From the NCBI GenBank assembly GCA_001464895.1, contig LNEE01000017.1, positions 247,815 through 311,814 on the forward strand: DNA of 64,000 nt, given 5' to 3'. This DNA is from Betaproteobacteria bacterium Ga0077532 (GTDB lineage: Bacteria > Pseudomonadota > Gammaproteobacteria > Burkholderiales > Ga0077523). The notes beneath the pieces were generated by a model. That model saw nothing but the letters and a program-made list of their open reading frames with translations, had not been told where the DNA came from and did no database searches. The position numbers and the translations under genes are program-made. How positions within the stretch are numbered: position 1 is the first letter of the stretch; each line of letters opens with the position of its first letter. Shown here piece after piece: positions 1-64,000 of the stretch.

Positions 1-3000
1 GGAGCAGACCCACGTAGCCGTTGATGATCCCCGCACCCGCGTCGTTGGTCGGCGAGACCTCGGCATAGAGGGTCGTCTCGGCGGTGATCCCGGCGCTGTC
101 GACGGCCGATAGCGTGATGTCGCCACCGGCCGTCACGGCATTGATCTGGCGCCAGTCGGCGCTCGTGGCGTAACCCTGCGCGGCCACGGAGAGATTCGGG
201 CTCGTCAGCGGCAGCGCGCCGACGTACTCGTAGATGTCGCCGGAGGGGAGCGCCACGCGCGCGCCCGCGCCGACCGTCGCCGGCAGGGATGTCACCGTGT
301 GGTCGGACGCCAGCCCTTCGTAGTCGATGAAGGCCCGCGACCGTGCGCTCACCTTGTTGCTGGACAGCACGGCGCTCGCGCTCATGCCCGCCGCCCCGAA
401 CAGGGCCGTGGGCGCCGACGTGGCCTCGTTGGTGACGAGCGCATCGATCTGCGCGGTGGAGGATGCATCGAGCACCACGCTGCCCGCCGCGTCCACCGTC
501 GTGTTCATCAACCAGGCCTCGACGCGGGCCGGGATCTCGTTGCCGAAGATCGGGGTGACGAGCGCCCAGTCGGCACTGGTGGCGTACTGGCGCACGGCTT
601 CCGAGAGATCGGGGGAGACGAGCGTCTGCGTGCCGACGTAGCGGTACGTGTCGCCGTTCGTGAGCTGCACCCGCTGCTCCTGCTTCAGCGCCGCGGGCGT
701 GTCGCTCGTCGTGTAGTCGAACTCCAGATCGGACAGGCCGATCAGCGCATCGAGACCGTTGAAGAGCAGGTTCTGCGCGGCCCAGCCCACGGTGTTGAAG
801 GCCAGCAGCACGCCGACGGACTGCGCGCCCGACGTGGAGGTGCTGGCGGTGGTCGCGTCGATGGTCGCGGTGCTCGTCGCGACGAGGGACACATCGCCCA
901 CGGTCGTCACGATGTCGGCATCCTCGGCGTACGCCACGGCGTCGGCCAGCACGATGTTCGTCGCGATGGTGGCGTTGACCGCGAGCGAGGTGCCCGCACC
1001 CCACGCACTCCCGCCGGACGAGATGGCCGTGCTGTCGGCCGTGGCCACGATGGCGGCGCTCTCGATGGCTTCGACGGTGACGGCATCGGCCGTCACCACG
1101 ACATTCTGCAGATGGGCGTCGGCGCCACCGCGGACGTCGTTGACGACGACGATGCCGCCGATCGCGACGGAATCCGAGGTCGAGATGCTGTTGCCCTGGG
1201 GGAAGAGCTGCGTCTCGGCGCGCTCCTTCCAGAACGCGAGATCCGTGTAGTCGACCGCCCCGAGATCGAGGGTGGCGGTGGTCCCCATGTACTCGTAGAT
1301 GCTGCCGTCCGTGCCGGCGACGAGCGCCCAGTCGTCCCCGTTGAAGTCGACTGCCGTGAGATCGGTGTCGTCCGCGGGACCTGCGCCGATGTACCGGTAC
1401 ACGCTCCCCGCCGTGCCGAGGGCTTCGTCGTGATTCGCCGCGGCCTCCACGGTGTCGCCGGGGGCGAGATCGACCGGGAAGATGTTGTCCGATGTGTAGT
1501 CCGGCGTCGTGTAGTCCGCGAGCACGCGGACCGTCTGACCGAAGGTGACGACGACCTCGCCGTCACCCGTGTCGTGATCGGTCGGGACGGTCTGGTTGAG
1601 CACGCTGTCGATGGTGGCCGCGCCGCCGTCGTTGCTCGTGATCGCGGACGACACCACGCGGGTGTTCGAGGCGATCAGCGCGTCGTCGGACGCCCGCACC
1701 GTCAGCGCGCCGCCGACGGTCACGGTGCCGGGGTCGTTCGTGTGCGCGATGTATGCCACCGCACCGGAAGACACCTTGTTCGTGGCCAGCACGCCGCTGG
1801 CGGCCCCACCCGTGGCGCCCCAGAGGGACGACGCCGTCGTGATCGCGGCATTGCTGACCGTGGCGTTCAGCACGGCCGCGTTGGTCGCCTCGACGAGCAC
1901 ATCGCCGGAGGCATCGACCGCCGCATCCGCGATGAAGGCGCTGACCGTGGTCGGCGCCTCCGTGAAGCCGAACTCGGTGCCGAGCAGCGCGTCGATCGCC
2001 GCCAGCGCCGTCTGGTCGACCTGCCAACCGATGGCGTTGAGGGCAATGGAGATGCCGCCGGTCGCCCCGGTCTGGGAGAGGCTCTGGGTGCCGGACTTGG
2101 TGGTGAGACTCAGCTGCGAGCGCGCATCGATGGTCGACGTGTCCGACGCCGTCACCGAGACGTCCCCGGCGGTCACGCTGCCACCATCGATACGCGCGGT
2201 CACCGCGCCGGTCACCACGTTCTGCGAGAGATTGCCACCCAGCGTGAGCGACACGCTGCCCGGGAGCACGCCCGTGGACTGCAGTTCCGCGGTGTCGGAC
2301 TTCGACGCGATGCGGACCTCGCGCGTCGCGGTCACCGCGACGTCGCCCGACGCCTCGACGGCGGCATCCTCCACGTACGCGTCCAGGGCGCGATCGAACG
2401 CGTTCCGGGCGTACGTGACGTCGAGTTCCACGGAAGTGACGACCGCGCTCAGATCGGCGTTCAGGCGCAGGTCGGGAGACGCCGCCGTGAGCGATGCCGC
2501 GTCGGTGGCCTCGACCACGAGACCGCCATCGCCCAGGGTCATCGCGCCATCGGCGACGTAGGCACTCGTCGCGCCATCGACCACGTTCCAGGCCTGCTTT
2601 CCGATCACGCTGGACGCGGTGTCGTTGCCGGCCAGAACCTCGAGTCCGCCAGCCTCGACGTCGGCGCCGCTCACGAAGGCGGCCGTGGTGTCGGAGACCG
2701 CCGTGTCGGCGAGGCCCACGAGATCGGAGACGACCGTGGCACCCACCGCGCCGGTGTTGGCGGCGGCGATGCGGACCGCACCGATGGCATCGATCGCGGG
2801 ACCCGACGCCGGGGCGGACGTCACCGATGCCTGCGTGTTGCGGGTGATGTCGACGCTTGCAGACAGGACGTCGAAGCTGTCGAAGACGGTGGCCGCCCCG
2901 GAGTCGGTGACCGTCACGTCGACATCGACGGTGTCGGTCGCCTCGATGGCCAGGCTGGCCGCGTCGGTGGCCGACAGCGGATTGCTGCCCACGACGAGCT

Positions 3001-4342
3001 TTGCGGCGCCGGCCGCGCTTGCGCGGGTCGTGTTCGTCACCGTCACCACCGGGCCGCCCGTCTGGAAGGTCGAGGCGGTGACGGCGCCCGAGATCGTCGT
3101 GCTCGTCCGGGCGGACATCCAGAGGCTGCCGGCATCGATGACCGCGTTGCCGAGCACGTCGACGATGGACGAACTCCCGGCGGTGATGTCGGCATCGAGG
3201 TGCGTGAGCGTGGCTGACTGCGAGGCGCTCGCCTCGATCACCACGGCGCCCGTCGCGGTGAGGCTGCCGCTCACGACGACGCTCGCGTTCGCACCCACGG
3301 TCGCGGCAGTGGCGCCGGCCGTGGCAGACGCCGTCTCGGCAGCGGAGAGCCGTACGGAACGGGCGGTGAGTGAAGCGCCCGCTTCCAGCGCGATGGACTC
3401 GCCCTCGACGAACACGTCGCTGCCGGCGAGATCGAGCAGACCCGACAGTCGGATCACGTCGCGACCGGACCCGCCGCGGATCGTGAGCGATTCGGACGGA
3501 CCACCGAACGTGATGCTCTCGAAGGTGCCCGTCGGGCTCGCCAGCGTGAAGGAGGATCCCGTGGCGGTGAGCACGGCTTCGTGACCGCCATCGGACAATT
3601 GCACCACCCGGCGCGCCACGATGGTGCTGTCGATGACGGGCTCGAGCCCGGCGAATGCCACTGCCACGGCATCGCGAGAGAGCCGTCCGGACTGCGGCCC
3701 GGTGGTCTCGTACGTGAGTTGCTCGAAGACGCCGCCTGCCAGTTCGAGCGTGTCGAAACCGCCGTCACCGCCGTCGATGAGGCCGGAGATCACGCCATCC
3801 GCCGCCAGGACGAAATGGTCCTGATTCCCCGCTGCACCCGAGAGGTTCTCGAACCCGGCGAACTGCTGTCCCTCGCGCGTGCCGGCGTCGGTGGAGGTGA
3901 TCAGCCAGATGCTGTTCGCCGTCCAACCGACGAGGGTATCGCTGCCGTCACCGCCGAACAGTTGTACCTCGATCCCGAGGTCGCCGACATCGAACACGTC
4001 GTCGCCGCCACGACCGTCGGCCGTGAGCGCGAAGATGCCCGCTGCCTCGCTGCCGAACCGGCCGAAGAAGTCCCCGTGCGCCACATCGAGAATCGCGCCA
4101 CCGTCGGACGCGTCCCCGACCCGCCGGACCACGAGCGTGTCGGCGGCGTCGGTGAGCTGGAGGTTGAGGACATTGACCGCAGGCACCCCACCGACGCCGT
4201 CGGCCGACAGCAGCAGTCTGGGTTCGAGCGCCTCCAGCAGCGCCTTCCTGCGATACGGCGGCAGTTCGGGAGTCGCGTGTTGGAAGGGTCGCGTACGTGT
4301 GACCGCGCGGAAGATTCCCGAGAACGACGGCATCCAGCCCAT
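1..4342 (-). CDS. Giant LEPRxLL surface protein, N-terminal part (runs off left edge)
   Basis: The frame is open from the ATG at 4342 to the window edge, giving 1447 full codons and no stop. Start choice: GGAGG lies 7 nt before this ATG, and an in-frame stop sits at 4364-4366. LEPRLLL is at residues 39-45 within KALLEALEPRLLLSAD, nearly the same as in the downstream-strand neighbour. RTX-like glycine/aspartate stretches (GGDD, GGDGSDTLVG) follow at about residues 95-180. The rest is low-complexity Ala/Thr/Ser/Val beta-strand repeats typical of filamentous adhesins. At least four copies of a short motif, Y-x-Y-x-G, then D/N-L, then a Trp 15-20 residues later, lie near plus-strand positions 1390, 1290, 630 and 220. 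A surface or secreted adhesin is inferred; no enzymatic domain is visible. Its C-terminus, and so its anchoring mode, is outside the window. Confidence 0.85.
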   Translation of the reverse strand, partial: MGWMPSFSGIFRAVTRTRPFQHATPELPPYRRKALLEALEPRLLLSADGVGGVPAVNVLNLQLTDAADTLVVRRVGDASDGGAILDVAHGDFFGRFGSEAAGIFALTADGRGGDDVFDVGDLGIEVQLFGGDGSDTLVGWTANSIWLITSTDAGTREGQQFAGFENLSGAAGNQDHFVLAADGVISGLIDGGDGGFDTLELAGGVFEQLTYETTGPQSGRLSRDAVAVAFAGLEPVIDSTIVARRVVQLSDGGHEAVLTATGSSFTLASPTGTFESITFGGPSESLTIRGGSGRDVIRLSGLLDLAGSDVFVEGESIALEAGASLTARSVRLSAAETASATAGATAATVGANASVVVSGSLTATGAVVIEASASQSATLTHLDADITAGSSSIVDVLGNAVIDAGSLWMSARTSTTISGAVTASTFQTGGPVVTVTNTTRASAAGAAKLVVGSNPLSATDAASLAIEATDTVDVDVTVTDSGAATVFDSFDVLSASVDITRNTQASVTSAPASGPAIDAIGAVRIAAANTGAVGATVVSDLVGLADTAVSDTTAAFVSGADVEAGGLEVLAGNDTASSVIGKQAWNVVDGATSAYVADGAMTLGDGGLVVEATDAASLTAASPDLRLNADLSAVVTSVELDVTYARNAFDRALDAYVEDAAVEASGDVAVTATREVRIASKSDTAELQSTGVLPGSVSLTLGGNLSQNVVTGAVTARIDGGSVTAGDVSVTASDTSTIDARSQLSLTTKSGTQSLSQTGATGGISIALNAIGWQVDQTALAAIDALLGTEFGFTEAPTTVSAFIADAAVDASGDVLVEATNAAVLNATVSNAAITTASSLWGATGGAASGVLATNKVSSGAVAYIAHTNDPGTVTVGGALTVRASDDALIASNTRVVSSAITSNDGGAATIDSVLNQTVPTDHDTGDGEVVVTFGQTVRVLADYTTPDYTSDNIFPVDLAPGDTVEAAANHDEALGTAGSVYRYIGAGPADDTDLTAVDFNGDDWALVAGTDGSIYEYMGTTATLDLGAVDYTDLAFWKERAETQLFPQGNSISTSDSVAIGGIVVVNDVRGGADAHLQNVVVTADAVTVEAIESAAIVATADSTAISSGGSAWGAGTSLAVNATIATNIVLADAVAYAEDADIVTTVGDVSLVATSTATIDATTASTSTSGAQSVGVLLAFNTVGWAAQNLLFNGLDALIGLSDLEFDYTTSDTPAALKQEQRVQLTNGDTYRYVGTQTLVSPDLSEAVRQYATSADWALVTPIFGNEIPARVEAWLMNTTVDAAGSVVLDASSTAQIDALVTNEATSAPTALFGAAGMSASAVLSSNKVSARSRAFIDYEGLASDHTVTSLPATVGAGARVALPSGDIYEYVGALPLTSPNLSVAAQGYATSADWRQINAVTAGGDITLSAVDSAGITAETTLYAEVSPTNDAGAGIINGYVGLL

Positions 4343-5012
4343 TGCATGACCTCCAGGCGAACTTCATGGTCCGGTGGCACGCGTTGGCATGCGGTGGCGC
4401 TCTGGCACACCCGGACGGAGACAGGAGAAGCGATTTTTGGTGCGAACCGGCCGACGAAGTGGAGCCGCATCAGCCGGGATGGCGAGCGCCCTGGGGCGGC
4501 GCGCCGTGCGTCGAGCGGGGAACCGACGCTATAAGTCGGGAGGCCTGGGTGGCGTGATCACCGAGGCATGCACCCTGGCGTGGAATTCGGCGTGCACCGA
4601 CCCGAGCGTCGAGAGAGTTCTCGCGGATCGACCTGCAACCGGAACGGGGGCGTTGGAGCAGGCGGTGCGTTGCGTTCGCCGGACGGTGGCATCCAACCAG
4701 CCGCTGCGGCTGGTGGCCTGCGTCGACCTTGGCGATCGTGCGGCGCTGTGGCTCGGAGACATGGGTCTTCCCTCTCGCATGTTTTTTCTTTTAGCCGTGA
4801 CCGGTGCTGCATGACTGCCGATGTCCGCAGCCGGTCCAGACGCGCGCCATGCGAGGGAAAAACCTAACAGAACAGGAGCTTCCGCTTGGGTTTCAAGCCT
4901 GCTGGCTTCGTGCTCCGATGCTCGCACTTTTCCCGCGCGCCTGTAAACGCAAACCTGAATGGCATTGGCGCGGACCGCGGTGGCCACCGCGATCCGCCCA
5001 CGAAAGCGCCAG
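4343..5012. other. Intergenic spacer between the two giant genes
   Basis: This 670-bp spacer holds the 3' flank of the 14,038-codon gene and the 5' leader of the partial LEPRxLL gene. Visible elements are a 28-nt near-perfect inverted repeat at 4970-4997 and a short AAGCC/GGCTT hairpin near 4896-4909. A CCGAC/GTCGG inverted repeat flanks a TTATAG on the minus strand near 4525-4541, a weak -10 candidate for the partial gene. Short open frames here lack ribosome sites and look spurious. Confidence 0.6.
4970..4997 (-). terminator. Candidate factor-independent hairpin after the giant gene
   Basis: The arms GCGGATCGCGGTGG and CCACCGCGGTCCGC (read on the minus strand) pair over 14 positions with one mismatch, starting 16 nt after the giant gene's stop codon. 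No T-run follows, so it may be a stability hairpin or protein site rather than an intrinsic terminator. Confidence 0.4.
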
Positions 5013-8000
5013 CTACAGCCGCCGACCCAGTTTCCGCGCCACCAGATACTTCAGCGCCTGCAGCACACCCTCGCTGGGTGCCGCCGCTTCCACCGGCGCG
5101 GAGAGCTTCACGCCCTGCGTGAGCGTCGGCAGCTTGATCCTCCAGCTCTCCTCCGCCGTCGGCTGCGGTGCGGCATCGGCCCACGTCGGCGCGCCCTTCA
5201 GGAAGCGCTCCGCGAGTTCGTCCGCCGGGGTGGCGATCCGCATCGCGTTCAAGCGATCCATCGAGGCCGCGAGGTTGAACGCAGTGATGTTCGGGCCGAA
5301 GGTCGTCCGCGTCGCCGAGGTCTGCACCTTGGCCTGTGCCTGCTGCTGCGAGGGCGCCGACGGCCCGGCCACGGCCTGGCCTCCGGGTGCGAGCACAGCG
5401 GTCTGCTGCGTCGCCGGGATGGGCGGGATCTGCGCCTGGTCGAGCGACGCATTGGTACCGCCGCCCAGGATGAACTGCGTCTCCGACACGATCATCGCGC
5501 TGTCGGCCGAAGTGAGGGCCCCGTCGCGATTCACATCCCCGATCAGCCGCGGATCGAAGGTGCGGTAGGCGTCGAAGCCGGTGTCTGCGCCGCCCTCGAC
5601 CCGCGCGACGCGCTGCGCGTCGAGGCTGGTGTAACGGCCGTCGCCGTTGGTGTCGCCGAGGTATGCAACCACGTGGACGCCATCGGCCGCCCGACCCGCA
5701 CGGCCGTCGACCACGACGCCTCCGACGTCGAGCACGCCGGCACTGCGGTACGCGGCCGTCGACGGTACGGAGGCGATGAGCCGCACGAGTTCGCGGCTGC
5801 CCGCCGCAACCGCACTGCTCGTGATGATGCGGATGGCGAGATTGCCGGGCGTGCCGGTCACCGTGAACTGGCTGCCGGCCGGGAGATCGTCGCCGCCCTC
5901 CAGCCCCGCGACGGTGAGCTTGGTCCCGTCGTACTTCAGCGTGAAGCGGATGTCGGACGCGGCCACCGGCGTCGTGAGCGTGATCGGGATGCCTCGTTCG
6001 GTGGCGTCGACGTTCGCGATCTGCTTCGGCCCCACGAGGGTGTGGGCGATCGTGACGACCGGCTGCGTGTTCGGCGCGACGGTGAAGATGGTCCGGTAGT
6101 CGTCGCCCGAGACGTTGTCGCGGTTGCCGTCGAGCGTGCGGCCGAGATCGTCGCGGAAGGCGTTGTCACGGCTGAAGAGGGTCGTCGTGTAACGCCCCGC
6201 AGCCAGCGCGCCGTCGGTGGCGACGAAGCGGAAGCCCTGGCGGTCGGCATCGAGCACCATCGAGCCGCGGACGAGATTCCCGGCGGCGTCGCGGATGTCG
6301 ACGTCGGGGCCACCCAGCGGGACGATGGCACTCTCGTAGAGATTGATGCCGTCGGCGACGAAGGTGCGGCTGAAGCGCACCGAGAAGCCGCCTTCGTTGG
6401 CGGTGAAGTTGGTGACGTAGAGCCGGTCGTTGACGACGTCGACGGTGCGCGTGGCGGCCGACCAGGCGCCGTCCTCGTCGATGGCGCCCACCTGGATCAG
6501 CGGCCGGGTGCCCGGCAGCCGGTACGTGTGGCTTAGTTCACGCACATCGCCCGCGGCGGTCTGCAGCGGCGAGCCGTCGCCCCAGTCGACGATCCACTGT
6601 TGGATGGTGTCGGCACCGGGGTCGGACGACGCGAACTTCAGCACGTAAGGCTGGCCGGACAGCGCGAAGGCCTCGCCCTCGGTGGTGAGCACGGGGGCCA
6701 CGTTGCGCACGAGCACGGCAGCCTCGGTACGCACCTCGGACTCGCCGTCGGACACGACGATCTCGAAGGGGTACGTGGCATCGCCATCGGTGGCAGTCCA
6801 GCGGAATTCGCCGCGGCTGGCGTCGGTGCGGACGATCGTGGCGCCGTCCGGGGCCCCGGCCAGCGTGACGTCGACGACATCGCCGTCCACGTCGTCGACG
6901 GTGAAGCCGATGACCACGCTCTGACCTTCATCGACAACCTGGCGGACGGGATCACCGAAGACGACGGTCGGCGCGTCGTTCACGCCGTCGACGGTCAGCG
7001 TGACGGTGGCGAGGTTGGAATCGACCTCACCGTCGTTCACGCGGTAGGTGAAGGTGTCGGTGCCGAAGAAGTTGGCGATCGGCGTGTAGACGAAGCTGCC
7101 GTTGCCCTGATCCACGAGTGTGCCGTGCTGCGTGGTGTCGACGAGCGTGAAGGTGAGCGCGTCGCCGTCGGGATCGGTGTCGTTGCCCAGAAGACTCGCG
7201 ATGTCGATGGCGAGGCTGCCGTCCTCGTCGAGGCCGCGGGCATCGTCGACGGCCACCGGCGCGCGGTTGGTGCCGTCGGCGAAACCGAAGCGCACGTCGT
7301 CGATGACCACGCGCGACCCGACGGCGCCGAAGCCCAGCAGGTCGAAGTGCAGAACGACACCGTTGGGCGCATCGATGCCGGTGAGGTCGATGGTGAAGGT
7401 GATGGGGTTCGTGACGTCGCCCGGGAGGGCGTCGCCAGCGAGGCCGCCGATGGTGACTGCACTGCTCCGCCGGAGGGTGCCGTCGGCCTGGATGTTGATG
7501 AGCGCATCGGTGTTGGAGAGCGACACCGTGCCCGCCACCGGCAGGCCGGTGACGGCGTCCAGCAGCGCCACTTCGAAGGCGTCCTGCGGGCCCGCGCCCG
7601 GGGTGTCGAAGTCGGCATCGAGGAGCGTGAAGCCGAGTGTGAGCGCACCTTCGGGGATCGCAAACGTCTGCGAGAGACCCGACGTCAGCGCGCGGTCCTC
7701 GGAAAGCGTCGCGACCCCGCCCTGCACGCCTGCGCTGCCGCGGGTGGTCCAGCCGAAGCCGGCCGCGGACGGGTCAGCCACCGAGAACAGGCCGTTGACC
7801 ACATCCGCCGGAATCGTCGGTGTCAGCAAGCCGGGCCCGATGGAAACGGGCACGTCGGCAAATGCCGGATCCGTGAGATCCCTGGCCGCCGCGATGATGC
7901 GTGCCGCCAGTTCGGAGGGCAGCTTGCGCTGGAAGGTCGAGAGGGTCGCCGACATGAGATCGACGCCGTGCGCGGCGGCCTCCAGATGATTGCGATCGTC

Positions 8001-11000
8001 CGCCAGTGCCGCCCGGACGCCCGGCGCTTCGAACACCACGCTGCCGTCGTCCAGCACCCGGACGAAACGGTCGTAGCCCTCGAAGCCGCTGAGGAAACCC
8101 AGCGTGTGACCGACTTCGTGCGCGATGACGCTGAAGAGGTCGATGCGACCGAACGCGGCGGACGCGGGATCGCGGAACTCCGCGTCATCCAGCGGCGTGG
8201 CATCGACGAACCAGCCGTGCCCGTCGGCGTTCCAGTCGAGGACGATGCGGCCTTCGGACGGTGCGCCATCGACGCCGAGGTGGGTGATCCAGGCCTCGCC
8301 GAGCTGGCCATCGGGGAGATCGGCGATGGCCACGCGCAACTCGATCGCTGCCTCACCGAGCTCGTCCCGCCACAAGGACAGCGCGGTGTCGCGCAGCGAG
8401 AGGACCGCGTCGACACTCTCGAGTCCGCGACTCGGTTCGCCGGTCACCCGCACCGACGCGGTTGCATCGACCATCAATGGTGCGCCTCGCTGCGCGGCCA
8501 TCGCGGCAGCGTAGGCATCCTCGCGAATCGTCAGGGACCGGATCGGATTGGCGTTCCACTCGCCAATCGACGGCACGCCCCCTGTCTCCAGCGCCTCGCG
8601 CAATGGCGCCGAGTTCACAAATGGCACGTCGGGGCCATCGGGGCCACCGAACGCCCTGCCATAGGCCCCCATGACCTCCTGCAACTGTTCGAACGACTCG
8701 AAGAAGGCGATTCCCCGGTTCTGGATCTCTCCCATGGATCGGTCGATCCGGGCGAGGCGATCCAGTGTTGCGTTGAACGTGGTGAACGTGTCAGCGCCTT
8801 CTCCGATCGTCTGGAAACGCGTGGTGAACTGCGTGAACGTCGGGTCCTGGATGAACCAACGTTCCCCGAGCTGGCCGATGAGGGTCTGATGGCCTGTGAA
8901 CGTCAGCCGGTTCACGCCGAAGTTCGCTTCGCCGGCGATGATGCCGGGCAGGTGGGACTCGCCTACCAGCGACGCCATGTCACAGTAGCCATACGGAGAT
9001 CCGCAGGCCTCGAACTGACCCTTGAGCGTCCGCGCGTAGTCACCGAGCGCCGATTCGAGCTGCGCCTGGGTCCGCATCGGAATCCCGGCAGGGTCCCAAC
9101 CGGGACTCCACGGCAACCCGCCCTGACTCGCCCGGGCCAACGCACGTACCTCCGCGTTGTTGGACAAGGTCGTCATGCCTGACCCGCCGAACACGTTCAC
9201 CGGCCCCGCTTCGCCGATCTTCGCGATCTTCGCGTTGCTCACGTAGCCACCCTCTCGAGCGCCCATGGTGAAGTGCGCGCCGTGCATGATCGACGCCTCG
9301 CGGTCGCCGGCCTCGATGAGGCGGCGGTTCAGCGGATCCACCACGCGGTCGAGGATTTCCTGATTGCTCAGGAACCGGCCGGTGTTCTTGTCCTTGACCC
9401 ACGCGAGGTCCAGATCGCTGCGCAGCAGGCGGCCGGAGTCGGCGTCCCGCAGCAGCCCGAAGGTCGACTTGGCCTTGATGGCCTCCGGCTTGGCGGCGAG
9501 GCCCCACTTGGTGCCGACCTTGGTGCCGAAGGCAGTGACCGGGTCGGTGGCGCGGATCGCGATCTCGAGCCCCTGCTCGCCCGCGAAGGCCTTGATGACG
9601 TCCTGCTGGCGGGCGGTCGCACCCGATTGCGGCCCGGCAATGCGGGTGGCCACCTTCTTCACCGCATCGCGCGCACCGTCGGCAAGCTCGCCCAGCAGCG
9701 AGACCTTCTTCGGTGTCGGATTGCTGAGCACGCTGCCGATGCCGGTGTACGTCGGCGGATCGATGCCGTGCTGCACCCAGTTGTCGATGTGCTCCCGGGT
9801 CCTGGGCGTCCAGCCCTTCGCCTGCATCTCGTCCCACAGCGGCTTCAGCGCGGCGGCGGTGTCCGCGCGCTTCGCCTGGGCCGCCAGGCGTTCCCCCTGC
9901 ATGGCGGTGACCACCTTCTCGGCGCGCGCGATGCGTTCCGCCCCTTCCGCCGCGGCCTTGGTCGCGGCCGCTTCGACGCGGGAAGCGCGCCCGGACGACT
10001 GGAGCGACTCGACCACCTTGCCCACCGTCTGGCCGACCTTCTTTCCGGCGTCGCTCAGCTTGTCGGCCGCCTTGCCCAGCGCGCCTGCGGCCTTCGCGGC
10101 GGTTTCGGCCAGGGTACCGATGGCCTTCGCGGCCTTGGCGGCGCCGGCGGCAGCCGCTTCCGCCATCAGCGGCCCGCTCGCGAGATTGAGCGCCGCAGAT
10201 CCGAGCAGCTCGGCCGTGTTGAGCGCCCCCTCGATCTTCTTGCCCTCCTTGGCGAGCTGGTTCTGGGTCTTCAGCCAGTTGCTCATGCCGCTCGTGAGCA
10301 GCGCGAAGTTGTCCACGCACGGGTCGCCCAGCTTGTGGGCAAGATCCATGAGGGGGTCCAGCGTGTCCTTCGACAGGCTGTTCGCCCAGCCGCGAAGGGT
10401 GTCGCTGCCGGTGTAGTACGCGGCGGCCTGGAGCGTCGCTGCCGTGGCGGTCTTGCCGAGCCAGGCCACGCCCTCCACCAGGCCGATGGCGCCGGTGACC
10501 AGCCCCTTGCCAAGACCCAGCACCGTGGCGGTGCCCTGCCCTGCGATGTTCCCGGCCGTCTCGCCCGCCACGGCGCCGACGAGATCCTTCATGCCGTAGG
10601 AAAGTCCGAGGAGCATGTTGTTGGCGGTCTCGCCGACGCTGACCCCGCTGAACGTGTTGCCGATCTTCGCCAGGACACCCTCGTTGCCGGTCGGGTCGAC
10701 CATGAACGTCGGGCTGTTGCCGACATAGCGGTACAGGTTGGCATCGCCACCGGCGAAACCGATGGGGTCGGCCGAGGCGAAGCGCCCGAGCCGCGCGTCG
10801 TACCAGCGCGCCCGGTAGTCGAACAGGCCGGCGGAGGCATCGAACTCGCGGCCGGTATAGCTGAAGCGCGGCGCGGCGCCGGGGTCGGTCTGCGCCGCGA
10901 TCGCGCCGAAGGTCGTGAACTGCAGATGGTTCGCCAATGTCCCGTTGGCACGGGCGACGTCGCGCACGGTGCCCTGGTGGTCGGCGAGCATCCACGTGAT

Positions 11001-14000
11001 GTCGCCACCCTGTTGCGCAGCCAGCACCATGTCCGGACCGGGGCCGAACAGGAAGCGCTCCGCCGCCACCGTGGCGCCCCCGTCGAAGACCAGGGCCACA
11101 TGGGCACCGTCGTGCACGAAACGCTCGACGGCGGCGGCACCCGGACCCGCTCCGTCGGCATCCACCGCACGGCGCACCTTGCGATCGAGATCGTCGTAGC
11201 CGTACTGCACGGTCTCGATGGCGACGCCGGCGCCATCGCGCCGCGTGACGCCGATGAGCCGGTTGCGGTGATCCCACTGGTAGTCGGTGACGCCGCCGCC
11301 CGCCTTGGCGGTGGCACGCACCCGGTTGCCCTCGGCGTCGTAGGCGTAGACGAAATCGGCGTCCTGGAGCACGCGGTTGCCCGCGCCGATCGTGACGCCC
11401 GCGCGGAGCGGATTCCCGTTGGCGTCGAACGCGAAGGTCTCGTCGGTCTGGAAGTCGTATCCGGCGGAGATCACCTGATCGAGATCGTCGTACTGGAAGA
11501 CGCTGGCGCCATCGGGCGACGTGACGGAGAGCAGGCGCCCGGCGAGATCCCACGTCTGGCTGTAGCTGGCCACCGGACCGCTCGCATTCGCGTGGGTGAT
11601 GCCGGTGACGCGGCCCGCCGCGTCGTACGCATAGGTGGTGCCGACGGCCCGGCTGCCACCGGAGGCGGCGGCGAATCGGTCGATCGCGGTGATCTGTCCA
11701 GCAGCGTCGTAGCCGATGGCAACCCGCCGCCCCGTGACGTCCGCGCCGGTCTGCACCACGCCCACCACGCGATCCAGGGCGTCGTACGTACGGCTGGTGA
11801 CGCCAGCGGTGCGGGCGCCGATCAGGTCGGTGACGGTGAGCACGTTGCCCACGGCATCGAGCGTGTAGACGAGCGTCACGGCCGGCGTGCCGGCCAGCGC
11901 ATCGGTCTCGACGCGCGTCGTCCGGCCCAGCGCATCGTAGGAGAGGCGCACCACGCCGTCGGGATCGTTCACGGCCGTGAGCTGGCCCGCCGCGTCGAAG
12001 CTCCGCGAGATGCTGCGTACCACGGCATTGCCGGCATCCCGCCAGGTCTCCCCGACCGCGCGGTCGAGCGCGTCGTAGGTGAACTCGGTGGCGCGGCCCA
12101 GCGCATCGACGCTGCGCACCCGGTTGCCGGACGGATCGTAGGCATGCGTGCGCACCGCGCCGAGGGCATCCGTCTCGCGGACGAGACGGTCGACGGCGTC
12201 GTACCCGTAGGCCGTGACGTTCCCGAGCGGGTCGGTCAGCGAGAGCAGGTTGCCGACGACGTCGAAGGCCATCGTCGTGACGGCGCCGAGCGCATCGGTC
12301 GTCCCGACGCGTCGGTTCAGGTCGTCGTAGGCGAACGTCGAGATCCGCCCCAGGGGATCGGTCGTCGATAGCAGGTTGCCGACGGCGTCGTAGCTGGCGG
12401 TCGTACTGGCGCCGAGCGGATCGGTCGTGACCGTGCGGCGGTTGAGCGCGTCGTAATCGAACGCAGTGAGCCGCCCAAGCGCATCGGTGACGGACAACGT
12501 ATTGCCGACGGCGTCGTAGGCGGTACGCACCACCCCGCCGAGGGCATCGGTCGCGGCCACGCGGCGATTCAGCGCATCGTAGGTGAAGCTCGCGGTGCGC
12601 CCGAGGGCATCGGTGGACGACAGGACGTTGCCGACGGCATCCAGGGTGGTGCGCGTGACGCCGCCCAGGGCATCGGTCACCGCCGTGATGCGGTTCAGGG
12701 CGTCGTAGGCGAAGGCCGTCGCGCGGCCCAGCGGATCGGTCACCCGGACGATGTTGCCGGCAGCGTCGTGCGTCGCGACGGTGACGCCACCCAGGGCGTC
12801 GGTGGTCGCGGTGCGACGGTTCAGCGCGTCGTAGGCGAACGTCGTCGTGCCGCCCCGGGCGTCCGTCGTGGAGGTCACGTTGCCGAGGGCGTCGTAGCCC
12901 GTGGTCACGATCGCGCCGAGCGCATCCGTGACGCGGGTCCGACGGTTCAGCGCGTCGTAGGCGAAGGTGGTCTCGCGACCCAGCGCATCGGTGGCCGCGA
13001 CGACATTGCCGAGCGCGTCGTACTCCATCGAAGCCACGCCACCGAGCGCATCGGTGGTGGCCGTCAGGCGATCGAGCGCATCGTAGGCGAACGCGGTGGT
13101 GCGACCGAGTGCATCGGTCACCTCGAGCACGTTGCCGCTCGCGTCGTACGCCATGGTGGCGACACCGCCCAGGGCATCGGTCGTGGTCGAGAGCCGGTTC
13201 AGCGCGTCGTAGGAGAACGCCGTTTCGTTGCCCATCGCATCGGTCGTGAGCAGCACGTTGCCGGCCGCGTCGTAGGTGATCGACGAGACCCCGCCCAGCG
13301 CATCGGCGGACGTGACGAGGCGATCGAGCGCGTCGTACGTGAAGGTGCTCGCGTTGCCGAGTGCGTCGGTCATCGCGAGCACGTTCCCGGCGCCGTCGTA
13401 GGTCGTGGTGGCGACGCCGCCAAGCGCGTCGGTGACCCGGGTCCGGCGGTTCACCGCGTCGTAGGCGAAGGCGGTGACGCTCCCCCGCGGATCGGTGACG
13501 GAAAGCACGTTGCCCACGGCGTCGAACGTCGTGACGTACTCGCCACCCAGCGCGTCGGTGGTCGCGACCTGCCGGTCGAGTGCGTCGTAGGCGAACGCCG
13601 TGGTGCGGCCGAGGGCGTCGGTCATGGCCGTCACGTTGCCCACGGCGTCGTAGAGCATCGACGTCTCGCCGCCCAGGGCATCGGTGGTCTTCGTGACGCG
13701 ATCCAGGGCATCGTGATCGAAGGTCATCGCGCGGCCGAGCGCATCGGTGACCGTCACGAGATTGCCGACGGCGTCGTAGGCGAACGCCGTCTCGTTGCCC
13801 AGGGCATCGGTCACGAGCACGCGCAGATCGCGATCGTCGTACGCGTAGGTCGTCACGCGGCCGAGCGGATCGGTCACCGTCAGCACGTTGCCGGCAGCGT
13901 CGTAGGTGAAGCTCCGCTCGGGCGCGGCGAGCGGGCCGATGCCGTCCGGATCCGGCGCGATCGTGCGCACGAGGCGACCCGCGTTGTCGTACACCTGCGT

Positions 14001-17000
14001 CGTCACCCGGCCGAGCACGTCCGTCAGCGTCAGCAGGTTGCCCGACGCGTCGTAGGTCATCGTGCTGGACGCACCGCGCGCGTCGATCACCTCCACCCGG
14101 CGATCGAGCGCGTCGTAGCCGTACTGCGTGACCCGCCCGAGCGGGTCGGTCGTGCTCACGAGGTTGTCGTTCGCGTCGAAGGCGAAGCGCGTGACGAGCG
14201 CCGCCTGGGGCCCCGCACCGTCCGGGTCCGGCGTCGTCGTCCGGATGCGACGGCCGAGCGCGTCGTACTGGAAGAGGCTGCTGCGGCCGAGCGCATCGGT
14301 CATCGAGACCGTACGGCCGAGGGCGTCGTAGGCAATGCTGGTGATGCCGCCGCGCGCGTCGGTGACCCGCACCTGCCGGTCGAGGGCATCGTAGGCGTAG
14401 CGGGTGGTCCGGCCGAGCGCATCCGTTTCGGACACCCGATTGCCGGCGGCGTCGTAGGCGTAGACCGTGACCGGCGACGCAGCGGCGGCACCGGGCGTGG
14501 ACACCACCGCCGGTTCGTCGATCCGGATGAGGCGGTTCAGGCCGTCGTAGGTGTTGGTGGTGATCCGGCCGAGCGCGTCGGTGCTCGTCCGCACGTTGCC
14601 GACCGCGTCGTACGTGCGGGTGGTCACGCCGCCCTCGGGATTCGTGGTGGTCACGAGTCGGTCGAGGACGTCGTAGGTCATGCCGGTGACGCGCGCCAGC
14701 GGATCGGTGAACGAGATCAGGTTGTCGACAGCGTCGTAGCCGTAGGTCGTGACGGACGACAACAGGGCACCGCCGGCATCGGGATCGGGCTCGGTCATCC
14801 GGATGCGGCGGTTCCGGGTGTCGTACTCGTACGTCGTCACGAACCCGCGCGCGTCGGTGCTGGCCACCACGTTGCCCACGGCGTCGTAGGCGGAGACCAC
14901 CTCCCCGCCCAGCGCATCGGTGGTCCGCACCGCGCGGTTGAGCGCGTCGTAGTGATGGACGGTGACCCCGCCGCGACCGTCGGTGACCGAGACGAGGTTG
15001 CCCACGAGGTCGTAGCCCATGCGCGTGGTCCGAGCCGCGCTGCCCGCGGCGGGCGCCGGTTCGATGGTGCGCACCCGGCGATCCAGCGCGTCGTACTCGT
15101 GCCGGACCACCTGGCCGAGCGCGTCGGTGGTGGTGAGCAGATTGCCGACGAGGTCGTAGGTCCGCGTGAACGTCTCGCCGGCGGCATCGGTGCCGCCCAC
15201 CTGGCGGTCGAGGGCGTCGTACGTGTACGACGTGACCCGTCCGAGCGGATCCGTGCTGGACAGCAGATTGCCGACGGCGTCGTAAGCGAGCCGGGTCACC
15301 GGAGCGGCGTGCGTGCCGACACCGCCGGGCGCCGGCGCGGTGATGCGCACGTGCCGGTTCTCGCCATCCACTTCGAACACGGTCTCGCGGCCCAGGGGAT
15401 CGGTGCTCGACACGAGGTTGCCGACGGCGTCGTACGCCATGCGGGTCACGCCGCCCGCCGCGTCGGTCTCGGTCAGCACGCGATCGAGCGCGTCGTAGGT
15501 GTAGCGGGTGACGCGGCCGAGCGCGTCCGTGGTCGAGGTGTGGTTACCCACGGCATCGTAGGTGTACGCCGTCACCGCGAAGGCTGCAGAGGGCGCGCTC
15601 GAGGTCTTCGGCAAGGACACGGCAAGGCGACGGTTCAGCGCGTCGTAGGTGTAGCTCGTGGTGTTGCCGCGCGCGTCGGTCCGCGACAGGACATTGCCGA
15701 CCGCATCGAAGGTGGTGGCGGTCGTGCCGCCCAGGGCGTCGGTCACCAAGATCCGGCGATCGAGGTCGTCGTACTCGTACTCGGTCGTGCGACCGAGCGC
15801 ATCGACATACGTGAGCACGTTGCCGGCCGCATCGTAGGTCCAGCGCTCCACCGGACGCACGCTCGCAGTGCCCACAGTCACCGCCGGACCGAGCGTACGC
15901 ACCCGGCGCTGCAGCGCGTCGTACTCGTGGTCGGTGACCCTGCCCAGCGCATCGGTCTCGCGGACCACGTTGCCGACGGCGTCGTAGGCCATGACATGCT
16001 GGCCGCCGAGCGGGTCGATCATGTGGGTGCGTCGACCCAGGGCGTCGTAGACGTACCTGGTCTCGCGGCCGAGCGCGTCCACCACCGCCGCGAGGTTGCC
16101 GGCGGCGTCGTAGCGCGTGATCGTCACCGCCGACGTCGCCGGACCGGTGCTCCCGTCGGGATCGGGCGCCGTCACGGACACGATGCGGTTCTGGGCGTCG
16201 TAGGTGTTCGTGGTCACGCGCCCGAGCGCATCGGTGCGCGTCAGCAGATTGCCGACGTGGTCGTACGTGTAGTTGGTGATGGCACCGGCGGCGTCCGTCA
16301 TGCGCACCTGGCGATCGCGAACGTCGTACGCGTAGACCGTACTCCGGCCCAGCGCGTCCACGTGGACCAGCACGTTGCCCATGGCGTCGTAGCCGGTCTC
16401 CGTGACCCCGCCGAGCGCGTCCGTCGCGGAGATGCGGCGGTTCATGGCGTCGTAGCCGTAGGAGGTCGTGCGACCCTCGGCGTCCGTCCTCGACACCAGA
16501 TTGTCCGCGGCGTCGTATTCGAAACTGGTCACCCCGCCTTCGGGGTCGGTGATGCTGCGCAGGCGATCGCGCCAGTCGTAGTCGTAGAGCGTGGTGCGGC
16601 CGAGTTCGTCAGTGACGCTGTCGGGATGACTGCCGCCGTCGGGATCGTAGGTGTAGGTGCGCGTGCCGCCCAGGGCGTCGGTGGTCTTGATCAGCCGGTT
16701 GCGGAGGTCGTACTCGTACTCGGTGGCGTGGCCCAGGGCATCCACCACCTCGCGGAGGTTCTGGTCGGGGCCGTAGATCCACTTCGTGATCGCACCGGTG
16801 GCGTCGGTGCGGCTGACGAGCCGGCTGCGCTCGTCGTAGGCCATGGTCGTGATGGCACCACGCGGATCCACGGTACGGATCTCGTTGCCGGCCGCGTCGT
16901 AGAAGACGTGCGTGACGGACTCGAGCAACGGCCCACCGCCGTCGGGATCGGCCTCGACGGTCTCGACCACGCGATTCATTGCGTCATACGTGAAGATCGT

Positions 17001-20000
17001 CCTGCGCCCGAGTTCGTCCGTCATCACTGTCGTGTTGCCGGCGGCGTCGTACTCGAACTTGCGGAGGGTGCCATCGACGTTGACCACGGTGGACAGCCGA
17101 CCGAGCGCGTCGTAGTCGTAGGTCGTCTGGCGGCCGAGCGGATCGATCTGGGACCGCAGCATCCCCTGTGGCAGATAGCTGTAGCGCCACTCACTGCCGT
17201 CGGGATGCCGCGTGAGTTCGTTGTCGCCCTTCGCATTGATCGAGTACGTCGTGGTCCGGTCCAGCTCGTCGGTGATGCTGGTGATCTGGCCGAAGCGGCC
17301 GTCGTAGGTCATGCGCGTCGACTTGCCCGGGGCGGACTCGCTGTCCTGCAGCGTGAGGCGGTTGCCGCGGTTGTCGTAGGTGGTGATCACCTCGTCGCAC
17401 CCGCAGACGCTGCTCACGTGCCGGATGACGAAGCCGCCGGGGTCGCGCTCGAAGCTCTCCACGAAGCCCAGCGAATCGCTGACCTCCATGGTCTGGCCGC
17501 GCTCGTTCAGCGTGACCACGCGGACGTTGCCGTTGGGCTGCGTGTACGTCGCCGTGAAGGTGTCGAGCTTCTGGGCCAGCGCGAGCGGCGCCGTGGACCG
17601 GGATCCGGTGAGTTCGGGGTCGGCGAGACCCTGCACCTGCCAGGGCGTGACTTCGACCACCGTGCCATCGGGGCGCTCGGCCCGCTCGGCGCGGCCGTGG
17701 AAGCCGTAGGTGTTCACTTCGCTGCCGCCGAGCTTGTTGACCTCGAGCGTCATCCGCCCGTGATCGTCGTAGCCGAAGCTGCGCGCGGAACCGTCGGGAT
17801 CCTGGATGCGGATCAGATCCTCGCCGGCGTAGGAAAGCTGCGTGACGCGGCCCGCGGGGTCGATGATCTGCGCGACGCGGTCACCGGAATAGATGAAGCG
17901 CGTCTTCAGACCGACAGGATCGGTGATCGTGAGGATGCGCCCCTCGGGGTCGTACTCGTAGCGGGTGGCGTTGCCGTAGCGGTCGGTGACCTTCACCAGC
18001 TTGCCCGGCTGGAGACTGCCGTCGGCCAGTTCGACCGGGCGGGTGTACTCGTACACCGTGCCGTCGTCCATCGTGCGCTGGAAGTTGCCGGCGGCATTGC
18101 GCGTGAACGAGGAACTGTCGCCGGGCAGCGAGCGGAACTGCTCGCGCGCCTCTGTGCCGGGCGGGCAGTCGGACAGGACATCCATGGGCAGTTCGATGCG
18201 CTCGAAGTGCTGCGCGTCGCCGCTGCCGTCGACGATGCTCACCGAGCCGTCGGGCGCTTCGTAGATATCCTGCAGCCCCATCAGGCCCCAGCCGCGGCCG
18301 AAGGCGCTGTCCTTGCCGTTCACGTGGACGATCGACCCGCTGCTCTGCCGCGTCTTGCCCGCGAACGTGGCGTTGATCGTGTAGTTGTACTGGCCCGACG
18401 CCAGGCTGGAGAGGTCGGTCTGGATCGCGACGCCGAGGTCCTCGGCGTTGGCCGGGATGCGCCAGTAGTGCATCGGCCCGGTGAGCGTGCCGCCGTTCCC
18501 GGTGAAGGTGATCTGCGCTTCCAGCAAGGGCAGTCCGCCTTCGAGATCGGCCTGCGGGCTCGCGGCGTATTCCGCGACTTCGTCCTGGATGCCCTCCCAG
18601 CCGAAGTTGATGATCGGGCTCGCGTCGGCCGCGGTGGAGTCGTAGGTGAGGGAGAAGCCCTGGGTCTGGCCGAGCGACTGATAGCCCACGAGATCGTGAC
18701 GCTCCACCACCGCGCCGCTGTCGAGCTGCACCACGGAGTTGAACTTGGCGTCGTTGCAGTCCTGCGGTTCGCCCATCACCTCGCGGAGCAGGTCACCCAC
18801 GCCGAGGTCGTTGCGATCGGGGAGCCCGATGCCGCGGCCGAGATCGAACTGGTTCCAGATGCGCGGGCCGGCACCGACCTCCGTGTCGTGGGAGCTGATG
18901 CCCTGCGTGAGGCCACCGGTGGCGAACGGCGCGCTGATGGACGGCGCGCCGTCGTATGTCGGGACGCCGAAGGTGTACCGGCCCGCGCTCAGGTTGGCCC
19001 GGATGATCCGGTAGTCGGCCTTGATGTCGATGAGCGTGTTGAGCAGCCCGAGATCCTCCTGCAAGGGCAGGATGTCGTTGCCGAACAGGCGCTGCACCGG
19101 GAACCGATCCAGGCGGGTGCCAGCGGCACCGGGGCTGGCGAGCGTCTGCTCGACCTGGCCGATCATGTTGACGAGGTAGTACGCGAACACCGCGCCGGTG
19201 TCCCTCGACACCTGCACGCTGCGATACGCCGCAAACAGGTAGTTGTAGCCGCTCGCGAAGGTCAGGCTGTCGGCGAACCCCAGGGGGATGGGCGTGGTGG
19301 CGGCCACCAGCTTCGCCCCGGCGCCGAACGGATCGCGGATGATGCCGATGTTGCTGCCCGAGGGCGTCGGCGCGCCGGCGGCCTCCGGGAACGCGTTCGG
19401 ATCGTGGGACGGATTTCCCATGATGAAGCGATTGAAGGCCGCGACAAACGCGTAGGCCGGATGCGGCCCGATGACCTCCTTGAACGCGTCCTCGGGGAGG
19501 ATCACCACCGACATGGGGTTGTTCACGTCCAGGCTGTCGTTGGGCGCCCCCAGCCCGAGCTGCACGCTGCCGCCGATGCTGGCCTCGAACGCGTCGACGC
19601 TGTCGTTGGCGACCGTGATGAAGCCGAAGCCCTGCACGTCGCTGTAGCGGTTCGCGAAGGCGATGCGCTTCGGATCCCCGGTGAGCGTGAGCGCGTGGGT
19701 CTCCTGGCCCGACACCCCCATGGGGATCTCGGCGATCTGCTCCCAGTACTTCTTCGGGTTGGCGTCGAAGTCCGCGGGGCGATCGGCGGGATCCACGTTG
19801 ATCACGAAGATGGCGCTGCTCTCGCGGAACGCGACCGAATAGGTGTCCCGGTTCGGTGCCGCCACGTAGAGCCGCTTACCGTCCTCGCTCACCACGAGCC
19901 CGCGCAATCCGCGCTCGGTGGCATTGGCCGGCAGTGCGATCGTGTGCACGTGGGTGTGGAAGGTGGGCGAGCCCGGATCGATGTCGATCACGTAGACCCG

Positions 20001-23000
20001 GCCCTGCGCCTCGTCGGACACGTAGGCGTAGCGGTTGGTGGGGTCGAGCGTGATGAAGTTGGGCCGTGAGCCTGGCGGCAGCGTGATGCGATCGAGCGGA
20101 TCCGCGTCGCCCGGACTGGGGGCATTGCCGATCTTCGCGTCGCCTTCCTGCATGGCCACGAGGTCCACCACGGACACGGCCGCGCCTGAGAGCGTCACGT
20201 ACGCGCGGGTGTGGTCCTTCGTCACGGTGGTGTCGCGCGGCAGCCTGCCGACGGGGATCCGGGCCACCAGGTTCAGCTCGGCGGGCGGGTTGTCTGCGAA
20301 CGGATTGCCCTGGCTGAGGACGACCACTTCGTTCGCCAGGCGCGCGGCGGCCAGCACGTAGTTCCCCTCGGGCGCGAGGCGCACCTTGTTGCTCGTGTAG
20401 GCGTTCTCCACCGTCGTGTACACGCCCGAGCACTCGCCGAGCGCCAGCACCTTGTCGAGGCGCACGATGCGGATGTCGGCGATGCCGGCGATCACGGATT
20501 GCGGCACCTCGATGGTGATCTCCTCGAGCCCGCTGCCGATGCTCGTGGGGGCACCGAGCGCCACCGCCTCGATGGTCTTGCCCTGTTGCTGGAACTGCAC
20601 GATCGTCCGCGAATCGAGACTCGACGACGGCGATGCGCTGAGGTTCTGGCCGGTCAGCACCAGCACCGGTTTCACGTCACCGGCGTTGCGGAACTCGAAC
20701 CGTGCGGCCAGCAGGACGGGATCGTCCGGCGCCGCCTCCGGCGGTTGCGTGAGCACCACCTCCGTGGTCGTGATGCGGCTGGGATCCAGCTGCACGCCCA
20801 CCGTCGTGACCACCGGCAGACCCTCCTGCGGGATGGTCACGAACTTGAGTTGCGAGATGTTGTAGCTGATGGCGATCAGCGGCGACACCGTGGCGATGCC
20901 GCCGATGCCGGGGCCGGCGATGATCGGGATGGCCCCCAGCGGGAAGGTGACGGTCATGATGCCGCGTGCCAGCGCGACCCCCGGGCCGGGATCCCCCAGC
21001 ATCCACAGGCCCGCCGGCGCGACACCGCTCCACGGCGGCGAACTCGTGCGGGCGATGTGATCCTCGCCGACCACGGCGATCTCGTCCTGCCACCACACCG
21101 GGATCAGGTCCCCGTTGGCGTCCGGCAGATGGCCGTACCGGAACAGGTACAGCACCTTGCCCACCGGCACCGTGTCCGGCACCGGGATCGCGAGCTGCGC
21201 GGGGTTCTCGAGCGGGCCGCCGCCGAACTGCAGGTCGTAGCCGGCGAGGAAATTGAAGTCCTCGGGTACCGGGATGGGCAGGTCGTCCACCGACACCGGC
21301 GTCACGCGCACCAGTTGCTCGCCGTTCAGCGAGTTCGGGCCGAACGTGAACACCGCGCCGTCGGGCGTCGCGATGGCGCCGCCCTGGGCGCCGAGCACCG
21401 CCTGATCCGCGACCGGCACATCGACCCGGATCGGCACCACCAGCTCCATCCCGTGATGGATGATCGTCACGTCGGTGGAACCCGTGGCCACGCCGACCGC
21501 CATGCCGTCCGCGTCGACGCCCACCACGCCGGGGTTGCCCACGAAGTAGCGCGTACCCGTGGAGGCCGCCGTGACGTCCTGCACATCGGGGATGTCGACG
21601 TCGAAGCGCTTGAAGCCTCCCGGCACCAGCGTGAGCGCCTCGGGGAAGACGCCGAGGCCGGCGGCCAGCTGGAGATGCGTGAACGGACTGGGATTGCCGA
21701 CCACCACGGCGGTGGCTGCCTGGATGTCGCCACGGCGCGCGACCAGCGTGCCGAACCCCTCACGGACGCCGGCCAGCTGCCCGTCGATCAGCAGTCGGGC
21801 GACCGACGGATCCAGCGATTCGAGCGACAGGTACGAGAGCGGCAGTTCGACGTCCGCCTGATCGGCGAACTGGCCGATGAAGGCTGGCAGGAATCGCTCG
21901 CCCACGGCCAGCGTCGGACGGCGCTCGACGAAGTCCATCGCGAGCAGCGGAGCATCGCTCACGTCGAGGCGCACGGTGGTGTCGGTGGCGCCATAGCCGT
22001 CGTCGACGCGGATCGTGAACGAGGCCTCGCCGACGAAGCCGATGTCGGGCGACACCAGGATGGAACTTCCGTCGCCGGACAGCCGCGCCGTCGCATTCGT
22101 GGCGGACAGCACGTCGAAGAAGAGGACATCGCCTTCGGGGTCCACCACGCGCGACGCGAGCGGCACCCGCACGGTCAGGTCCTCGTGGGTGAGCACCGAC
22201 GCATCCGACACGATCACCGGCGCCAGATTGGGGGCGTAGCCGAGGTTGGCGCGCAGCAGCGCGGCATCGGCGGCATCCACCCGGCCGTTGGCGTCGAAGT
22301 CGGCGCTGGCGACGTACCCTGCCGCGCCTGCGGAGCGGGCCGCGGCGAAGAGATCCGCGTCGACGCCGTCCACGCGGCCGTTGCGGTCGACATCGCCCGC
22401 CACGAAGAACGACAACGCATACCGGCCACTGCCGGCCCCGGTCAGCGCAAGCACCTGCAGACCGGGGTCCGTGATGCGATAGAGCGCGAAGGCGCGCCCG
22501 CCCTGCACGTTGGCTGCGACCGGCGCGAGGCCATCGAGCGCGGGCAGTGCGGGGGCTAGGGTCGGGTCCAGCGCATCGACCACGACGCCCAGCAGCACCG
22601 CCCCGCCGGCCGCGCTGGCGATCTCGCTCGCGCGCACGGCGAAGGTATGAAGCTGCGTCTCCCCGGCGTCGAGCACCCCGCGGGTCTCGGCCGCGAGATG
22701 GCGCACCGCCGGCCCGAGATCGGCATCGATCGCGGAGACGGTCGCGCCACCAGGGCCGTGCGTGATGACTTCGCCGCCCGCGGGCCCGGTGGCCAGCCGC
22801 AGCCGGCCGTCCGCATCGTAGGCGTAGCGGCTCGACTCCGAAGCCTGGAGGTTGCGCACCGACACCAGGGCGCCGTCGGCGTCGAACTCGAAGGTGAACA
22901 CGCGCCCATCGTTGACGTCCACGCGCGTGATCCGGCCTGCGCCGTCGAGCGTGAAGGTGAGCGCGTCGCCGTTCTGCGCGACGACACCGCTGCCGCTCAC

Positions 23001-26000
23001 GTGCAGGCGCGTGCCGTCGGCGAAGACGATCGCCGTGATGCCGATCGCCACGTCGAACTCGTAGGTCGTGCCGTCGGGGCCGACGAGGCGGTAGGGCGTT
23101 TCCGGCACGGCGGGATTCGCCGGCTGGGTCGTGACGAAGTCGTAGAAGCGGTCGCCGGAGCGCAGCAGCTTCGTGTCCGGCGCTTCGAGTTGCCAGGCGC
23201 TGCCGCCATCGACGATCCAGCGCGCGGTGTACCAGGTGACACCACCTTCGGTGTGCTTCTCGGGCGCGAACGTGAACGCGAGGCGCTCGCCGCCGGGCAC
23301 CGTGACGTAGGCCCGCGTACCGAGCGTGAGCGGCGCGTACGCCCCCACAGACTCGCGACCGGTGCCGGGCAGGTCCGTTGCGAAGTCCACGTCACGCCAG
23401 TCGAGGCGCCAACCGGGGCCGAAGCTGCCCGGACGATCGGCGCCCAGGGCGTCGTAGCGGCGCGTGAACGACAGCGCCTTGCCGGCCAGCGTGGCGGTGA
23501 AGTCGGTCTCCGCGCGCCGATAGCCGGACGGATCCGTCCCCGCCAGTTCGAGCACCGTTTCCACCTCGGCGACGCGGCCGCCGACATCGGATGCGCGGAG
23601 CCGCAGGCGCCAGACCCCGAGCTGGTAGTCCGCGGCGTCCACGGTCGCCAGCCTGCCGCCGGTGACCGTGGCCGTCCCCTCGGCGAGGGTGCGGAAGTCG
23701 TCGGATCCGAAGCGGGCGATCTCCAGGCGCCAGGCCTCGAGGTTGACGTCGCCGATGGATCCGATGATCGCGATCGTGCCCTCGACCCCGCGTCCGCCCA
23801 GCGACGGATCGAGCAGGACCATGGGCGCATCGGTGTCGGCCGGATCGCGCACGCGGAGCGTCTTCTCGATGGTGCGGGTGAAGCCGTCCCGATCCGTCGC
23901 GGTTGCCGTGAGCGCCACGAGCCCGGTGGCTGCAGGCGTGAAGAAGGCGCGCCCCTGGGCGTCGAGCGCCACGGCCACACCGTCAATCGTGAGCGACCTC
24001 GAGGCGATGCCCGAGAACGCATCGGCCAGCACGCTCAGCGTGACGAGCTGACCAGGCACCGCGGGGAAGCTCGGCGTCAGCTCGATGGCAACGTCCGGCA
24101 GCGCCGGCGTCGCGAGGGCGCGCACCACGAGCCCCTCGACGGTGGTCGTCTTGCCATCGGTCAGGCGCACGCGCACCAGATGATCGCCGGCCTGGCCGGC
24201 ACCGGGCGTCCAGCGGAACTCCCCGGTGACGGCATCGAGCGTCGCACCCTCGGGAAGACCGTCGGCCGAGAATCGCAGCGTCTCACCGGTATCCGCGTCC
24301 GCACCGCCGATGGTGAAGGTGAGCAGTTCGCCCAGCAGCACGGCGCGATTGCCCAGAGAGATGACGGGGGCGCGGTTCACGTCGGCGATGTCGAGCGTGA
24401 CGTCCAGCGTGTCCGTGGCACCGCTCGCGTCCCGGGCATCGAAACGCAGCACGTAGGCGCCGGCCTGATCGTGGTCGGGAATCCACTCGAAGCGGCCGGT
24501 GGAACCGTTGAAGAAGCTGCCGTGCGGCAGCGGCGTGAGCGCGCGATAGGCGAGCGCGTCGCCGTCGGGATCGGTGCCCACCAGCGAGAAGCTGACGATC
24601 CGCTGCTCCTGCCCGCCCAGCGGCGGAATGCCGGCGAGCAGCGGCGCCTGGTTCGTCTGTCGGACCTGGATCGCGAAGGTGTCGCTGGAGGTCGCCGCGC
24701 CGTCGCTGGCGGTCACCGTGACTTCGTACCGACCCGACTGGAACAGATTCGGCGTCCACGTGAGCACCCCTGTGCGGGCATCGAGGACGGCCCCGGGCGG
24801 CAGGGTCGACGCGCGGTAGGTGAGCGGATCGCCGTCGGCATCGATGGCGCGCAGCGCGAGTTCGAGGCTGGCGCCTTCCTGGACCGACAGATCGCCCGTG
24901 GGCAGCAGGAGCGGCGCGCTGTTGGTGTCGCGGACCGCGATGGCGATCGTCTCCTCGTCCGAGCCGATGCTCCCGCGGCCGTCGTTGCCGTCGTCGACCA
25001 CGCGGAACGTCACCGTGCGCGTGCCGCGGTCCGCGGCAGTGGGCGTCCACTCGAACACCGCCGTGCCGTAGCTCACGCCGGGCACGAGCGTCGCGCTAGC
25101 GGGCAGTCCTTCGGCGGAGAAGACGAGCGTGTCCTCGTCGAGGTCGGAGGCGCGCACCGTGAAGCGCAGCGTCTCGCCGACGAGCGCGACCTTGTCGCCG
25201 AGCGCATCGAGCACGGGCGGTTCGGCCGGCGACTCCGAGGAGATGACGAAGGTCCGCGACACCGACTGACGCGCCCTTGCGCCGCCGCCATCACCGTCAT
25301 CCGTCACCGTCAGCGTGACCACCGTGTCGCCGCGGTCCTGGTCGGCCGGCGCGAGACGCAGCGTGGCCGACCCGTCGGCGTTGGCGGACAGCGTGGCGAA
25401 CCGCGGGAGGTTGGCGATGGCGTAGGTGAGCGCGTTGCCATCGGGGTCGGTCGCGACGATCGGCACGTCGAGCACCTGCCCCTTCGCGACCGAGACGTTG
25501 CCGAGCGCCGGAAGCTCCGGCGGACGGTTGGCGTTCACGACGGTGATCGGCACTTCCGTCGTGTCCGTCAGCGGGACACCAGTGCCGTTGCCGTCGTCCA
25601 CCGCGGTGAAGCGCACCACGTACGTGCCCGCCTGGGTGAAGCCCGGCGTCCACGTGAGCATCAGCGTGTCGGCATCGAACACCGCCCCTTCGGGCAGCCC
25701 CTGCGCCGTGACCGTCACGGACGGATCGGAACCCTCCAGCGGGTGGATCAGGTCACCCGCGCGATCCTGGGGGATGAACCACGGATTGTCCGGATCGAAC
25801 GCGAAAGCACGCAGCGCGATGGGCTGACCCTCGAACGTCGAGAAGCCGTCGAACCGATCGAAGACCGGAGCCGCGTTGACATTGGTGACCTCGAGGGTGA
25901 ACGAGGTCTCCCCGGAGATCTGGCCATCGTGCGCGCGGATCGGGATGACGTGGCGCCCGGCCTGCGTGAACGCCGGCGTCCACTGGAACACCCCGGTGAC

Positions 26001-29000
26001 CGGGTCGAGCGTGGCACCCGCCGGCAGCAGCGGCGACGAGAACGTGAAGGCGTCGCCGTCGGGATCGTCGGCCGAGAAGCGGACGATGATCGGGTCGCCC
26101 TCGCGCACCGAGCGCTCCGGAATCCCGCGCACGATCGGCGCGGCGTTGGCCGGCCGGACCGTGAGCGTGACGGCGTGCGTGACGGTCTGCAGACCGTCGG
26201 ACGCCACGAACCGCACGTCGCGATAGATGCCCGCCTGCACGTAGCCCGGCGTCCATTCGAAGGTGCGCGTGTCGAGATCGAAACGCGCCCCGGGTGGCAG
26301 ACCTTCCACGAACACCGCAAGCGGGTCGCCATCCGCATCGGACACCGGAAGCGTGAGTCGGAACGTCCGCCCTTCGGTCAGATCGAAGGCGTCCAGCAGC
26401 CCGCCGAAGCCGGGCGCGTGATTGCCCCCGGCCACGGCCACCGGGAAGGCCTGCGTCGCGAATCCGCCGCGCGTGTCGTAGGCCCGCAGCACGACGTCCA
26501 CCGTGGCGTCCGTGCCGGGCACCGGAGTCCAGGTCACGACACCGGTCGCGACGTCCACGGTCATGCCTTCCGGCCCGCGCAGCAGCACATAGGAGATCGC
26601 CACGCCGTCCGGATCGGAGGCGACCGCCGTGTAGCGATAGGGCTCGCCGATGGCGGCCGCGAGCACGGGCGCGGATTCGAACACCGGAACGGAATTCGGG
26701 TACGGCAGCGCGAACAGCGAATGGCCCATGTCGGCCCGCTGCTGCACCGGGTTGTCGATGACGACCGTGCGCACGACGGTGGACTCGCCGGGACGCAGCG
26801 CCCCGCCCACGAGCCCTGCACCGAGGTCGATCAGCCAGAGCTTCGAGTCGGGGTCCTGCACCGCGCCCTCGGGACGGCCGGCGAAGTACCGCTCGGGGTC
26901 GAGCGCCAGCATGAGCGGCGTGCGGACGTCGTAGTCGGCGATGTTGGTGACGCGCACGTCGTACGAGACGGTACCGGTGGTCCGGTCCGAGCGCGTCGCC
27001 TCGAAGTCGATGCGCACGATCGTCGAGAAGTCCTGCACCGCAATGAAGCTCGTGTGGTACGCCTCGTTCATCGTCAGGCCGGGACGGCTGCGCAGATGGG
27101 TGCTCACGTCCAGCGTGTACTCGCCCGCCTCGAACCCGTCGAAGCCGAGGAAGACGGTCTTCGCGGCGGCGTCGTAGCGGATGCGGGCGATCTCCACCTC
27201 CGTCGCCCCGCGCTTCACCACGTAGTTGTTCCGGTTCAGCACGGACGACGGATCGGTGGCGTCGCCGACCCGCATCGCCTGGTCGAAGGTCACGGAGATC
27301 TCGCCCAGCGGCAGCGGCACGATCAGCTGGTCGGGCGGATTCGTCCGGACCACCTTGGGCGCCACCAGCGGCGCGATCACGTCGATGCGATCCGCGTTCG
27401 CCACCAGCAGGCGGCCGTCGGCCGTGGCGACGAGCTGCTCGGCGCCGGGGCCACCGGTCGCGAGCACCACGCGCCGCAGCGTGACCGTGTCGATCATGAA
27501 CAGGCTGGCACCGGCCGCGTCGCCGGGGCGCGCCTTGGCCGAGACGAACAGCAGGCCTTCCAGCTGCGTGCCGGCGCGGCCGAACGCGAGGGAGTCGATC
27601 TCCGCATCGAACGCGGCCATGGCCTGGGCGCGGCCGCGGTTGTCGAACTTCACCACGGTGCCGCGCGCGGGCCACGTGGTGGCCCACAACACGCCAGCGT
27701 CGTCCACCGCGAGGTCATCGACGCGCAGGTCGCTGAAGTGTCGGAAGGTGCGTTTGACGGTGTCGAAGATCTCGATGCCGTCGCCGGACGACACGTAGAG
27801 ATCGTCGGTGCCGGTGCGCAGCGCGAGCGACTGCGTGATGCTGTCGCCGAAGCGTTCCAGCACCGCACCGGTCGTGGCATCGAGTCGAAGCAGCTGTCCG
27901 CCGCCGCTGGTGGCCCAGAGCTGGCCGTTGCGGTCGTAGGCGAGATCGAACACCGGCTCCGCGAGCGTCGCGAAGGCATTCAGCACGCGTCCGCCATCCT
28001 GGGCGAAGCGATACAGCGAACCGCGATTGGCACCGCCGCTCGCGATGACGCTGCCGTCCGCCTCCACGAGCAGCGCGAGCGGGCCGATGCGCGCGTGACT
28101 CTGCGCGACACCTGTGCCGAACTGGGCGCCGACGAACGGTGCGAGCACCTGGATGAACTGCGATGGCTGATCGGGCGGCGTCGAGGGGATGCCCAGCTCG
28201 GCCTGCGTGAACAGTGCGTTCGTCGAAGGCACCGTGGTGGGCAGCGGCGGCTGGCCCACATCGCGGGTGGTGCTCCCGACCGTCGGCGCGCCGCCCACGT
28301 TCGCACGGGAACCATCGTCGGGCGCCGTGGCACCGGCGGGCGGGCGTTCGCGATTGCCGGCTTCGTCGGTGGACAGCGCGAGGAACTCGTAGCTCCGCCC
28401 GGCCGTGCCCTGGAACACGCCGGAGGTCGCACCCGTCTGCCGCAGCCAGATCTTCCAGTCGCCGCCATCCTCGGACACGTAGACAGTGGTGTGCTTCACG
28501 CCCGAGCCGCCGGGCTCCTCCACCGCACTCCAGCGCACGTCGAAGTCGGCGCCGCCGGTGCCGATGCGCGTCGCGGTGGTCGAGGTGACCGGCGCACCGC
28601 CGTCCAGCGTGTGACGTGTCTCGTTGGTGTCGAAGGGTGCCTGCGTGTCGAGGAGCACCCGCGCACTGGCGACGATGTCCGCGCCGGTCTCGCCGTCGAA
28701 CGCAGCCTGGACCGTGTACGAGATGAATCCCGCGCCCAGTCCGGCCGCCGTGTTGGGCGGCAGCAGCCCGCGCGTGGCGTCGGAGAGCACTTCGCCCGTC
28801 TCGGGGTCGATGGCCTGGAGGACCCAGCTCGCGGTGCGCGTGGCGATGTCGATGCCTGCGCTCACGCGAAGCACGTAGCCCTTCGACTGCGTGAAGTTGA
28901 AGTCACCCTGGAAGGCGGCGCGATCCGCGGGCATGCGGATGTTCACGTCGCCGATCTTCAGATCGCCCAGCCGGAACGAGCGGACATTCAGGGAATCGTC

Positions 29001-32000
29001 CAGCGTGGTGACGATCCGCACCTCGTTGGCGACGGTCGTGGCCTCCGACGGATTCTGGAATCGCACCGTGTACGGCAGCGCGGTGTTCGCGGGCACGTAG
29101 CCGGCGAGCCCGACGCCTTCGGGGCCGGTCATCGTCGCGGCCGACGTGTCGGACGCGGCGGAGGCGAACAGGGCCTGGAGATCGAGCGCCTCGATCTCGC
29201 CGGAGGCGGCGACGGAGGCGAAGTCGGGCAGCGCACCGGTGGGCGTGAAGCCCAGCCACGGCGAGAACACGTTGAAGGTCTGGAAGTACGTCTCGTGGGA
29301 CAGGCCGAGATCGTGGTTCTCGAACAGCGGCAGGGCCGGCACGGGGATGTCGTAGGGCGGACACTCGTCGGACTCACGGGTGTCGTAGAACTCGATCGGC
29401 GCCATCTGCTCCGGCGTGTCGCCGTACCAACGGTGCACGAGGTCGAAGAACTCGGCGAGGCTGGACGGACTCAGCACCTGGGACCCGGCGGGACCCACGA
29501 GCACGCCCGTGGAGAGCACGGCCAGCGTGCTCATGACCTTCGGGTCCAGACGGATCGGTGGCGCCTCGTCCTCGGGGCGCAGCAGGCCGCTCTCCTCCAG
29601 GGCGGCGAGATACGCCAGCCGCCAGGTGTCCGGATCGGCAGCGAGGTTCACCAGCGCCGCGTTGGCGCTGCCGTCGGCGAGGATCTCTGCGCGCAGCCGG
29701 GCCGCATCGTCACTCTGCCGTTGCACGAACTCCGCGCGCGTCATGGGCGTGGCGGTGGCGTACACGTTGAAGCGGAACGGGATGTAGAGCGGATCGCACT
29801 TGTCTAGGATGTCCTGATCGGGGTCGGTGAAGATCCGCTGCAGCAGGGCGTCCAGCTGGTCGAGCGTGTCGTACCTGCCCTCCTCCTCCCACGACGGGCG
29901 CGCGTCGTAGACGGCCCGCTTGAAGGCTTCGAAGTCGCGCGCAGCGATCTCGGCGAGACCGGGATAGGTGAGCACGTTGAAGCTCATGCCGACGTAGCCG
30001 CCGGCGGTCACGTCGAAGGCGTAGCCGCCTGCGTTCATGAGGCCGTCCGTGTTCATCTCGGAATCGAGACTCACCCACGGAACGTCGGTGCGCTGGTCAT
30101 CGGGGGCGCCGCGCACGTTCGAATTGAACGTCAGGAAGGGCAATCCGAAGATCTCGCCGTTGTTGCCGATCTCCGGCGCGCCGAACTCGAAGTAGACGTA
30201 CGGCGTGTCGACGTTCGTCAGGCTCTGGAGCGAGATGCCATAGAGGCCGTTCTGGCCGGCGGGCACGACGCGCGGTCCGCCGAGGCCGATCGTCACGTCG
30301 GGCTCCAGCGCGCGCTCCACCAGATAGCGGTACGGCAGGATCGCCTCGGCGCCGTCCGGGTTGATGACCTTCACGTCGTACAGACCGCGGGGCGCGTTGC
30401 GGAAGTCGAAGGTGGCGATGATGGTCGTGGCATCGATCACTTCGTAGCGCGCGGGCTCGAATTCGGCGATGCCCGGGCGCACCAGCTTCAGCAGGGCATC
30501 GGGCTTGAAGCCCGCGCCGCGGACCGTCATCGTGACCCAGCGGCTGTCGCCGCCCTGGTCCCGGTTGACGTCGGTGACCTGGAACGGCAGCACCTCCGCC
30601 ACCAGCTTCACGGGCACGTTGTTGCGCGGGCTCGATCGGCCCTGCACCAGGATGTAGTACTCGCCGACCTTGGTGGTGGGCACGAGGGCGGTCTGGTCCG
30701 CCGCCAGCGGGTCCTCGGACGACGCGTCGAACGCGAAGCCGCTCGGGAGATCCTCGTAGCGCACGTACAGCTCGTTGGCGGACGCGGGCTCGGAGGAATC
30801 GAGGCGCACCCGCAGTGTCTCGTTGGCCCCGACCACCACGCGATAGAGCCTCGACTGGCCGGGCGAGAGCGTCGCGTCCAGGGGCACACCCAGCTGCAGC
30901 TCGGCCACCTCGACATCGAGCGCATCGGGGGCGGCGGTCGTGTTGTTGCGCTCGTCGGCGCCCTCGTACACGTCGTTGAAGATGTCGGTGCGCACCAGGA
31001 CGCGGTATTGGCCGTCCTTCGCGGCTGGCAGGGTGGTCGTGAGCGTGCCCACGTACTCGCCGCCGGCCTCCACCGTCCCCGAGAAGCTCGCCCGGCCGAG
31101 CAACCGGTCGGAGAGATCCCACTCGGCGTCGTCGGACAGATAGACCGCGTCGGCCCAGCTGCCGCTCGCCTGCGACGCGGCGGCATTCTTCACGGTGAAC
31201 TGGATGGTCACCGACTCGCCCGACGTGGCGCCGGGCGGCACGACGATGGTCTGCACCTGCAGGTCCGCCGGCGGCGGCAGGTCGATCAGCACCGGGTCGG
31301 CCGAAGCCGTCGAATTGTTGCGATCGCCAGCGCCTTCGTACACGGCGCCGCGCCTCGACGGATCCGCGCTGCCGCCGCCCGGGACGTCGGTCAGCACGAA
31401 GACGTAGTAGGCACCCAGCAGTTCGCGCGGCAGATCCAGTTCGCGGGTCACGGTGTAGGAGCCATCGGCCGCGAGTCCACCGGTGTGACGGACCTCGTGC
31501 AGGAACCGGTCGGCCTGCGTGTCCAGGAACGGATCCGCAGACAGGTAGATGCGGTCGGTCCAGGTCCCCTGCACCGCTGGTACCGCGGCACCGCCGGTGT
31601 TGGTGACGGTGTAGGACAACGCCAGCTTCTCGCCGCGCAACAGGCGCTCGGGCACATCGACCGCCGTGACACGCAGGTCCGGCGCAGGGCTCAGCACCAC
31701 ATCCAGCGGGACGACGGTCGTGTTGTTCCCCTCGTCCAGGAACTCCGCGACGGCGTCGTTCACGAGACGCACCCTGCCGACGTCGGTGGGAATCGCGGCG
31801 CCGCCGGGGGAGATCCCGGGGACGTTGGAATCGGTGAACGCGATCAGGTAGAAGCGCCCCTCCGCGCCATCGGGGAGCGTGAACGCGGCGTTCCGCGTGT
31901 AGCTCTCGCCGATGCCGAGCGGCGACGACAGCCGCAGGTAAGTCCCGATCTCGAGGTCGTTCTCGTCCAGCGACGGGTCGCGCGACAGATACACGCGGTC

Positions 32001-35000
32001 GAGCCAACCCAGCTCGCGCGTCGCCCGGGTGCCGACGTTGGTGACGGTGAAGCTCGCCTCGACGCGCTGACCGGAGGCGAGCGGGCCCTCGGGGAGCGCC
32101 AGCGCGGTCACCTGCAGATCGGGTTCGCGATAGATGACATCGATCTCGCCCCGGGCGAGGTTGTTGCCGTTGTCGCCCTCCCAGACGTGCGTGCCGTAGA
32201 ACGCGCGCGCCTCCCAGTTTCGCCCGGCCTGCGGCTCCTGTCCGTCGAAGCCGCCGAGACTGGTGAAATCCGGGAACACGTACAGGAAGTACTCGCCGCC
32301 GAAGCCCTTCGGGATCGTGACCTCGGCGGTGGTCGTGTAGCGCCCGCCCGCAGCGAGCCCGCCCTCGTTCGAACGGACGAACGCACCGAGCGACACCGCG
32401 CGCGACCCGATGAACGTCGGGTCCGCGGAGATCCACACCTGGTCGCTCCACAGGCGCGTGCCATCCCAGACGGCGCCGCCGACGTTCTCGACGGTCCACT
32501 GGATCGTCGTCTTCTCGCCGGAATAGTTCTCGGGCAACGCCTCGATGGACACGACGCGCAGATCGGCGGGGGGCGTCTCGACGTCGGTGGTGACGGTGCG
32601 CCCGTTGTTCGTCTCGTTGGTCTCCGGCTGACTCGGCAGGAACGCGGTGTCGGTGAGGACCGTCACGTACCAGTCGGTGGCCGACGGGGTCAGATCGAAC
32701 GACCGGGTCATCGTGTACTCGCCCAGCGACAGCAATGTGCTTGCGCGGCTGAACGAACCGAGTTCCCACACTTTCCCGCCGGGCGCGTTCAGCGTCGGCT
32801 GGTCGTGCAAGTAGACGGTGTCGATCCAATCGTTGCCGGCATCGCCCTCCCCGGTGTTGCGCACGGTCCAGCTCACCGTGAACGGCGCGTCCGCGGATCC
32901 GGTGAGATCGGTGACGACCCGCACCACCTGGAGATCCGGCAGCGGCGGCACGGGCGTGCCGATGATGTCGATCTCGCGCGCCTTGTAGTTGTTGTTGTCG
33001 AACTCGTTCGGGTCGTCGGGGTTCAGGTTGGTGGCGAGGAGATCCTCGTACACGGCGTCGTAGGCATCGCTCCAGGGCGTGAGGTAGTACGTCCCCGACT
33101 GGATCTGCGCGGGGATGCGCACCTTCATCGTGACCTCGTAGGTCTCGCCCACCGCGAGGCGTCCCACATGGGCGATCGAGCCGAGCAGGATGCCGCCGTT
33201 GCCGCCGGGGTTCGGGCGCGTGCGATCGCGCGTGAGCCAGAGCGTGTCGGTCCAGTTCGTGGTGTTGGTGGGCGCGGACCCCAGGTTCGAGACCTTGAAG
33301 CGCACCTCCACCTCGCCACCATAGATGCCCTGCGTGGGCGCCACGACGTTGCTCACGACGAGATCCGACAGCGGCAACGGCTCGACGAACACGCTCTTCG
33401 AGATCGTGTTGTTGGTCTCGTTCTGCTGCGGGTACTCGTCGATGCTGCCGCTGGCGTCGGCGATCACGATGAAGTGTCCCTGACCGCGGAAGCGCTCGGG
33501 GATCACGATGGACGTGGTCTCGCTGCGATACGACTCGCCGGGGTTCAATGCCGCGCCGTTGTCGAGGCTCGCCACGAGGATGTCGTCACCGCCCGGCTTG
33601 TCGTCGAGCGACAGATAGACGTTGTCCTTCCAGCGGCCCACCGTGGGCACGGTGCCGCGGTTCGCGATCACGAAGCTCACGGCCGCGGTGGCGCCGGCCT
33701 GGACGCGGTCGGGGGCGACGATGGTCTCCACCTGGAGATCGGGCCGCGCGTTCAACGAGAGCAGCATCACCGCGTCGTCGGCCAGCGCGTTGTTGGCCGA
33801 GGCGCCCGCATGCTCGTACACCGCCCGGTTGGCGTTGGTGACCACGTTCACCTGCCAGGCGCCCTCGATCTTCGGCGGCAGACGGAAGCGCTCGGTGCGC
33901 GTGTACGACAGGCCCGCGCCGAGATCGGCGTCGTACGTGAAGGAACCCAGCGCGATGCCGGCGGCCGCGGGGTCGCCCGGCTTGCGGAGGGTGATGGTGT
34001 CGGTCCAGCCACCCGGGGCCGTGGCGGCCCCCTCGTTGCGGACGGTCCACGTGATCTCGATCGTGGCGCCCTCGGTGGCGTTGCCGGGCGCCACGATGTT
34101 CGTGGCCACGAGGTCTGCGCTGGGCGCCAACGCGATCTCCACCGGACCCGAGACGCGATCGTTGTTCTCCGTGTAGATGAACTCGAACGGACCGCCGGAT
34201 TGCACGCGCACGTAGAAGGTGCCCGACAAGCCCTCAGGGACCGTGAGATCGAGCGCCCGGACGTACGTGCCGCCCGAGGCGATCACGCCGATGTGGTCCA
34301 CCAGGGCCGTGGCGACCACGCCGGTGCCATCGGCATTGCGCGTCAGCGTGACCCGGTCGGCCCACTGCGCCGTGTTCGTGGGACCGATGCCCTCGTTCGC
34401 CACCGTCCACTGCACGCGCATCCTGCGGCCCGACTCCGCAGCGGCCGGTGCGGTGAGTTCCGTGACCACGAGATCCGCGTAGGGCATGGTCATGACGTCG
34501 AAGGCGTCCGGCGCAGCCGCGGCGTTGTTCGCCTCCAGCCCGTTCTCGAAGACGGCGTTGCCGGCATCGGTGCGCACGAAGAGCGTGTAGCGACCGGTGA
34601 ACGTCGGCGGCAGAAAGATGGACTCCGAGCGCGTGTACGACGCGCCCACGGCGAGCGCGCCGCTGTGCGCGAAGCTCGCGAGGACGATGTCGTCACCGTC
34701 ACCCGCCACGCTGTTGCGGGAGGCCACGATGGTGTCCGTCCACTGCGACGTGCGACCGGCGCCGGTGCCCTGGTTGGTCACGGTCCAGCCGATCGTGACG
34801 CGCGCCGGATCGTCGATGGTGAGGGCCGGCGCGACGACGTCCGACACCGCGAGATCCGCGTACGGCGACAGGCCCACCGTGATGGCGTCCGTGGCGGTGT
34901 TGTTGCCCTCGGCGGCGCGCTCCCGCACGGCATTGTCCGCGTCGGTGGCGACGAGGACGAACCAGTCCCCGGAGACATCGACGGGCACGACGACGTCGAG

Positions 35001-38000
35001 CGCGGCCTCGTACTGCGCCAGCGCGCCGAGCCCATCGGTGCGGACGCGGCTGCCGAGCACGCGGTCGGAGGCATCCACGACGGCATCGCGGGACAGATAG
35101 ATGCGGTCGGTCCAGGGCCCGACGGCGGACGCGGTACCGGCGTTGCGCACGATCCACTCCACGGTCACCGTGTCGCCCGACGCCGCATCCGCCGGCGCCG
35201 TCATCGCGGTGACGACCAGATCGGGATGGATGATCGCCAAGGCCGCCCCCGGGGCGGACGTGTTGTCGGCGTCGCGCCCCTGCTCGAACACCTGCTCCGC
35301 GGCATCGGTGCGCACGAGGATGCGGAAGCTGCCGTCGATGCTGTCGGGCAGCGCGACATTCGCGGTGCCGACATAGCTCGCTCCCACGGCGAGCGGGGTG
35401 GTGCGCGCGACCTGGCCGATCTGGATCGCGCCGGTCAGCGTGCCATCGGTGGAGAAATAGATGCGGTCGACCCACGGGCCGCGCGCCGCGGCCTCGCCGG
35501 CGTTGGTCACCTCCCACTGCACGGCCACGGACTGCAGCGGCACGCCCTGCGCCGGCGCCGAGACGCTGACGACGCGCAGATCGGGCGCGGGGGAGAGCGA
35601 GACCGCGATGGGGTCCAGGCTCGCCCCGGTGTTGTCGGCCGTGCGGCCCTTCTCGAACACCGCGCCGCCCGCATCCGCGCGGACGAGGATGCGATAGCTG
35701 CCCGAGATGCCCTCGGGGAGCGTGACGGCCGCGGTGCCGGTGTACGTCTGGCCCGGCGCCACGTTGCCGCTGCGCAGCGCCTCGCCGATCAGGACGTCGC
35801 CGGCATCGAGTGCATCGTCGAGCGACAGGTAGACGCGGTCGACCCACGGACCGGTGCCGGTGCCGCTGTCACCGGCATTGCGCACCCGCCAGAGCACATC
35901 GACCCGGTCGCCCGAACTGGCGACGGTCGGCGCGACGACGGCCTCGACACCGAGATCGGCGAACGGCGCGACGAGCGAGATCTCGACGGGTGCGGAGACG
36001 TTGTTGGCGCGCGTGTCGGGTTCGATCACGACGAGCCCGCGATCGGTGCGGACGAAAGCCTGCAGCGTGCCGTCGAACTGCAGCGGCAGCGTGAAGTTGG
36101 CGCTCTGGTCGTAGACCGCGCCCGAGTCGAGCCCGCCGTCGCGCACCCGGGTGGCGACGATCTGGTCATCGGCATTGCCGAACACGGCGTCGCGCGAGAG
36201 CACGACCTCGTCGATCCAGGTGCCCGTGGCTGTTACCGGACCCAGGTTCGTGACGCGCCACGCGATGGTCGCGCTCTCGCCGCCGCGTCCGCTGGACGGA
36301 CCGGTGGTGATGACGGCGCCGAGATCTGCGTAGGTGCGCACCTGCGCGGTGAAGTCCACCGTGGCGCCGTTGTTCGATTCCGCGTTGCCCGCGGCGTTGG
36401 CTTCCAGGACTTCCCGCACAGCGCCGCCACCACCTGCATCGGCGGTGACGGACACCCGGATGGCGCCCGAACCACGCAGGCCGTCCGGCAGCCGGAACGA
36501 GAACACCCGGGCGTGGCTCGCGCCCGCCGCGAGGCTGCCATCCGCGTTCGCATTCGAGTCGTGCAGCACGAGGGTGCTGACGAGCGTCTCGCCCGTGCGC
36601 TGGTTGGTGACGACCACGCGATCGCTCCAGCTCGTGACAACGGGGCGCGTCCCGGCATTGAGGTCGTTCCAGCGCACGACGACGGTGTCGCCCGCGAAGA
36701 CCGACGCATTGTCGATGCGCAGGTCCTGCACCTGAAGATCGGGCGCCGACGCGGTGCGCAGCGTCGCGACGTTGTTGCCCTCGCCGGAAGCGCCGGACGA
36801 GATCTCGAAGAGCACGTTGGTGCTGTCGACGCTCACCACGAACTCGATGAGCCCCTCACCCGCCTGCCCCGCTGCCCAGACGAACGATGCGGAACGCGCG
36901 ACCTGGGCGCCGGGCGCGATGGCGCCGTCGGAGGCGATGCTGCGATCGAAGACCTGCGAGTACAGCGTCTCGCCCGTGGAGACGTTCCGCACCTGCACCG
37001 CCTCGCGCCAGTCGCGATCGGGCGTCCGGGCACCGAGGTTGCCGACGGTCCAATTCAGGTTGACGGTCTGGCCCGCAGCCCAGCCCCCGGGCGGGTCCAT
37101 CGAAAGCCCGGTCGCGAAGAGATCGGAGTACGTGGCGAGGACGGACGTCAGGCGGAGTGTCGACGCATTGTTCGCCTCGGCGTCGCGCGCCGGGTTCTCC
37201 TCGGCAACCGCATTGTCGACGTCGGTGGTGACGATGAAGTCCAGCTCGCCTGCGCCGCTGGGGCCATCGGGCAGCTGCACCGTCGCGCGCCTCGCAACCA
37301 CAGCGCCGGGCGCCAGCACACCGCCCGAATCGGCGAGATCGAACGGGGCGAGCACATTGGCGACGATCTCGCCGGTAGCGACCCGCCGCACGAGCACGCG
37401 CTCGCGGAAGTCGTTGGTGACGTCGCGATTGCCTGCGTTGGTGGTGGTCCACCGCACCTCGACGCTGACGCCCGATGAGATCGGACCCGCCGCCGAGACG
37501 GCTTCGAGATCGGCGACCCGCAGATCGGGACCCGGCCGTGCCTCGAGATTCCCGAGATCGACGGGCGCGGAGGTCGTCGCCGGCCAGACCGCGAACTGGT
37601 AGGCGATGACGCTGCTGCCGTAGTGGCGCCGGCCCTCGAGCGACAGCACGTAGTCGCCCGTCACGTCGAGGGTGCGAAGATCGGCATCGGTGCCGAACGC
37701 GGTCTCGAAGACGAGGCGGCCGAGCGGGTCGTAGAGACGCCACGGCGCGTCGGACGTCGAGACGGACTGCATGTCGAAGTAGTACTGCTCGCCGGCCTCG
37801 ACATGGAAGCGGTACAGGTCGGTCTCGTTGCCGGGGTCGAGCTGGCCGCGCACGACGGTTCCCGGCGTCAGCACCGGGGCCGCTGCGAGGTCGAGCACGC
37901 GGAAGGCGTACGTGCCGGTCTGATCGCCGGAGGCATCGACGGTGAACGTGTAGGTGCCCGCCACGAGATCGAGCACCGACCGACCATCCCAGCCATCGGT

Positions 38001-41000
38001 CGACTGGAACGAGCGACCCGACACGAGCGTGCCAAGCGGACCCGCGAGCGACCAGGTGAAAGCGTTCGAGACGAGACTGTCCACCGACACCCGCGTCGGC
38101 GCTGCCACTGTGAAAGTGTAGCGGTCCACCTGCCCCGCCATCGCGATCGCACCATCGACGCGTTCGTTCAGCGTCATCAGAACGAGGTCGTCCGTGATCG
38201 GCACGACGTTGAACCGGTACGCATTCGTGCCGGTGGCGTAGCGGCGCCCCTCCAGCAGAAGCGTGTAGGTGCCGTCGAACGGCAACGTGGTGCGGTCGCG
38301 GTCGGAAAGCCAATCCTCCCAGACGAGGCGGCCGAACGGATCGAGCAGGCGCCACGGACCGTCGCCGTTGGCGATCGCCTGCATGTCGAAGAAGAAGGCG
38401 TCGCCGGCGTCGGCCTCGAAGCGGTGGAAGGCGGTGCCGTTCGCCGGGTCGAGCACGCCCGCCACGGGCGTGCCGGGCGTGAACGATGGCGCGGTGGCGA
38501 GATCCACCAGCCGGAACGCATAGGCGCCGGTGCGTTCCCCGGGACCGTCGACGGTGAGCCGATAGTCGCCCGCGGCGAGATCGAGCCGGGAGACGCCATC
38601 CCACGAATCGGAACTCGCGAGCGAGCGCTGCGAAACCAGCGTCCCGGCCACCCCGGTCAGCGTCCAGTGGATGTCGGTGTTGCTGAGCGAATCGAAATAG
38701 AGCTGCTTCGCACCATCGAGCGTGAACGTGTACGCATCCACCTGCCCGACGTGATCGATCGCGCCGTCGATGCGCGCGCCGACCTCCAGGGTCTGCGCGT
38801 CGTCCACCACACGCTGGACGTTGAACCGATAGGCATTGGCAACCGTCGCGTAGCGCCTGCCTTCCAGCGCTATCGTGTAGTCGCCCGTGAAGCCGAGCGT
38901 CATGCGCTCCATGTCAGACCCCAGACCGGCCTCGCGGACAAGGCGGCCGAAGGGATCGTAGAGCCGCCACGGACCATCGTGATTCGCCATCGACTGCATG
39001 TCGAGGTAGAACGTCTCTCCGGCGGTGACGGCAAAGCGGTAGAGATCGATCTCGTTGGCCGGGCTCAACGTGCCCGTCACCGGCGTCCCGGGCGTGATGA
39101 GCTGGGCGTTCGAGAAGTCGAGCAGGCGCAACGAGTAGCTGCCGACCGGGCCCTGCAGCCTGAGCTGGTAGGTGCCTGCGATCAGATCGAGCACGTACCG
39201 GCCATCCCAGCTGTCGGTGCTCTGCAGGCTGACCCGGTCAGCGATGACGCCGCGCTCACCGGCGAGCGTCCACTGGATCGGCGTGTCGGACAGGGTGTCG
39301 ACGAGGATCCGCTTGTCCGTGGCCAGCGTGAGGAGGTACGTGTCGATCTCGCCGTTGGCGGAGATGGCCCCGGTGATCAGCGAATCGAGCGCGATCGGAT
39401 CACCGGCGAGATTCGACGGCGTGTTGCCGACGAACTGGACGGCGAATGCGTAGGCGTTCGACCCGCTCGTGGAATAGCGCCGGCCTTCGAGCATCAACGT
39501 GTACGTGCCGCCGATCGGCAGCCGGACGGCCGAGACGTCGTTGCCCATCCCGGTGAAGAAGACGTGCGCGCCGAGCGGGTCGACGAGGCGCCAGTAGGCG
39601 TCACCATTCGTCACCGACTGGTTGTCGAAATTGAACACGTCGCCGGCGTTGGCGACGATCTGGTAGAGGTCGGTCTCGTTCGCGGGGGAAAGCGCGCCCG
39701 TCACGGCGATGCCGGGCGTGACCAATGTCGCCGAAGTGAGATCGCGCAGCCGGAAGGTGTAAGCACCGATGTCGTCGCCGGGCGCATCGATGGCGAGCGT
39801 GTAGTCCCCCGCCACGAGGTCGAGCACCGGGCTGGCACTGCCGAAGTCGACGGAGTCGGCGTTCTGCAGGGTGCGACCGGACGAGACCGTGCCGCGCGGA
39901 CCGGCCAGGCTCCAGGCGAAGTTGCGGTCCGTCTGCGAATCGAACACCACCCGCGTGCGCTCGGTGAGGGAGAACGTGAACCGGTCCACCTGACCGGGCG
40001 AGGCGATGCTGCCGGCCACCAGTGCGTCGAGCGCCATCGCCGCCGTGTCGTCCGCGACGGGCACGACGTTGAAGCGGAACGGATTGATCGCGCGGTGGTA
40101 GTACCGGCCCTCGACGGCGACCAGATAGCGGCCGGTGAGGGCCAGCGTCGTGGCATCGACGTCGTTCGAGACGTTCGTGGTGAACACGACCCGGCCCAGC
40201 GGATCGATGAGGCGCCACGCGGTGTCGTTGTCCTTCGCGCTCAGCGCGTCGAAGAACACGCGATCGCCGGCCACGGCGTCGAACGCATAGAGGGCGGTCT
40301 CCTGCCCGGGCAGCAGCACGCCATCGACGGCCGTGCCGGGGGTGAACATCGTCGCACCCGCCGTGTCGAGCAGCCGCAACGCGTACCGCCCCGTCACGGC
40401 GCCCGGCGAGAACACGCTGAGGACATAGTCGCCCGCCACGAGATCGAGCGGGGTGTGGCCGTTGAAGCTGTCGGCGAAGCGGAGGTCGAGCGACGAGAAC
40501 ACCGCTCCGCGCGGACCCGTGAGGGTGGCACGGAGATCGGCGTTGATCAGGCCGTCGAAGAACACGCGGCGCGCTTCGGCGAGCGTGAAGGTGTACGTGT
40601 CCACCTGCCCTGCCATGGCGATGGATCCGACCACGGCGCCCGGCGCGTCGTCCCCGATGCCGCGGATGTGTCCCGCGAGCGCGCTGGCGCTGCGATCCGC
40701 GACGGACGTGCCGGTGCCCTCGTCCAGCGGCAGCCAGAGCACCAGGCCGGGCTCGTCGCCGGCGAGCGGCGTCGTTGCGGCATCCGCGATCTGGTCCGCC
40801 GTGCGCACCACGTTCCAGAGGCGCACCTCGTCGATGGCGCCGATCAATCCGAACTGGTCCGCGAAGTCCTCGGGATTGTTGCCGATCCAGAGGGGCAGGT
40901 TGTTGAGTGGTGGCGAAGCCTTGCTCGCCGTGCGGGCGCCCCGCTCCACCCCATCGACGTAGAGCCGCATCTGCCCGTTGGTGCGATCGACCACGCCGGC

Positions 41001-44000
41001 GACGCGCGTCCACTCGCCGAGCTTGATCGTCCCGGCGGCGAGTTCGATGTATTCGCTGCCGGTGCCGAACGACAGCAATCCCGAGGCGTTGACCCACAGC
41101 GAGTAGTTGCGGTCGTTCGAACCGGCGCCGGCGCCCTTGTAGACGATCGGGGTCCAGGTGTTGCCGAACGCATCGACCCGGAACACGGCCTCGAGCGTGA
41201 GGTTGCCGCTCTGATCCGTCGCGGCGCCATCCGGAACCTCGATACGGTCCCAGCCGGACATCGACACGGCCGAACCGCCGGACGCGCCCGCCGTCCAGCC
41301 CGCCCGCGGCGACGCGCCGGTGGCGAGATCGATCGCCTCGAGATCGTCCGTGACGGGCAGCAACTGGAAGCTGTAGTTGTTCTGGGCGGTCTTGTAGTAG
41401 CGACCCTCCACGGCGATGGTGTACTCGCCGGAGTAGCCCAGCGTGGTGAGGCCATTGTCGTCGTTGATGCCGCGGGTGAAGACGACGCGGCCGAACGGAT
41501 CGACAAGGCGCCACGAAGTGTCGTTGTCGTTGGCGCCACGGCCGTCGAAGAAGATGCGATCGCCGGCCGTCGCGGTGAAGCGGTAGACATCGGTCTCCGC
41601 ACCGGGCTTCAACGTGCCCGAGATCACCGCACCCGGCGTGAACTCGGTCGCCGCCGCCACGTAGTCGAGCAGGCGGAACCCGAAGGGCCCGATGTTCTCG
41701 CCATCGCCGTCCACGGTGAGGACGTAATCACCCACCGGCAGGTCGAGCAGCGTGAATCCGTTGAAGCTGTCCGCGAAGCGGATGTCCGCACCGTTCACGA
41801 TGGTGCCGAGGGGGCCGGCGAGCGACCACCGCAGCGCGTTGTCCATGAGACTGTCGAACAGGAGCCGCTTCGCTTCGGTCACCGAGAACGTGTATCGCTG
41901 CACCTGGCCGGGATGCGTGAGCAGGTCGTAGATGCCCCCCTCCGCCGGCTCGGCCGCGACCCGCAGGCGCGCGTAGGCACCGCTACCACTGGCATCGAGG
42001 ACATACCGCCCGTCGTCGGGCTGCGGTACATCGTCGGCGCCGGGTACGGGTGTGCCGTAGACGACCATCTCGTTAAGGCCCGCGCTCGAGCCATGCCGCG
42101 ACAGCGCCTCGAAGCGCACGTAGCGCGCCGCCTCGCCGGCGATCGCGAACGACTTGGTGCCGAGCGCGTTGCGCTCTGCGAGCGTGAAGGTGTCGTTCGC
42201 GACATCGCGCCAGGCCACGCCGTCGTCCGAAACACTGATACGGAAGTCCGCGGTGCCGCGATCGAAGTGGCCCTGGTTGTGCGTGTTCTGCACCGTGATG
42301 CGCGAGAGATCGTGGCGCGCCAGCAGGTCGATCACGAAGCTGCCGTTGGTGCCGTCGGGGGTGAGCCAGTACGACACGCGCCCCGGACGCCCGGAGACGT
42401 CCGGGCCGAAGCCGTCCGTCACGTTGGTGAACGAGTACGTCTCGCTGTACGACGCCGTCCCGGTGACGGGCTTGCCGAGCGAGACCGGCGCATCTGCCGG
42501 GTCGAAATTCAACAGCAGCACGAGCCCCGACTCGGCGCCGGTCAGCATCTGCCGCCGCTGGGCGACGATCTCGTCGACCGTCCGCGCGCGGTCCCAGAGG
42601 CGAACCTCGTCGACCGTGCCGACGAAACGCTGCGCTGCGGACTCGTGATTCGCCCCGACGAGCAACGGGAGGTTCACGGAGGGGGCAAGCTTGGCGGTCA
42701 CGACCTCGCTGTCGACGAGGGTGCCGTCGAGATACATCTTCAGCTCGCCGGTCGCGCGCGACACGGTCACCGCGACGTCGTGCCACTGCCCCGACAGGAC
42801 GGAGCCGGCTGCGCTCGCCAGGGACTCGTTGACCGTGCCGTCGTACGACGAGTAGTGCACGTAGCCCTGCCGGTTCACCCACAGCGAGTACGTGCGGTTG
42901 CTGCCGGTGCCCCCCTTGAAGACGAGCGGCATCCAGTCGCCCTGGAAGGCGTCGACCCGGAAGCGCGCTTCGAGGGTCAGGTCGCCGCGCTGATCGAGCG
43001 CGGCGGTGTGCTGCACGTCGAGATAGCTGGCGCCCTCCAACTGCAAGGCGTTCCCGTTCACGCCGGGCACGGTGCGGGGCATGAAGCCCTGGGACTCGCC
43101 GAGGACGATCGGAGTGGTCTGGTCGACCACGGGCACGACGCGGAAGGCGTACGCGTTCGACGTCGTCTTGTAGTACCGCCCTTCCACTGACAGGAGATAG
43201 TCGCCGGTCAGGGAGAGCGTGCGGACGTCCTGGTCGCTGCTCGCGTTCGTCGTGAAGAGCACGCGACCCACGGGGTCGATGAGGCGCCAGGCCGTGTCGT
43301 TGTCCGTGACGCCGAGCGCGTCGAAGAAGAAGCGCTGACCGGCCTCGGCGTGGAATCGGTGGAGCTGCGTCGAGGTCCCGGGATTCAGTCTGCCCGCCAC
43401 GCCGTCGCCGGGGGTGAACTCGATGGCGGTGGCCACGTCGAGCAGGCGGAAGGCATAGGCACCGACCGTGTCGCCGCTGCCGTCGACCGTGAGCACGTAG
43501 TCGCCGGGGCCGAGCGTCAAGCGGGAGAACCCGTTGAAGCTGTCGGACAAGCGGATGTCGCCGCTCGCCACGCTGCCGTTCGGACCGGACAGCGACCACG
43601 ACAGCTGCGTGTCCGTGAGGCCGTCGAACAAGAAGGTCCGTGCACTCGCCAGGCTGAAGGTGTAGCGGTTGACCTGCCCGGGCACTGCGATCTCGTCGAT
43701 GATCGCGCCGGGCGATGCCGTCGCGCGCGTCGTCAGCCGCGAACCCAGGCCGGACGGCCCGGCGTCGGCGATGGACGGACCGGTGGCGCCGTCGAAGGGG
43801 AGGTACAGCACCAGACCGGCTTCGGTGCCCGTCAGGGTGGCATTGCGGGAGGCCGCGATGTCCGCTGTGCTGCGCGCGACGTTCCAGAGGCGGAACTCGT
43901 CGATGGCACCGTTGAACTGGTACGGACCATTGGAGAGCTGGTCGTTGCCGAGGATGAGCGGGGCGTCTGTGGGTTGGCCACGGCCGGGCAGGATGCCCCC

Positions 44001-47000
44001 TGTGGTCAGCGCCGCCTGGACGCCATCGACCACCGCGCGGATCTCGCCGCTGGTGCGATCGATCACACCCGCCGCGTGGTACCAGCGGCCGGCCACGATG
44101 GTGCCCGTGGCAGTGATGGCGCTCTGTGCGCTGGCTGCATCGTGCGTGCCGACCCAGAGCCGTCCGTCGCGATGGACCCACATGCTGTAGGTGCCATTCG
44201 ATGCGCCGTTGCCCTTCAGCGCGATGACGCTCCAGCCATTGCTGCTGAAGCTGTCCACGCGGAACCACGCCTCCATCGTGAGGTCCTGCCGAAGGTCGAT
44301 GGCGGCCGCGTGGTCGATGTCGAGCTGCTCGGTGCCGGGCAGGACGAGCGCCTGCCCGAAGGCGGCGGCCGGACCGGCGGTGAACGACGGCACGAGAAGG
44401 TCTGCGCCGGCATCGATGTCGACGGCGTGCTGCCCGTCCTCGACGCGCCAGAGCTGGAACCGGTACGCGTTCGTCCCCGTGTGATAGTAGCGACCCTCGA
44501 TGAGCACCGTGTACGTGCCGGGGCGCGCGATCACGGGCAGTTCCCCGTCCGTGCCGACGCCGGCCGAGAAGATGTCGTTGCCGTCCGGGCCGATGACGCG
44601 CCAGCGCGTGTCGCCGTTGGCGATCGACTGCATGTCGAGGAAGTAGCGCTCGCCGACCTCGGCCGAGAACTGGTACGCCACCGACGTGTTGGACGGATCG
44701 AGCGTGCCGGTCACGGGGACGTCGGGCGTGAGCGTCGGGGCCTGCGAGAGATCGAGCACGCGGAACCGGTAGGTCGAGAGCGGGCCGGACACCGCGATCG
44801 TGTACGTGCCGGCCGGAAGCGAATAGAGACTCGGACCATCGAACGCGTCGGATGAGCGGAAGTCGCGCCCGGCGTTCACCACGCCCCGCGGCCCGGTCAT
44901 CGACCACGCGAAATTGCTGTTGGTCATGCCGTCGAACGCGACGAGGCGATCGGAGTCCACCGTGAACGTGTAGCGGTCCACGGGCTTGTCGGTGGTCAGC
45001 GTGCCCGAAGTCGTGTCGCCGAGGACGAGCGATGCCGTGGCGATCGGCGTGGATGTCACGCGCAGGTAGTCGATGGCGACGTCGACGGGGGCCAGACGGT
45101 TCGGCGTGCCCATGTACTGCGAAAGCGCCACTCGGAAGCCGTCGGGGAACACGCCCTGCCCCGCCGTGAAGCTGCGGCTCGCGAGTTCGACGCCGGCGTC
45201 GTCGAGGACGCGGGCGCGCATCACGCGGTCGGCGCCGCCCTCCAGGACGAACCGGTACCAGGTGTTGTCCTGCCATGGGAAAGCGCGGTTGTCGCCGCCG
45301 CCTGCGACGGTGCTGCTGCTGGAGAAGCGCCGATCCAGAGCGTTGTTCGAGCCGAAGAAGCTCATCCCGACCCAGCGGTCCGGATTCGCCTGGTCGATGA
45401 GCAGCAGGTCGACGAGACCGTCGATGCCGGTGCTGGCCGATTGGGTCAGCGTGTTGAACCGCAGTTCGACCCGGAACTGGTCGGCGAGCGGCACGACCGC
45501 GTCGGAGGTCCAGCCCACGCGCTGGTTGTTGCCGAGCGTGTTGGTGAGCCGCATCACGGAGGCGCCGTCGAGCGTCTCGAACGTGAAGTTCGGTGCGCCG
45601 ATGTAGCTGCCGTTGTTGCCCGGGAAGCGCGATGCCGCCCATTCGTCGCCGAGCGCCGGCCCGTCGAACTCGTCAACGAAGCCTGGTACCTGTTCGTCGC
45701 GAACGTTGCCGCGCGGCACGAGCTGGAAGGTGAACGAACCCGGCGCCGTGCGATTGGTACGCCCTTCCACCAGCACGAAGTACTCGCCGTCGGCCTGCAG
45801 CGTGACGACGCCGCCGTCCTGCGAGAACTGCTGGGAAGCGAGCTGTGCGCCCCACGGCGTGAGGAGGCGCCAGTAGCCATCGCCAGCCACCGCCGTGAGC
45901 GCGTCGAGGAACACGCGGTCCCCAGCCGATGCATCGAACTTGAAGAGGCGCGTCTCGTTGCCCGGGGTGAGTGCCGCCGTCACGGCCTCGCCGGGCGCGA
46001 TCGTCTCGGCCGACGCGAGGTCCAGCAGGCGGAAGGCGTAGGCGCCCGCGGTGTCTCCCGAGGGGTCGACGGTGACGGTGTACTCGCCGGCGACGAGGTT
46101 CATCACCGGGTTCGTCGCACCGAGATCCACACCGTCGGCGTTCTGGAAGGTGCGTCCCGAGTTCACGGTGCCCAGCGGGCCGGACAGCGTCCACGGCAGA
46201 CCGCTGCTGACGAGCGAGTCGAAGACGACACGGGTCGGCTCGGTCACGGTGAACGTGAATCGGTCGACCTGACCGGCGTGCGCGATCTCCCCGTCGATGC
46301 GCTGGCCGAGGGCGATGGCGACGGTGTCGTCCACGACCGGCTGAACGTTGAACCGGATCGTGTTCGTGCCGCCCTGGAACACCCGCCCCTCGAGGAAGAG
46401 CAGATAGGTCCCCGACACGGCCATTTCCCGGACGTCGACGTCGGTCTGGAAGGCGGCGGACCACACCTGGCGGCCTAGGGGGTCGTACAGTCGCCACGAT
46501 CCGCTGGCCTGCGTCACGGACTGCGCATCGAAGAAGAAGCGGTCGCCGCGGCTGGCCGAGAAACTGAAGACGGTGGTCGAGTTCGCGGGGTCGAGGATGG
46601 TGGTGACCGGGGCCCCCGGCACCAGGGGCTGGGCGTCCGTGGGGTCGAGCAGGCGGAAGGCATAGGTACCGGTGGCGTCGGCGTTGCCGTCCACGCTCAG
46701 CCGGTAGTCCCCCGCGACGAGAGTCATCACCTGGGCACCGTCGGCCACCTCGAACGCGTCGGACTGGTTGAGGGGTCGATTGGTGACCACGGCGCCGCGC
46801 GGGCCGTCCAGGGTCCAGCGGATGTTCGCGTTGTTCGTCAGCGAGTCGAAGTAGACGAAGCGGTCGCTGTCGAGCGTGAAGTTGTAGCGGTCGGTCTCGC
46901 CGGGAGCGTCGATCGACCCGGCGATGCTCGTGATGTCGGCGGCCAGCAGGAGCCGGGGCTCCAGCGCCTCGAACATGGCCTTGCGCTTGAACGGCGGCAC

Positions 47001-47129
47001 CTCGCTGCCGGCCGCGTCGAACCAGCCGGTGCGTCGCAGGCGGTCCCGGGCGCTGCCCCACAGTGGACCAAGGCGGGACAACAGGCGCGGGCGTACCTTC
47101 CGCGCAGTGGCGGGACGCGAGGGGCTCAT
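5013..47129 (-). CDS. 14,038-residue LEPRxLL / CARDB / RHS multidomain giant protein
   Basis: One continuous frame; the ATG at 47129 is preceded by GGAGA about 9 nt away. LEPRLLL is at residues 56-62, with no classical signal peptide. Approximate layout by residue: 66-3190 PPC-like beta-sandwich repeats, interrupted by a concanavalin-like domain (480-690), LamG-like domains (925-1115, 1360-1545, 1950-2140) and a discoidin-like domain (1570-1690); 3198-5400, 17 CARDB repeats; 5520-5600 IPT/TIG; 6350-6690 propeller and Ig-like; 6810-7680, nine cadherin/He_PIG repeats; 7870-8120 RHS-like; 8240-8300 dockerin-like; 8930-9310 YVTN-type propeller; 9450-11990 RHS/YD; 12015-12150 RHS core ending in DPTGN; 12160-12500 Ala-rich helices. 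Then come a cyclase-like core (K12547, K12554, D12572, D12574, H12616), a transglutaminase-like triad (C12716, H12747, D12762), HEVGH at 13004-13008, a VCBS-like domain, PKD (about 13510), cohesin-like (13706-13816) and dockerin (13823-13883). Extracellular location is inferred. No immunity gene follows; the next gene is another LEPRxLL gene. Confidence 0.9.
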   Translation of the reverse strand: MSPSRPATARKVRPRLLSRLGPLWGSARDRLRRTGWFDAAGSEVPPFKRKAMFEALEPRLLLAADITSIAGSIDAPGETDRYNFTLDSDRFVYFDSLTNNANIRWTLDGPRGAVVTNRPLNQSDAFEVADGAQVMTLVAGDYRLSVDGNADATGTYAFRLLDPTDAQPLVPGAPVTTILDPANSTTVFSFSASRGDRFFFDAQSVTQASGSWRLYDPLGRQVWSAAFQTDVDVREMAVSGTYLLFLEGRVFQGGTNTIRFNVQPVVDDTVAIALGQRIDGEIAHAGQVDRFTFTVTEPTRVVFDSLVSSGLPWTLSGPLGTVNSGRTFQNADGVDLGATNPVMNLVAGEYTVTVDPSGDTAGAYAFRLLDLASAETIAPGEAVTAALTPGNETRLFKFDASAGDRVFLDALTAVAGDGYWRLLTPWGAQLASQQFSQDGGVVTLQADGEYFVLVEGRTNRTAPGSFTFQLVPRGNVRDEQVPGFVDEFDGPALGDEWAASRFPGNNGSYIGAPNFTFETLDGASVMRLTNTLGNNQRVGWTSDAVVPLADQFRVELRFNTLTQSASTGIDGLVDLLLIDQANPDRWVGMSFFGSNNALDRRFSSSSTVAGGGDNRAFPWQDNTWYRFVLEGGADRVMRARVLDDAGVELASRSFTAGQGVFPDGFRVALSQYMGTPNRLAPVDVAIDYLRVTSTPIATASLVLGDTTSGTLTTDKPVDRYTFTVDSDRLVAFDGMTNSNFAWSMTGPRGVVNAGRDFRSSDAFDGPSLYSLPAGTYTIAVSGPLSTYRFRVLDLSQAPTLTPDVPVTGTLDPSNTSVAYQFSAEVGERYFLDMQSIANGDTRWRVIGPDGNDIFSAGVGTDGELPVIARPGTYTVLIEGRYYHTGTNAYRFQLWRVEDGQHAVDIDAGADLLVPSFTAGPAAAFGQALVLPGTEQLDIDHAAAIDLRQDLTMEAWFRVDSFSSNGWSVIALKGNGASNGTYSMWVHRDGRLWVGTHDAASAQSAITATGTIVAGRWYHAAGVIDRTSGEIRAVVDGVQAALTTGGILPGRGQPTDAPLILGNDQLSNGPYQFNGAIDEFRLWNVARSTADIAASRNATLTGTEAGLVLYLPFDGATGPSIADAGPSGLGSRLTTRATASPGAIIDEIAVPGQVNRYTFSLASARTFLFDGLTDTQLSWSLSGPNGSVASGDIRLSDSFNGFSRLTLGPGDYVLTVDGSGDTVGAYAFRLLDVATAIEFTPGDGVAGRLNPGTSTQLHRFHAEAGQRFFFDALGVTDNDTAWRLIDPVGRVLFTTNASSDQDVRTLSLTGDYLLSVEGRYYKTTSNAYAFRVVPVVDQTTPIVLGESQGFMPRTVPGVNGNALQLEGASYLDVQHTAALDQRGDLTLEARFRVDAFQGDWMPLVFKGGTGSNRTYSLWVNRQGYVHYSSYDGTVNESLASAAGSVLSGQWHDVAVTVSRATGELKMYLDGTLVDSEVVTAKLAPSVNLPLLVGANHESAAQRFVGTVDEVRLWDRARTVDEIVAQRRQMLTGAESGLVLLLNFDPADAPVSLGKPVTGTASYSETYSFTNVTDGFGPDVSGRPGRVSYWLTPDGTNGSFVIDLLARHDLSRITVQNTHNQGHFDRGTADFRISVSDDGVAWRDVANDTFTLAERNALGTKSFAIAGEAARYVRFEALSRHGSSAGLNEMVVYGTPVPGADDVPQPDDGRYVLDASGSGAYARLRVAAEPAEGGIYDLLTHPGQVQRYTFSVTEAKRLLFDSLMDNALRWSLAGPLGTIVNGADIRFADSFNGFTLLDLPVGDYVLTVDGDGENIGPFGFRLLDYVAAATEFTPGAVISGTLKPGAETDVYRFTATAGDRIFFDGRGANDNDTSWRLVDPFGRVVFTRGINDDNGLTTLGYSGEYTIAVEGRYYKTAQNNYSFQLLPVTDDLEAIDLATGASPRAGWTAGASGGSAVSMSGWDRIEVPDGAATDQSGNLTLEAVFRVDAFGNTWTPIVYKGAGAGSNDRNYSLWVNASGLLSFGTGSEYIELAAGTIKLGEWTRVAGVVDRTNGQMRLYVDGVERGARTASKASPPLNNLPLWIGNNPEDFADQFGLIGAIDEVRLWNVVRTADQIADAATTPLAGDEPGLVLWLPLDEGTGTSVADRSASALAGHIRGIGDDAPGAVVGSIAMAGQVDTYTFTLAEARRVFFDGLINADLRATLTGPRGAVFSSLDLRFADSFNGHTPLDLVAGDYVLSVFSPGAVTGRYALRLLDTAGATMFTPGTAVDGVLLPGQETALYAFDAVAGDRVFFDALSAKDNDTAWRLIDPLGRVVFTTNVSNDVDATTLALTGRYLVAVEGRYYHRAINPFRFNVVPVADDTAAMALDALVAGSIASPGQVDRFTFSLTERTRVVFDSQTDRNFAWSLAGPRGTVSSGRTLQNADSVDFGSASPVLDLVAGDYTLAIDAPGDDIGAYTFRLRDLTSATLVTPGIAVTGALSPANETDLYQIVANAGDVFNFDNQSVTNGDAYWRLVDPLGAHVFFTGMGNDVSAVRLPIGGTYTLMLEGRRYSTSGSNAYAFAVQFVGNTPSNLAGDPIALDSLITGAISANGEIDTYLLTLATDKRILVDTLSDTPIQWTLAGERGVIADRVSLQSTDSWDGRYVLDLIAGTYQLRLQGPVGSYSLRLLDFSNAQLITPGTPVTGTLSPANEIDLYRFAVTAGETFYLDMQSMANHDGPWRLYDPFGRLVREAGLGSDMERMTLGFTGDYTIALEGRRYATVANAYRFNVQRVVDDAQTLEVGARIDGAIDHVGQVDAYTFTLDGAKQLYFDSLSNTDIHWTLTGVAGTLVSQRSLASSDSWDGVSRLDLAAGDYRLTVDGPGERTGAYAFRLVDLATAPSFTPGTPVAGVLDPANGTAFHRFEADAGDAFFFDMQAIANGDGPWRLLDPFGRLVWEDWLSDRDRTTLPFDGTYTLLLEGRRYATGTNAYRFNVVPITDDLVLMTLNERVDGAIAMAGQVDRYTFTVAAPTRVSVDSLVSNAFTWSLAGPLGTLVSGRSFQSTDGWDGRSVLDLVAGTYTFTVDASGDQTGTYAFRVLDLAAAPVLTPGTVVRGQLDPGNETDLYRFHVEAGEQYYFDMQSVSTSDAPWRLYDPLGRLVFETAFGTDADLRTLDVTGDYVLSLEGRRHYGSSVIAYQFAVWPATTSAPVDLGNLEARPGPDLRVADLEAVSAAGPISSGVSVEVRWTTTNAGNRDVTNDFRERVLVRRVATGEIVANVLAPFDLADSGGVLAPGAVVARRATVQLPDGPSGAGELDFIVTTDVDNAVAEENPARDAEANNASTLRLTSVLATYSDLFATGLSMDPPGGWAAGQTVNLNWTVGNLGARTPDRDWREAVQVRNVSTGETLYSQVFDRSIASDGAIAPGAQVARSASFVWAAGQAGEGLIEFVVSVDSTNVLFEISSGASGEGNNVATLRTASAPDLQVQDLRIDNASVFAGDTVVVRWNDLNAGTRPVVTSWSDRVVVTNQRTGETLVSTLVLHDSNANADGSLAAGASHARVFSFRLPDGLRGSGAIRVSVTADAGGGGAVREVLEANAAGNAESNNGATVDFTAQVRTYADLGAVITTGPSSGRGGESATIAWRVTNLGPVTATGTWIDEVVLSRDAVFGNADDQIVATRVRDGGLDSGAVYDQSANFTLPLQFDGTLQAFVRTDRGLVVIEPDTRANNVSAPVEISLVAPFADLGVEAVVAPTVASSGDRVDVLWRVRNAGDSGTGTGPWVDRVYLSLDDALDAGDVLIGEALRSGNVAPGQTYTGTAAVTLPEGISGSYRILVRADAGGAVFEKGRTADNTGASLDPIAVSLSPAPDLRVVSVSAPAQGVPLQSVAVQWEVTNAGEAAARGPWVDRIYFSTDGTLTGAIQIGQVARTTPLAVGASYVGTANVALPDSIDGSFRILVRTDAAEQVFEQGRDADNTSAPGAALAIIHPDLVVTAMTAPADAASGDTVTVEWIVRNAGTASAVGPWTDRIYLSRDAVVDASDRVLGSRVRTDGLGALAQYEAALDVVVPVDVSGDWFVLVATDADNAVRERAAEGNNTATDAITVGLSPYADLAVSDVVAPALTIDDPARVTIGWTVTNQGTGAGRTSQWTDTIVASRNSVAGDGDDIVLASFAHSGALAVGASYTRSESIFLPPTFTGRYTLFVRTDAGNAVFENGLEANNAAAAPDAFDVMTMPYADLVVTELTAPAAAESGRRMRVQWTVANEGIGPTNTAQWADRVTLTRNADGTGVVATALVDHIGVIASGGTYVRALDLTVPEGLSGTFYVRVQSGGPFEFIYTENNDRVSGPVEIALAPSADLVATNIVAPGNATEGATIEITWTVRNEGAATAPGGWTDTITLRKPGDPAAAGIALGSFTYDADLGAGLSYTRTERFRLPPKIEGAWQVNVVTNANRAVYEHAGASANNALADDAVMLLSLNARPDLQVETIVAPDRVQAGATAAVSFVIANRGTVPTVGRWKDNVYLSLDDKPGGDDILVASLDNGAALNPGESYRSETTSIVIPERFRGQGHFIVIADASGSIDEYPQQNETNNTISKSVFVEPLPLSDLVVSNVVAPTQGIYGGEVEVRFKVSNLGSAPTNTTNWTDTLWLTRDRTRPNPGGNGGILLGSIAHVGRLAVGETYEVTMKVRIPAQIQSGTYYLTPWSDAYDAVYEDLLATNLNPDDPNEFDNNNYKAREIDIIGTPVPPLPDLQVVRVVTDLTGSADAPFTVSWTVRNTGEGDAGNDWIDTVYLHDQPTLNAPGGKVWELGSFSRASTLLSLGEYTMTRSFDLTPSATDWYVTVLTDTAFLPSQPETNETNNGRTVTTDVETPPADLRVVSIEALPENYSGEKTTIQWTVENVGGAVWDGTRLWSDQVWISADPTFIGSRAVSLGAFVRSNEGGLAAGGRYTTTAEVTIPKGFGGEYFLYVFPDFTSLGGFDGQEPQAGRNWEARAFYGTHVWEGDNGNNLARGEIDVIYREPDLQVTALALPEGPLASGQRVEASFTVTNVGTRATRELGWLDRVYLSRDPSLDENDLEIGTYLRLSSPLGIGESYTRNAAFTLPDGAEGRFYLIAFTDSNVPGISPGGAAIPTDVGRVRLVNDAVAEFLDEGNNTTVVPLDVVLSPAPDLRVTAVDVPERLLRGEKLALSYTVTNTGGAAVPAVQGTWTDRIYLSADPFLDTQADRFLHEVRHTGGLAADGSYTVTRELDLPRELLGAYYVFVLTDVPGGGSADPSRRGAVYEGAGDRNNSTASADPVLIDLPPPADLQVQTIVVPPGATSGESVTIQFTVKNAAASQASGSWADAVYLSDDAEWDLSDRLLGRASFSGTVEAGGEYVGTLTTTLPAAKDGQYRVLVRTDIFNDVYEGADERNNTTAAPDALDVEVAELQLGVPLDATLSPGQSRLYRVVVGANETLRVRLDSSEPASANELYVRYEDLPSGFAFDASSEDPLAADQTALVPTTKVGEYYILVQGRSSPRNNVPVKLVAEVLPFQVTDVNRDQGGDSRWVTMTVRGAGFKPDALLKLVRPGIAEFEPARYEVIDATTIIATFDFRNAPRGLYDVKVINPDGAEAILPYRYLVERALEPDVTIGLGGPRVVPAGQNGLYGISLQSLTNVDTPYVYFEFGAPEIGNNGEIFGLPFLTFNSNVRGAPDDQRTDVPWVSLDSEMNTDGLMNAGGYAFDVTAGGYVGMSFNVLTYPGLAEIAARDFEAFKRAVYDARPSWEEEGRYDTLDQLDALLQRIFTDPDQDILDKCDPLYIPFRFNVYATATPMTRAEFVQRQSDDAARLRAEILADGSANAALVNLAADPDTWRLAYLAALEESGLLRPEDEAPPIRLDPKVMSTLAVLSTGVLVGPAGSQVLSPSSLAEFFDLVHRWYGDTPEQMAPIEFYDTRESDECPPYDIPVPALPLFENHDLGLSHETYFQTFNVFSPWLGFTPTGALPDFASVAASGEIEALDLQALFASAASDTSAATMTGPEGVGLAGYVPANTALPYTVRFQNPSEATTVANEVRIVTTLDDSLNVRSFRLGDLKIGDVNIRMPADRAAFQGDFNFTQSKGYVLRVSAGIDIATRTASWVLQAIDPETGEVLSDATRGLLPPNTAAGLGAGFISYTVQAAFDGETGADIVASARVLLDTQAPFDTNETRHTLDGGAPVTSTTATRIGTGGADFDVRWSAVEEPGGSGVKHTTVYVSEDGGDWKIWLRQTGATSGVFQGTAGRSYEFLALSTDEAGNRERPPAGATAPDDGSRANVGGAPTVGSTTRDVGQPPLPTTVPSTNALFTQAELGIPSTPPDQPSQFIQVLAPFVGAQFGTGVAQSHARIGPLALLVEADGSVIASGGANRGSLYRFAQDGGRVLNAFATLAEPVFDLAYDRNGQLWATSGGGQLLRLDATTGAVLERFGDSITQSLALRTGTDDLYVSSGDGIEIFDTVKRTFRHFSDLRVDDLAVDDAGVLWATTWPARGTVVKFDNRGRAQAMAAFDAEIDSLAFGRAGTQLEGLLFVSAKARPGDAAGASLFMIDTVTLRRVVLATGGPGAEQLVATADGRLLVANADRIDVIAPLVAPKVVRTNPPDQLIVPLPLGEISVTFDQAMRVGDATDPSSVLNRNNYVVKRGATEVEIARIRYDAAAKTVFLGFDGFEAGEYTLDVSTHLRSRPGLTMNEAYHTSFIAVQDFSTIVRIDFEATRSDRTTGTVSYDVRVTNIADYDVRTPLMLALDPERYFAGRPEGAVQDPDSKLWLIDLGAGLVGGALRPGESTVVRTVVIDNPVQQRADMGHSLFALPYPNSVPVFESAPVLAAAIGEPYRYTAVASDPDGVAISYVLLRGPEGMTVDVATGVVTWTPVPGTDATVDVVLRAYDTRGGFATQAFPVAVAGGNHAPGFGGLLDAFDLTEGRTFRLTLPVSDADGDPLAVFVEGLPPGARFDLDTRTFEWTPGYVQAGIYRDVRFVASDGLQTVTHAVTLTVRPANAAPIVRGIPERSVREGDPIIVRFSADDPDGDAFTFSSPLLPAGATLDPVTGVFQWTPAFTQAGRHVIPIRAHDGQISGETSFTLEVTNVNAAPVFDRFDGFSTFEGQPIALRAFAFDPDNPWFIPQDRAGDLIHPLEGSDPSVTVTAQGLPEGAVFDADTLMLTWTPGFTQAGTYVVRFTAVDDGNGTGVPLTDTTEVPITVVNANRPPELPALGNVSVAKGQVLDVPIVATDPDGNALTYAIANLPRFATLSANADGSATLRLAPADQDRGDTVVTLTVTDDGDGGGARARQSVSRTFVISSESPAEPPVLDALGDKVALVGETLRFTVRASDLDEDTLVFSAEGLPASATLVPGVSYGTAVFEWTPTAADRGTRTVTFRVVDDGNDGRGSIGSDEETIAIAVRDTNSAPLLLPTGDLSVQEGASLELALRAIDADGDPLTYRASTLPPGAVLDARTGVLTWTPNLFQSGRYEVTVTASDGAATSSDTFAIQVRQTNQAPLLAGIPPLGGQEQRIVSFSLVGTDPDGDALAYRALTPLPHGSFFNGSTGRFEWIPDHDQAGAYVLRFDARDASGATDTLDVTLDIADVNRAPVISLGNRAVLLGELLTFTIGGADADTGETLRFSADGLPEGATLDAVTGEFRWTPGAGQAGDHLVRVRLTDGKTTTVEGLVVRALATPALPDVAIELTPSFPAVPGQLVTLSVLADAFSGIASRSLTIDGVAVALDAQGRAFFTPAATGLVALTATATDRDGFTRTIEKTLRVRDPADTDAPMVLLDPSLGGRGVEGTIAIIGSIGDVNLEAWRLEIARFGSDDFRTLAEGTATVTGGRLATVDAADYQLGVWRLRLRASDVGGRVAEVETVLELAGTDPSGYRRAETDFTATLAGKALSFTRRYDALGADRPGSFGPGWRLDWRDVDFATDLPGTGRESVGAYAPLTLGTRAYVTVPGGERLAFTFAPEKHTEGGVTWYTARWIVDGGSAWQLEAPDTKLLRSGDRFYDFVTTQPANPAVPETPYRLVGPDGTTYEFDVAIGITAIVFADGTRLHVSGSGVVAQNGDALTFTLDGAGRITRVDVNDGRVFTFEFDADGALVSVRNLQASESSRYAYDADGRLRLATGPAGGEVITHGPGGATVSAIDADLGPAVRHLAAETRGVLDAGETQLHTFAVRASEIASAAGGAVLLGVVVDALDPTLAPALPALDGLAPVAANVQGGRAFALYRITDPGLQVLALTGAGSGRYALSFFVAGDVDRNGRVDGVDADLFAAARSAGAAGYVASADFDANGRVDAADAALLRANLGYAPNLAPVIVSDASVLTHEDLTVRVPLASRVVDPEGDVLFFDVLSATNATARLSGDGSSILVSPDIGFVGEASFTIRVDDGYGATDTTVRLDVSDAPLLAMDFVERRPTLAVGERFLPAFIGQFADQADVELPLSYLSLESLDPSVARLLIDGQLAGVREGFGTLVARRGDIQAATAVVVGNPSPFTHLQLAAGLGVFPEALTLVPGGFKRFDVDIPDVQDVTAASTGTRYFVGNPGVVGVDADGMAVGVATGSTDVTIIHHGMELVVPIRVDVPVADQAVLGAQGGAIATPDGAVFTFGPNSLNGEQLVRVTPVSVDDLPIPVPEDFNFLAGYDLQFGGGPLENPAQLAIPVPDTVPVGKVLYLFRYGHLPDANGDLIPVWWQDEIAVVGEDHIARTSSPPWSGVAPAGLWMLGDPGPGVALARGIMTVTFPLGAIPIIAGPGIGGIATVSPLIAISYNISQLKFVTIPQEGLPVVTTVGVQLDPSRITTTEVVLTQPPEAAPDDPVLLAARFEFRNAGDVKPVLVLTGQNLSASPSSSLDSRTIVQFQQQGKTIEAVALGAPTSIGSGLEEITIEVPQSVIAGIADIRIVRLDKVLALGECSGVYTTVENAYTSNKVRLAPEGNYVLAAARLANEVVVLSQGNPFADNPPAELNLVARIPVGRLPRDTTVTKDHTRAYVTLSGAAVSVVDLVAMQEGDAKIGNAPSPGDADPLDRITLPPGSRPNFITLDPTNRYAYVSDEAQGRVYVIDIDPGSPTFHTHVHTIALPANATERGLRGLVVSEDGKRLYVAAPNRDTYSVAFRESSAIFVINVDPADRPADFDANPKKYWEQIAEIPMGVSGQETHALTLTGDPKRIAFANRYSDVQGFGFITVANDSVDAFEASIGGSVQLGLGAPNDSLDVNNPMSVVILPEDAFKEVIGPHPAYAFVAAFNRFIMGNPSHDPNAFPEAAGAPTPSGSNIGIIRDPFGAGAKLVAATTPIPLGFADSLTFASGYNYLFAAYRSVQVSRDTGAVFAYYLVNMIGQVEQTLASPGAAGTRLDRFPVQRLFGNDILPLQEDLGLLNTLIDIKADYRIIRANLSAGRYTFGVPTYDGAPSISAPFATGGLTQGISSHDTEVGAGPRIWNQFDLGRGIGLPDRNDLGVGDLLREVMGEPQDCNDAKFNSVVQLDSGAVVERHDLVGYQSLGQTQGFSLTYDSTAADASPIINFGWEGIQDEVAEYAASPQADLEGGLPLLEAQITFTGNGGTLTGPMHYWRIPANAEDLGVAIQTDLSSLASGQYNYTINATFAGKTRQSSGSIVHVNGKDSAFGRGWGLMGLQDIYEAPDGSVSIVDGSGDAQHFERIELPMDVLSDCPPGTEAREQFRSLPGDSSSFTRNAAGNFQRTMDDGTVYEYTRPVELADGSLQPGKLVKVTDRYGNATRYEYDPEGRILTITDPVGLKTRFIYSGDRVAQIIDPAGRVTQLSYAGEDLIRIQDPDGSARSFGYDDHGRMTLEVNKLGGSEVNTYGFHGRAERAERPDGTVVEVTPWQVQGLADPELTGSRSTAPLALAQKLDTFTATYTQPNGNVRVVTLNERGQTMEVSDSLGFVESFERDPGGFVIRHVSSVCGCDEVITTYDNRGNRLTLQDSESAPGKSTRMTYDGRFGQITSITDELDRTTTYSINAKGDNELTRHPDGSEWRYSYLPQGMLRSQIDPLGRQTTYDYDALGRLSTVVNVDGTLRKFEYDAAGNTTVMTDELGRRTIFTYDAMNRVVETVEADPDGGGPLLESVTHVFYDAAGNEIRTVDPRGAITTMAYDERSRLVSRTDATGAITKWIYGPDQNLREVVDALGHATEYEYDLRNRLIKTTDALGGTRTYTYDPDGGSHPDSVTDELGRTTLYDYDWRDRLRSITDPEGGVTSFEYDAADNLVSRTDAEGRTTSYGYDAMNRRISATDALGGVTETGYDAMGNVLVHVDALGRSTVYAYDVRDRQVRMTDAAGAITNYTYDHVGNLLTRTDALGRVTTNTYDAQNRIVSVTAPDPDGSTGPATSAVTITRYDAAGNLAAVVDALGRETRYVYDALGRRTHMIDPLGGQHVMAYDAVGNVVRETDALGRVTDHEYDALQRRVRTLGPAVTVGTASVRPVERWTYDAAGNVLTYVDALGRTTEYEYDDLDRRILVTDALGGTTATTFDAVGNVLSRTDARGNTTSYTYDALNRRLAVSLPKTSSAPSAAFAVTAYTYDAVGNHTSTTDALGRVTRYTYDALDRVLTETDAAGGVTRMAYDAVGNLVSSTDPLGRETVFEVDGENRHVRITAPAPGGVGTHAAPVTRLAYDAVGNLLSSTDPLGRVTSYTYDALDRQVGGTDAAGETFTRTYDLVGNLLTTTDALGQVVRHEYDALDRRVRTIEPAPAAGSAARTTRMGYDLVGNLVSVTDGRGGVTVHHYDALNRAVRTTDALGGEVVSAYDAVGNVVASTDARGFVTTYEYDTRNRRIRMTEPDPDAGGALLSSVTTYGYDAVDNLISFTDPLARVTGMTYDVLDRLVTTTNPEGGVTTRTYDAVGNVRTSTDALGRITTNTYDGLNRLIRIDEPAVVSTPGAAAASPVTVYAYDAAGNRVSETDALGRTTRYAYDALDRQVRVTDARGGITSIAYDALGRTVSMTDALGRSSLFQYDALGRRIRTTTPDPDGAGPQAALVTRFAFDANDNLVSTTDPLGRVTQYGYDALDRRVEVIDARGASSTMTYDASGNLLTLTDVLGRVTTQVYDNAGRLVRTIAPDPDGIGPLAAPERSFTYDAAGNVLTVTDPLGRVTTYAYDDRDLRVLVTDALGNETAFAYDAVGNLVTVTDALGRAMTFDHDALDRVTKTTDALGGETSMLYDAVGNVTAMTDALGRTTAFAYDALDRQVATTDALGGEYVTTFDAVGNVLSVTDPRGSVTAFAYDAVNRRTRVTDALGGVATTTYDGAGNVLAMTDALGNASTFTYDALDRLVTSADALGGVSSITYDAAGNVLLTTDAMGNETAFSYDALNRLSTTTDALGGVATMAYDASGNVLEVTDALGRTTAFAYDALDRLTATTDALGGVASMEYDALGNVVAATDALGRETTFAYDALNRRTRVTDALGAIVTTGYDALGNVTSTTDARGGTTTFAYDALNRRTATTDALGGVTVATHDAAGNIVRVTDPLGRATAFAYDALNRITAVTDALGGVTRTTLDAVGNVLSSTDALGRTASFTYDALNRRVAATDALGGVVRTAYDAVGNTLSVTDALGRLTAFDYDALNRRTVTTDPLGASTTASYDAVGNLLSTTDPLGRISTFAYDDLNRRVGTTDALGAVTTMAFDVVGNLLSLTDPLGNVTAYGYDAVDRLVRETDALGAVRTHAYDPSGNRVRSVDALGRATEFTYDALDRAVGETWRDAGNAVVRSISRSFDAAGQLTAVNDPDGVVRLSYDALGRTTRVETDALAGTPAVTLVYTLDAVGNVLTVTDLIGARTAGVTSRTYDALDRVVGVVQTGADVTGRRVAIGYDAAGQITAIDRFAAASGGSRAVGTTYAYDAAGRVTGITHANASGPVASYSQTWDLAGRLLSVTSPDGASVFQYDDLDQVISAGYDFQTDETFAFDANGNPLRAGVTIGAGNRVLQDADFVYAYDAEGNRVRATAKAGGGVTDYQWDHRNRLIGVTRRDGAGVAIETVQYGYDDLDRKVRRAVDADGAGPGAAAVERFVHDGAHVALVFDGGATVAAERFLFGPGPDMVLAAQQGGDITWMLADHQGTVRDVARANGTLANHLQFTTFGAIAAQTDPGAAPRFSYTGREFDASAGLFDYRARWYDARLGRFASADPIGFAGGDANLYRYVGNSPTFMVDPTGNEGVLAKIGNTFSGVSVGETANNMLLGLSYGMKDLVGAVAGETAGNIAGQGTATVLGLGKGLVTGAIGLVEGVAWLGKTATAATLQAAAYYTGSDTLRGWANSLSKDTLDPLMDLAHKLGDPCVDNFALLTSGMSNWLKTQNQLAKEGKKIEGALNTAELLGSAALNLASGPLMAEAAAAGAAKAAKAIGTLAETAAKAAGALGKAADKLSDAGKKVGQTVGKVVESLQSSGRASRVEAAATKAAAEGAERIARAEKVVTAMQGERLAAQAKRADTAAALKPLWDEMQAKGWTPRTREHIDNWVQHGIDPPTYTGIGSVLSNPTPKKVSLLGELADGARDAVKKVATRIAGPQSGATARQQDVIKAFAGEQGLEIAIRATDPVTAFGTKVGTKWGLAAKPEAIKAKSTFGLLRDADSGRLLRSDLDLAWVKDKNTGRFLSNQEILDRVVDPLNRRLIEAGDREASIMHGAHFTMGAREGGYVSNAKIAKIGEAGPVNVFGGSGMTTLSNNAEVRALARASQGGLPWSPGWDPAGIPMRTQAQLESALGDYARTLKGQFEACGSPYGYCDMASLVGESHLPGIIAGEANFGVNRLTFTGHQTLIGQLGERWFIQDPTFTQFTTRFQTIGEGADTFTTFNATLDRLARIDRSMGEIQNRGIAFFESFEQLQEVMGAYGRAFGGPDGPDVPFVNSAPLREALETGGVPSIGEWNANPIRSLTIREDAYAAAMAAQRGAPLMVDATASVRVTGEPSRGLESVDAVLSLRDTALSLWRDELGEAAIELRVAIADLPDGQLGEAWITHLGVDGAPSEGRIVLDWNADGHGWFVDATPLDDAEFRDPASAAFGRIDLFSVIAHEVGHTLGFLSGFEGYDRFVRVLDDGSVVFEAPGVRAALADDRNHLEAAAHGVDLMSATLSTFQRKLPSELAARIIAAARDLTDPAFADVPVSIGPGLLTPTIPADVVNGLFSVADPSAAGFGWTTRGSAGVQGGVATLSEDRALTSGLSQTFAIPEGALTLGFTLLDADFDTPGAGPQDAFEVALLDAVTGLPVAGTVSLSNTDALINIQADGTLRRSSAVTIGGLAGDALPGDVTNPITFTIDLTGIDAPNGVVLHFDLLGFGAVGSRVVIDDVRFGFADGTNRAPVAVDDARGLDEDGSLAIDIASLLGNDTDPDGDALTFTLVDTTQHGTLVDQGNGSFVYTPIANFFGTDTFTYRVNDGEVDSNLATVTLTVDGVNDAPTVVFGDPVRQVVDEGQSVVIGFTVDDVDGDVVDVTLAGAPDGATIVRTDASRGEFRWTATDGDATYPFEIVVSDGESEVRTEAAVLVRNVAPVLTTEGEAFALSGQPYVLKFASSDPGADTIQQWIVDWGDGSPLQTAAGDVRELSHTYRLPGTRPLIQVGAIDEDGAWSAATRTVDVVNDRLYVTNFTANEGGFSVRFSRTFVADGINLYESAIVPLGGPDVDIRDAAGNLVRGSMVLDADRQGFRFVATDGALAAGRYTTTLFSRDNAFRDDLGRTLDGNRDNVSGDDYRTIFTVAPNTQPVVTIAHTLVGPKQIANVDATERGIPITLTTPVAASDIRFTLKYDGTKLTVAGLEGGDDLPAGSQFTVTGTPGNLAIRIITSSAVAAGSRELVRLIASVPSTAAYRSAGVLDVGGVVVDGRAGRAADGVHVVAYLGDTNGDGRYTSLDAQRVARVEGGADTGFDAYRTFDPRLIGDVNRDGALTSADSAMIVSETQFILGGGTNASLDQAQIPPIPATQQTAVLAPGGQAVAGPSAPSQQQAQAKVQTSATRTTFGPNITAFNLAASMDRLNAMRIATPADELAERFLKGAPTWADAAPQPTAEESWRIKLPTLTQGVKLSAPVEAAAPSEGVLQALKYLVARKLGRRL
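11170..18010 (-). repeat. About 100 tandem YD (RHS) repeats within the giant gene
   Basis: Roughly 6.8 kb encodes a ~21-residue unit of the form YDAxGNxxxxTDALGRxTxx. The DNA is also repetitive with a ~63-nt period: variants of gcgtcgtaggcgaac recur throughout on the plus strand. In RHS proteins such repeats build a beta-cage shell. The high nucleotide similarity makes copy number prone to recombination and to assembly collapse. Confidence 0.85.
30930..37535 (-). repeat. 17 tandem CARDB repeats within the giant gene
   Basis: A unit of about 125-135 residues recurs 17 times. Each starts with a (P/A)DL-V-like strand, followed by W-x-V-x-N-x-G and a D-x-V-Y-L-S stretch, and ends near an ADAxNxVxE / NNT turn. 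This is the CARDB (cell-adhesion-related beta-sandwich) pattern. Units are diverged in sequence, unlike the YD array, so the count should be reliable. Confidence 0.8.
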
Positions 47130-47373
47130 GGGGTAGGTCTCCGATCGGAGGACTGCCCGCCGTCAGGGCCGGACGCGACGCAGCGCGATGCCGGGGCCAT
47201 GCGGGCGGAAAGTGCAATGAGGGCTGGGACGGCCATGGGAGCGGCAGTCATCATGGGTCGCCGGGAACAGACGGCGGCGTCGCCAGCGGCGGACGCCACG
47301 AGGAAGCGCACCGCGAGTCTCCGCGGGCGTTCGCAGCCAGGGACCAGCGTGACCACGGGGAATCCTGGCGGGG

Positions 47374-47517
47374 TCAGGCTGGGCGCGAGGCTGCTTCTGG
47401 CGGCGCGATCGCGCCTGGGGTCGGATCTCCGCCGAACCAGGCCGCAAGGCGGCGGCGCGAAGCCGAGGACAATGCGACAGTCGACGTGGTGTGGACGGCG
47501 GGCGGGCGGGTCTTCAT
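47374..47517 (-). CDS. Possible 47-residue leader ORF upstream of the giant gene
   Basis: The ATG at 47517 is preceded by CTGGAGACCTGCC, and the context CTGGAGACC-ATGAAGACC nearly repeats the start region of the PEP-CTERM gene at 48387. The product begins MKTRPP, is rich in Ala/Pro/Arg and has no recognisable domain. It could be a regulatory leader peptide, a remnant of a duplicated start region, or chance. The ribosome site is its only real support. Confidence 0.3.
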   Translation of the reverse strand: MKTRPPAVHTTSTVALSSASRRRLAAWFGGDPTPGAIAPPEAASRPA

Positions 47518-47622
47518 GGCAGGTCTCCAGACGACTGCTGCGACACGTCTAGCCGGGGAATGGCGCGTGCCTTGTGGTTTTGGAATCTACTGCACCGGCA
47601 GATTTAAACAATCCATACCGAA

Positions 47623-47634
47623 GTCGGTACCGAC
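47623..47634. promoter_or_regulatory. 12-nt palindrome, possible operator
   Basis: GTCGGTACCGAC is a perfect dyad about 490 nt upstream of the giant gene's start and just upstream of an A/T-rich patch. A partial repeat of the half-site (CGGTA) follows 10 nt away. A regulator-binding role is a guess from position and symmetry. Confidence 0.25.
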
Positions 47635-47741
47635 GTCTTAGTCTCGCAGCCTCCCCGCGGACTGGCGCTGATCCGGATCAATCGCCGTTGCATCCTTCGC
47701 CACCGCGGCGGACGCAGGGAGGATCCAGCCCCCGAAAACGA

Positions 47742-47765
47742 CGAAGCCCGCGGAGGCGGGCTTCG
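47742..47765 (-). terminator. Rho-independent terminator of the PEP-CTERM gene
   Basis: CGAAGCCCGC and GCGGGCTTCG form a perfect 10-bp stem around a 4-nt loop, 31 nt after the stop codon. On the minus strand it is followed by a short T-rich run (TCGTTTTC). It separates the PEP-CTERM transcript from the giant gene, implying a separate promoter for the latter. Confidence 0.75.
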
Positions 47766-47796
47766 ATGTTGAACGATGCAGACTTCCTGCCCCGGT

Positions 47797-48387
47797 TCAC
47801 GCGATCGCGCGGCGCCGGGCAACACCCAACCCGGCCGCAGCGATCGCCACCCCGAGCAGCGCGAGAGACTCGGGCTCAGGCACATTGACCGTCCCGGAAC
47901 GGATGCGGACTTCGACGCGGGCATCCGAAGCGTCGGCCTGGGCGACATCGGCAGGAGCACCGACATCGAATCCGAGGTCGGCGGGACTGCGGACCGAGAT
48001 CAAGGCGGACCCTTCGGCGATCGCCTCGAACGCGACCTCCACGAGCGTGATGGGCCCGGTGGCGGTCGCGTCGAATCCTGGGAAGCTGAACATCGAGAAG
48101 GTGGCCGTGCCATCACCGTTCACGATCGTGCTCGTGAGGCCGGCGCCGAAGCTGGGCGAGGAGGCGCCGGTGACCTGCACCAGCAGTTTGCTGAAATCCA
48201 TCACGAAGTCCGCGGCTACCAGGTACGCGGGATCGTCGAGCTGCACCTTGACCGTGAAGGTGTCCCCGACATTGACGGGGTTCGCGGAGGTCTCGAAGAA
48301 GAGCGCATAGGCGTGGGCTGCCTGGTGGGCCAGGGAGCCGGCCAGTGCGCACAGCAGCACGGCGGCAAAGCGAAACTTGGTCTTCAT
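47797..48387 (-). CDS. PEP-CTERM sorted protein with cohesin-like domain
   Basis: A 196-residue exported protein. Start: the ATG at 48387 has GGAG 10 nt upstream and begins a clear signal peptide (MKTKFRF, hydrophobic core, A-H-A at about residue 26). The upstream in-frame ATG at 48639 would put 84 unrelated residues before that signal and is rejected. Residues about 30-160 resemble a cohesin fold: a VNVGDTFTVKVQL strand, an FVMDFSKLLVQV strand, then a late L-x-E-V-x-F-x-A strand and Gly-Ser turn. The C-terminus is VPEP (169-172), a hydrophobic span and ARRR, the PEP-CTERM signal that exosortase recognises. The exosortase is not in this window. It precedes the giant dockerin-bearing gene on the same strand, so a cohesin-dockerin anchoring role is conceivable but inferred. 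Confidence 0.9.
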   Translation of the reverse strand: MKTKFRFAAVLLCALAGSLAHQAAHAYALFFETSANPVNVGDTFTVKVQLDDPAYLVAADFVMDFSKLLVQVTGASSPSFGAGLTSTIVNGDGTATFSMFSFPGFDATATGPITLVEVAFEAIAEGSALISVRSPADLGFDVGAPADVAQADASDARVEVRIRSGTVNVPEPESLALLGVAIAAAGLGVARRRAIA

Positions 48388-48595
48388 GGTATCGGGTCTC
48401 CAGGTGCCGGCCATGCCGGCTGGTGCTGGGGCGCTTACCGGACGCTGCCTGCCAAGAGCAGAGCATGCGGTGCGCCTCTCGCTGTCGAGTGTCGCGCCGC
48501 TGGAGCACGGTTGCAACCTCTGAACGTAAGCCTTTTCGACACTGCCGGTATGCGGCACGGGATAACATCCGGCGAACGAGAACCCGAGGACACCG
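48388..48595. promoter_or_regulatory. Divergent promoter region, PEP-CTERM / AI-2E-family gene
   Basis: This 208-bp spacer must drive both divergent genes. A TGCCG-GTATG-CGGCA inverted repeat sits at 48543-48557. A GATAAC, a weak -10 match, lies just downstream on the plus strand near 48560. No clear -35 is visible on either strand. Confidence 0.4.
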
Positions 48596-49669
48596 ATGAA
48601 TCCCCTGGACCACAAGACGGCAACCGTGGAGCAGCGCACTTTTCAGATCCTTCTGGTGGCCGCGTCTCTGGCCTTCGCCTGGATCCTGCAGCCGTTCTTC
48701 GGGACGATCATGTGGGGCGCGATCATCGCCCTGCTCTTCGCCCCCGTGAACCGATCGCTGCTCGCCCGGATGCCGCACCGTCCGACCATTGCCGCGCTGC
48801 TCACGCTGCTGCTCGTGCTGCTGATCGTGATCCTGCCGTTTGCACTGGTGACGACTGCGCTCGCCCGGGAGGGGGCCGCCCTGTACCACCGCATGCAGTC
48901 CGGCGAGATGAACCCAGAGAGCCTCTTCCGGACGGTGTTCGCGGCCCTGCCGGGCTGGGTGACCGACCTGTTGGCGCGCTTCGGGGTCGACGACTACTCG
49001 GACCTCCCGACCCGGCTCGCCGCCGGGCTCTCGCAGGCGGGGCAGTTCATCGCGGCCCAAGCTTTCAGCATCGGGCAGAACACGTTCGAATTCGTGATGA
49101 GCCTCTTCATCACGTCGTACCTCGCGTTCTTCCTCATCCGCGACGGGCGCGCGCTCGTCAACGCCATCCATCGCGCGGTGCCGCTGGCACCGGACGATCA
49201 GAAGCTCCTGCTGGACACGTTCACCACCGTGATCCGGGCCACCGTGAAGGGAAACCTCGTGGTGGCCGCGCTGCAGGGCCTCCTCGGCGGGATCGCCTTC
49301 TGGTACCTCGACGTGACGGGCGCGCTGCTCTGGGGCGTGCTGATGGCCTTCCTCTCGCTGCTGCCTGCGGTGGGCGCCGGACTCGTCTGGGTGCCGGTCG
49401 CCGTGTGGTTCTACGTGACCGGCGCGGTGGCCCAGAGCCTGGCGCTCGTCGCGTACGGTGTGCTCGTGATCGGCCTCGTCGACAACCTCCTCCGGCCGGT
49501 GCTCGTCGGCAAGTCCACCCGGATGCCCGACTACCTGGTGCTGATCACCACCCTCGGCGGCATGGCGGTGTTCGGCATCAACGGCTTCGTGCTCGGACCC
49601 GCCATCGCCGCGATGTTCATCGCGGTCTGGCACATCGCCGTTCGGCAGCGGCAGCGCGCAGCCTCCTGA
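48596..49669 (+). CDS. AI-2E/PerM-family transporter
   Basis: A 357-residue integral membrane protein of the AI-2E transporter family (PF01594; YdiK/PerM/TqsA relatives). GAGG lies 6 nt before the ATG. Two hydrophobic segments at about 18-60 and one at 70-92 precede a soluble middle region (about 95-165), followed by the family's C-terminal membrane block. That block includes an SLFITSYLAFFLIRDG helix, a GGIAFWYLDVTGALLWG segment and D-N-L-L-R-P near 295, a hallmark of the family. Length is normal. Family members export varied small molecules or ions; the name does not show that autoinducer-2 is the substrate. It stands alone, diverging from the PEP-CTERM gene. Confidence 0.88.
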   Translation: MNPLDHKTATVEQRTFQILLVAASLAFAWILQPFFGTIMWGAIIALLFAPVNRSLLARMPHRPTIAALLTLLLVLLIVILPFALVTTALAREGAALYHRMQSGEMNPESLFRTVFAALPGWVTDLLARFGVDDYSDLPTRLAAGLSQAGQFIAAQAFSIGQNTFEFVMSLFITSYLAFFLIRDGRALVNAIHRAVPLAPDDQKLLLDTFTTVIRATVKGNLVVAALQGLLGGIAFWYLDVTGALLWGVLMAFLSLLPAVGAGLVWVPVAVWFYVTGAVAQSLALVAYGVLVIGLVDNLLRPVLVGKSTRMPDYLVLITTLGGMAVFGINGFVLGPAIAAMFIAVWHIAVRQRQRAAS

Positions 49670-49820
49670 TCGGGGAACCCGGGAAGCGCCACTCTCAAGA
49701 ATCCTGAAGCACGGTCGAAACCGGACGCACCACCGACCGCGACGATCGCGCCCCCGGCGGCATTGCCCCGCCGCAGACGGAGGTCCGCGTCCGGGGAGTT
49801 GTCCGACCTCAGGAGTTCCC

Positions 49821-50213
49821 ATGATCGAAACACAGACTGCCGCATTCCAGGACGCCGAGCTGGCTGCATTCCTCTCGCAGGCGTCCGACGCCGCCCTCGA
49901 CGAGCTGGATTTCGGAGTGATCGGATTCGACGCCACCGGAGTCGTGCGTCGGTACAACGCCTTCGAGTCGAAGGCTGCAGGTCTCTCGCGCGATCGCGTG
50001 CTCGGGAATCCGCTCTTCACGCTCGTCGCACCCTGCATGAACAATTTCATGGTGGCCCAGCGCTTCGAGGATGCGGCCGCCGGTGGCGCGCCGCTCGACG
50101 CCATCATCGACTACGTGCTCACCCTGCGCATGCGGCCCGTGAAAGTGAAGCTGAGATTGGTCGCGGCGCCAGGGGCGGCCATGCGCTACGTGCTGATCCA
50201 GCGCGCCCTGTGA
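49821..50213 (+). CDS. Photoactive yellow protein (PYP) homologue
   Basis: A 130-residue single PAS domain; AGGAG lies 5 nt before the ATG. It follows the Halorhodospira PYP sequence along its length: LDELDFGVIGFD, then YNAFE, G-x-x-F-x-x-VAPC, then M-x-P-x-KVK near the end. PYP carries p-coumaric acid as a thioester on Cys69 and senses blue light. The equivalent C72 is present in the VAPC motif, with Y45 and E49 matching Tyr42 and Glu46, which hydrogen-bond the chromophore. The Thr50 and Arg52 positions are Ala53 and Leu55, so spectral tuning or chromophore gating should differ. No tyrosine ammonia-lyase or coumarate ligase is in the window. It heads a same-strand cluster with a c-di-GMP enzyme (65-bp gap) and a histidine kinase. 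Confidence 0.88.
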   Translation: MIETQTAAFQDAELAAFLSQASDAALDELDFGVIGFDATGVVRRYNAFESKAAGLSRDRVLGNPLFTLVAPCMNNFMVAQRFEDAAAGGAPLDAIIDYVLTLRMRPVKVKLRLVAAPGAAMRYVLIQRAL

Positions 50214-50278
50214 AACGCCGTGCGGTCCGCACCGCACGAGACCCGGACCGCGCATGCAGAGAACCGCGCGCTGACACC

Positions 50279-52060
50279 ATGAAGCACGAGGCCCCGACCG
50301 CCTACGAATCGCTCATCCAGTTCCTGTACCGGGCGCCGATCGGACTCGTCCAGACGGCGCCGGACGGCGAGATCACCATGATCAACCCGATGGCGGCGCA
50401 GCTCCTCATGCCCATCGCGGTGGCTGGCGATCTCGAGAACATCTTCGACGTTCTGGCGACCGCAGCGCCGGATCTTCGGACCATGGTCGCCGCCGATCTG
50501 CCCGGCGGGGTCGTGTGCGAAGGCCTGCGCCTCCCGGCCGATGGTGCGGACCGCCGCAGCGGGGCCCCCCAGTGGCTGGAGATCAGCGTTCTCAAGCTCG
50601 ACGCAGCCAACCTCATGGTCAGCGTGACGGACGTGACGCAGACCGTGCTGTTGGAACAACAGCGGCTTGCCTCCCGCCTGCGTGACGCCGCCCGCACCGA
50701 CAGTCTCACCGCACTGCCCAGCCGCCCGGTCGCGCTGGAGCGGATCGAGGAGGCACTCGCCCGCAGGCGCGCAGATCCCGAGGCGCCATTCGCGGTGGTC
50801 TTCATCGACTGCGACCGCTTCAGCAGCGTCAACGTGAACCACGGCACCGCGGTCGGCGACGAGCTGCTGCGTCTGCTTGCTGGCCGCATCAACAACGTCG
50901 TGCGCACCAGCGACGTCGTGGCCGTGGCCTCCACGGCAGCCGCGACCACGGCCGCCCGCATCGGCGGGGACGAGTTCGTGGTGGTGCTCGATTCAATGCG
51001 GCGCGCCGACGACATCCACGGCGTCGCCCAGCGACTGCTGGATGCGCTCGCCCGTCCCTATGCCATCGGCGCACACCAGATCCATGTCACCGCGAGCCTG
51101 GGCATCGTGCTGGGCGCCCAGGCGGCCGACGACGCGGACACGGTGCTGCAGGATGCGGGCATCGCGATGCACGAGGCCAAGCGATCCGGCGGTGCGCGCT
51201 ACGCACTCTTCACATCCCCGATGAAGGAAGCCGCCGCGCGACGCGCACGGCTGGAGAGCGATCTCCGTCGCGCGCTCGACGAGGAGGAGCTCTTCGTCGT
51301 GTACCAGCCCATCGTGGGCCTCGCGCGGGGCGAATGCGCCAGCGTCGAAGCCCTGGTCCGCTGGCAACACCCGGTCCGCGGCGTCGTCTCACCGATCGAG
51401 TTCATCGGCATCGCCGAGGAGACCGGGCTGATCGGTCAGCTCGGCGAGTTCGTGCTCCGCACCGCCTGCCGCCAGTTCGTGCGGTGGCAACGGACGCTCG
51501 GCCCCCTGGCGCCGCGGATCATGTCCGTGAACCTCTCACGCGCCCAGCTGGCCGAGGGGCCGCTGGTGGAGCTCGTCCGACGCGTCCTCGACGAGACCGG
51601 CATGGCGGCCCGCCATCTGCAACTCGAGGTCACCGAGAGCCTCGCCGCCCAGGATGAATCGGTGCAGCAGCAGCTCCACGATCTGAAGACCCTGGGCCTC
51701 ACACTCGCCCTCGACGACTTCGGCACGGGCTACTCGTCACTCGCCAGCCTGCACCAGTTGCCGGTGGATGTCGTCAAGATCGACCGCTCGTTCGTCTCCC
51801 AGTCGGAGGCGAGCGCGCACCACCGGGTCCTCATCGAGGCCACCGTACGCGTGGCGCAGAGCCTGTCGATGGGCACTGTCGCCGAGGGCATCGAGACGGC
51901 CGGCCAGGCACATACGCTCGCGCGTCTCCAGTGCGACAAGGGCCAGGGCTACTTCTTTGCAAAACCCATGACAGCCGACGACGCAACCCGATGGATGGCG
52001 GCGCGACTGCCGTCGGACGGATGGCTGGTACCTGCGCCGGCCGAGGCGGGCGTCATCTGA
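50279..52060 (+). CDS. PAS-GGDEF-EAL cyclic-di-GMP signalling protein
   Basis: A 593-residue protein with no membrane segment. Residues 1-125 form a PAS-like sensor (QFLYRAPIGLVQ, NPMAAQLLMP), closely matched in the next gene. The GGDEF domain spans about 135-290: GGDEF is at 229-233 and an RTSD inhibitory-site motif at 209-212, but 16 residues separate them instead of the usual 5, so an Ala/Thr-rich insertion lies between. The EAL domain (about 330-580) keeps its active-site motifs: EAL near 356, NLSRAQL, EVTES, DDFGTGYSS near 478 and AEGIET. Phosphodiesterase activity is thus likely; cyclase activity is possible. Start: the ATG at 50279 aligns with the neighbour's PAS start; the longer frame from 49763 would run antiparallel to logic through the PYP gene in another frame. 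The ribosome site is weak. Confidence 0.9.
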   Translation: MKHEAPTAYESLIQFLYRAPIGLVQTAPDGEITMINPMAAQLLMPIAVAGDLENIFDVLATAAPDLRTMVAADLPGGVVCEGLRLPADGADRRSGAPQWLEISVLKLDAANLMVSVTDVTQTVLLEQQRLASRLRDAARTDSLTALPSRPVALERIEEALARRRADPEAPFAVVFIDCDRFSSVNVNHGTAVGDELLRLLAGRINNVVRTSDVVAVASTAAATTAARIGGDEFVVVLDSMRRADDIHGVAQRLLDALARPYAIGAHQIHVTASLGIVLGAQAADDADTVLQDAGIAMHEAKRSGGARYALFTSPMKEAAARRARLESDLRRALDEEELFVVYQPIVGLARGECASVEALVRWQHPVRGVVSPIEFIGIAEETGLIGQLGEFVLRTACRQFVRWQRTLGPLAPRIMSVNLSRAQLAEGPLVELVRRVLDETGMAARHLQLEVTESLAAQDESVQQQLHDLKTLGLTLALDDFGTGYSSLASLHQLPVDVVKIDRSFVSQSEASAHHRVLIEATVRVAQSLSMGTVAEGIETAGQAHTLARLQCDKGQGYFFAKPMTADDATRWMAARLPSDGWLVPAPAEAGVI

Positions 52061-52163
52061 CGCCCGACCGGAGAAGACGCCCACGATGCATCGATATCGC
52101 CGCGAAATGATGGGACGCGCGGCCCCGAACCGACGACAACCGCCCCACACCGCGGAAGCCACC

Positions 52164-53393
52164 ATGAGCACCGACGACGACATCGCAGCCGAATACGAAG
52201 CGCTTCTGCAGTTCGTGTATCTCGCACCGGTCGGTGTCGTGCAGTTCGGCAACGGGGGCGACATCGACATGGCGAATCCGATGTGCGCGCAACTGCTGAT
52301 GCCGGTGTCGCGCGACGGCATGCTGACGAACCTCCTCGACGCGATGGATGTCGTGGCGCCCGAACTGCGGACGATGATCGACTCGGCCGGTGACGCGAGC
52401 GGCGCCATCTGCCGCGATCATCGCGTCCCCCTGCCCCGTTCGGGGCGCCCCGACGGCATCCCGCAGGTGCTCGCCGTCAGTCTCATCCGCCTCGACGCGG
52501 ACCGGCTGATGGGCATCGTCAGCGACGTCTCCGAGGCCGTGCGCCAGGAGACGCTCTACCGCGAGAACCAGGCTTGGCTGAACGAGAGCCTGCGTCTCGC
52601 GAAAGAGGCCGCGGAGGCCGCCAACGAGGCGAAGACCGAGTTCCTCTCCAATATCTCGCACGAGCTGCGCACGCCGATGCACGCGATCTCGAGCTTCGCG
52701 AAGCTCGGTCTGGGGAGGATCTCCGACGCCTCGCGTGACAAGCTTCAGCGCTACTTCGAGAACATCAACGGCAGCGCGAGTCGACTGAACCACCTGCTGA
52801 ACGATCTCCTCGACCTCGCAAAGATCGAGGCAGGCCAGCTGACGTACCAGATGAACGCGCTCGATCTCCATCCGCTGATCGTCACCTGCGTGGCGGAGTT
52901 CGAGGCGATGGCTCGAGATCGCGGCATCGCGATCGACCTGCAGGCTGGCACCGGGCCGGCGATGGTCTCGGCAGACGCGATAAGGCTCCAGCAGGTGTTC
53001 GTGAACCTCCTGTCGAACGCGGTCCGCTACAGCCCGGACGGCGGTGTGGTGACGGTGGGAATCCACCGCGAACGGGACGCGGAGGATGCAGGCGGCACAG
53101 ACCGCATCGTCGTCTGCGTCGCCGACCGGGGACCCGGGATTCCACCCGACGAGCTGGAACTCGTGTTCGACAAGTTCGTGCAGTCGAGCAGAACGAAGAC
53201 GGGCAGCGGCGGCACCGGATTGGGACTCCCCATCGCGCGGAAGATCCTCACCGCCCACGGCGGCACGGTCAGCGCGTCGAACCGGCCGGACGGCGGTGCG
53301 GAGTTCCGGGTCGCGTTGCCGGCAGTGGTGGAAACGGCGATCGACGATTCGGCCGCGACAGCGACGGAACGGCAGGCCGTCAGCGCAGACTGA
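52164..53393 (+). CDS. PAS-domain sensor histidine kinase
   Basis: A 409-residue cytoplasmic kinase. The N-terminal PAS (residues about 10-125; QFVYLAPVGVVQ, NPMCAQLLMP) is a paralogue of that in the preceding GGDEF-EAL protein. A coiled linker follows (LAKEAAEAANEAKTEF), then the H-box with SNISHELRTPM (phospho-acceptor His about 166). The HATPase has N-box NLLSNAVRY, G1 DRGPGIP and G2 GSGGTGLGLPIA, so all catalytic boxes look intact. Start: the ATG at 52164 gives the same N-terminus pattern as its paralogue; the ATG at 52086, with GGAGA 11 nt upstream, would add 26 non-conserved residues. No response regulator is in the window. Spacing of 103 bp from the upstream gene suggests one operon. 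Confidence 0.9.
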   Translation: MSTDDDIAAEYEALLQFVYLAPVGVVQFGNGGDIDMANPMCAQLLMPVSRDGMLTNLLDAMDVVAPELRTMIDSAGDASGAICRDHRVPLPRSGRPDGIPQVLAVSLIRLDADRLMGIVSDVSEAVRQETLYRENQAWLNESLRLAKEAAEAANEAKTEFLSNISHELRTPMHAISSFAKLGLGRISDASRDKLQRYFENINGSASRLNHLLNDLLDLAKIEAGQLTYQMNALDLHPLIVTCVAEFEAMARDRGIAIDLQAGTGPAMVSADAIRLQQVFVNLLSNAVRYSPDGGVVTVGIHRERDAEDAGGTDRIVVCVADRGPGIPPDELELVFDKFVQSSRTKTGSGGTGLGLPIARKILTAHGGTVSASNRPDGGAEFRVALPAVVETAIDDSAATATERQAVSAD

Positions 53394-53406
53394 CCCTCGC
53401 ACGCCA

Positions 53407-53423
53407 AGCCTGCCCGACAGGCT
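53407..53423. terminator. Short hairpin between convergent genes
   Basis: AGCCTG and CAGGCT form a 6-bp stem around a 5-nt loop in the 31-bp gap between two converging genes. The position suits a bidirectional terminator, but no T-run is present on either side. Confidence 0.35.
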
Positions 53424-53424
53424 C

Positions 53425-53898
53425 CTAGAGGAATCGGTCGAGGAGCTTGCGGCTCGCGCGATCGAGTTGGTGGTGATCGCGGATCAGGTACTGCACGCCG
53501 TTCGCGTCCGAGACCAGCAGCATCGACGCGCTCATGCGCCGGATGTCGTCCTCGCCAGCGAGGACGAAGGTCGTCTCGCCGCGATCGGTCTCCACCGACC
53601 ACGTGCTCGGGGTCGCAAACGTCGTCACGTGATGGAGGCGGCGGATCTCGGGCAGGAACTCTCGCGCCGTCAGCGCTTCCCGCAGCAGGATCTGCAGTGC
53701 GTCCGGCAGGTCGTTCAGCCGCGGGATCCACGCGAGTTCCCGCCCCTCTACCGTGGTGATGGAGAACCCGTCGTCCGGGGCTGTGATCGGGAAACTGCGC
53801 ACCGGGACGACACCCTCGAAGATCTCGCCCGTCGCATCGGTGAACACGAGCCGGCCCGCAGGCGTGCGGACCAACGACCAATCGCTGCCACCCGTCAC
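53425..53898 (-). CDS. Cyanophycin-associated DUF1854 protein
   Basis: A 157-residue protein matching the DUF1854 family found beside cyanophycin genes and a specific ABC exporter. It starts with GTG at 53898, which overlaps the TGA of the upstream ABC gene (GTGA), indicating translational coupling. Visible features are an opening FTDATGEIFEGVVPVRSFPI, a VEGRELAWI strand, and conserved RREALTAREFLPEI and TFVLAGEDDIRRM stretches. No signal peptide, membrane segment or catalytic motif is seen. The biochemical role is unknown. Context implies it works with the ABC transporter, perhaps in moving or sensing cyanophycin or its peptides. Confidence 0.85.
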   Translation of the reverse strand: MTGGSDWSLVRTPAGRLVFTDATGEIFEGVVPVRSFPITAPDDGFSITTVEGRELAWIPRLNDLPDALQILLREALTAREFLPEIRRLHHVTTFATPSTWSVETDRGETTFVLAGEDDIRRMSASMLLVSDANGVQYLIRDHHQLDRASRKLLDRFL

Positions 53899-56207
53899 GA
53901 CCCGCCTCCCGCAGCCCGCGCTGGCGGCGCTGGCGTCTGCCAGGCGTCATCGTCCCCCGAACCGTCGATGTTCCGCGCCTGCGCCTGATAGAGCCGGAAG
54001 TACGCGCCCTCCCGCGCCATCAACGTCTCGTGCGCCCCGATCTCGACGACCTCGCCACGGTCGAGCACAACCAACCGGTCTGCGCGACGCAGCGTGCTCA
54101 AGCGGTGTGCCACGGCGATCGTCGTTCGCCCACGCACAAGGTTGTCGAGGGCCTTCTGGATCTCCTTCTCGGTTTCCGTATCCACCGATGACGTCGCCTC
54201 GTCCAGGATCAGGATGCGCGGGTCGATCAGCAGCGCCCGCGCGATCGAGATCCGCTGCCGCTCGCCACCCGACAGCATCTGTCCGCGCTCGCCCACCAGC
54301 GAGTCGTATCCGTGCTGCAGCCGCAGGATGAATTCGTGCGCGTGCGCAGCCCGTGCCGCAGCGATGATCTCGGCACGCGTCGCCTCGGGGCGGCCGTAGG
54401 CGATGTTGTCGGCGATGGTGCCGAAAAAAAGGAACGGCTCCTGCAGGACGAGCCCGATGTGACGGCGGTAGTCGGGCACGGAGACCGTGCGGATGTCTAC
54501 ACCGTCCAGCAGGATCGCGCCTTCCGACGGATCGTAGAACCGGCAGATCAGGTTCACCAGCGTGCTCTTGCCGGAACCGCTGTGCCCCACGAGCCCGATC
54601 ATCTCGCCCGGCGCGATGGCGAGGTCCAACCCGCGCACCACCGCGCGATTGCCGTAGCGGAAACCCACGCCGCGCAGGTCGATCCGCCCGCGCACGGTCT
54701 CGATGCGCACGGGGACTGCAGGCTCGGGGACGCTCGAGACGTGGTCGAGGATCTCGAAGATCCGCTTCGCCCCTGCAGCCGCCTTCTGGGTGAAGGAGAC
54801 GATGCGGCTCATGGAGTCGAGCCGCGTGTAGAAGCGCCCGATGTAGGCGAGGAAGGCCGTGAGTACACCCACCGTGATCTCGTTCCGCGAGACCTGCCAG
54901 ATGCCGAAGGCCCAGACGACGAGGAGACCGATCTCCGTCAGGAGCGTGACGGTCGGCGAGAAGACCGACCAGACGAGGTTCACACGATCGTTCACCGCGA
55001 GATGCTGCCGGTTCGCATCGCGGAACCGCGCAGCCTCGCGACGCTCCTGGGCGAACGCCTTCACGACGCGAATGCCGGGGATCGTGTCGGCCAGCACGTT
55101 GTTCAACTCGCCCCAGATGCGGTTCACCTTGTCGAAACCGTGGCGCAGGCGGTCCCGCACGAGATGGATCATCCAAGCGATGAACGGTAGGGGGAGAAGC
55201 GTCACGGCCGCGAGCCAGGGATCGATCGACACCAGGATCGCGGCCGTCATCGCGATCATCAGGACGTCGGTGGCGAAGTCGAGGAGATGCAGCGACAGAA
55301 ACAGGCAGATGCGATCGGTGTCGGACCCGATCCGAGCCATGAGGTCACCGGTGCGCCGCCCCCCGAAATACTCGAGCGAAAGATGCAGCAGGTGCTCGTA
55401 CGTGGTCGTGCGTAGATCGGCACCGATCCGTTCGCTCATCCGCGACAGGATGTAGGTACGGGCCCATCCCAGCCCCCACGCGAGCACCACGGCGACGAAG
55501 AGGGACCCGAGCAGGGTCGCCACCAGACCGCGATCGATGGGGACGCCGTTGCCATAGGGGATCAACACCCGGTCCATCAGCGGCATCGTCAGGTACGGCG
55601 GCACCAGGGTCGCCGCGGTCGCCGCGAGCGTTAGTACGAAGCCCGCGGCGAGCCGGCCCCAGTAAGGACGTGCGAAACGCCACAACCGGAAGAGCGTCCG
55701 CGGGGACGGTGGCCGGTCGGGCTCGGGTTCGCACTGCGCACACGTCTCGCCATCCGACGGAAACACGGTGCCGCAGCTCGGACACGCTGAGGACACCGCC
55801 GCCGCAGGCTGCACACCCTCGGCGACCGGCGTCTCGCGCGCCACCACGAATCGTTCTCGAAGGCGTTGTGCCGCGCCGTTGTGCCCAAGAGTGCAGTGCC
55901 AGCCCGCGCGGCGGACACCCGCGACGAAGAGGTCGAGATGAACGACACCGGCGTGGTCGCGTACTTCGAGCGCCTGGTCGTGCGCGAGCCGCCACTCGTG
56001 CCATTCAGTGCCGTCCGGCGTCAGTCCGATCAGGCGCCGGTCGGTCAGCACGACGATCCCCGCGGCGAAACGCAGGTGCCCGTCGAGATCCGTCGCCAGC
56101 CACGCGAGGACCCGCTCGTCGGTCTCCATGCGGGCCGTGACATCGGCGCGCCAGCGCTCCGGCAAGGAGGCGCCTGGTGTGGCAATCGGCGAGGAGGAGA
56201 TCGTCAT
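53895..56207 (-). CDS. Cyanophycin-associated ABC exporter with zinc-ribbon insert
   Basis: A 770-residue half-transporter of the exporter type. Residues 1-120 form a PH-like soluble domain unusual for exporters. A C-x2-C...C-x2-C zinc ribbon lies at 142-159. Six transmembrane helices span about 180-470. The nucleotide-binding domain has Walker A GHSGSGKST (541-549), signature LSGGERQR (645-652), Walker B ILILDE (665-670) and switch His701, all intact. It probably works as a homodimer in the inner membrane. No ribosome site is obvious at 56207, but the N-terminal domain begins shortly after and supports it. The gene overlaps the DUF1854 gene by 4 nt and diverges from the cyanophycin synthetases. 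The substrate is unknown; a product or precursor of cyanophycin metabolism is inferred from the conserved gene neighbourhood. Confidence 0.87.
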   Translation of the reverse strand: MTISSSPIATPGASLPERWRADVTARMETDERVLAWLATDLDGHLRFAAGIVVLTDRRLIGLTPDGTEWHEWRLAHDQALEVRDHAGVVHLDLFVAGVRRAGWHCTLGHNGAAQRLRERFVVARETPVAEGVQPAAAVSSACPSCGTVFPSDGETCAQCEPEPDRPPSPRTLFRLWRFARPYWGRLAAGFVLTLAATAATLVPPYLTMPLMDRVLIPYGNGVPIDRGLVATLLGSLFVAVVLAWGLGWARTYILSRMSERIGADLRTTTYEHLLHLSLEYFGGRRTGDLMARIGSDTDRICLFLSLHLLDFATDVLMIAMTAAILVSIDPWLAAVTLLPLPFIAWMIHLVRDRLRHGFDKVNRIWGELNNVLADTIPGIRVVKAFAQERREAARFRDANRQHLAVNDRVNLVWSVFSPTVTLLTEIGLLVVWAFGIWQVSRNEITVGVLTAFLAYIGRFYTRLDSMSRIVSFTQKAAAGAKRIFEILDHVSSVPEPAVPVRIETVRGRIDLRGVGFRYGNRAVVRGLDLAIAPGEMIGLVGHSGSGKSTLVNLICRFYDPSEGAILLDGVDIRTVSVPDYRRHIGLVLQEPFLFFGTIADNIAYGRPEATRAEIIAAARAAHAHEFILRLQHGYDSLVGERGQMLSGGERQRISIARALLIDPRILILDEATSSVDTETEKEIQKALDNLVRGRTTIAVAHRLSTLRRADRLVVLDRGEVVEIGAHETLMAREGAYFRLYQAQARNIDGSGDDDAWQTPAPPARAAGGGS

Positions 56208-56449
56208 GAGTCAGGAAGCTGTGAGGAACCCCGTGCCAGGATCGCTCCAGACCGCGGGGGGGCGAAGGGTACAACATCGCCCACAGCCCCCGTCAGTCGA
56301 CAGCCCTCGTGGCGGCTGGCGCGTTCCGGCACGGAACCGATCCTCCAAAGGAGGGCCGCCTGGCGGATCGAATCATCGATGAGACGTGAGCATTTTTCTG
56401 CGTGAAGGGATAGACTACGGTCATCGCGGGACTTTGTCACACAAAACTC
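56208..56449. promoter_or_regulatory. Divergent promoter region of the cyanophycin locus
   Basis: This 242-bp spacer lies between the ABC exporter and the first synthetase gene. The 80 nt nearest the synthetase are relatively A/T-rich (TTTTTCTGCGTGAAGGGATAGACTACGG), with TAGACT as a possible -10. Neither gene shows a convincing ribosome site. Confidence 0.4.
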
Positions 56450-58672
56450 ATGCAAACGGCCACGACCGAACTCATCCAGAAGCAGATCGACATCCTCGAC
56501 GTCACGCGGCTGCGCGGCCCGAATGCATGGACTTACGTGCCGGTACTGGAAGTCCTCGTCGACATCGGTGATCTGGAGGATTGCCCGTCGAACCGCATCC
56601 CGGGCTTCGCGGAACGCCTCGAGCAATGGATCCCATCGCTCGTCGAGCATCGCTGCAGCTACGAAGAGCGCGGCGGCTTTCTCCGGCGGCTGCGCGAGGG
56701 TACCTGGCCAGGGCATGTGATGGAACATGTGGCGCTCGAACTTCAGGGGCTTGCCGGCATGCCCGGTGGCTTCGGACGCGCCCGGGAAACCTCGCGTCGG
56801 GGCGTCTACAAGGTGGTGGTTGCGACCTGGCAGGAGGACGTCACCCTGGCAGCCGTGCGGATGGCCCGGGACCTCGTGCTCGACGCGATGAACGGCGACG
56901 CCTACGACGTGGCCGCCGCCGTGGACCGATTGCGGGGGATGAGCGACAGCCTGTGCCTGGGACCCGGGACCCAGGAGATCGTGACCAGCGCATTGCGCCA
57001 CCGCATTCCCGTCGTCCGGCTGAACGACGGGAACCTCGTGCAACTGGGCTACGGCAGTCGCCAGCAACGCATCTGGACGTCGGAGACGGACCGCACAGGC
57101 GCCATCGCGCACGGCATCGCACGCGACCGGTCGCTCAGCCGGCGGTTGCTGGCGGACTGCGGCATTCCCGTTCCGGAGGACCTCGTGGTGCACAGCGTCG
57201 ACGAAGCGTGGACTGCCGCCGAGGACATCGGCCTGCCGGTGGTAGTCAAGCCCGAATACCGCAGCCGCGGGCGCGGAATCTTCCTCGAACTGACGACGCG
57301 CGAGGCGGTGGAGGCGGCCTACGGAAAGTCCCTCGCCGACGACGACGGCGTACGCGTCGAACGCTTCGTTCGCGGGACCGAGTTCCGCCTGCTCGTCGTG
57401 GGCGGCAAAGTGGTGGCCGCAGCCAAGGATGCTGCCGCGTGGGTCACCGGGGACGGTCGCACCCCGCTCATCGACCTCGTGACAGCGATCTGTCTCGACA
57501 ATCCGGAACTGGGCGTCATCGCACCCTCGTCGGTCACGCCGAAGCGTATCGATTCGGTGCTGCGCCTCGAACTCGCCAACCAGAAGCTCTCTCCGGATGC
57601 CGTCCCAGCGGAAGGCGCCCGCGTTCGGGTGCGGACGAACCACCGCTCAGCGGATGTCACCGACCGCATGCATCCCGCAGTCGCCGCGACCGCCGTGCGA
57701 GCGGCGCGCGTCATCGGACTCGACATCGCGGGCATCGACATGATCATGGAGGACATCGGGCGCCCACTCGAGGACCAGTGTGGGGTCGTCGCCGACGTCA
57801 ACACCGGCCCCAATCTCGCGCGGCACCTCCATCCGATGACCGGTACAGCACGACCTGTGGGAGACGCGATCGTCGCGCACCTGTTCCCCGATCCGGTCGC
57901 GAGCAGGATCCCGGTGATCGGCATCGCGGGCAGCCACGCCTCACGACGCACGGCTGTTGCCCAGCTCCTGGCAGTCTTCCTGCACCTCGATGGGGTTCGC
58001 GCCGGGCTCGCGTGCAGCACGGGCACCTACTTGGGCCGGCGCCGTATCGCCGCCGGGAATTGCGCCAACTGGCAGGCGGCCAGCCACCTGCTGATGAATC
58101 GCAGCGTGGACGCAGCCATCATCGAGAACGGATTCGAGACGATGGCGAACGAGGGCCTCGCGTACGACCGCTGCCAGATCGGCGTGGTCACCGGCATGGC
58201 TCCCGAGGATGCGCTTCCGGAACGCGACATCCGGACACCGGAGGCGATGTTCAACGTACTGCGCACGCAGATCGACGTCGTCCTACCCGACGGTATTGGC
58301 GTACTCGCCGCGGCGGACCCCGCCGTCGCGCGCCTGGCACCGCTCTGCGATGGGGAGGTGATCTTCTACGGCATCGATCCGGCGGGCGACGTGCTGGCGG
58401 ACCACGTCGCGAAGGGGCGGCGGGCGGTATCGATCCGGAACGGGATCGTGGTGCTCATGCAGGGATCTCGCGAGGAGGCAGTGCTCCACACGACGCCGCC
58501 GCCCATCGCGGCAGTCTGGAGCAGACTGGATGTCGAATGCATCCTGGCCGCCGTCGCTGCAGGCTGGGCCATGGCACTCGGTGTCGAACTGATGGCATCC
58601 GGTATCGACACCTGGCTCGACGCACCCGCGGACGACCGACTGGAAGGGTTCGGGGGACCGACATGGAAGTGA
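56450..58672 (+). CDS. Cyanophycin synthetase-like protein, degenerate Mur-ligase half (CphA2/CphA' type)
   Basis: A 740-residue relative of cyanophycin synthetase, about 120 residues shorter than the next gene's product. The N-terminal and ATP-grasp parts are preserved (GNLVQLGYGSRQQRI, ET-x-RTGAIAHGIARD, VVVKPEYRSRGRG, VERFVRGTEFRLLVV). In the Mur-ligase-like half, the P-loop expected as GTNGKTT reads AGSHASRRT at 493-501, so the second ATP site is probably dead. Cyanobacterial CphA2, known to polymerise beta-Asp-Arg dipeptides, and betaproteobacterial CphA' are the closest described types; which activity applies here is open. The last 10 nt overlap the start of the full-length synthetase gene, so the two are co-translated and may form a complex or divide priming and elongation (inference). 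Confidence 0.85.
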   Translation: MQTATTELIQKQIDILDVTRLRGPNAWTYVPVLEVLVDIGDLEDCPSNRIPGFAERLEQWIPSLVEHRCSYEERGGFLRRLREGTWPGHVMEHVALELQGLAGMPGGFGRARETSRRGVYKVVVATWQEDVTLAAVRMARDLVLDAMNGDAYDVAAAVDRLRGMSDSLCLGPGTQEIVTSALRHRIPVVRLNDGNLVQLGYGSRQQRIWTSETDRTGAIAHGIARDRSLSRRLLADCGIPVPEDLVVHSVDEAWTAAEDIGLPVVVKPEYRSRGRGIFLELTTREAVEAAYGKSLADDDGVRVERFVRGTEFRLLVVGGKVVAAAKDAAAWVTGDGRTPLIDLVTAICLDNPELGVIAPSSVTPKRIDSVLRLELANQKLSPDAVPAEGARVRVRTNHRSADVTDRMHPAVAATAVRAARVIGLDIAGIDMIMEDIGRPLEDQCGVVADVNTGPNLARHLHPMTGTARPVGDAIVAHLFPDPVASRIPVIGIAGSHASRRTAVAQLLAVFLHLDGVRAGLACSTGTYLGRRRIAAGNCANWQAASHLLMNRSVDAAIIENGFETMANEGLAYDRCQIGVVTGMAPEDALPERDIRTPEAMFNVLRTQIDVVLPDGIGVLAAADPAVARLAPLCDGEVIFYGIDPAGDVLADHVAKGRRAVSIRNGIVVLMQGSREEAVLHTTPPPIAAVWSRLDVECILAAVAAGWAMALGVELMASGIDTWLDAPADDRLEGFGGPTWK

Positions 58673-61236
58673 CGCGCGTCCGCGCCTTGCGCGGACCGAA
58701 TCTTTGGACGCGCCACACTGTCCTTGAGCTGCAACTCACACTGGACGACGACGAGCATGCATTCGATGCGATACCGGGTTGCGAGTCCCGACTGCTTTCC
58801 CGCTTCCCGCGGATGGGGCCACTGCGGTTCAGGGGTGACCCGAACCCGGTGAGTTCGGCCCATGTGCTGGAAACCGCGGCGTTGCATCTTCAGGCGGCGG
58901 CTGGATGCCCGGTCGCGTTCGGCCACACGTCACGAATCGGCCGGGACGGTCCTTACTGTGTCGTGGTCGAGTACGCCGAAGAGAAAATCGGACGCCTCGC
59001 GGTCACCCTGGCCGAACAGCTGTTCGCAGCGGCTCGCGCGGACACCCCCTTCGACGTGGACACCGCACTGCTGACGCTGCGAGACCTCTACGAAGACATC
59101 CGGATGGGCCCCAGCACCGGCGCCATCGCGCAGGCTGCGAAGGCCCGCGGCATTCCCTTCCTCCGCCTGACGCGAGGCAGTCTCGTCCAGCTCGGATGGG
59201 GCAGCCGCCAGCGCAGGATCCAGGCTGCGGAGACCGACACCACTGGCGCAATTGCGGAGGCCATCGCGCAGGACAAGGATCTCACCAAGCAGCTTCTGAT
59301 GGCCGCGGGCCTGCCAGTGCCGGACGGAGCCTCGGTGCGCTCGCTGGATGCCGCGTGGGACACCATGACGCGTCTTGGCTCCGCAGTCGTCGTGAAACCC
59401 CGTGACGGCAACCAGGGTCGCGGGGTCACTACGAATGTCACGGATCGCCAGCAGATGGCGACCGCATTCCGAGCGGCACAGGCCCACGACGCCGATGTGA
59501 TCGTGGAGCGCTTCATTCCCGGTGACGACTACCGGCTGCTCGTGGTCGGCGACCGCCTGGTAGCCGCGGCGCGGCGCGAAGCCCCGAACGTGATCGGCGA
59601 CGGGGTGCGCACGATCAGCGAGCTGGTTGCCTTCGTGAACACCGACCCGCGTCGCGGTATCGGACACGCGACCCCGCTCACGCGGATCCGTCTCGACGAG
59701 ATCGCGATCGATTGCCTCCGGTCCCAGGGATGCGGGCCGGAGACGGTGCCACCGCGGGGCGAACGCGTGCTCCTTCGCAACAACGCCAACCTGAGCACGG
59801 GCGGAGCGGCAACGGACGTCACCGACATCGTGCATCCGGAAGTCACGCGGCGCGCAGTGGAGGCGGCGCGCATGGTCGGTCTGGACATCTGCGGCGTGGA
59901 CATCGTGTGCGAGTCGGTCCTGAAGCCTCTCGAGGACCAGGGCGGCGCAATCGTCGAGGTGAATGCCGTGCCTGGTCTGCGGATGCATCTGGACCCATCC
60001 TACGGCCAGGGTCGGGACATCGGTGGCGCGATCGTGCGTCACATGTTCGGCACACATGGCGACGCGCGGATCCCGATCGTCGCGGTCACGGGTACGAATG
60101 GCAAGACCACCACCGTGCGCCTCGTGACACGGATGCTGGCGTCCACGGGCCTCACAGTGGGCATGACCAACACAGACGGCATTTTCGTGAACGACGTCCG
60201 GATCGACACCGGAGACTGCAGCGGCCCGCGGAGCGCGCGCAAACTGCTCGGCCACCCGGAGGTGGATGCAGCGGTGCTCGAAACGGCGCGTGGCGGAATA
60301 CTTCGCGAAGGGCTGGGGTTCGATCGCTGCAAAGTCGGCGTCGTCACCAACGTGGGCCGGGGAGATCACCTCGGACTGGACCACATCGACACCGCCGATG
60401 CCATCGCGCTCGTGAAGCAGGTCGTCGTGCAGAACGTCGCAGCGAACGGCACGGCGGTTCTGAATGCGGCCGATCCACGGGTTGCCGCCATGGCCGGCGC
60501 CTGTCCGGGGAGCGTTCTCTTCTTCTCCCGGAACGCCAGCGTTCCCGTCATGGTCGAGCACCGGGCACGCGGCAAGCGCACGGTGTCGGTCGCCGACGGC
60601 GACATCGTCGCGGCGGAAGGCCGCAAGGAAGTCCGGCGCATCCCGCTCGCCGCCGTCCCGCTCACACGCGGCGGCGCCCTCCACTTCCAGGTCGAGAACG
60701 TCCTCGCCGCCGTCGGTGCCGCCTGGGCACTCGGCCTCCACTGGACCGCCATCGAGTCGGCGCTCGCCGCGTTCGAGTGTGATGCCGTCACCGCCCCTGG
60801 TCGATTCAACGAGTTCCGCCATCGCGGCGCTTCGATCATCGCCGACTACGGCCACAACCCGGATGCGTTGATCGCGCTCGCGCAGGCCCTCGACGCCTGG
60901 CCCGGCGCGAGGCGGACGCTCGTGATCAGCGCTGCCGGCGATCGGCGCGACGAGGACATCGTCGATCAGGCGCGGATCGTGGGCACGCACTTCGACGAGG
61001 TGATCCTGTACCAGGACGCCGCCCAGCGCGGTCGCGCCGACGGCGAGGTGATCGGTCTCCTGCGGCAGGGCCTGGCGGGCGCCACGCGGGTGAAATCCAT
61101 CGATGAGATCCGTGGCGAGTTCCTCGCCATCGACACGGCACTCGCAAGGCTCAGGCACGGCGACGTCTGCCTGATCCTCATCGATCAGGTGGAAGAGGCG
61201 CTCGCGCACATCGCGAAGCGGGTCGCGGAGCCCTGA
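58663..61236 (+). CDS. cphA: Cyanophycin synthetase
   Basis: An 857-residue enzyme, normal length for CphA. It builds cyanophycin by adding Asp to the poly-Asp backbone and then Arg to each side chain, using two ATP sites. The ATP-grasp domain (about 205-470) shows VVVKPRDGNQGRG (246-254) and E-V-N-A-x-P-G-L-R-M-H near 432-442. The Mur-ligase-like domain begins near 470, with P-loop GTNGKTTT at 477-484. Further conserved blocks are TDGIFV, ETARGGILREGLGFDRC and VTAPGRFNEF. Start: the ATG at 58663 lies inside the end of the preceding gene; the much longer open frame upstream is an out-of-frame shadow. No cyanophycinase or isoaspartyl dipeptidase gene is in the window. Confidence 0.95.
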   Translation: MEVTRVRALRGPNLWTRHTVLELQLTLDDDEHAFDAIPGCESRLLSRFPRMGPLRFRGDPNPVSSAHVLETAALHLQAAAGCPVAFGHTSRIGRDGPYCVVVEYAEEKIGRLAVTLAEQLFAAARADTPFDVDTALLTLRDLYEDIRMGPSTGAIAQAAKARGIPFLRLTRGSLVQLGWGSRQRRIQAAETDTTGAIAEAIAQDKDLTKQLLMAAGLPVPDGASVRSLDAAWDTMTRLGSAVVVKPRDGNQGRGVTTNVTDRQQMATAFRAAQAHDADVIVERFIPGDDYRLLVVGDRLVAAARREAPNVIGDGVRTISELVAFVNTDPRRGIGHATPLTRIRLDEIAIDCLRSQGCGPETVPPRGERVLLRNNANLSTGGAATDVTDIVHPEVTRRAVEAARMVGLDICGVDIVCESVLKPLEDQGGAIVEVNAVPGLRMHLDPSYGQGRDIGGAIVRHMFGTHGDARIPIVAVTGTNGKTTTVRLVTRMLASTGLTVGMTNTDGIFVNDVRIDTGDCSGPRSARKLLGHPEVDAAVLETARGGILREGLGFDRCKVGVVTNVGRGDHLGLDHIDTADAIALVKQVVVQNVAANGTAVLNAADPRVAAMAGACPGSVLFFSRNASVPVMVEHRARGKRTVSVADGDIVAAEGRKEVRRIPLAAVPLTRGGALHFQVENVLAAVGAAWALGLHWTAIESALAAFECDAVTAPGRFNEFRHRGASIIADYGHNPDALIALAQALDAWPGARRTLVISAAGDRRDEDIVDQARIVGTHFDEVILYQDAAQRGRADGEVIGLLRQGLAGATRVKSIDEIRGEFLAIDTALARLRHGDVCLILIDQVEEALAHIAKRVAEP

Positions 61237-61245
61237 ACACACGGA

Positions 61246-61285
61246 GGCCCGCCGACGGTGGCGTAGCGAGGTCCGCTGGCGGGCC
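61246..61285. terminator. Inverted repeat after cphA
   Basis: GGCCCGCC (61246-61253) and GGCGGGCC (61278-61285) pair perfectly around a 24-nt loop, starting 10 nt after the cphA stop. No T-run follows. It may end or stabilise the cyanophycin transcript. Confidence 0.35.
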
Positions 61286-61292
61286 GGCCACG

Positions 61293-61298
61293 TATACT
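61293..61298 (+). promoter_or_regulatory. Candidate -10 element (TATACT) for the DUF2490 gene
   Basis: TATACT matches the sigma-70 -10 consensus at five of six positions and lies about 138 nt upstream of the next start. No good -35 is found 16-18 nt upstream, so the call is tentative. Confidence 0.3.
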
Positions 61299-61435
61299 CG
61301 GCCGTCCTCGTTCCCGACTGCCGTCAGCGAGGCGCCCCCGACCGCGAGTCGGCTGATGTCGTCGGGTTGCCCGCGCTGCAGCTTGTGGTACGCGCGTGGC
61401 GTCGAGGTTGCTCACCTTCCTCCTTCGCTTCGTCC

Positions 61436-62173
61436 ATGACCCGATCCGCCCGAACCCATTCGAATACCGGCCGGCGTCGCGCAGCACGACTGCTCGGACG
61501 CCTCGCATGTCTGGCACCCCTGCTCTCGACCCCTGCACTCGCCACGGACCAGGACACGCAACTCTGGTTGAACGTGACCGCCATCGGCCGGATGGGAACG
61601 ACCGACCCCACCCCCTCCCGCTGGCGATACTGGCTCGAGGCACAGGCACGCTTCGATCAGGACGTCGAACGCAACTTCCAGAACATCGTGCGTCCGGCAC
61701 TGGGGTTCGACATCACGCCGCGCGTCACGGCCTGGGCCGGCACCGCTTGGATCGGGACCGAGACCCGCACCGGCCACCGCGACGAGCATCGACCCTGGCA
61801 ACAGATCACCTGGGTACCCGAGAGCCAGCCGGCCGGCTTCACCCTCCAGCTCCGGCCACGACTCGAGCAGCGCATGCTGCAGGGGAGCGGGGACATCGGA
61901 TGGCGCTTTCGGCAGTTCTTTCGCGGCATCCGTCGCGTGGAGGGCACGGCGTGGTCGGTGGTGTGGCAGGACGAGGTGTTCCTGAACCTGAACCGCACCG
62001 ACTACGGGGCCCGCGGCGGATTCGATCAGAACCGGCTGTTCCTCGGTGTCGCCTACCATGCGACACCGGTCGCGCGTCTCGAGATGGGTTACCTGAACCA
62101 GTTCATTGCGGGGCATCAGCGGCCGGACACGATGAATCACATCCTGGGAGTCACCCTGTTCCTGACCCCTTGA
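61436..62173 (+). CDS. DUF2490 family outer-membrane-like protein
   Basis: A 245-residue exported protein. The ATG at 61436 gives an Arg-rich start, a hydrophobic stretch (LLGRLACLAPLLSTPALA) and a cleavage site near residue 38; the earlier ATG at 61367 would bury this signal. The mature part matches DUF2490: LWLNVTA at its start, RWRYWLEAQARF, a repeated pattern of amphipathic strands with aromatic ends, R-x-E-Q-R, and a last strand on a G-V-x-L-F-x-x-P ending. Strand pattern and family suggest an outer-membrane beta-barrel; function is unknown in the family. It stands alone between the cyanophycin locus and an oxidoreductase gene. Confidence 0.8.
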   Translation: MTRSARTHSNTGRRRAARLLGRLACLAPLLSTPALATDQDTQLWLNVTAIGRMGTTDPTPSRWRYWLEAQARFDQDVERNFQNIVRPALGFDITPRVTAWAGTAWIGTETRTGHRDEHRPWQQITWVPESQPAGFTLQLRPRLEQRMLQGSGDIGWRFRQFFRGIRRVEGTAWSVVWQDEVFLNLNRTDYGARGGFDQNRLFLGVAYHATPVARLEMGYLNQFIAGHQRPDTMNHILGVTLFLTP

Positions 62174-62228
62174 GGATCGGCCTGCCGCGCAGCGCATCGC
62201 GGCGGAACGAGCGCGCAGGACGCGCTGG

Positions 62229-62234
62229 CATAAT
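62229..62234 (+). promoter_or_regulatory. Candidate -10 element (CATAAT) for the nitronate-monooxygenase gene
   Basis: CATAAT matches the -10 consensus at five of six positions, 31 nt before the ATG at 62266. This gives a short leader that includes GAGG. No matching -35 is seen. Confidence 0.35.
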
Positions 62235-62265
62235 CGCCCGCTCTCCACGCATCGAGGACCCCAGG

Positions 62266-63243
62266 ATGAAGACGCGCATCACCGAACTCTTCGGCATCGA
62301 GCACCCGATCATCCAGGGCGGCATGCACTACGTCGGCTTCGCCGAACTCGCCGCTGCGGTGTCCGAGGCCGGCGGGCTCGGCATCATCACCGGACTCACG
62401 CAACGCACCCCCGAACTGCTGGCGCGCGAGATCGCGAAGGCCCGCGAAATCACCGACAAGCCGTTCGGCGTGAACCTCACGTTCCTGCCCGGCTTCGAGA
62501 GCCCGCCGTATCCCGATTACATCGCCGCGATCATCGAGGGCGGTGTGAAGGTGGTCGAGACGGCGGGCCGCAGCCCTGAGCAGTACATGCCTGCGCTGAA
62601 GGCCGGCGGCATCAAGGTGATCCACAAGTGCACGTCGGTGCGCCACTCGCTGAAGGCCGAACGCATCGGGTGCGACGCAGTGAGCGTCGACGGCTTCGAA
62701 TGCGGTGGTCACCCGGGCGAGGACGACGTGCCCAACTTCATCCTCCTGCCGCTCGCCGCCGAGAAGCTGAAGATCCCGTTCGTCGCGTCGGGCGGCATGG
62801 CCGATGGCCGTTCGCTGGTGGCCGTCCTGGCGCTCGGCGCCGACGGCATCAACATGGGCACGCGCTTCATCGCGACGCAGGAAGCGCCGGTACACCAGAA
62901 CGTGAAGGACGCCATCGTGAAAGCGACGGAGCTCGACACGCGACTCGTGATGCGCCCGCTGCGCAACACCGAACGCGTGATGACGAACGCTGCCGTCGAG
63001 AAGATCCTGGAGATCGAACGCGAGAAGGGCGCCAGCCTCGGCATCGAGGACATCCGCGAACTCGTGGGCGGGATCTATCCGCGCGTGATGCAGCAGGGCG
63101 ATATGGAAGCCGGCGCGTGGAGCTGCGGCATGGTGGCGGGGCTCATCCACGACGTGCCAAGCGTGAGGGAGCTGATCGATCGGATCATGGGCGAGGCGGA
63201 CGAGATCATCCGCCGGCGGCTAGGGGGAGCGGTGGCTGCATAA
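62266..63243 (+). CDS. Nitronate monooxygenase / enoyl-reductase-like flavoprotein
   Basis: A 325-residue FMN-dependent TIM-barrel protein of the nitronate monooxygenase (2-nitropropane dioxygenase) family. The start at 62266 has GAGG 8 nt upstream and opens the family's N-terminus (ITELFGIEHPIIQGGM). FMN-site motifs visible are PIIQGGM, the GGLGIIT turn, ECGGHPGEDD near 145-154, ASGGMADGR and ADGINMGTRF. Family members oxidise alkyl nitronates (detoxification of propionate-3-nitronate or nitroalkanes); some act as NADH:quinone reductases or as fatty-acid reductases, so the substrate is not certain. Length is normal. The gene is monocistronic, followed at once by the repeat array. Confidence 0.9.
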   Translation: MKTRITELFGIEHPIIQGGMHYVGFAELAAAVSEAGGLGIITGLTQRTPELLAREIAKAREITDKPFGVNLTFLPGFESPPYPDYIAAIIEGGVKVVETAGRSPEQYMPALKAGGIKVIHKCTSVRHSLKAERIGCDAVSVDGFECGGHPGEDDVPNFILLPLAAEKLKIPFVASGGMADGRSLVAVLALGADGINMGTRFIATQEAPVHQNVKDAIVKATELDTRLVMRPLRNTERVMTNAAVEKILEIEREKGASLGIEDIRELVGGIYPRVMQQGDMEAGAWSCGMVAGLIHDVPSVRELIDRIMGEADEIIRRRLGGAVAA

Positions 63244-63249
63244 GGGATC

Positions 63250-64000
63250 GTGGGTCGGGCTTCGCCCGACGCGCGCGTTCCTGGATTCGTCGTGGTACCC
63301 AGACCGACGCCGCGTCGAGCGTAGCTCGAACCACGGAAGTCCTCGCCAATGGATTCCGTAGCGCTGAAAGAAACCCCCGTGGGTCGGGCTTCGCCCGACG
63401 CCTGCGTTCCTGGATTCGTCGTGGTACCCAGGCCATCGCCGCGTCGAGCGTAGCTCGACCCACGAACGGCCCTCGCGACTTGATTCGTCAGCGCTGAAAA
63501 CAACCCCCGTGGGTCGGGCTTCGCCCGACGCCCGCGTTCCTGGATTCCTCGTGGTACCCAAGCCGACGCCGCGTCGAGCGTGGCTCGACCCACGGAACTC
63601 CTCGACAATGGATTCCTCGGCGCTGAAAACAACCCCGTGGGTCGGGGTGGTATCCAAGCCAGCGCCGCGTCGAGCGTAGCTCGACCCACGGAACTTCTCG
63701 CCAAAGGATTCCGTAGCGCTGAAAGAAACCCCCGTGGGTCGGGCTTCGCCCGACGCCTGCGTTCCTGGATTCGCCGCTGAGCCCAAGCCATCGCCGCGTC
63801 GAGCGTGGCTCGACCCACGGAAACCCTCACCAAAGGATTCCTCGGCGCTGAAAACAACCCCCGTGGGTCGGGCTTCGCCCGACGCCCGCGTTCCTGGATT
63901 CGTCGTGGTACCCAAGCCGACGCCGCGTCGAGCGTGGCTCGACCCACGGAACTCCTCGACAATGGATTCCTCGGCGCTGAAAACAACCCCGTGGGTCGGG
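63250..64000. repeat. Tandem array of ~128-bp REP-like hairpin units
   Basis: Units start at 63250, 63379, 63509, 63637, 63734, 63863 and 63991, with lengths of 129, 130, 128, 97, 129 and 128 bp; a seventh is cut by the window edge. Each full unit opens with GTCGGGC-TTC-GCCCGAC, later has GTCGAGC-GTA/GTG-GCTCGAC, and its outer ends (CCGTGGGTCG and CGACCCACGG) are also complementary, so the whole half-unit can fold into a cruciform. The 97-bp unit lacks about 32 bp covering the first hairpin's 3' arm and the following spacer. Units are nearly identical. The pattern suits REP/BIME-type elements moved by RAYT transposases; none is in the window. Open frames across the array are by-products. Confidence 0.85.

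Follow-up and report, generated by a model that had tools for sequence, protein, structure and literature searches.

A 14,038-codon LEPR-XLL gene with an embedded RHS block, and a SecA/HlyD operon as its candidate exporter

Can a frame of 42 kb be one gene, and if so, how might a bacterium move the encoded protein out of the cell? Both questions are raised by an open frame in Betaproteobacteria bacterium Ga0077532, found in a stretch of 64,000 nucleotides that was analyzed as a whole and is called the window here (contig LNEE01000017.1, positions 247,815 to 311,814). The gene belongs to a known class, the LEPR-XLL giants, of which the genome encodes four, the focal one included. To our knowledge, it is an open question how single chains of 8,000-14,000 residues are exported by bacteria.

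A single gene and its modules

A preliminary description of this DNA held that the frame is one uninterrupted gene with a good ribosome site and that its orderly modules mark it as real; all of this stands (Table 1). Translation gave zero internal stops, G+C was 0.85-0.93 at the third codon position against 0.45-0.54 at the second in every 500-codon block, and each of the five other frames held stops, their longest open runs being 2565 and 2167 aa. The orthologue search that the description had called for found, in a second species (genome G006), a collinear and syntenic ortholog of 14,045 aa with the same module order and 12,759 identical residues. Overall dN was 0.055 and dS 0.260, with dN/dS at 0.06-0.32 per block, thus below 0.33 in 14 of 14 blocks. 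Given a collinear ortholog of nearly equal length in a second species, the 14,038-codon frame is one real gene under purifying selection. The genome is a draft of 62 contigs that is 89.8% complete, which could favor an assembly artefact or misjoin; however, an independent genome has near-equal length, the same order and synteny, and the coding signal is even throughout a frame without stops, leaving that explanation next to no probability. A misjoined or frameshifted assembly is ruled out by the G006 ortholog. The protein had also been called one of the larger bacterial proteins, which is true of its size, but it is not special within the LEPR group, where frames of about 14,000 aa occur elsewhere: 14,056 aa in G006, 14,112 aa in G298, 13,995 aa in a Rhodoferax MAG and 13,956 aa in Ramlibacter. 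In 48 operon-bearing genomes (see below), 47 of 63 LEPR frames exceed 5,000 aa.

Table 1. Features of the focal gene and its neighbors in the window (residues are those of the focal protein)
Feature	Residues	Position	Strand	Evidence
LEPR-XLL giant gene, 14,038 codons		5013..47129	minus	ATG start, open frame, ortholog in G006
GGAG, ribosome-binding-like site		47139..47142	minus	9 nt before ATG, sequence reading
LEPR-XLL leader	52-73	46911..46976	minus	NF012209, 26.2 bits vs cut-off 17
PPC-like beta-sandwich repeats, n=20	68-3183	37581..46928	minus	Self-profile iteration
LamG-like lectin module 1	936-1092	43854..44324	minus	PF13385, self-profile
LamG-like lectin module 2	1370-1521	42567..43022	minus	Pfam, self-profile
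F5/8 type C module	1561-1681	42087..42449	minus	PF00754
LamG-like lectin module 3	1964-2115	40785..41240	minus	Pfam, self-profile
CARDB repeats, n=17	3201-5389	30963..37529	minus	PF07705; copy number by self-profile
He_PIG/Big_9 Ig repeats, n=9	6824-7659	24153..26660	minus	Pfam, self-profile
Minimal first RHS stretch		22776..23513	minus	DUF6531 under cut-off (aa 7873-7911), one YD repeat (aa 8082-8118)
Dockerin 1	8244-8296	22242..22400	minus	PF00404 over cut-off
RHS/YD repeat block	9709-11962	11244..18005	minus	PF05593, 48 stretches; self-profile
RHS-associated core	12072-12148	10686..10916	minus	TIGR03696, 74.7 bits vs 32.5
Variable domain, RHS-CT-like (predicted), ~295 residues	12661-12955	8265..9149	minus	Drop in nt identity vs G006 ortholog
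Metzincin-like stretch, HEVGHTLG (HExxHxxG) at aa 13004		7710..8264	minus	Motif; Peptidase_M10 E=0.005, under cut-off
Cohesin-like module	13714-13807	5709..5990	minus	PF00963, 22.4 bits vs 24.1, just under cut-off
Dockerin-like module 2	13824-13880	5490..5660	minus	PF00404, 21.2 bits vs 22.9, just under cut-off
C-terminal tail, 158 residues	13881-14038	5016..5489	minus	Basic end stretch common to downstream giant
Second LEPR-XLL giant, first 1,447 codons		2..4342	minus	10,325 aa in all, extends past window
Small PEP-CTERM protein, directly upstream		47797..48387	minus	Cohesin match under cut-off

HMM annotation of the translation, which had also been proposed, recovered most of the modules named from the letters: the leader scores over the curated NF012209 cut-off, the lectin-like modules are three LamG modules and one F5/8C module, and the self-profile counts 17 CARDB copies, as described. 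PPC-like repeats of a similar kind lie behind the leader of the giant of Massilia sp. Leaf139.

The description had counted two RHS blocks. One is a large YD block with a core, holding 48 of the 49 YD-repeat profile matches of the protein and matching the solved Rhs shells 7q97, 8qja, 8qjb and 8cp6; its core keeps both DPxG motifs (motif at aa 12121). The other, however, is minimal, a single YD repeat with a DUF6531 match under the cut-off. An RHS part within a fibre had been called unusual; among the six complete LEPR giants read, the YD-repeat and RHS-core patterns occur only in the focal gene and its ortholog. The claim of enzyme-like modules holds in part, through one lactonase-type beta-propeller match, the HExxHxxG motif and a Cys-His-Asp region, but Peptidase_M10 stays under its cut-off. 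Similarly, a dockerin-like module does lie near the proposed dockerin end, just under the cut-off, but the 158-residue tail comes after it. What had been overlooked is that the next gene downstream is itself an LEPR-XLL giant. Upstream of the G006 ortholog lies a small PEP-CTERM protein 52% identical to that beside the focal gene.

Compared by the one-line description of the family, the LEPR-XLL giants of NCBIfam NF012209 ('LEPR-8K') resemble the focal protein in their N-terminal LEPR motif, giant length and repetitive beta-sandwich content, whereas the focal protein adds an RHS block with a core and a variable domain.

A variable domain behind the RHS core

The description had also passed over the divergent domain that comes after the RHS core. 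Between the focal gene and its ortholog, nucleotide identity is 32-63% over aa 12661-12940 (52% or less in 13 of 14 blocks), with flanks mostly at 80-100%, and the two versions of the domain align at 30% identity. Cys12716, His12747 and Asp12762 are common to both orthologs, and a reading of this motif suggests putative Cys-His-Asp catalysis. The focal version had no Pfam, PDB or NCBIfam match, and no orphan copies were found among 60 relatives. Like the Rhs/YD polymorphic toxins (NF041261, TIGR03696), the focal protein has YD repeats and a two-DPxG core and, past this core, a domain that differs between close relatives. Unlike in those toxins, the RHS part sits within a fibre of 14,038 aa, a linker of 512 residues common to both orthologs separates core and variable domain, and the variable domain is not the C-terminus, with about 1,080 residues coming after it. 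Just downstream, where an immunity gene would be expected for such a toxin, the next gene is the second LEPR-XLL giant. The domain appears to be RHS-CT-like, placed inside a fibre and differing between two species, as judged from one ortholog pair.

Alternatively, the RHS block is merely structural and the divergent stretch reflects fast drift and not a swapped effector. The long continuation of the protein past the stretch would fit with this, as would the comparison consisting of only two orthologs; and since the Cys-His-Asp spacing is identical in both variants, these may represent alleles of a single domain that have diverged. However, the edges are abrupt and sit where RHS-CT domains lie: about 40 codons suffice for nucleotide identity to fall from 85% to about 50% at one edge, and about 40 for it to return from 52% to 100% at the other. 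Besides the ortholog, matches to either variant in the 60 relatives cover only the edge common to the metallopeptidase part. Drift is accordingly a somewhat unlikely account of the stretch. If the variable domain is indeed an embedded RHS effector, polymorphic effectors can ride inside adhesin fibres.

An operon that accompanies LEPR giants

The preliminary description likewise missed a linked candidate export operon, which is located outside the window. The focal genome has two sets of it, on contigs C24 and C51 and thus on other contigs than the focal gene; one is near a 12,167-aa giant, and the other immediately precedes a giant frame that was read in part. By its domains, the C24 operon encodes a SecA_DEAD/PP_bind/P-loop protein, a PqqD+M50+HlyD protein and a GAF-HlyD protein. 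A longer row, encoding HlyD, an outer-membrane efflux protein (OEP/TolC), GAF-HlyD, PqqD-M50-HlyD and SecA, is found in G016 (contig C31). In the GEGKT motif of SecA, G128, G130 and K131 are invariant across an alignment of 15 members; in the M50 part, the same holds for H210, E211, H214, N306, P307 and D312 across 17 members. GAF-HlyD is encoded at 76 and short HlyD at 58 of 80 named operon loci, and any HlyD at 94 of 96 operon loci, a count that takes in the query protein's own HlyD part. TolC-like genes were seen at only 13 of the 96 loci, and for two of these Pfam confirmed an OEP. No SecA was seen at four of the 80 named loci, one of which is cut by a contig end; the others (L142, L161 from Omnitrophota, and L206) lack it although their PqqD-M50-HlyD gene is flanked by sequence in either direction, and LEPR giants are present at L161 and L206.

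Across 60 genomes of the order, LEPR was found in 15, and the operon in all 15 of these and in 0 of the other 45 (Fisher 2e-14, with genomes counted as independent of kinship). The same 15 encode a PqqD-M50-HlyD protein of at least 480 bits, the next best score being 184, and a second SecA (0 of 45 others). A congener, G005, lacks LEPR, the PqqD-M50-HlyD protein and the second SecA alike. Among 369 genomes of the class, 29 encode LEPR, 30 the operon protein by a line of at least 430 bits drawn after the scores were seen, and 23 both (Fisher 4e-25). Six of the 29 LEPR genomes have no strong operon protein (in G235, G342, G282 and G377 its match reaches only 208-388 bits, and G135 and G271, the latter with a 7,373-aa LEPR frame, have none at E 1e-60), and seven of the 30 operon genomes have no LEPR. 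The short SecA occurs in at least 23 of the 369 genomes, all within the 30 with the operon protein and 17 of them with LEPR. As at most three candidates per genome were scored for the operon protein and the short SecA, and the short-SecA list ended near 545 bits, misses are likely in this sample.

In the reverse direction, of the 48 genomes to which operon loci led, 42 have LEPR over the cut-off. An LEPR giant abuts the operon in 31 of the 48, on the same strand in 29 and on the opposite strand in two (binomial 5e-7). The 48 genomes come from 50 loci hand-picked out of 80, with long flanks and visible long frames favored, and the 31/48 fraction is therefore biased upward. Operon loci number at least 552 in all. 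A giant was counted as abutting when a real frame of at least 1,000 aa lay no more than 500 bp from the predicted edge, as it did at 31 of 36 loci tested with one chosen giant each; contig identity was taken from agreement of coordinates and not from names. Adjacency by coordinates alone was rejected as a measure, having flagged 36 genomes, some falsely (in G426 the giant is on another contig). A LEPR pattern, which misses variants, was present at six of the 80 named loci. LEPR giants lie right beside the operon in the genomes of Massilia sp. Leaf139 (an 11,426-aa LEPR frame), Dyella sp. OK004, Achromobacter piechaudii and Ramlibacter paludis, and with an operon that tracks the LEPR leader and abuts giants in named isolates, the export question is open to gene removal.

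Proposed export of the giant

Taken together, we infer that the focal gene encodes a giant LEPR-XLL protein that is secreted and surface-displayed via a SecA-driven HlyD/TolC-type exporter and that carries a variable effector on its RHS part, a reading to which we assign a probability of about 0.56. Under this scenario, the LEPR leader and/or the C-terminal end would be recognized by the PqqD-like domain of the PqqD-M50-HlyD inner-membrane protein, and the short SecA motor would push the unfolded chain into a conduit of HlyD-type adaptors that leads to a TolC-type channel in the outer membrane. Once outside, the lectin-like and CARDB/Ig stretches would form a long fibre in contact with particles or other cells; the dockerins may be tethered by the small PEP-CTERM cohesin-like neighbor, and the RHS shell would sheathe or release the variable Cys-His-Asp domain as an effector. 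More tentatively, and at somewhat below even odds, the LEPR-XLL giants, the focal one among them, may be exported by a Gram-negative secretion system that is so far undescribed: a truncated SecA motor would stand in for the ABC ATPase of an HlyD/TolC conduit, and an M50 membrane protein fused to PqqD would read the leader and perhaps also clip it. The focal gene would thereby put an RHS-sheathed, swappable effector outside. If true, this is a secretion route powered by SecA and built on type I adaptors. Such a SecA-HlyD exporter may be new, as neither it nor LEPR export was described in the titles and abstract openings covered by a literature search whose scope excluded preprints and most subscription papers; the two passages on SecA found in PMC8277102 concern SecDF/SecYEG.

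The giants might instead leave through ordinary type I secretion, by an ABC exporter with HlyD and TolC, with the SecA operon linked to them for some other reason. HlyD-type adaptors and TolC belong to type I systems, and a gene at 53895-56207 of the window encodes ABC membrane and ATPase domains. Furthermore, PMC10868602 gives a Vibrio LEPR giant with RTX and serralysin domains, many giants that end beside the operon have RTX-like motifs, and locus L120 has a divergent ABC set close to its operon. Against this, the ABC gene of the window is unmatched in 105 kb around the G006 ortholog (20 kb of it upstream), HlyD matches were found in 0 of 10 window frames scanned, and an ABC ATPase pattern occurs at only 4 of the 96 operon loci, one of them L120. 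Family profile searches gave zero RTX matches in the focal protein, and RTX-type secretion was rejected for it on that ground. Type I secretion is therefore a poor prospect, slightly poorer than general Sec export, which is itself unlikely. In the latter, LEPR-XLL would be an odd signal sequence, the outer membrane would be crossed by some other step, and the short SecA would merely help very long substrates. The SecA homology of the operon ATPase is consistent with such a role, as is a leader with a basic part followed by an LLLSAD-like part, whose best 12-residue mean hydropathy is 1.7 against 2.3 in the ordinary signal peptide of a neighbor. However, a hydropathy scan over the first 90 aa of the focal protein found no stretch of strong hydrophobicity, leader hydropathy is low (1.1-1.7) in all six LEPR giants read, no SecY-like gene was noticed next to the operon, and the HlyD adaptors would be superfluous.

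Tails of the W[AV][KR]DL or W..DF...NPNA.LRI type are common among LEPR giants. The strict W[AV][KR]DL motif is present in 15 of 30 giant tails, many of them from orthologs or paralogs, against 0.0004 per tail in shuffles; the 30 comprise six giants and 24 of 32 C-terminal stretches, the eight that are open to the stretch end having been left out. A tail profile gave 21 significant matches, all ending 0-5 residues from the stop, of which 20 are its own seeds and the last, in the C37 giant of the focal genome, hardly differs from a seed. The profile does not match the focal tail. Such a tail is absent from the focal gene, its ortholog and the downstream giants, and the giants of a further LEPR group have a membrane-helix-like stretch at their end; a universal paired C-terminal signal was therefore rejected, and no universal tail is claimed.

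The linked operon shares with type I secretion (HlyB-HlyD-TolC) the HlyD adaptors, a TolC-like gene in some loci and repetitive giant substrates, yet its ATPase is SecA-like and not ABC, and the PqqD-M50-HlyD protein is extra. Like accessory Sec (SecA2/SecY2), it links a second SecA to large repetitive proteins; in contrast to accessory Sec, it has HlyD and M50 partners, and its SecA is short, missing 170-240 residues that solved SecAs have at the C-terminus; given their absence, the mode of action of this SecA may differ. None of four SecA2 models reaches its cut-off for the short SecA (386-543 bits against 725-1100). The PqqD and M50 part resembles the daptide intramembrane metalloprotease NF041824, matching it over residues 18-426 with 157 bits (cut-off 300), but in the operon protein it is fused to an HlyD part.

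A giant gene in a single frame

The gene at window positions 5013-47129 (minus strand) consists of one frame of 14,038 codons with an ATG start and no internal stops, and its third-position G+C stays at 0.85-0.93 over all 500-codon blocks. The assembly is a draft of 4.93 Mb in 62 contigs, the window lying at the end of contig C17. A congener, G006, encodes a 14,045-codon frame at the corresponding position. One flank of that frame matches the focal flank, with PEP-CTERM, GGDEF/EAL and histidine-kinase neighbors and, presumably, a common AI-2E neighbor; the other carries a second giant and, farther out, what we take to be yajC/secD/secF-like genes. A full-length alignment of the two proteins has 12,759 identical residues, with gap columns numbering 51 and 44; for the genes dN is 0.055 and dS 0.260. 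As dN/dS is 0.06-0.32 in all 14 blocks, purifying selection acts along the entire gene. At residues ~1,700-3,800 nucleotide identity is reduced to 63-85% (50-codon steps) and dS is high, as if alleles had been replaced over residues ~1,700-3,750.

The encoded protein begins with a basic, weakly hydrophobic LEPR-XLL leader. A SO2946-like domain, three LamG domains and one F5/8C domain stand among its PPC-like repeats, residues ~5,500-6,800 have few domain matches, and the YD block is matched by Rhs proteins of known structure.

Modules of the 14,038-codon gene product (residues, aa) and the adjoining giant
Feature	Position
LEPR-XLL leader	aa 52-73
20 PPC-like repeats	aa 68-3183
17 CARDB	aa 3201-5389
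Nine Ig repeats	aa 6824-7659
One YD repeat and weak DUF6531	aa 7873-8118
Dockerin, then Ig	dockerin aa 8244-8296
Lactonase-type propeller match	aa 9012-9113
YD repeats	aa 9709-11962
RHS core	aa 12072-12148
512-aa linker	between RHS core and variable domain
Variable domain	aa 12661-12955
HExxHxxG	aa 13004
Ig, PKD, cohesin-like and dockerin-like parts, then tail	C-terminal to HExxHxxG
10,325-aa LEPR-XLL giant	G000:C17:221179-252156; window part 2-4342, extends past window

Behind the RHS core the orthologs diverge abruptly. Nucleotide identity in 20-codon blocks is 80-100% over residues 12,100-12,640, followed by one block at 67%, and falls to 32-63% over residues 12,661-12,940; the three blocks after that are back at 80%, 100% and 97%. 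The two versions of this variable domain are 30% identical and share Cys, His and Asp in register (focal residues 12716, 12747 and 12762), an arrangement known from papain- and transglutaminase-like enzymes. Pfam gave no match to the focal version and nothing convincing for that of G006, and among 60 relatives searched, matches beyond the ortholog pair were confined to the edge that the domain has in common with the metallopeptidase part. The divergence looks like RHS-CT exchange; unlike a usual RHS-CT, however, the domain is preceded by a linker and the chain continues for ~1,080 residues after it. We infer that it may act as an effector.

LEPR-XLL giants in this genome and elsewhere

This genome carries four LEPR-XLL frames, which measure 14,049, 10,332, 12,182 and 8,112 codons between stops and together account for ~134 kb (2.7%) of the assembly. 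The second lies directly downstream of the focal gene in the same direction; its frame is Cys-free and its basic C-terminal end is similar to the focal one. A Massilia giant (locus L164) and the focal protein have the leader and PPC-like repeats in common; they are 33-35% identical over ~900 aa, the alignment register in the repeats being partly shifted. Another class of LEPR protein (L088, L089, L090) ends in LSVGxVLWxLRxGGL...DPLPIL-like stretches resembling a membrane helix.

LEPR-XLL giants are already a named NCBIfam family, and two papers describe a Vibrio example of ~8,000 aa (PMC10868602) and giant bacterial proteins as such (PMC11573180). A literature search turned up neither a SecA-HlyD exporter nor one that serves LEPR proteins. 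The focal gene thus belongs to a known kind, and the exporter discussed below is the candidate novelty; on a bold reading, it is new. A Limnohabitans LEPR-XLL protein is named among transcript matches in a Lake Baikal study (PMC9611531), so that expression of such a gene in the lake is probable.

LEPR giants are linked to and co-occur with a SecA-HlyD operon

The neighborhood of the 12,167-aa giant on contig C24 contains genes for GAF-HlyD, PqqD-M50-HlyD and a 652-aa SecA, separated from the giant by a RuBisCO-like gene (Pfam; G000:C24:99625-101328), a relative of which occupies the corresponding position in G006. A second set of candidate exporter genes in this genome (L123, G000:C51:18001-38000) has directly after it a frame of 1,769 aa or more with DUF4347, LamG and cadherin, whose leader reads VEELSPRILFSAD. 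In genome G016 (contig C31) the row runs RTX-like frame, HlyD, OEP/TolC, GAF-HlyD, PqqD-M50-HlyD and SecA, the first being partial because the contig ends there.

Among 60 genomes of relatives, LEPR is present in 15, namely 11 of 12 of the focal genus (own genome included) and 4 of 48 others; PqqD-M50-HlyD scores at least 480 bits in exactly these 15 and at most 184 bits in the rest, and a SecA beyond the housekeeping copy is found in exactly the same 15, although, as 11 of them are one genus, the real contrast is five genera versus 44, not 15 genomes versus 45. G005, of the focal genus, is without LEPR, PqqD-M50-HlyD and additional SecA. In a class sample of 369 genomes, LEPR was found in 29, the operon protein (at least 430 bits) in 30 and both in 23. 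One nearly complete genome is a counter-example to co-occurrence, encoding a 7,373-aa LEPR frame (G271:C57:21725); a search of it for the exporter protein at E 1e-60 gave no match. In genome G103, a housekeeping SecA match (G103:C1:2262341-2263876) falls inside a frame open for 24,580 aa, perhaps a masked stretch.

Searching the genome collection with the PqqD-M50-HlyD alignment gave at least 552 relatives. The best 80 of these, retained as loci, many ending at contig edges, come, judging by their record titles, from Beta-, Gamma- and Alphaproteobacteria, Desulfobacterota, Nitrospirota, Omnitrophota and Rokubacteria, and include SecA in 76, GAF-HlyD in 76, short HlyD in 58, and a LEPR start or a frame >1,500 aa in 46. 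From 50 of the 80 loci, chosen because their flanks were long and long frames could be seen, 48 operon-bearing genomes were searched for LEPR; it was above cut-off in 42, and a LEPR giant adjoins the operon in 31, on the same strand in 29. Four operon-side giant starts outside the LEPR pattern look LEPR-like: FEAMESRILLSAN (L161), FEAIEPRVMMAAD (L164), YEELEARLLFSAD (L171) and LEAMEPRILLAAD (L194). Long frames beside the operon at L133 and L162 look non-coding on the strand that was read. SecA was not found within the flanks fetched at L142, L161 and L206, which counts against the model.

SecA moves polypeptides with energy from ATP, HlyD and TolC build a conduit across the envelope, PqqD-type domains bind leader peptides and M50 enzymes cleave within the membrane. 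On the most likely reading, LEPR giants would be exported by these parts acting together. The motor residues of SecA and the protease residues of M50 are conserved across operon members. The short SecA matches solved full-length SecAs (778-844 residues) no further than about residue 604-649. It thus keeps the motor and lacks the C-terminal part, a loss that would fit a partner different from SecYEG.

Other features around the gene

Window 47797-48387, directly upstream of the focal giant, encodes a small PEP-CTERM protein whose match to cohesin falls short of the cut-off and whose counterpart in G006 is 52% identical. By pattern match alone, PEP-CTERM-like ends lie close to LEPR starts in L030, L038 and L044. 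At the extreme contig end (window 63249-64000), an array of ~129-bp repeats with a palindromic core probably explains why the assembly stops. Window 56450-58672 encodes cyanophycin-synthase-like N-terminal and ATP-grasp domains, adjoining an ABC transporter (53895-56207).
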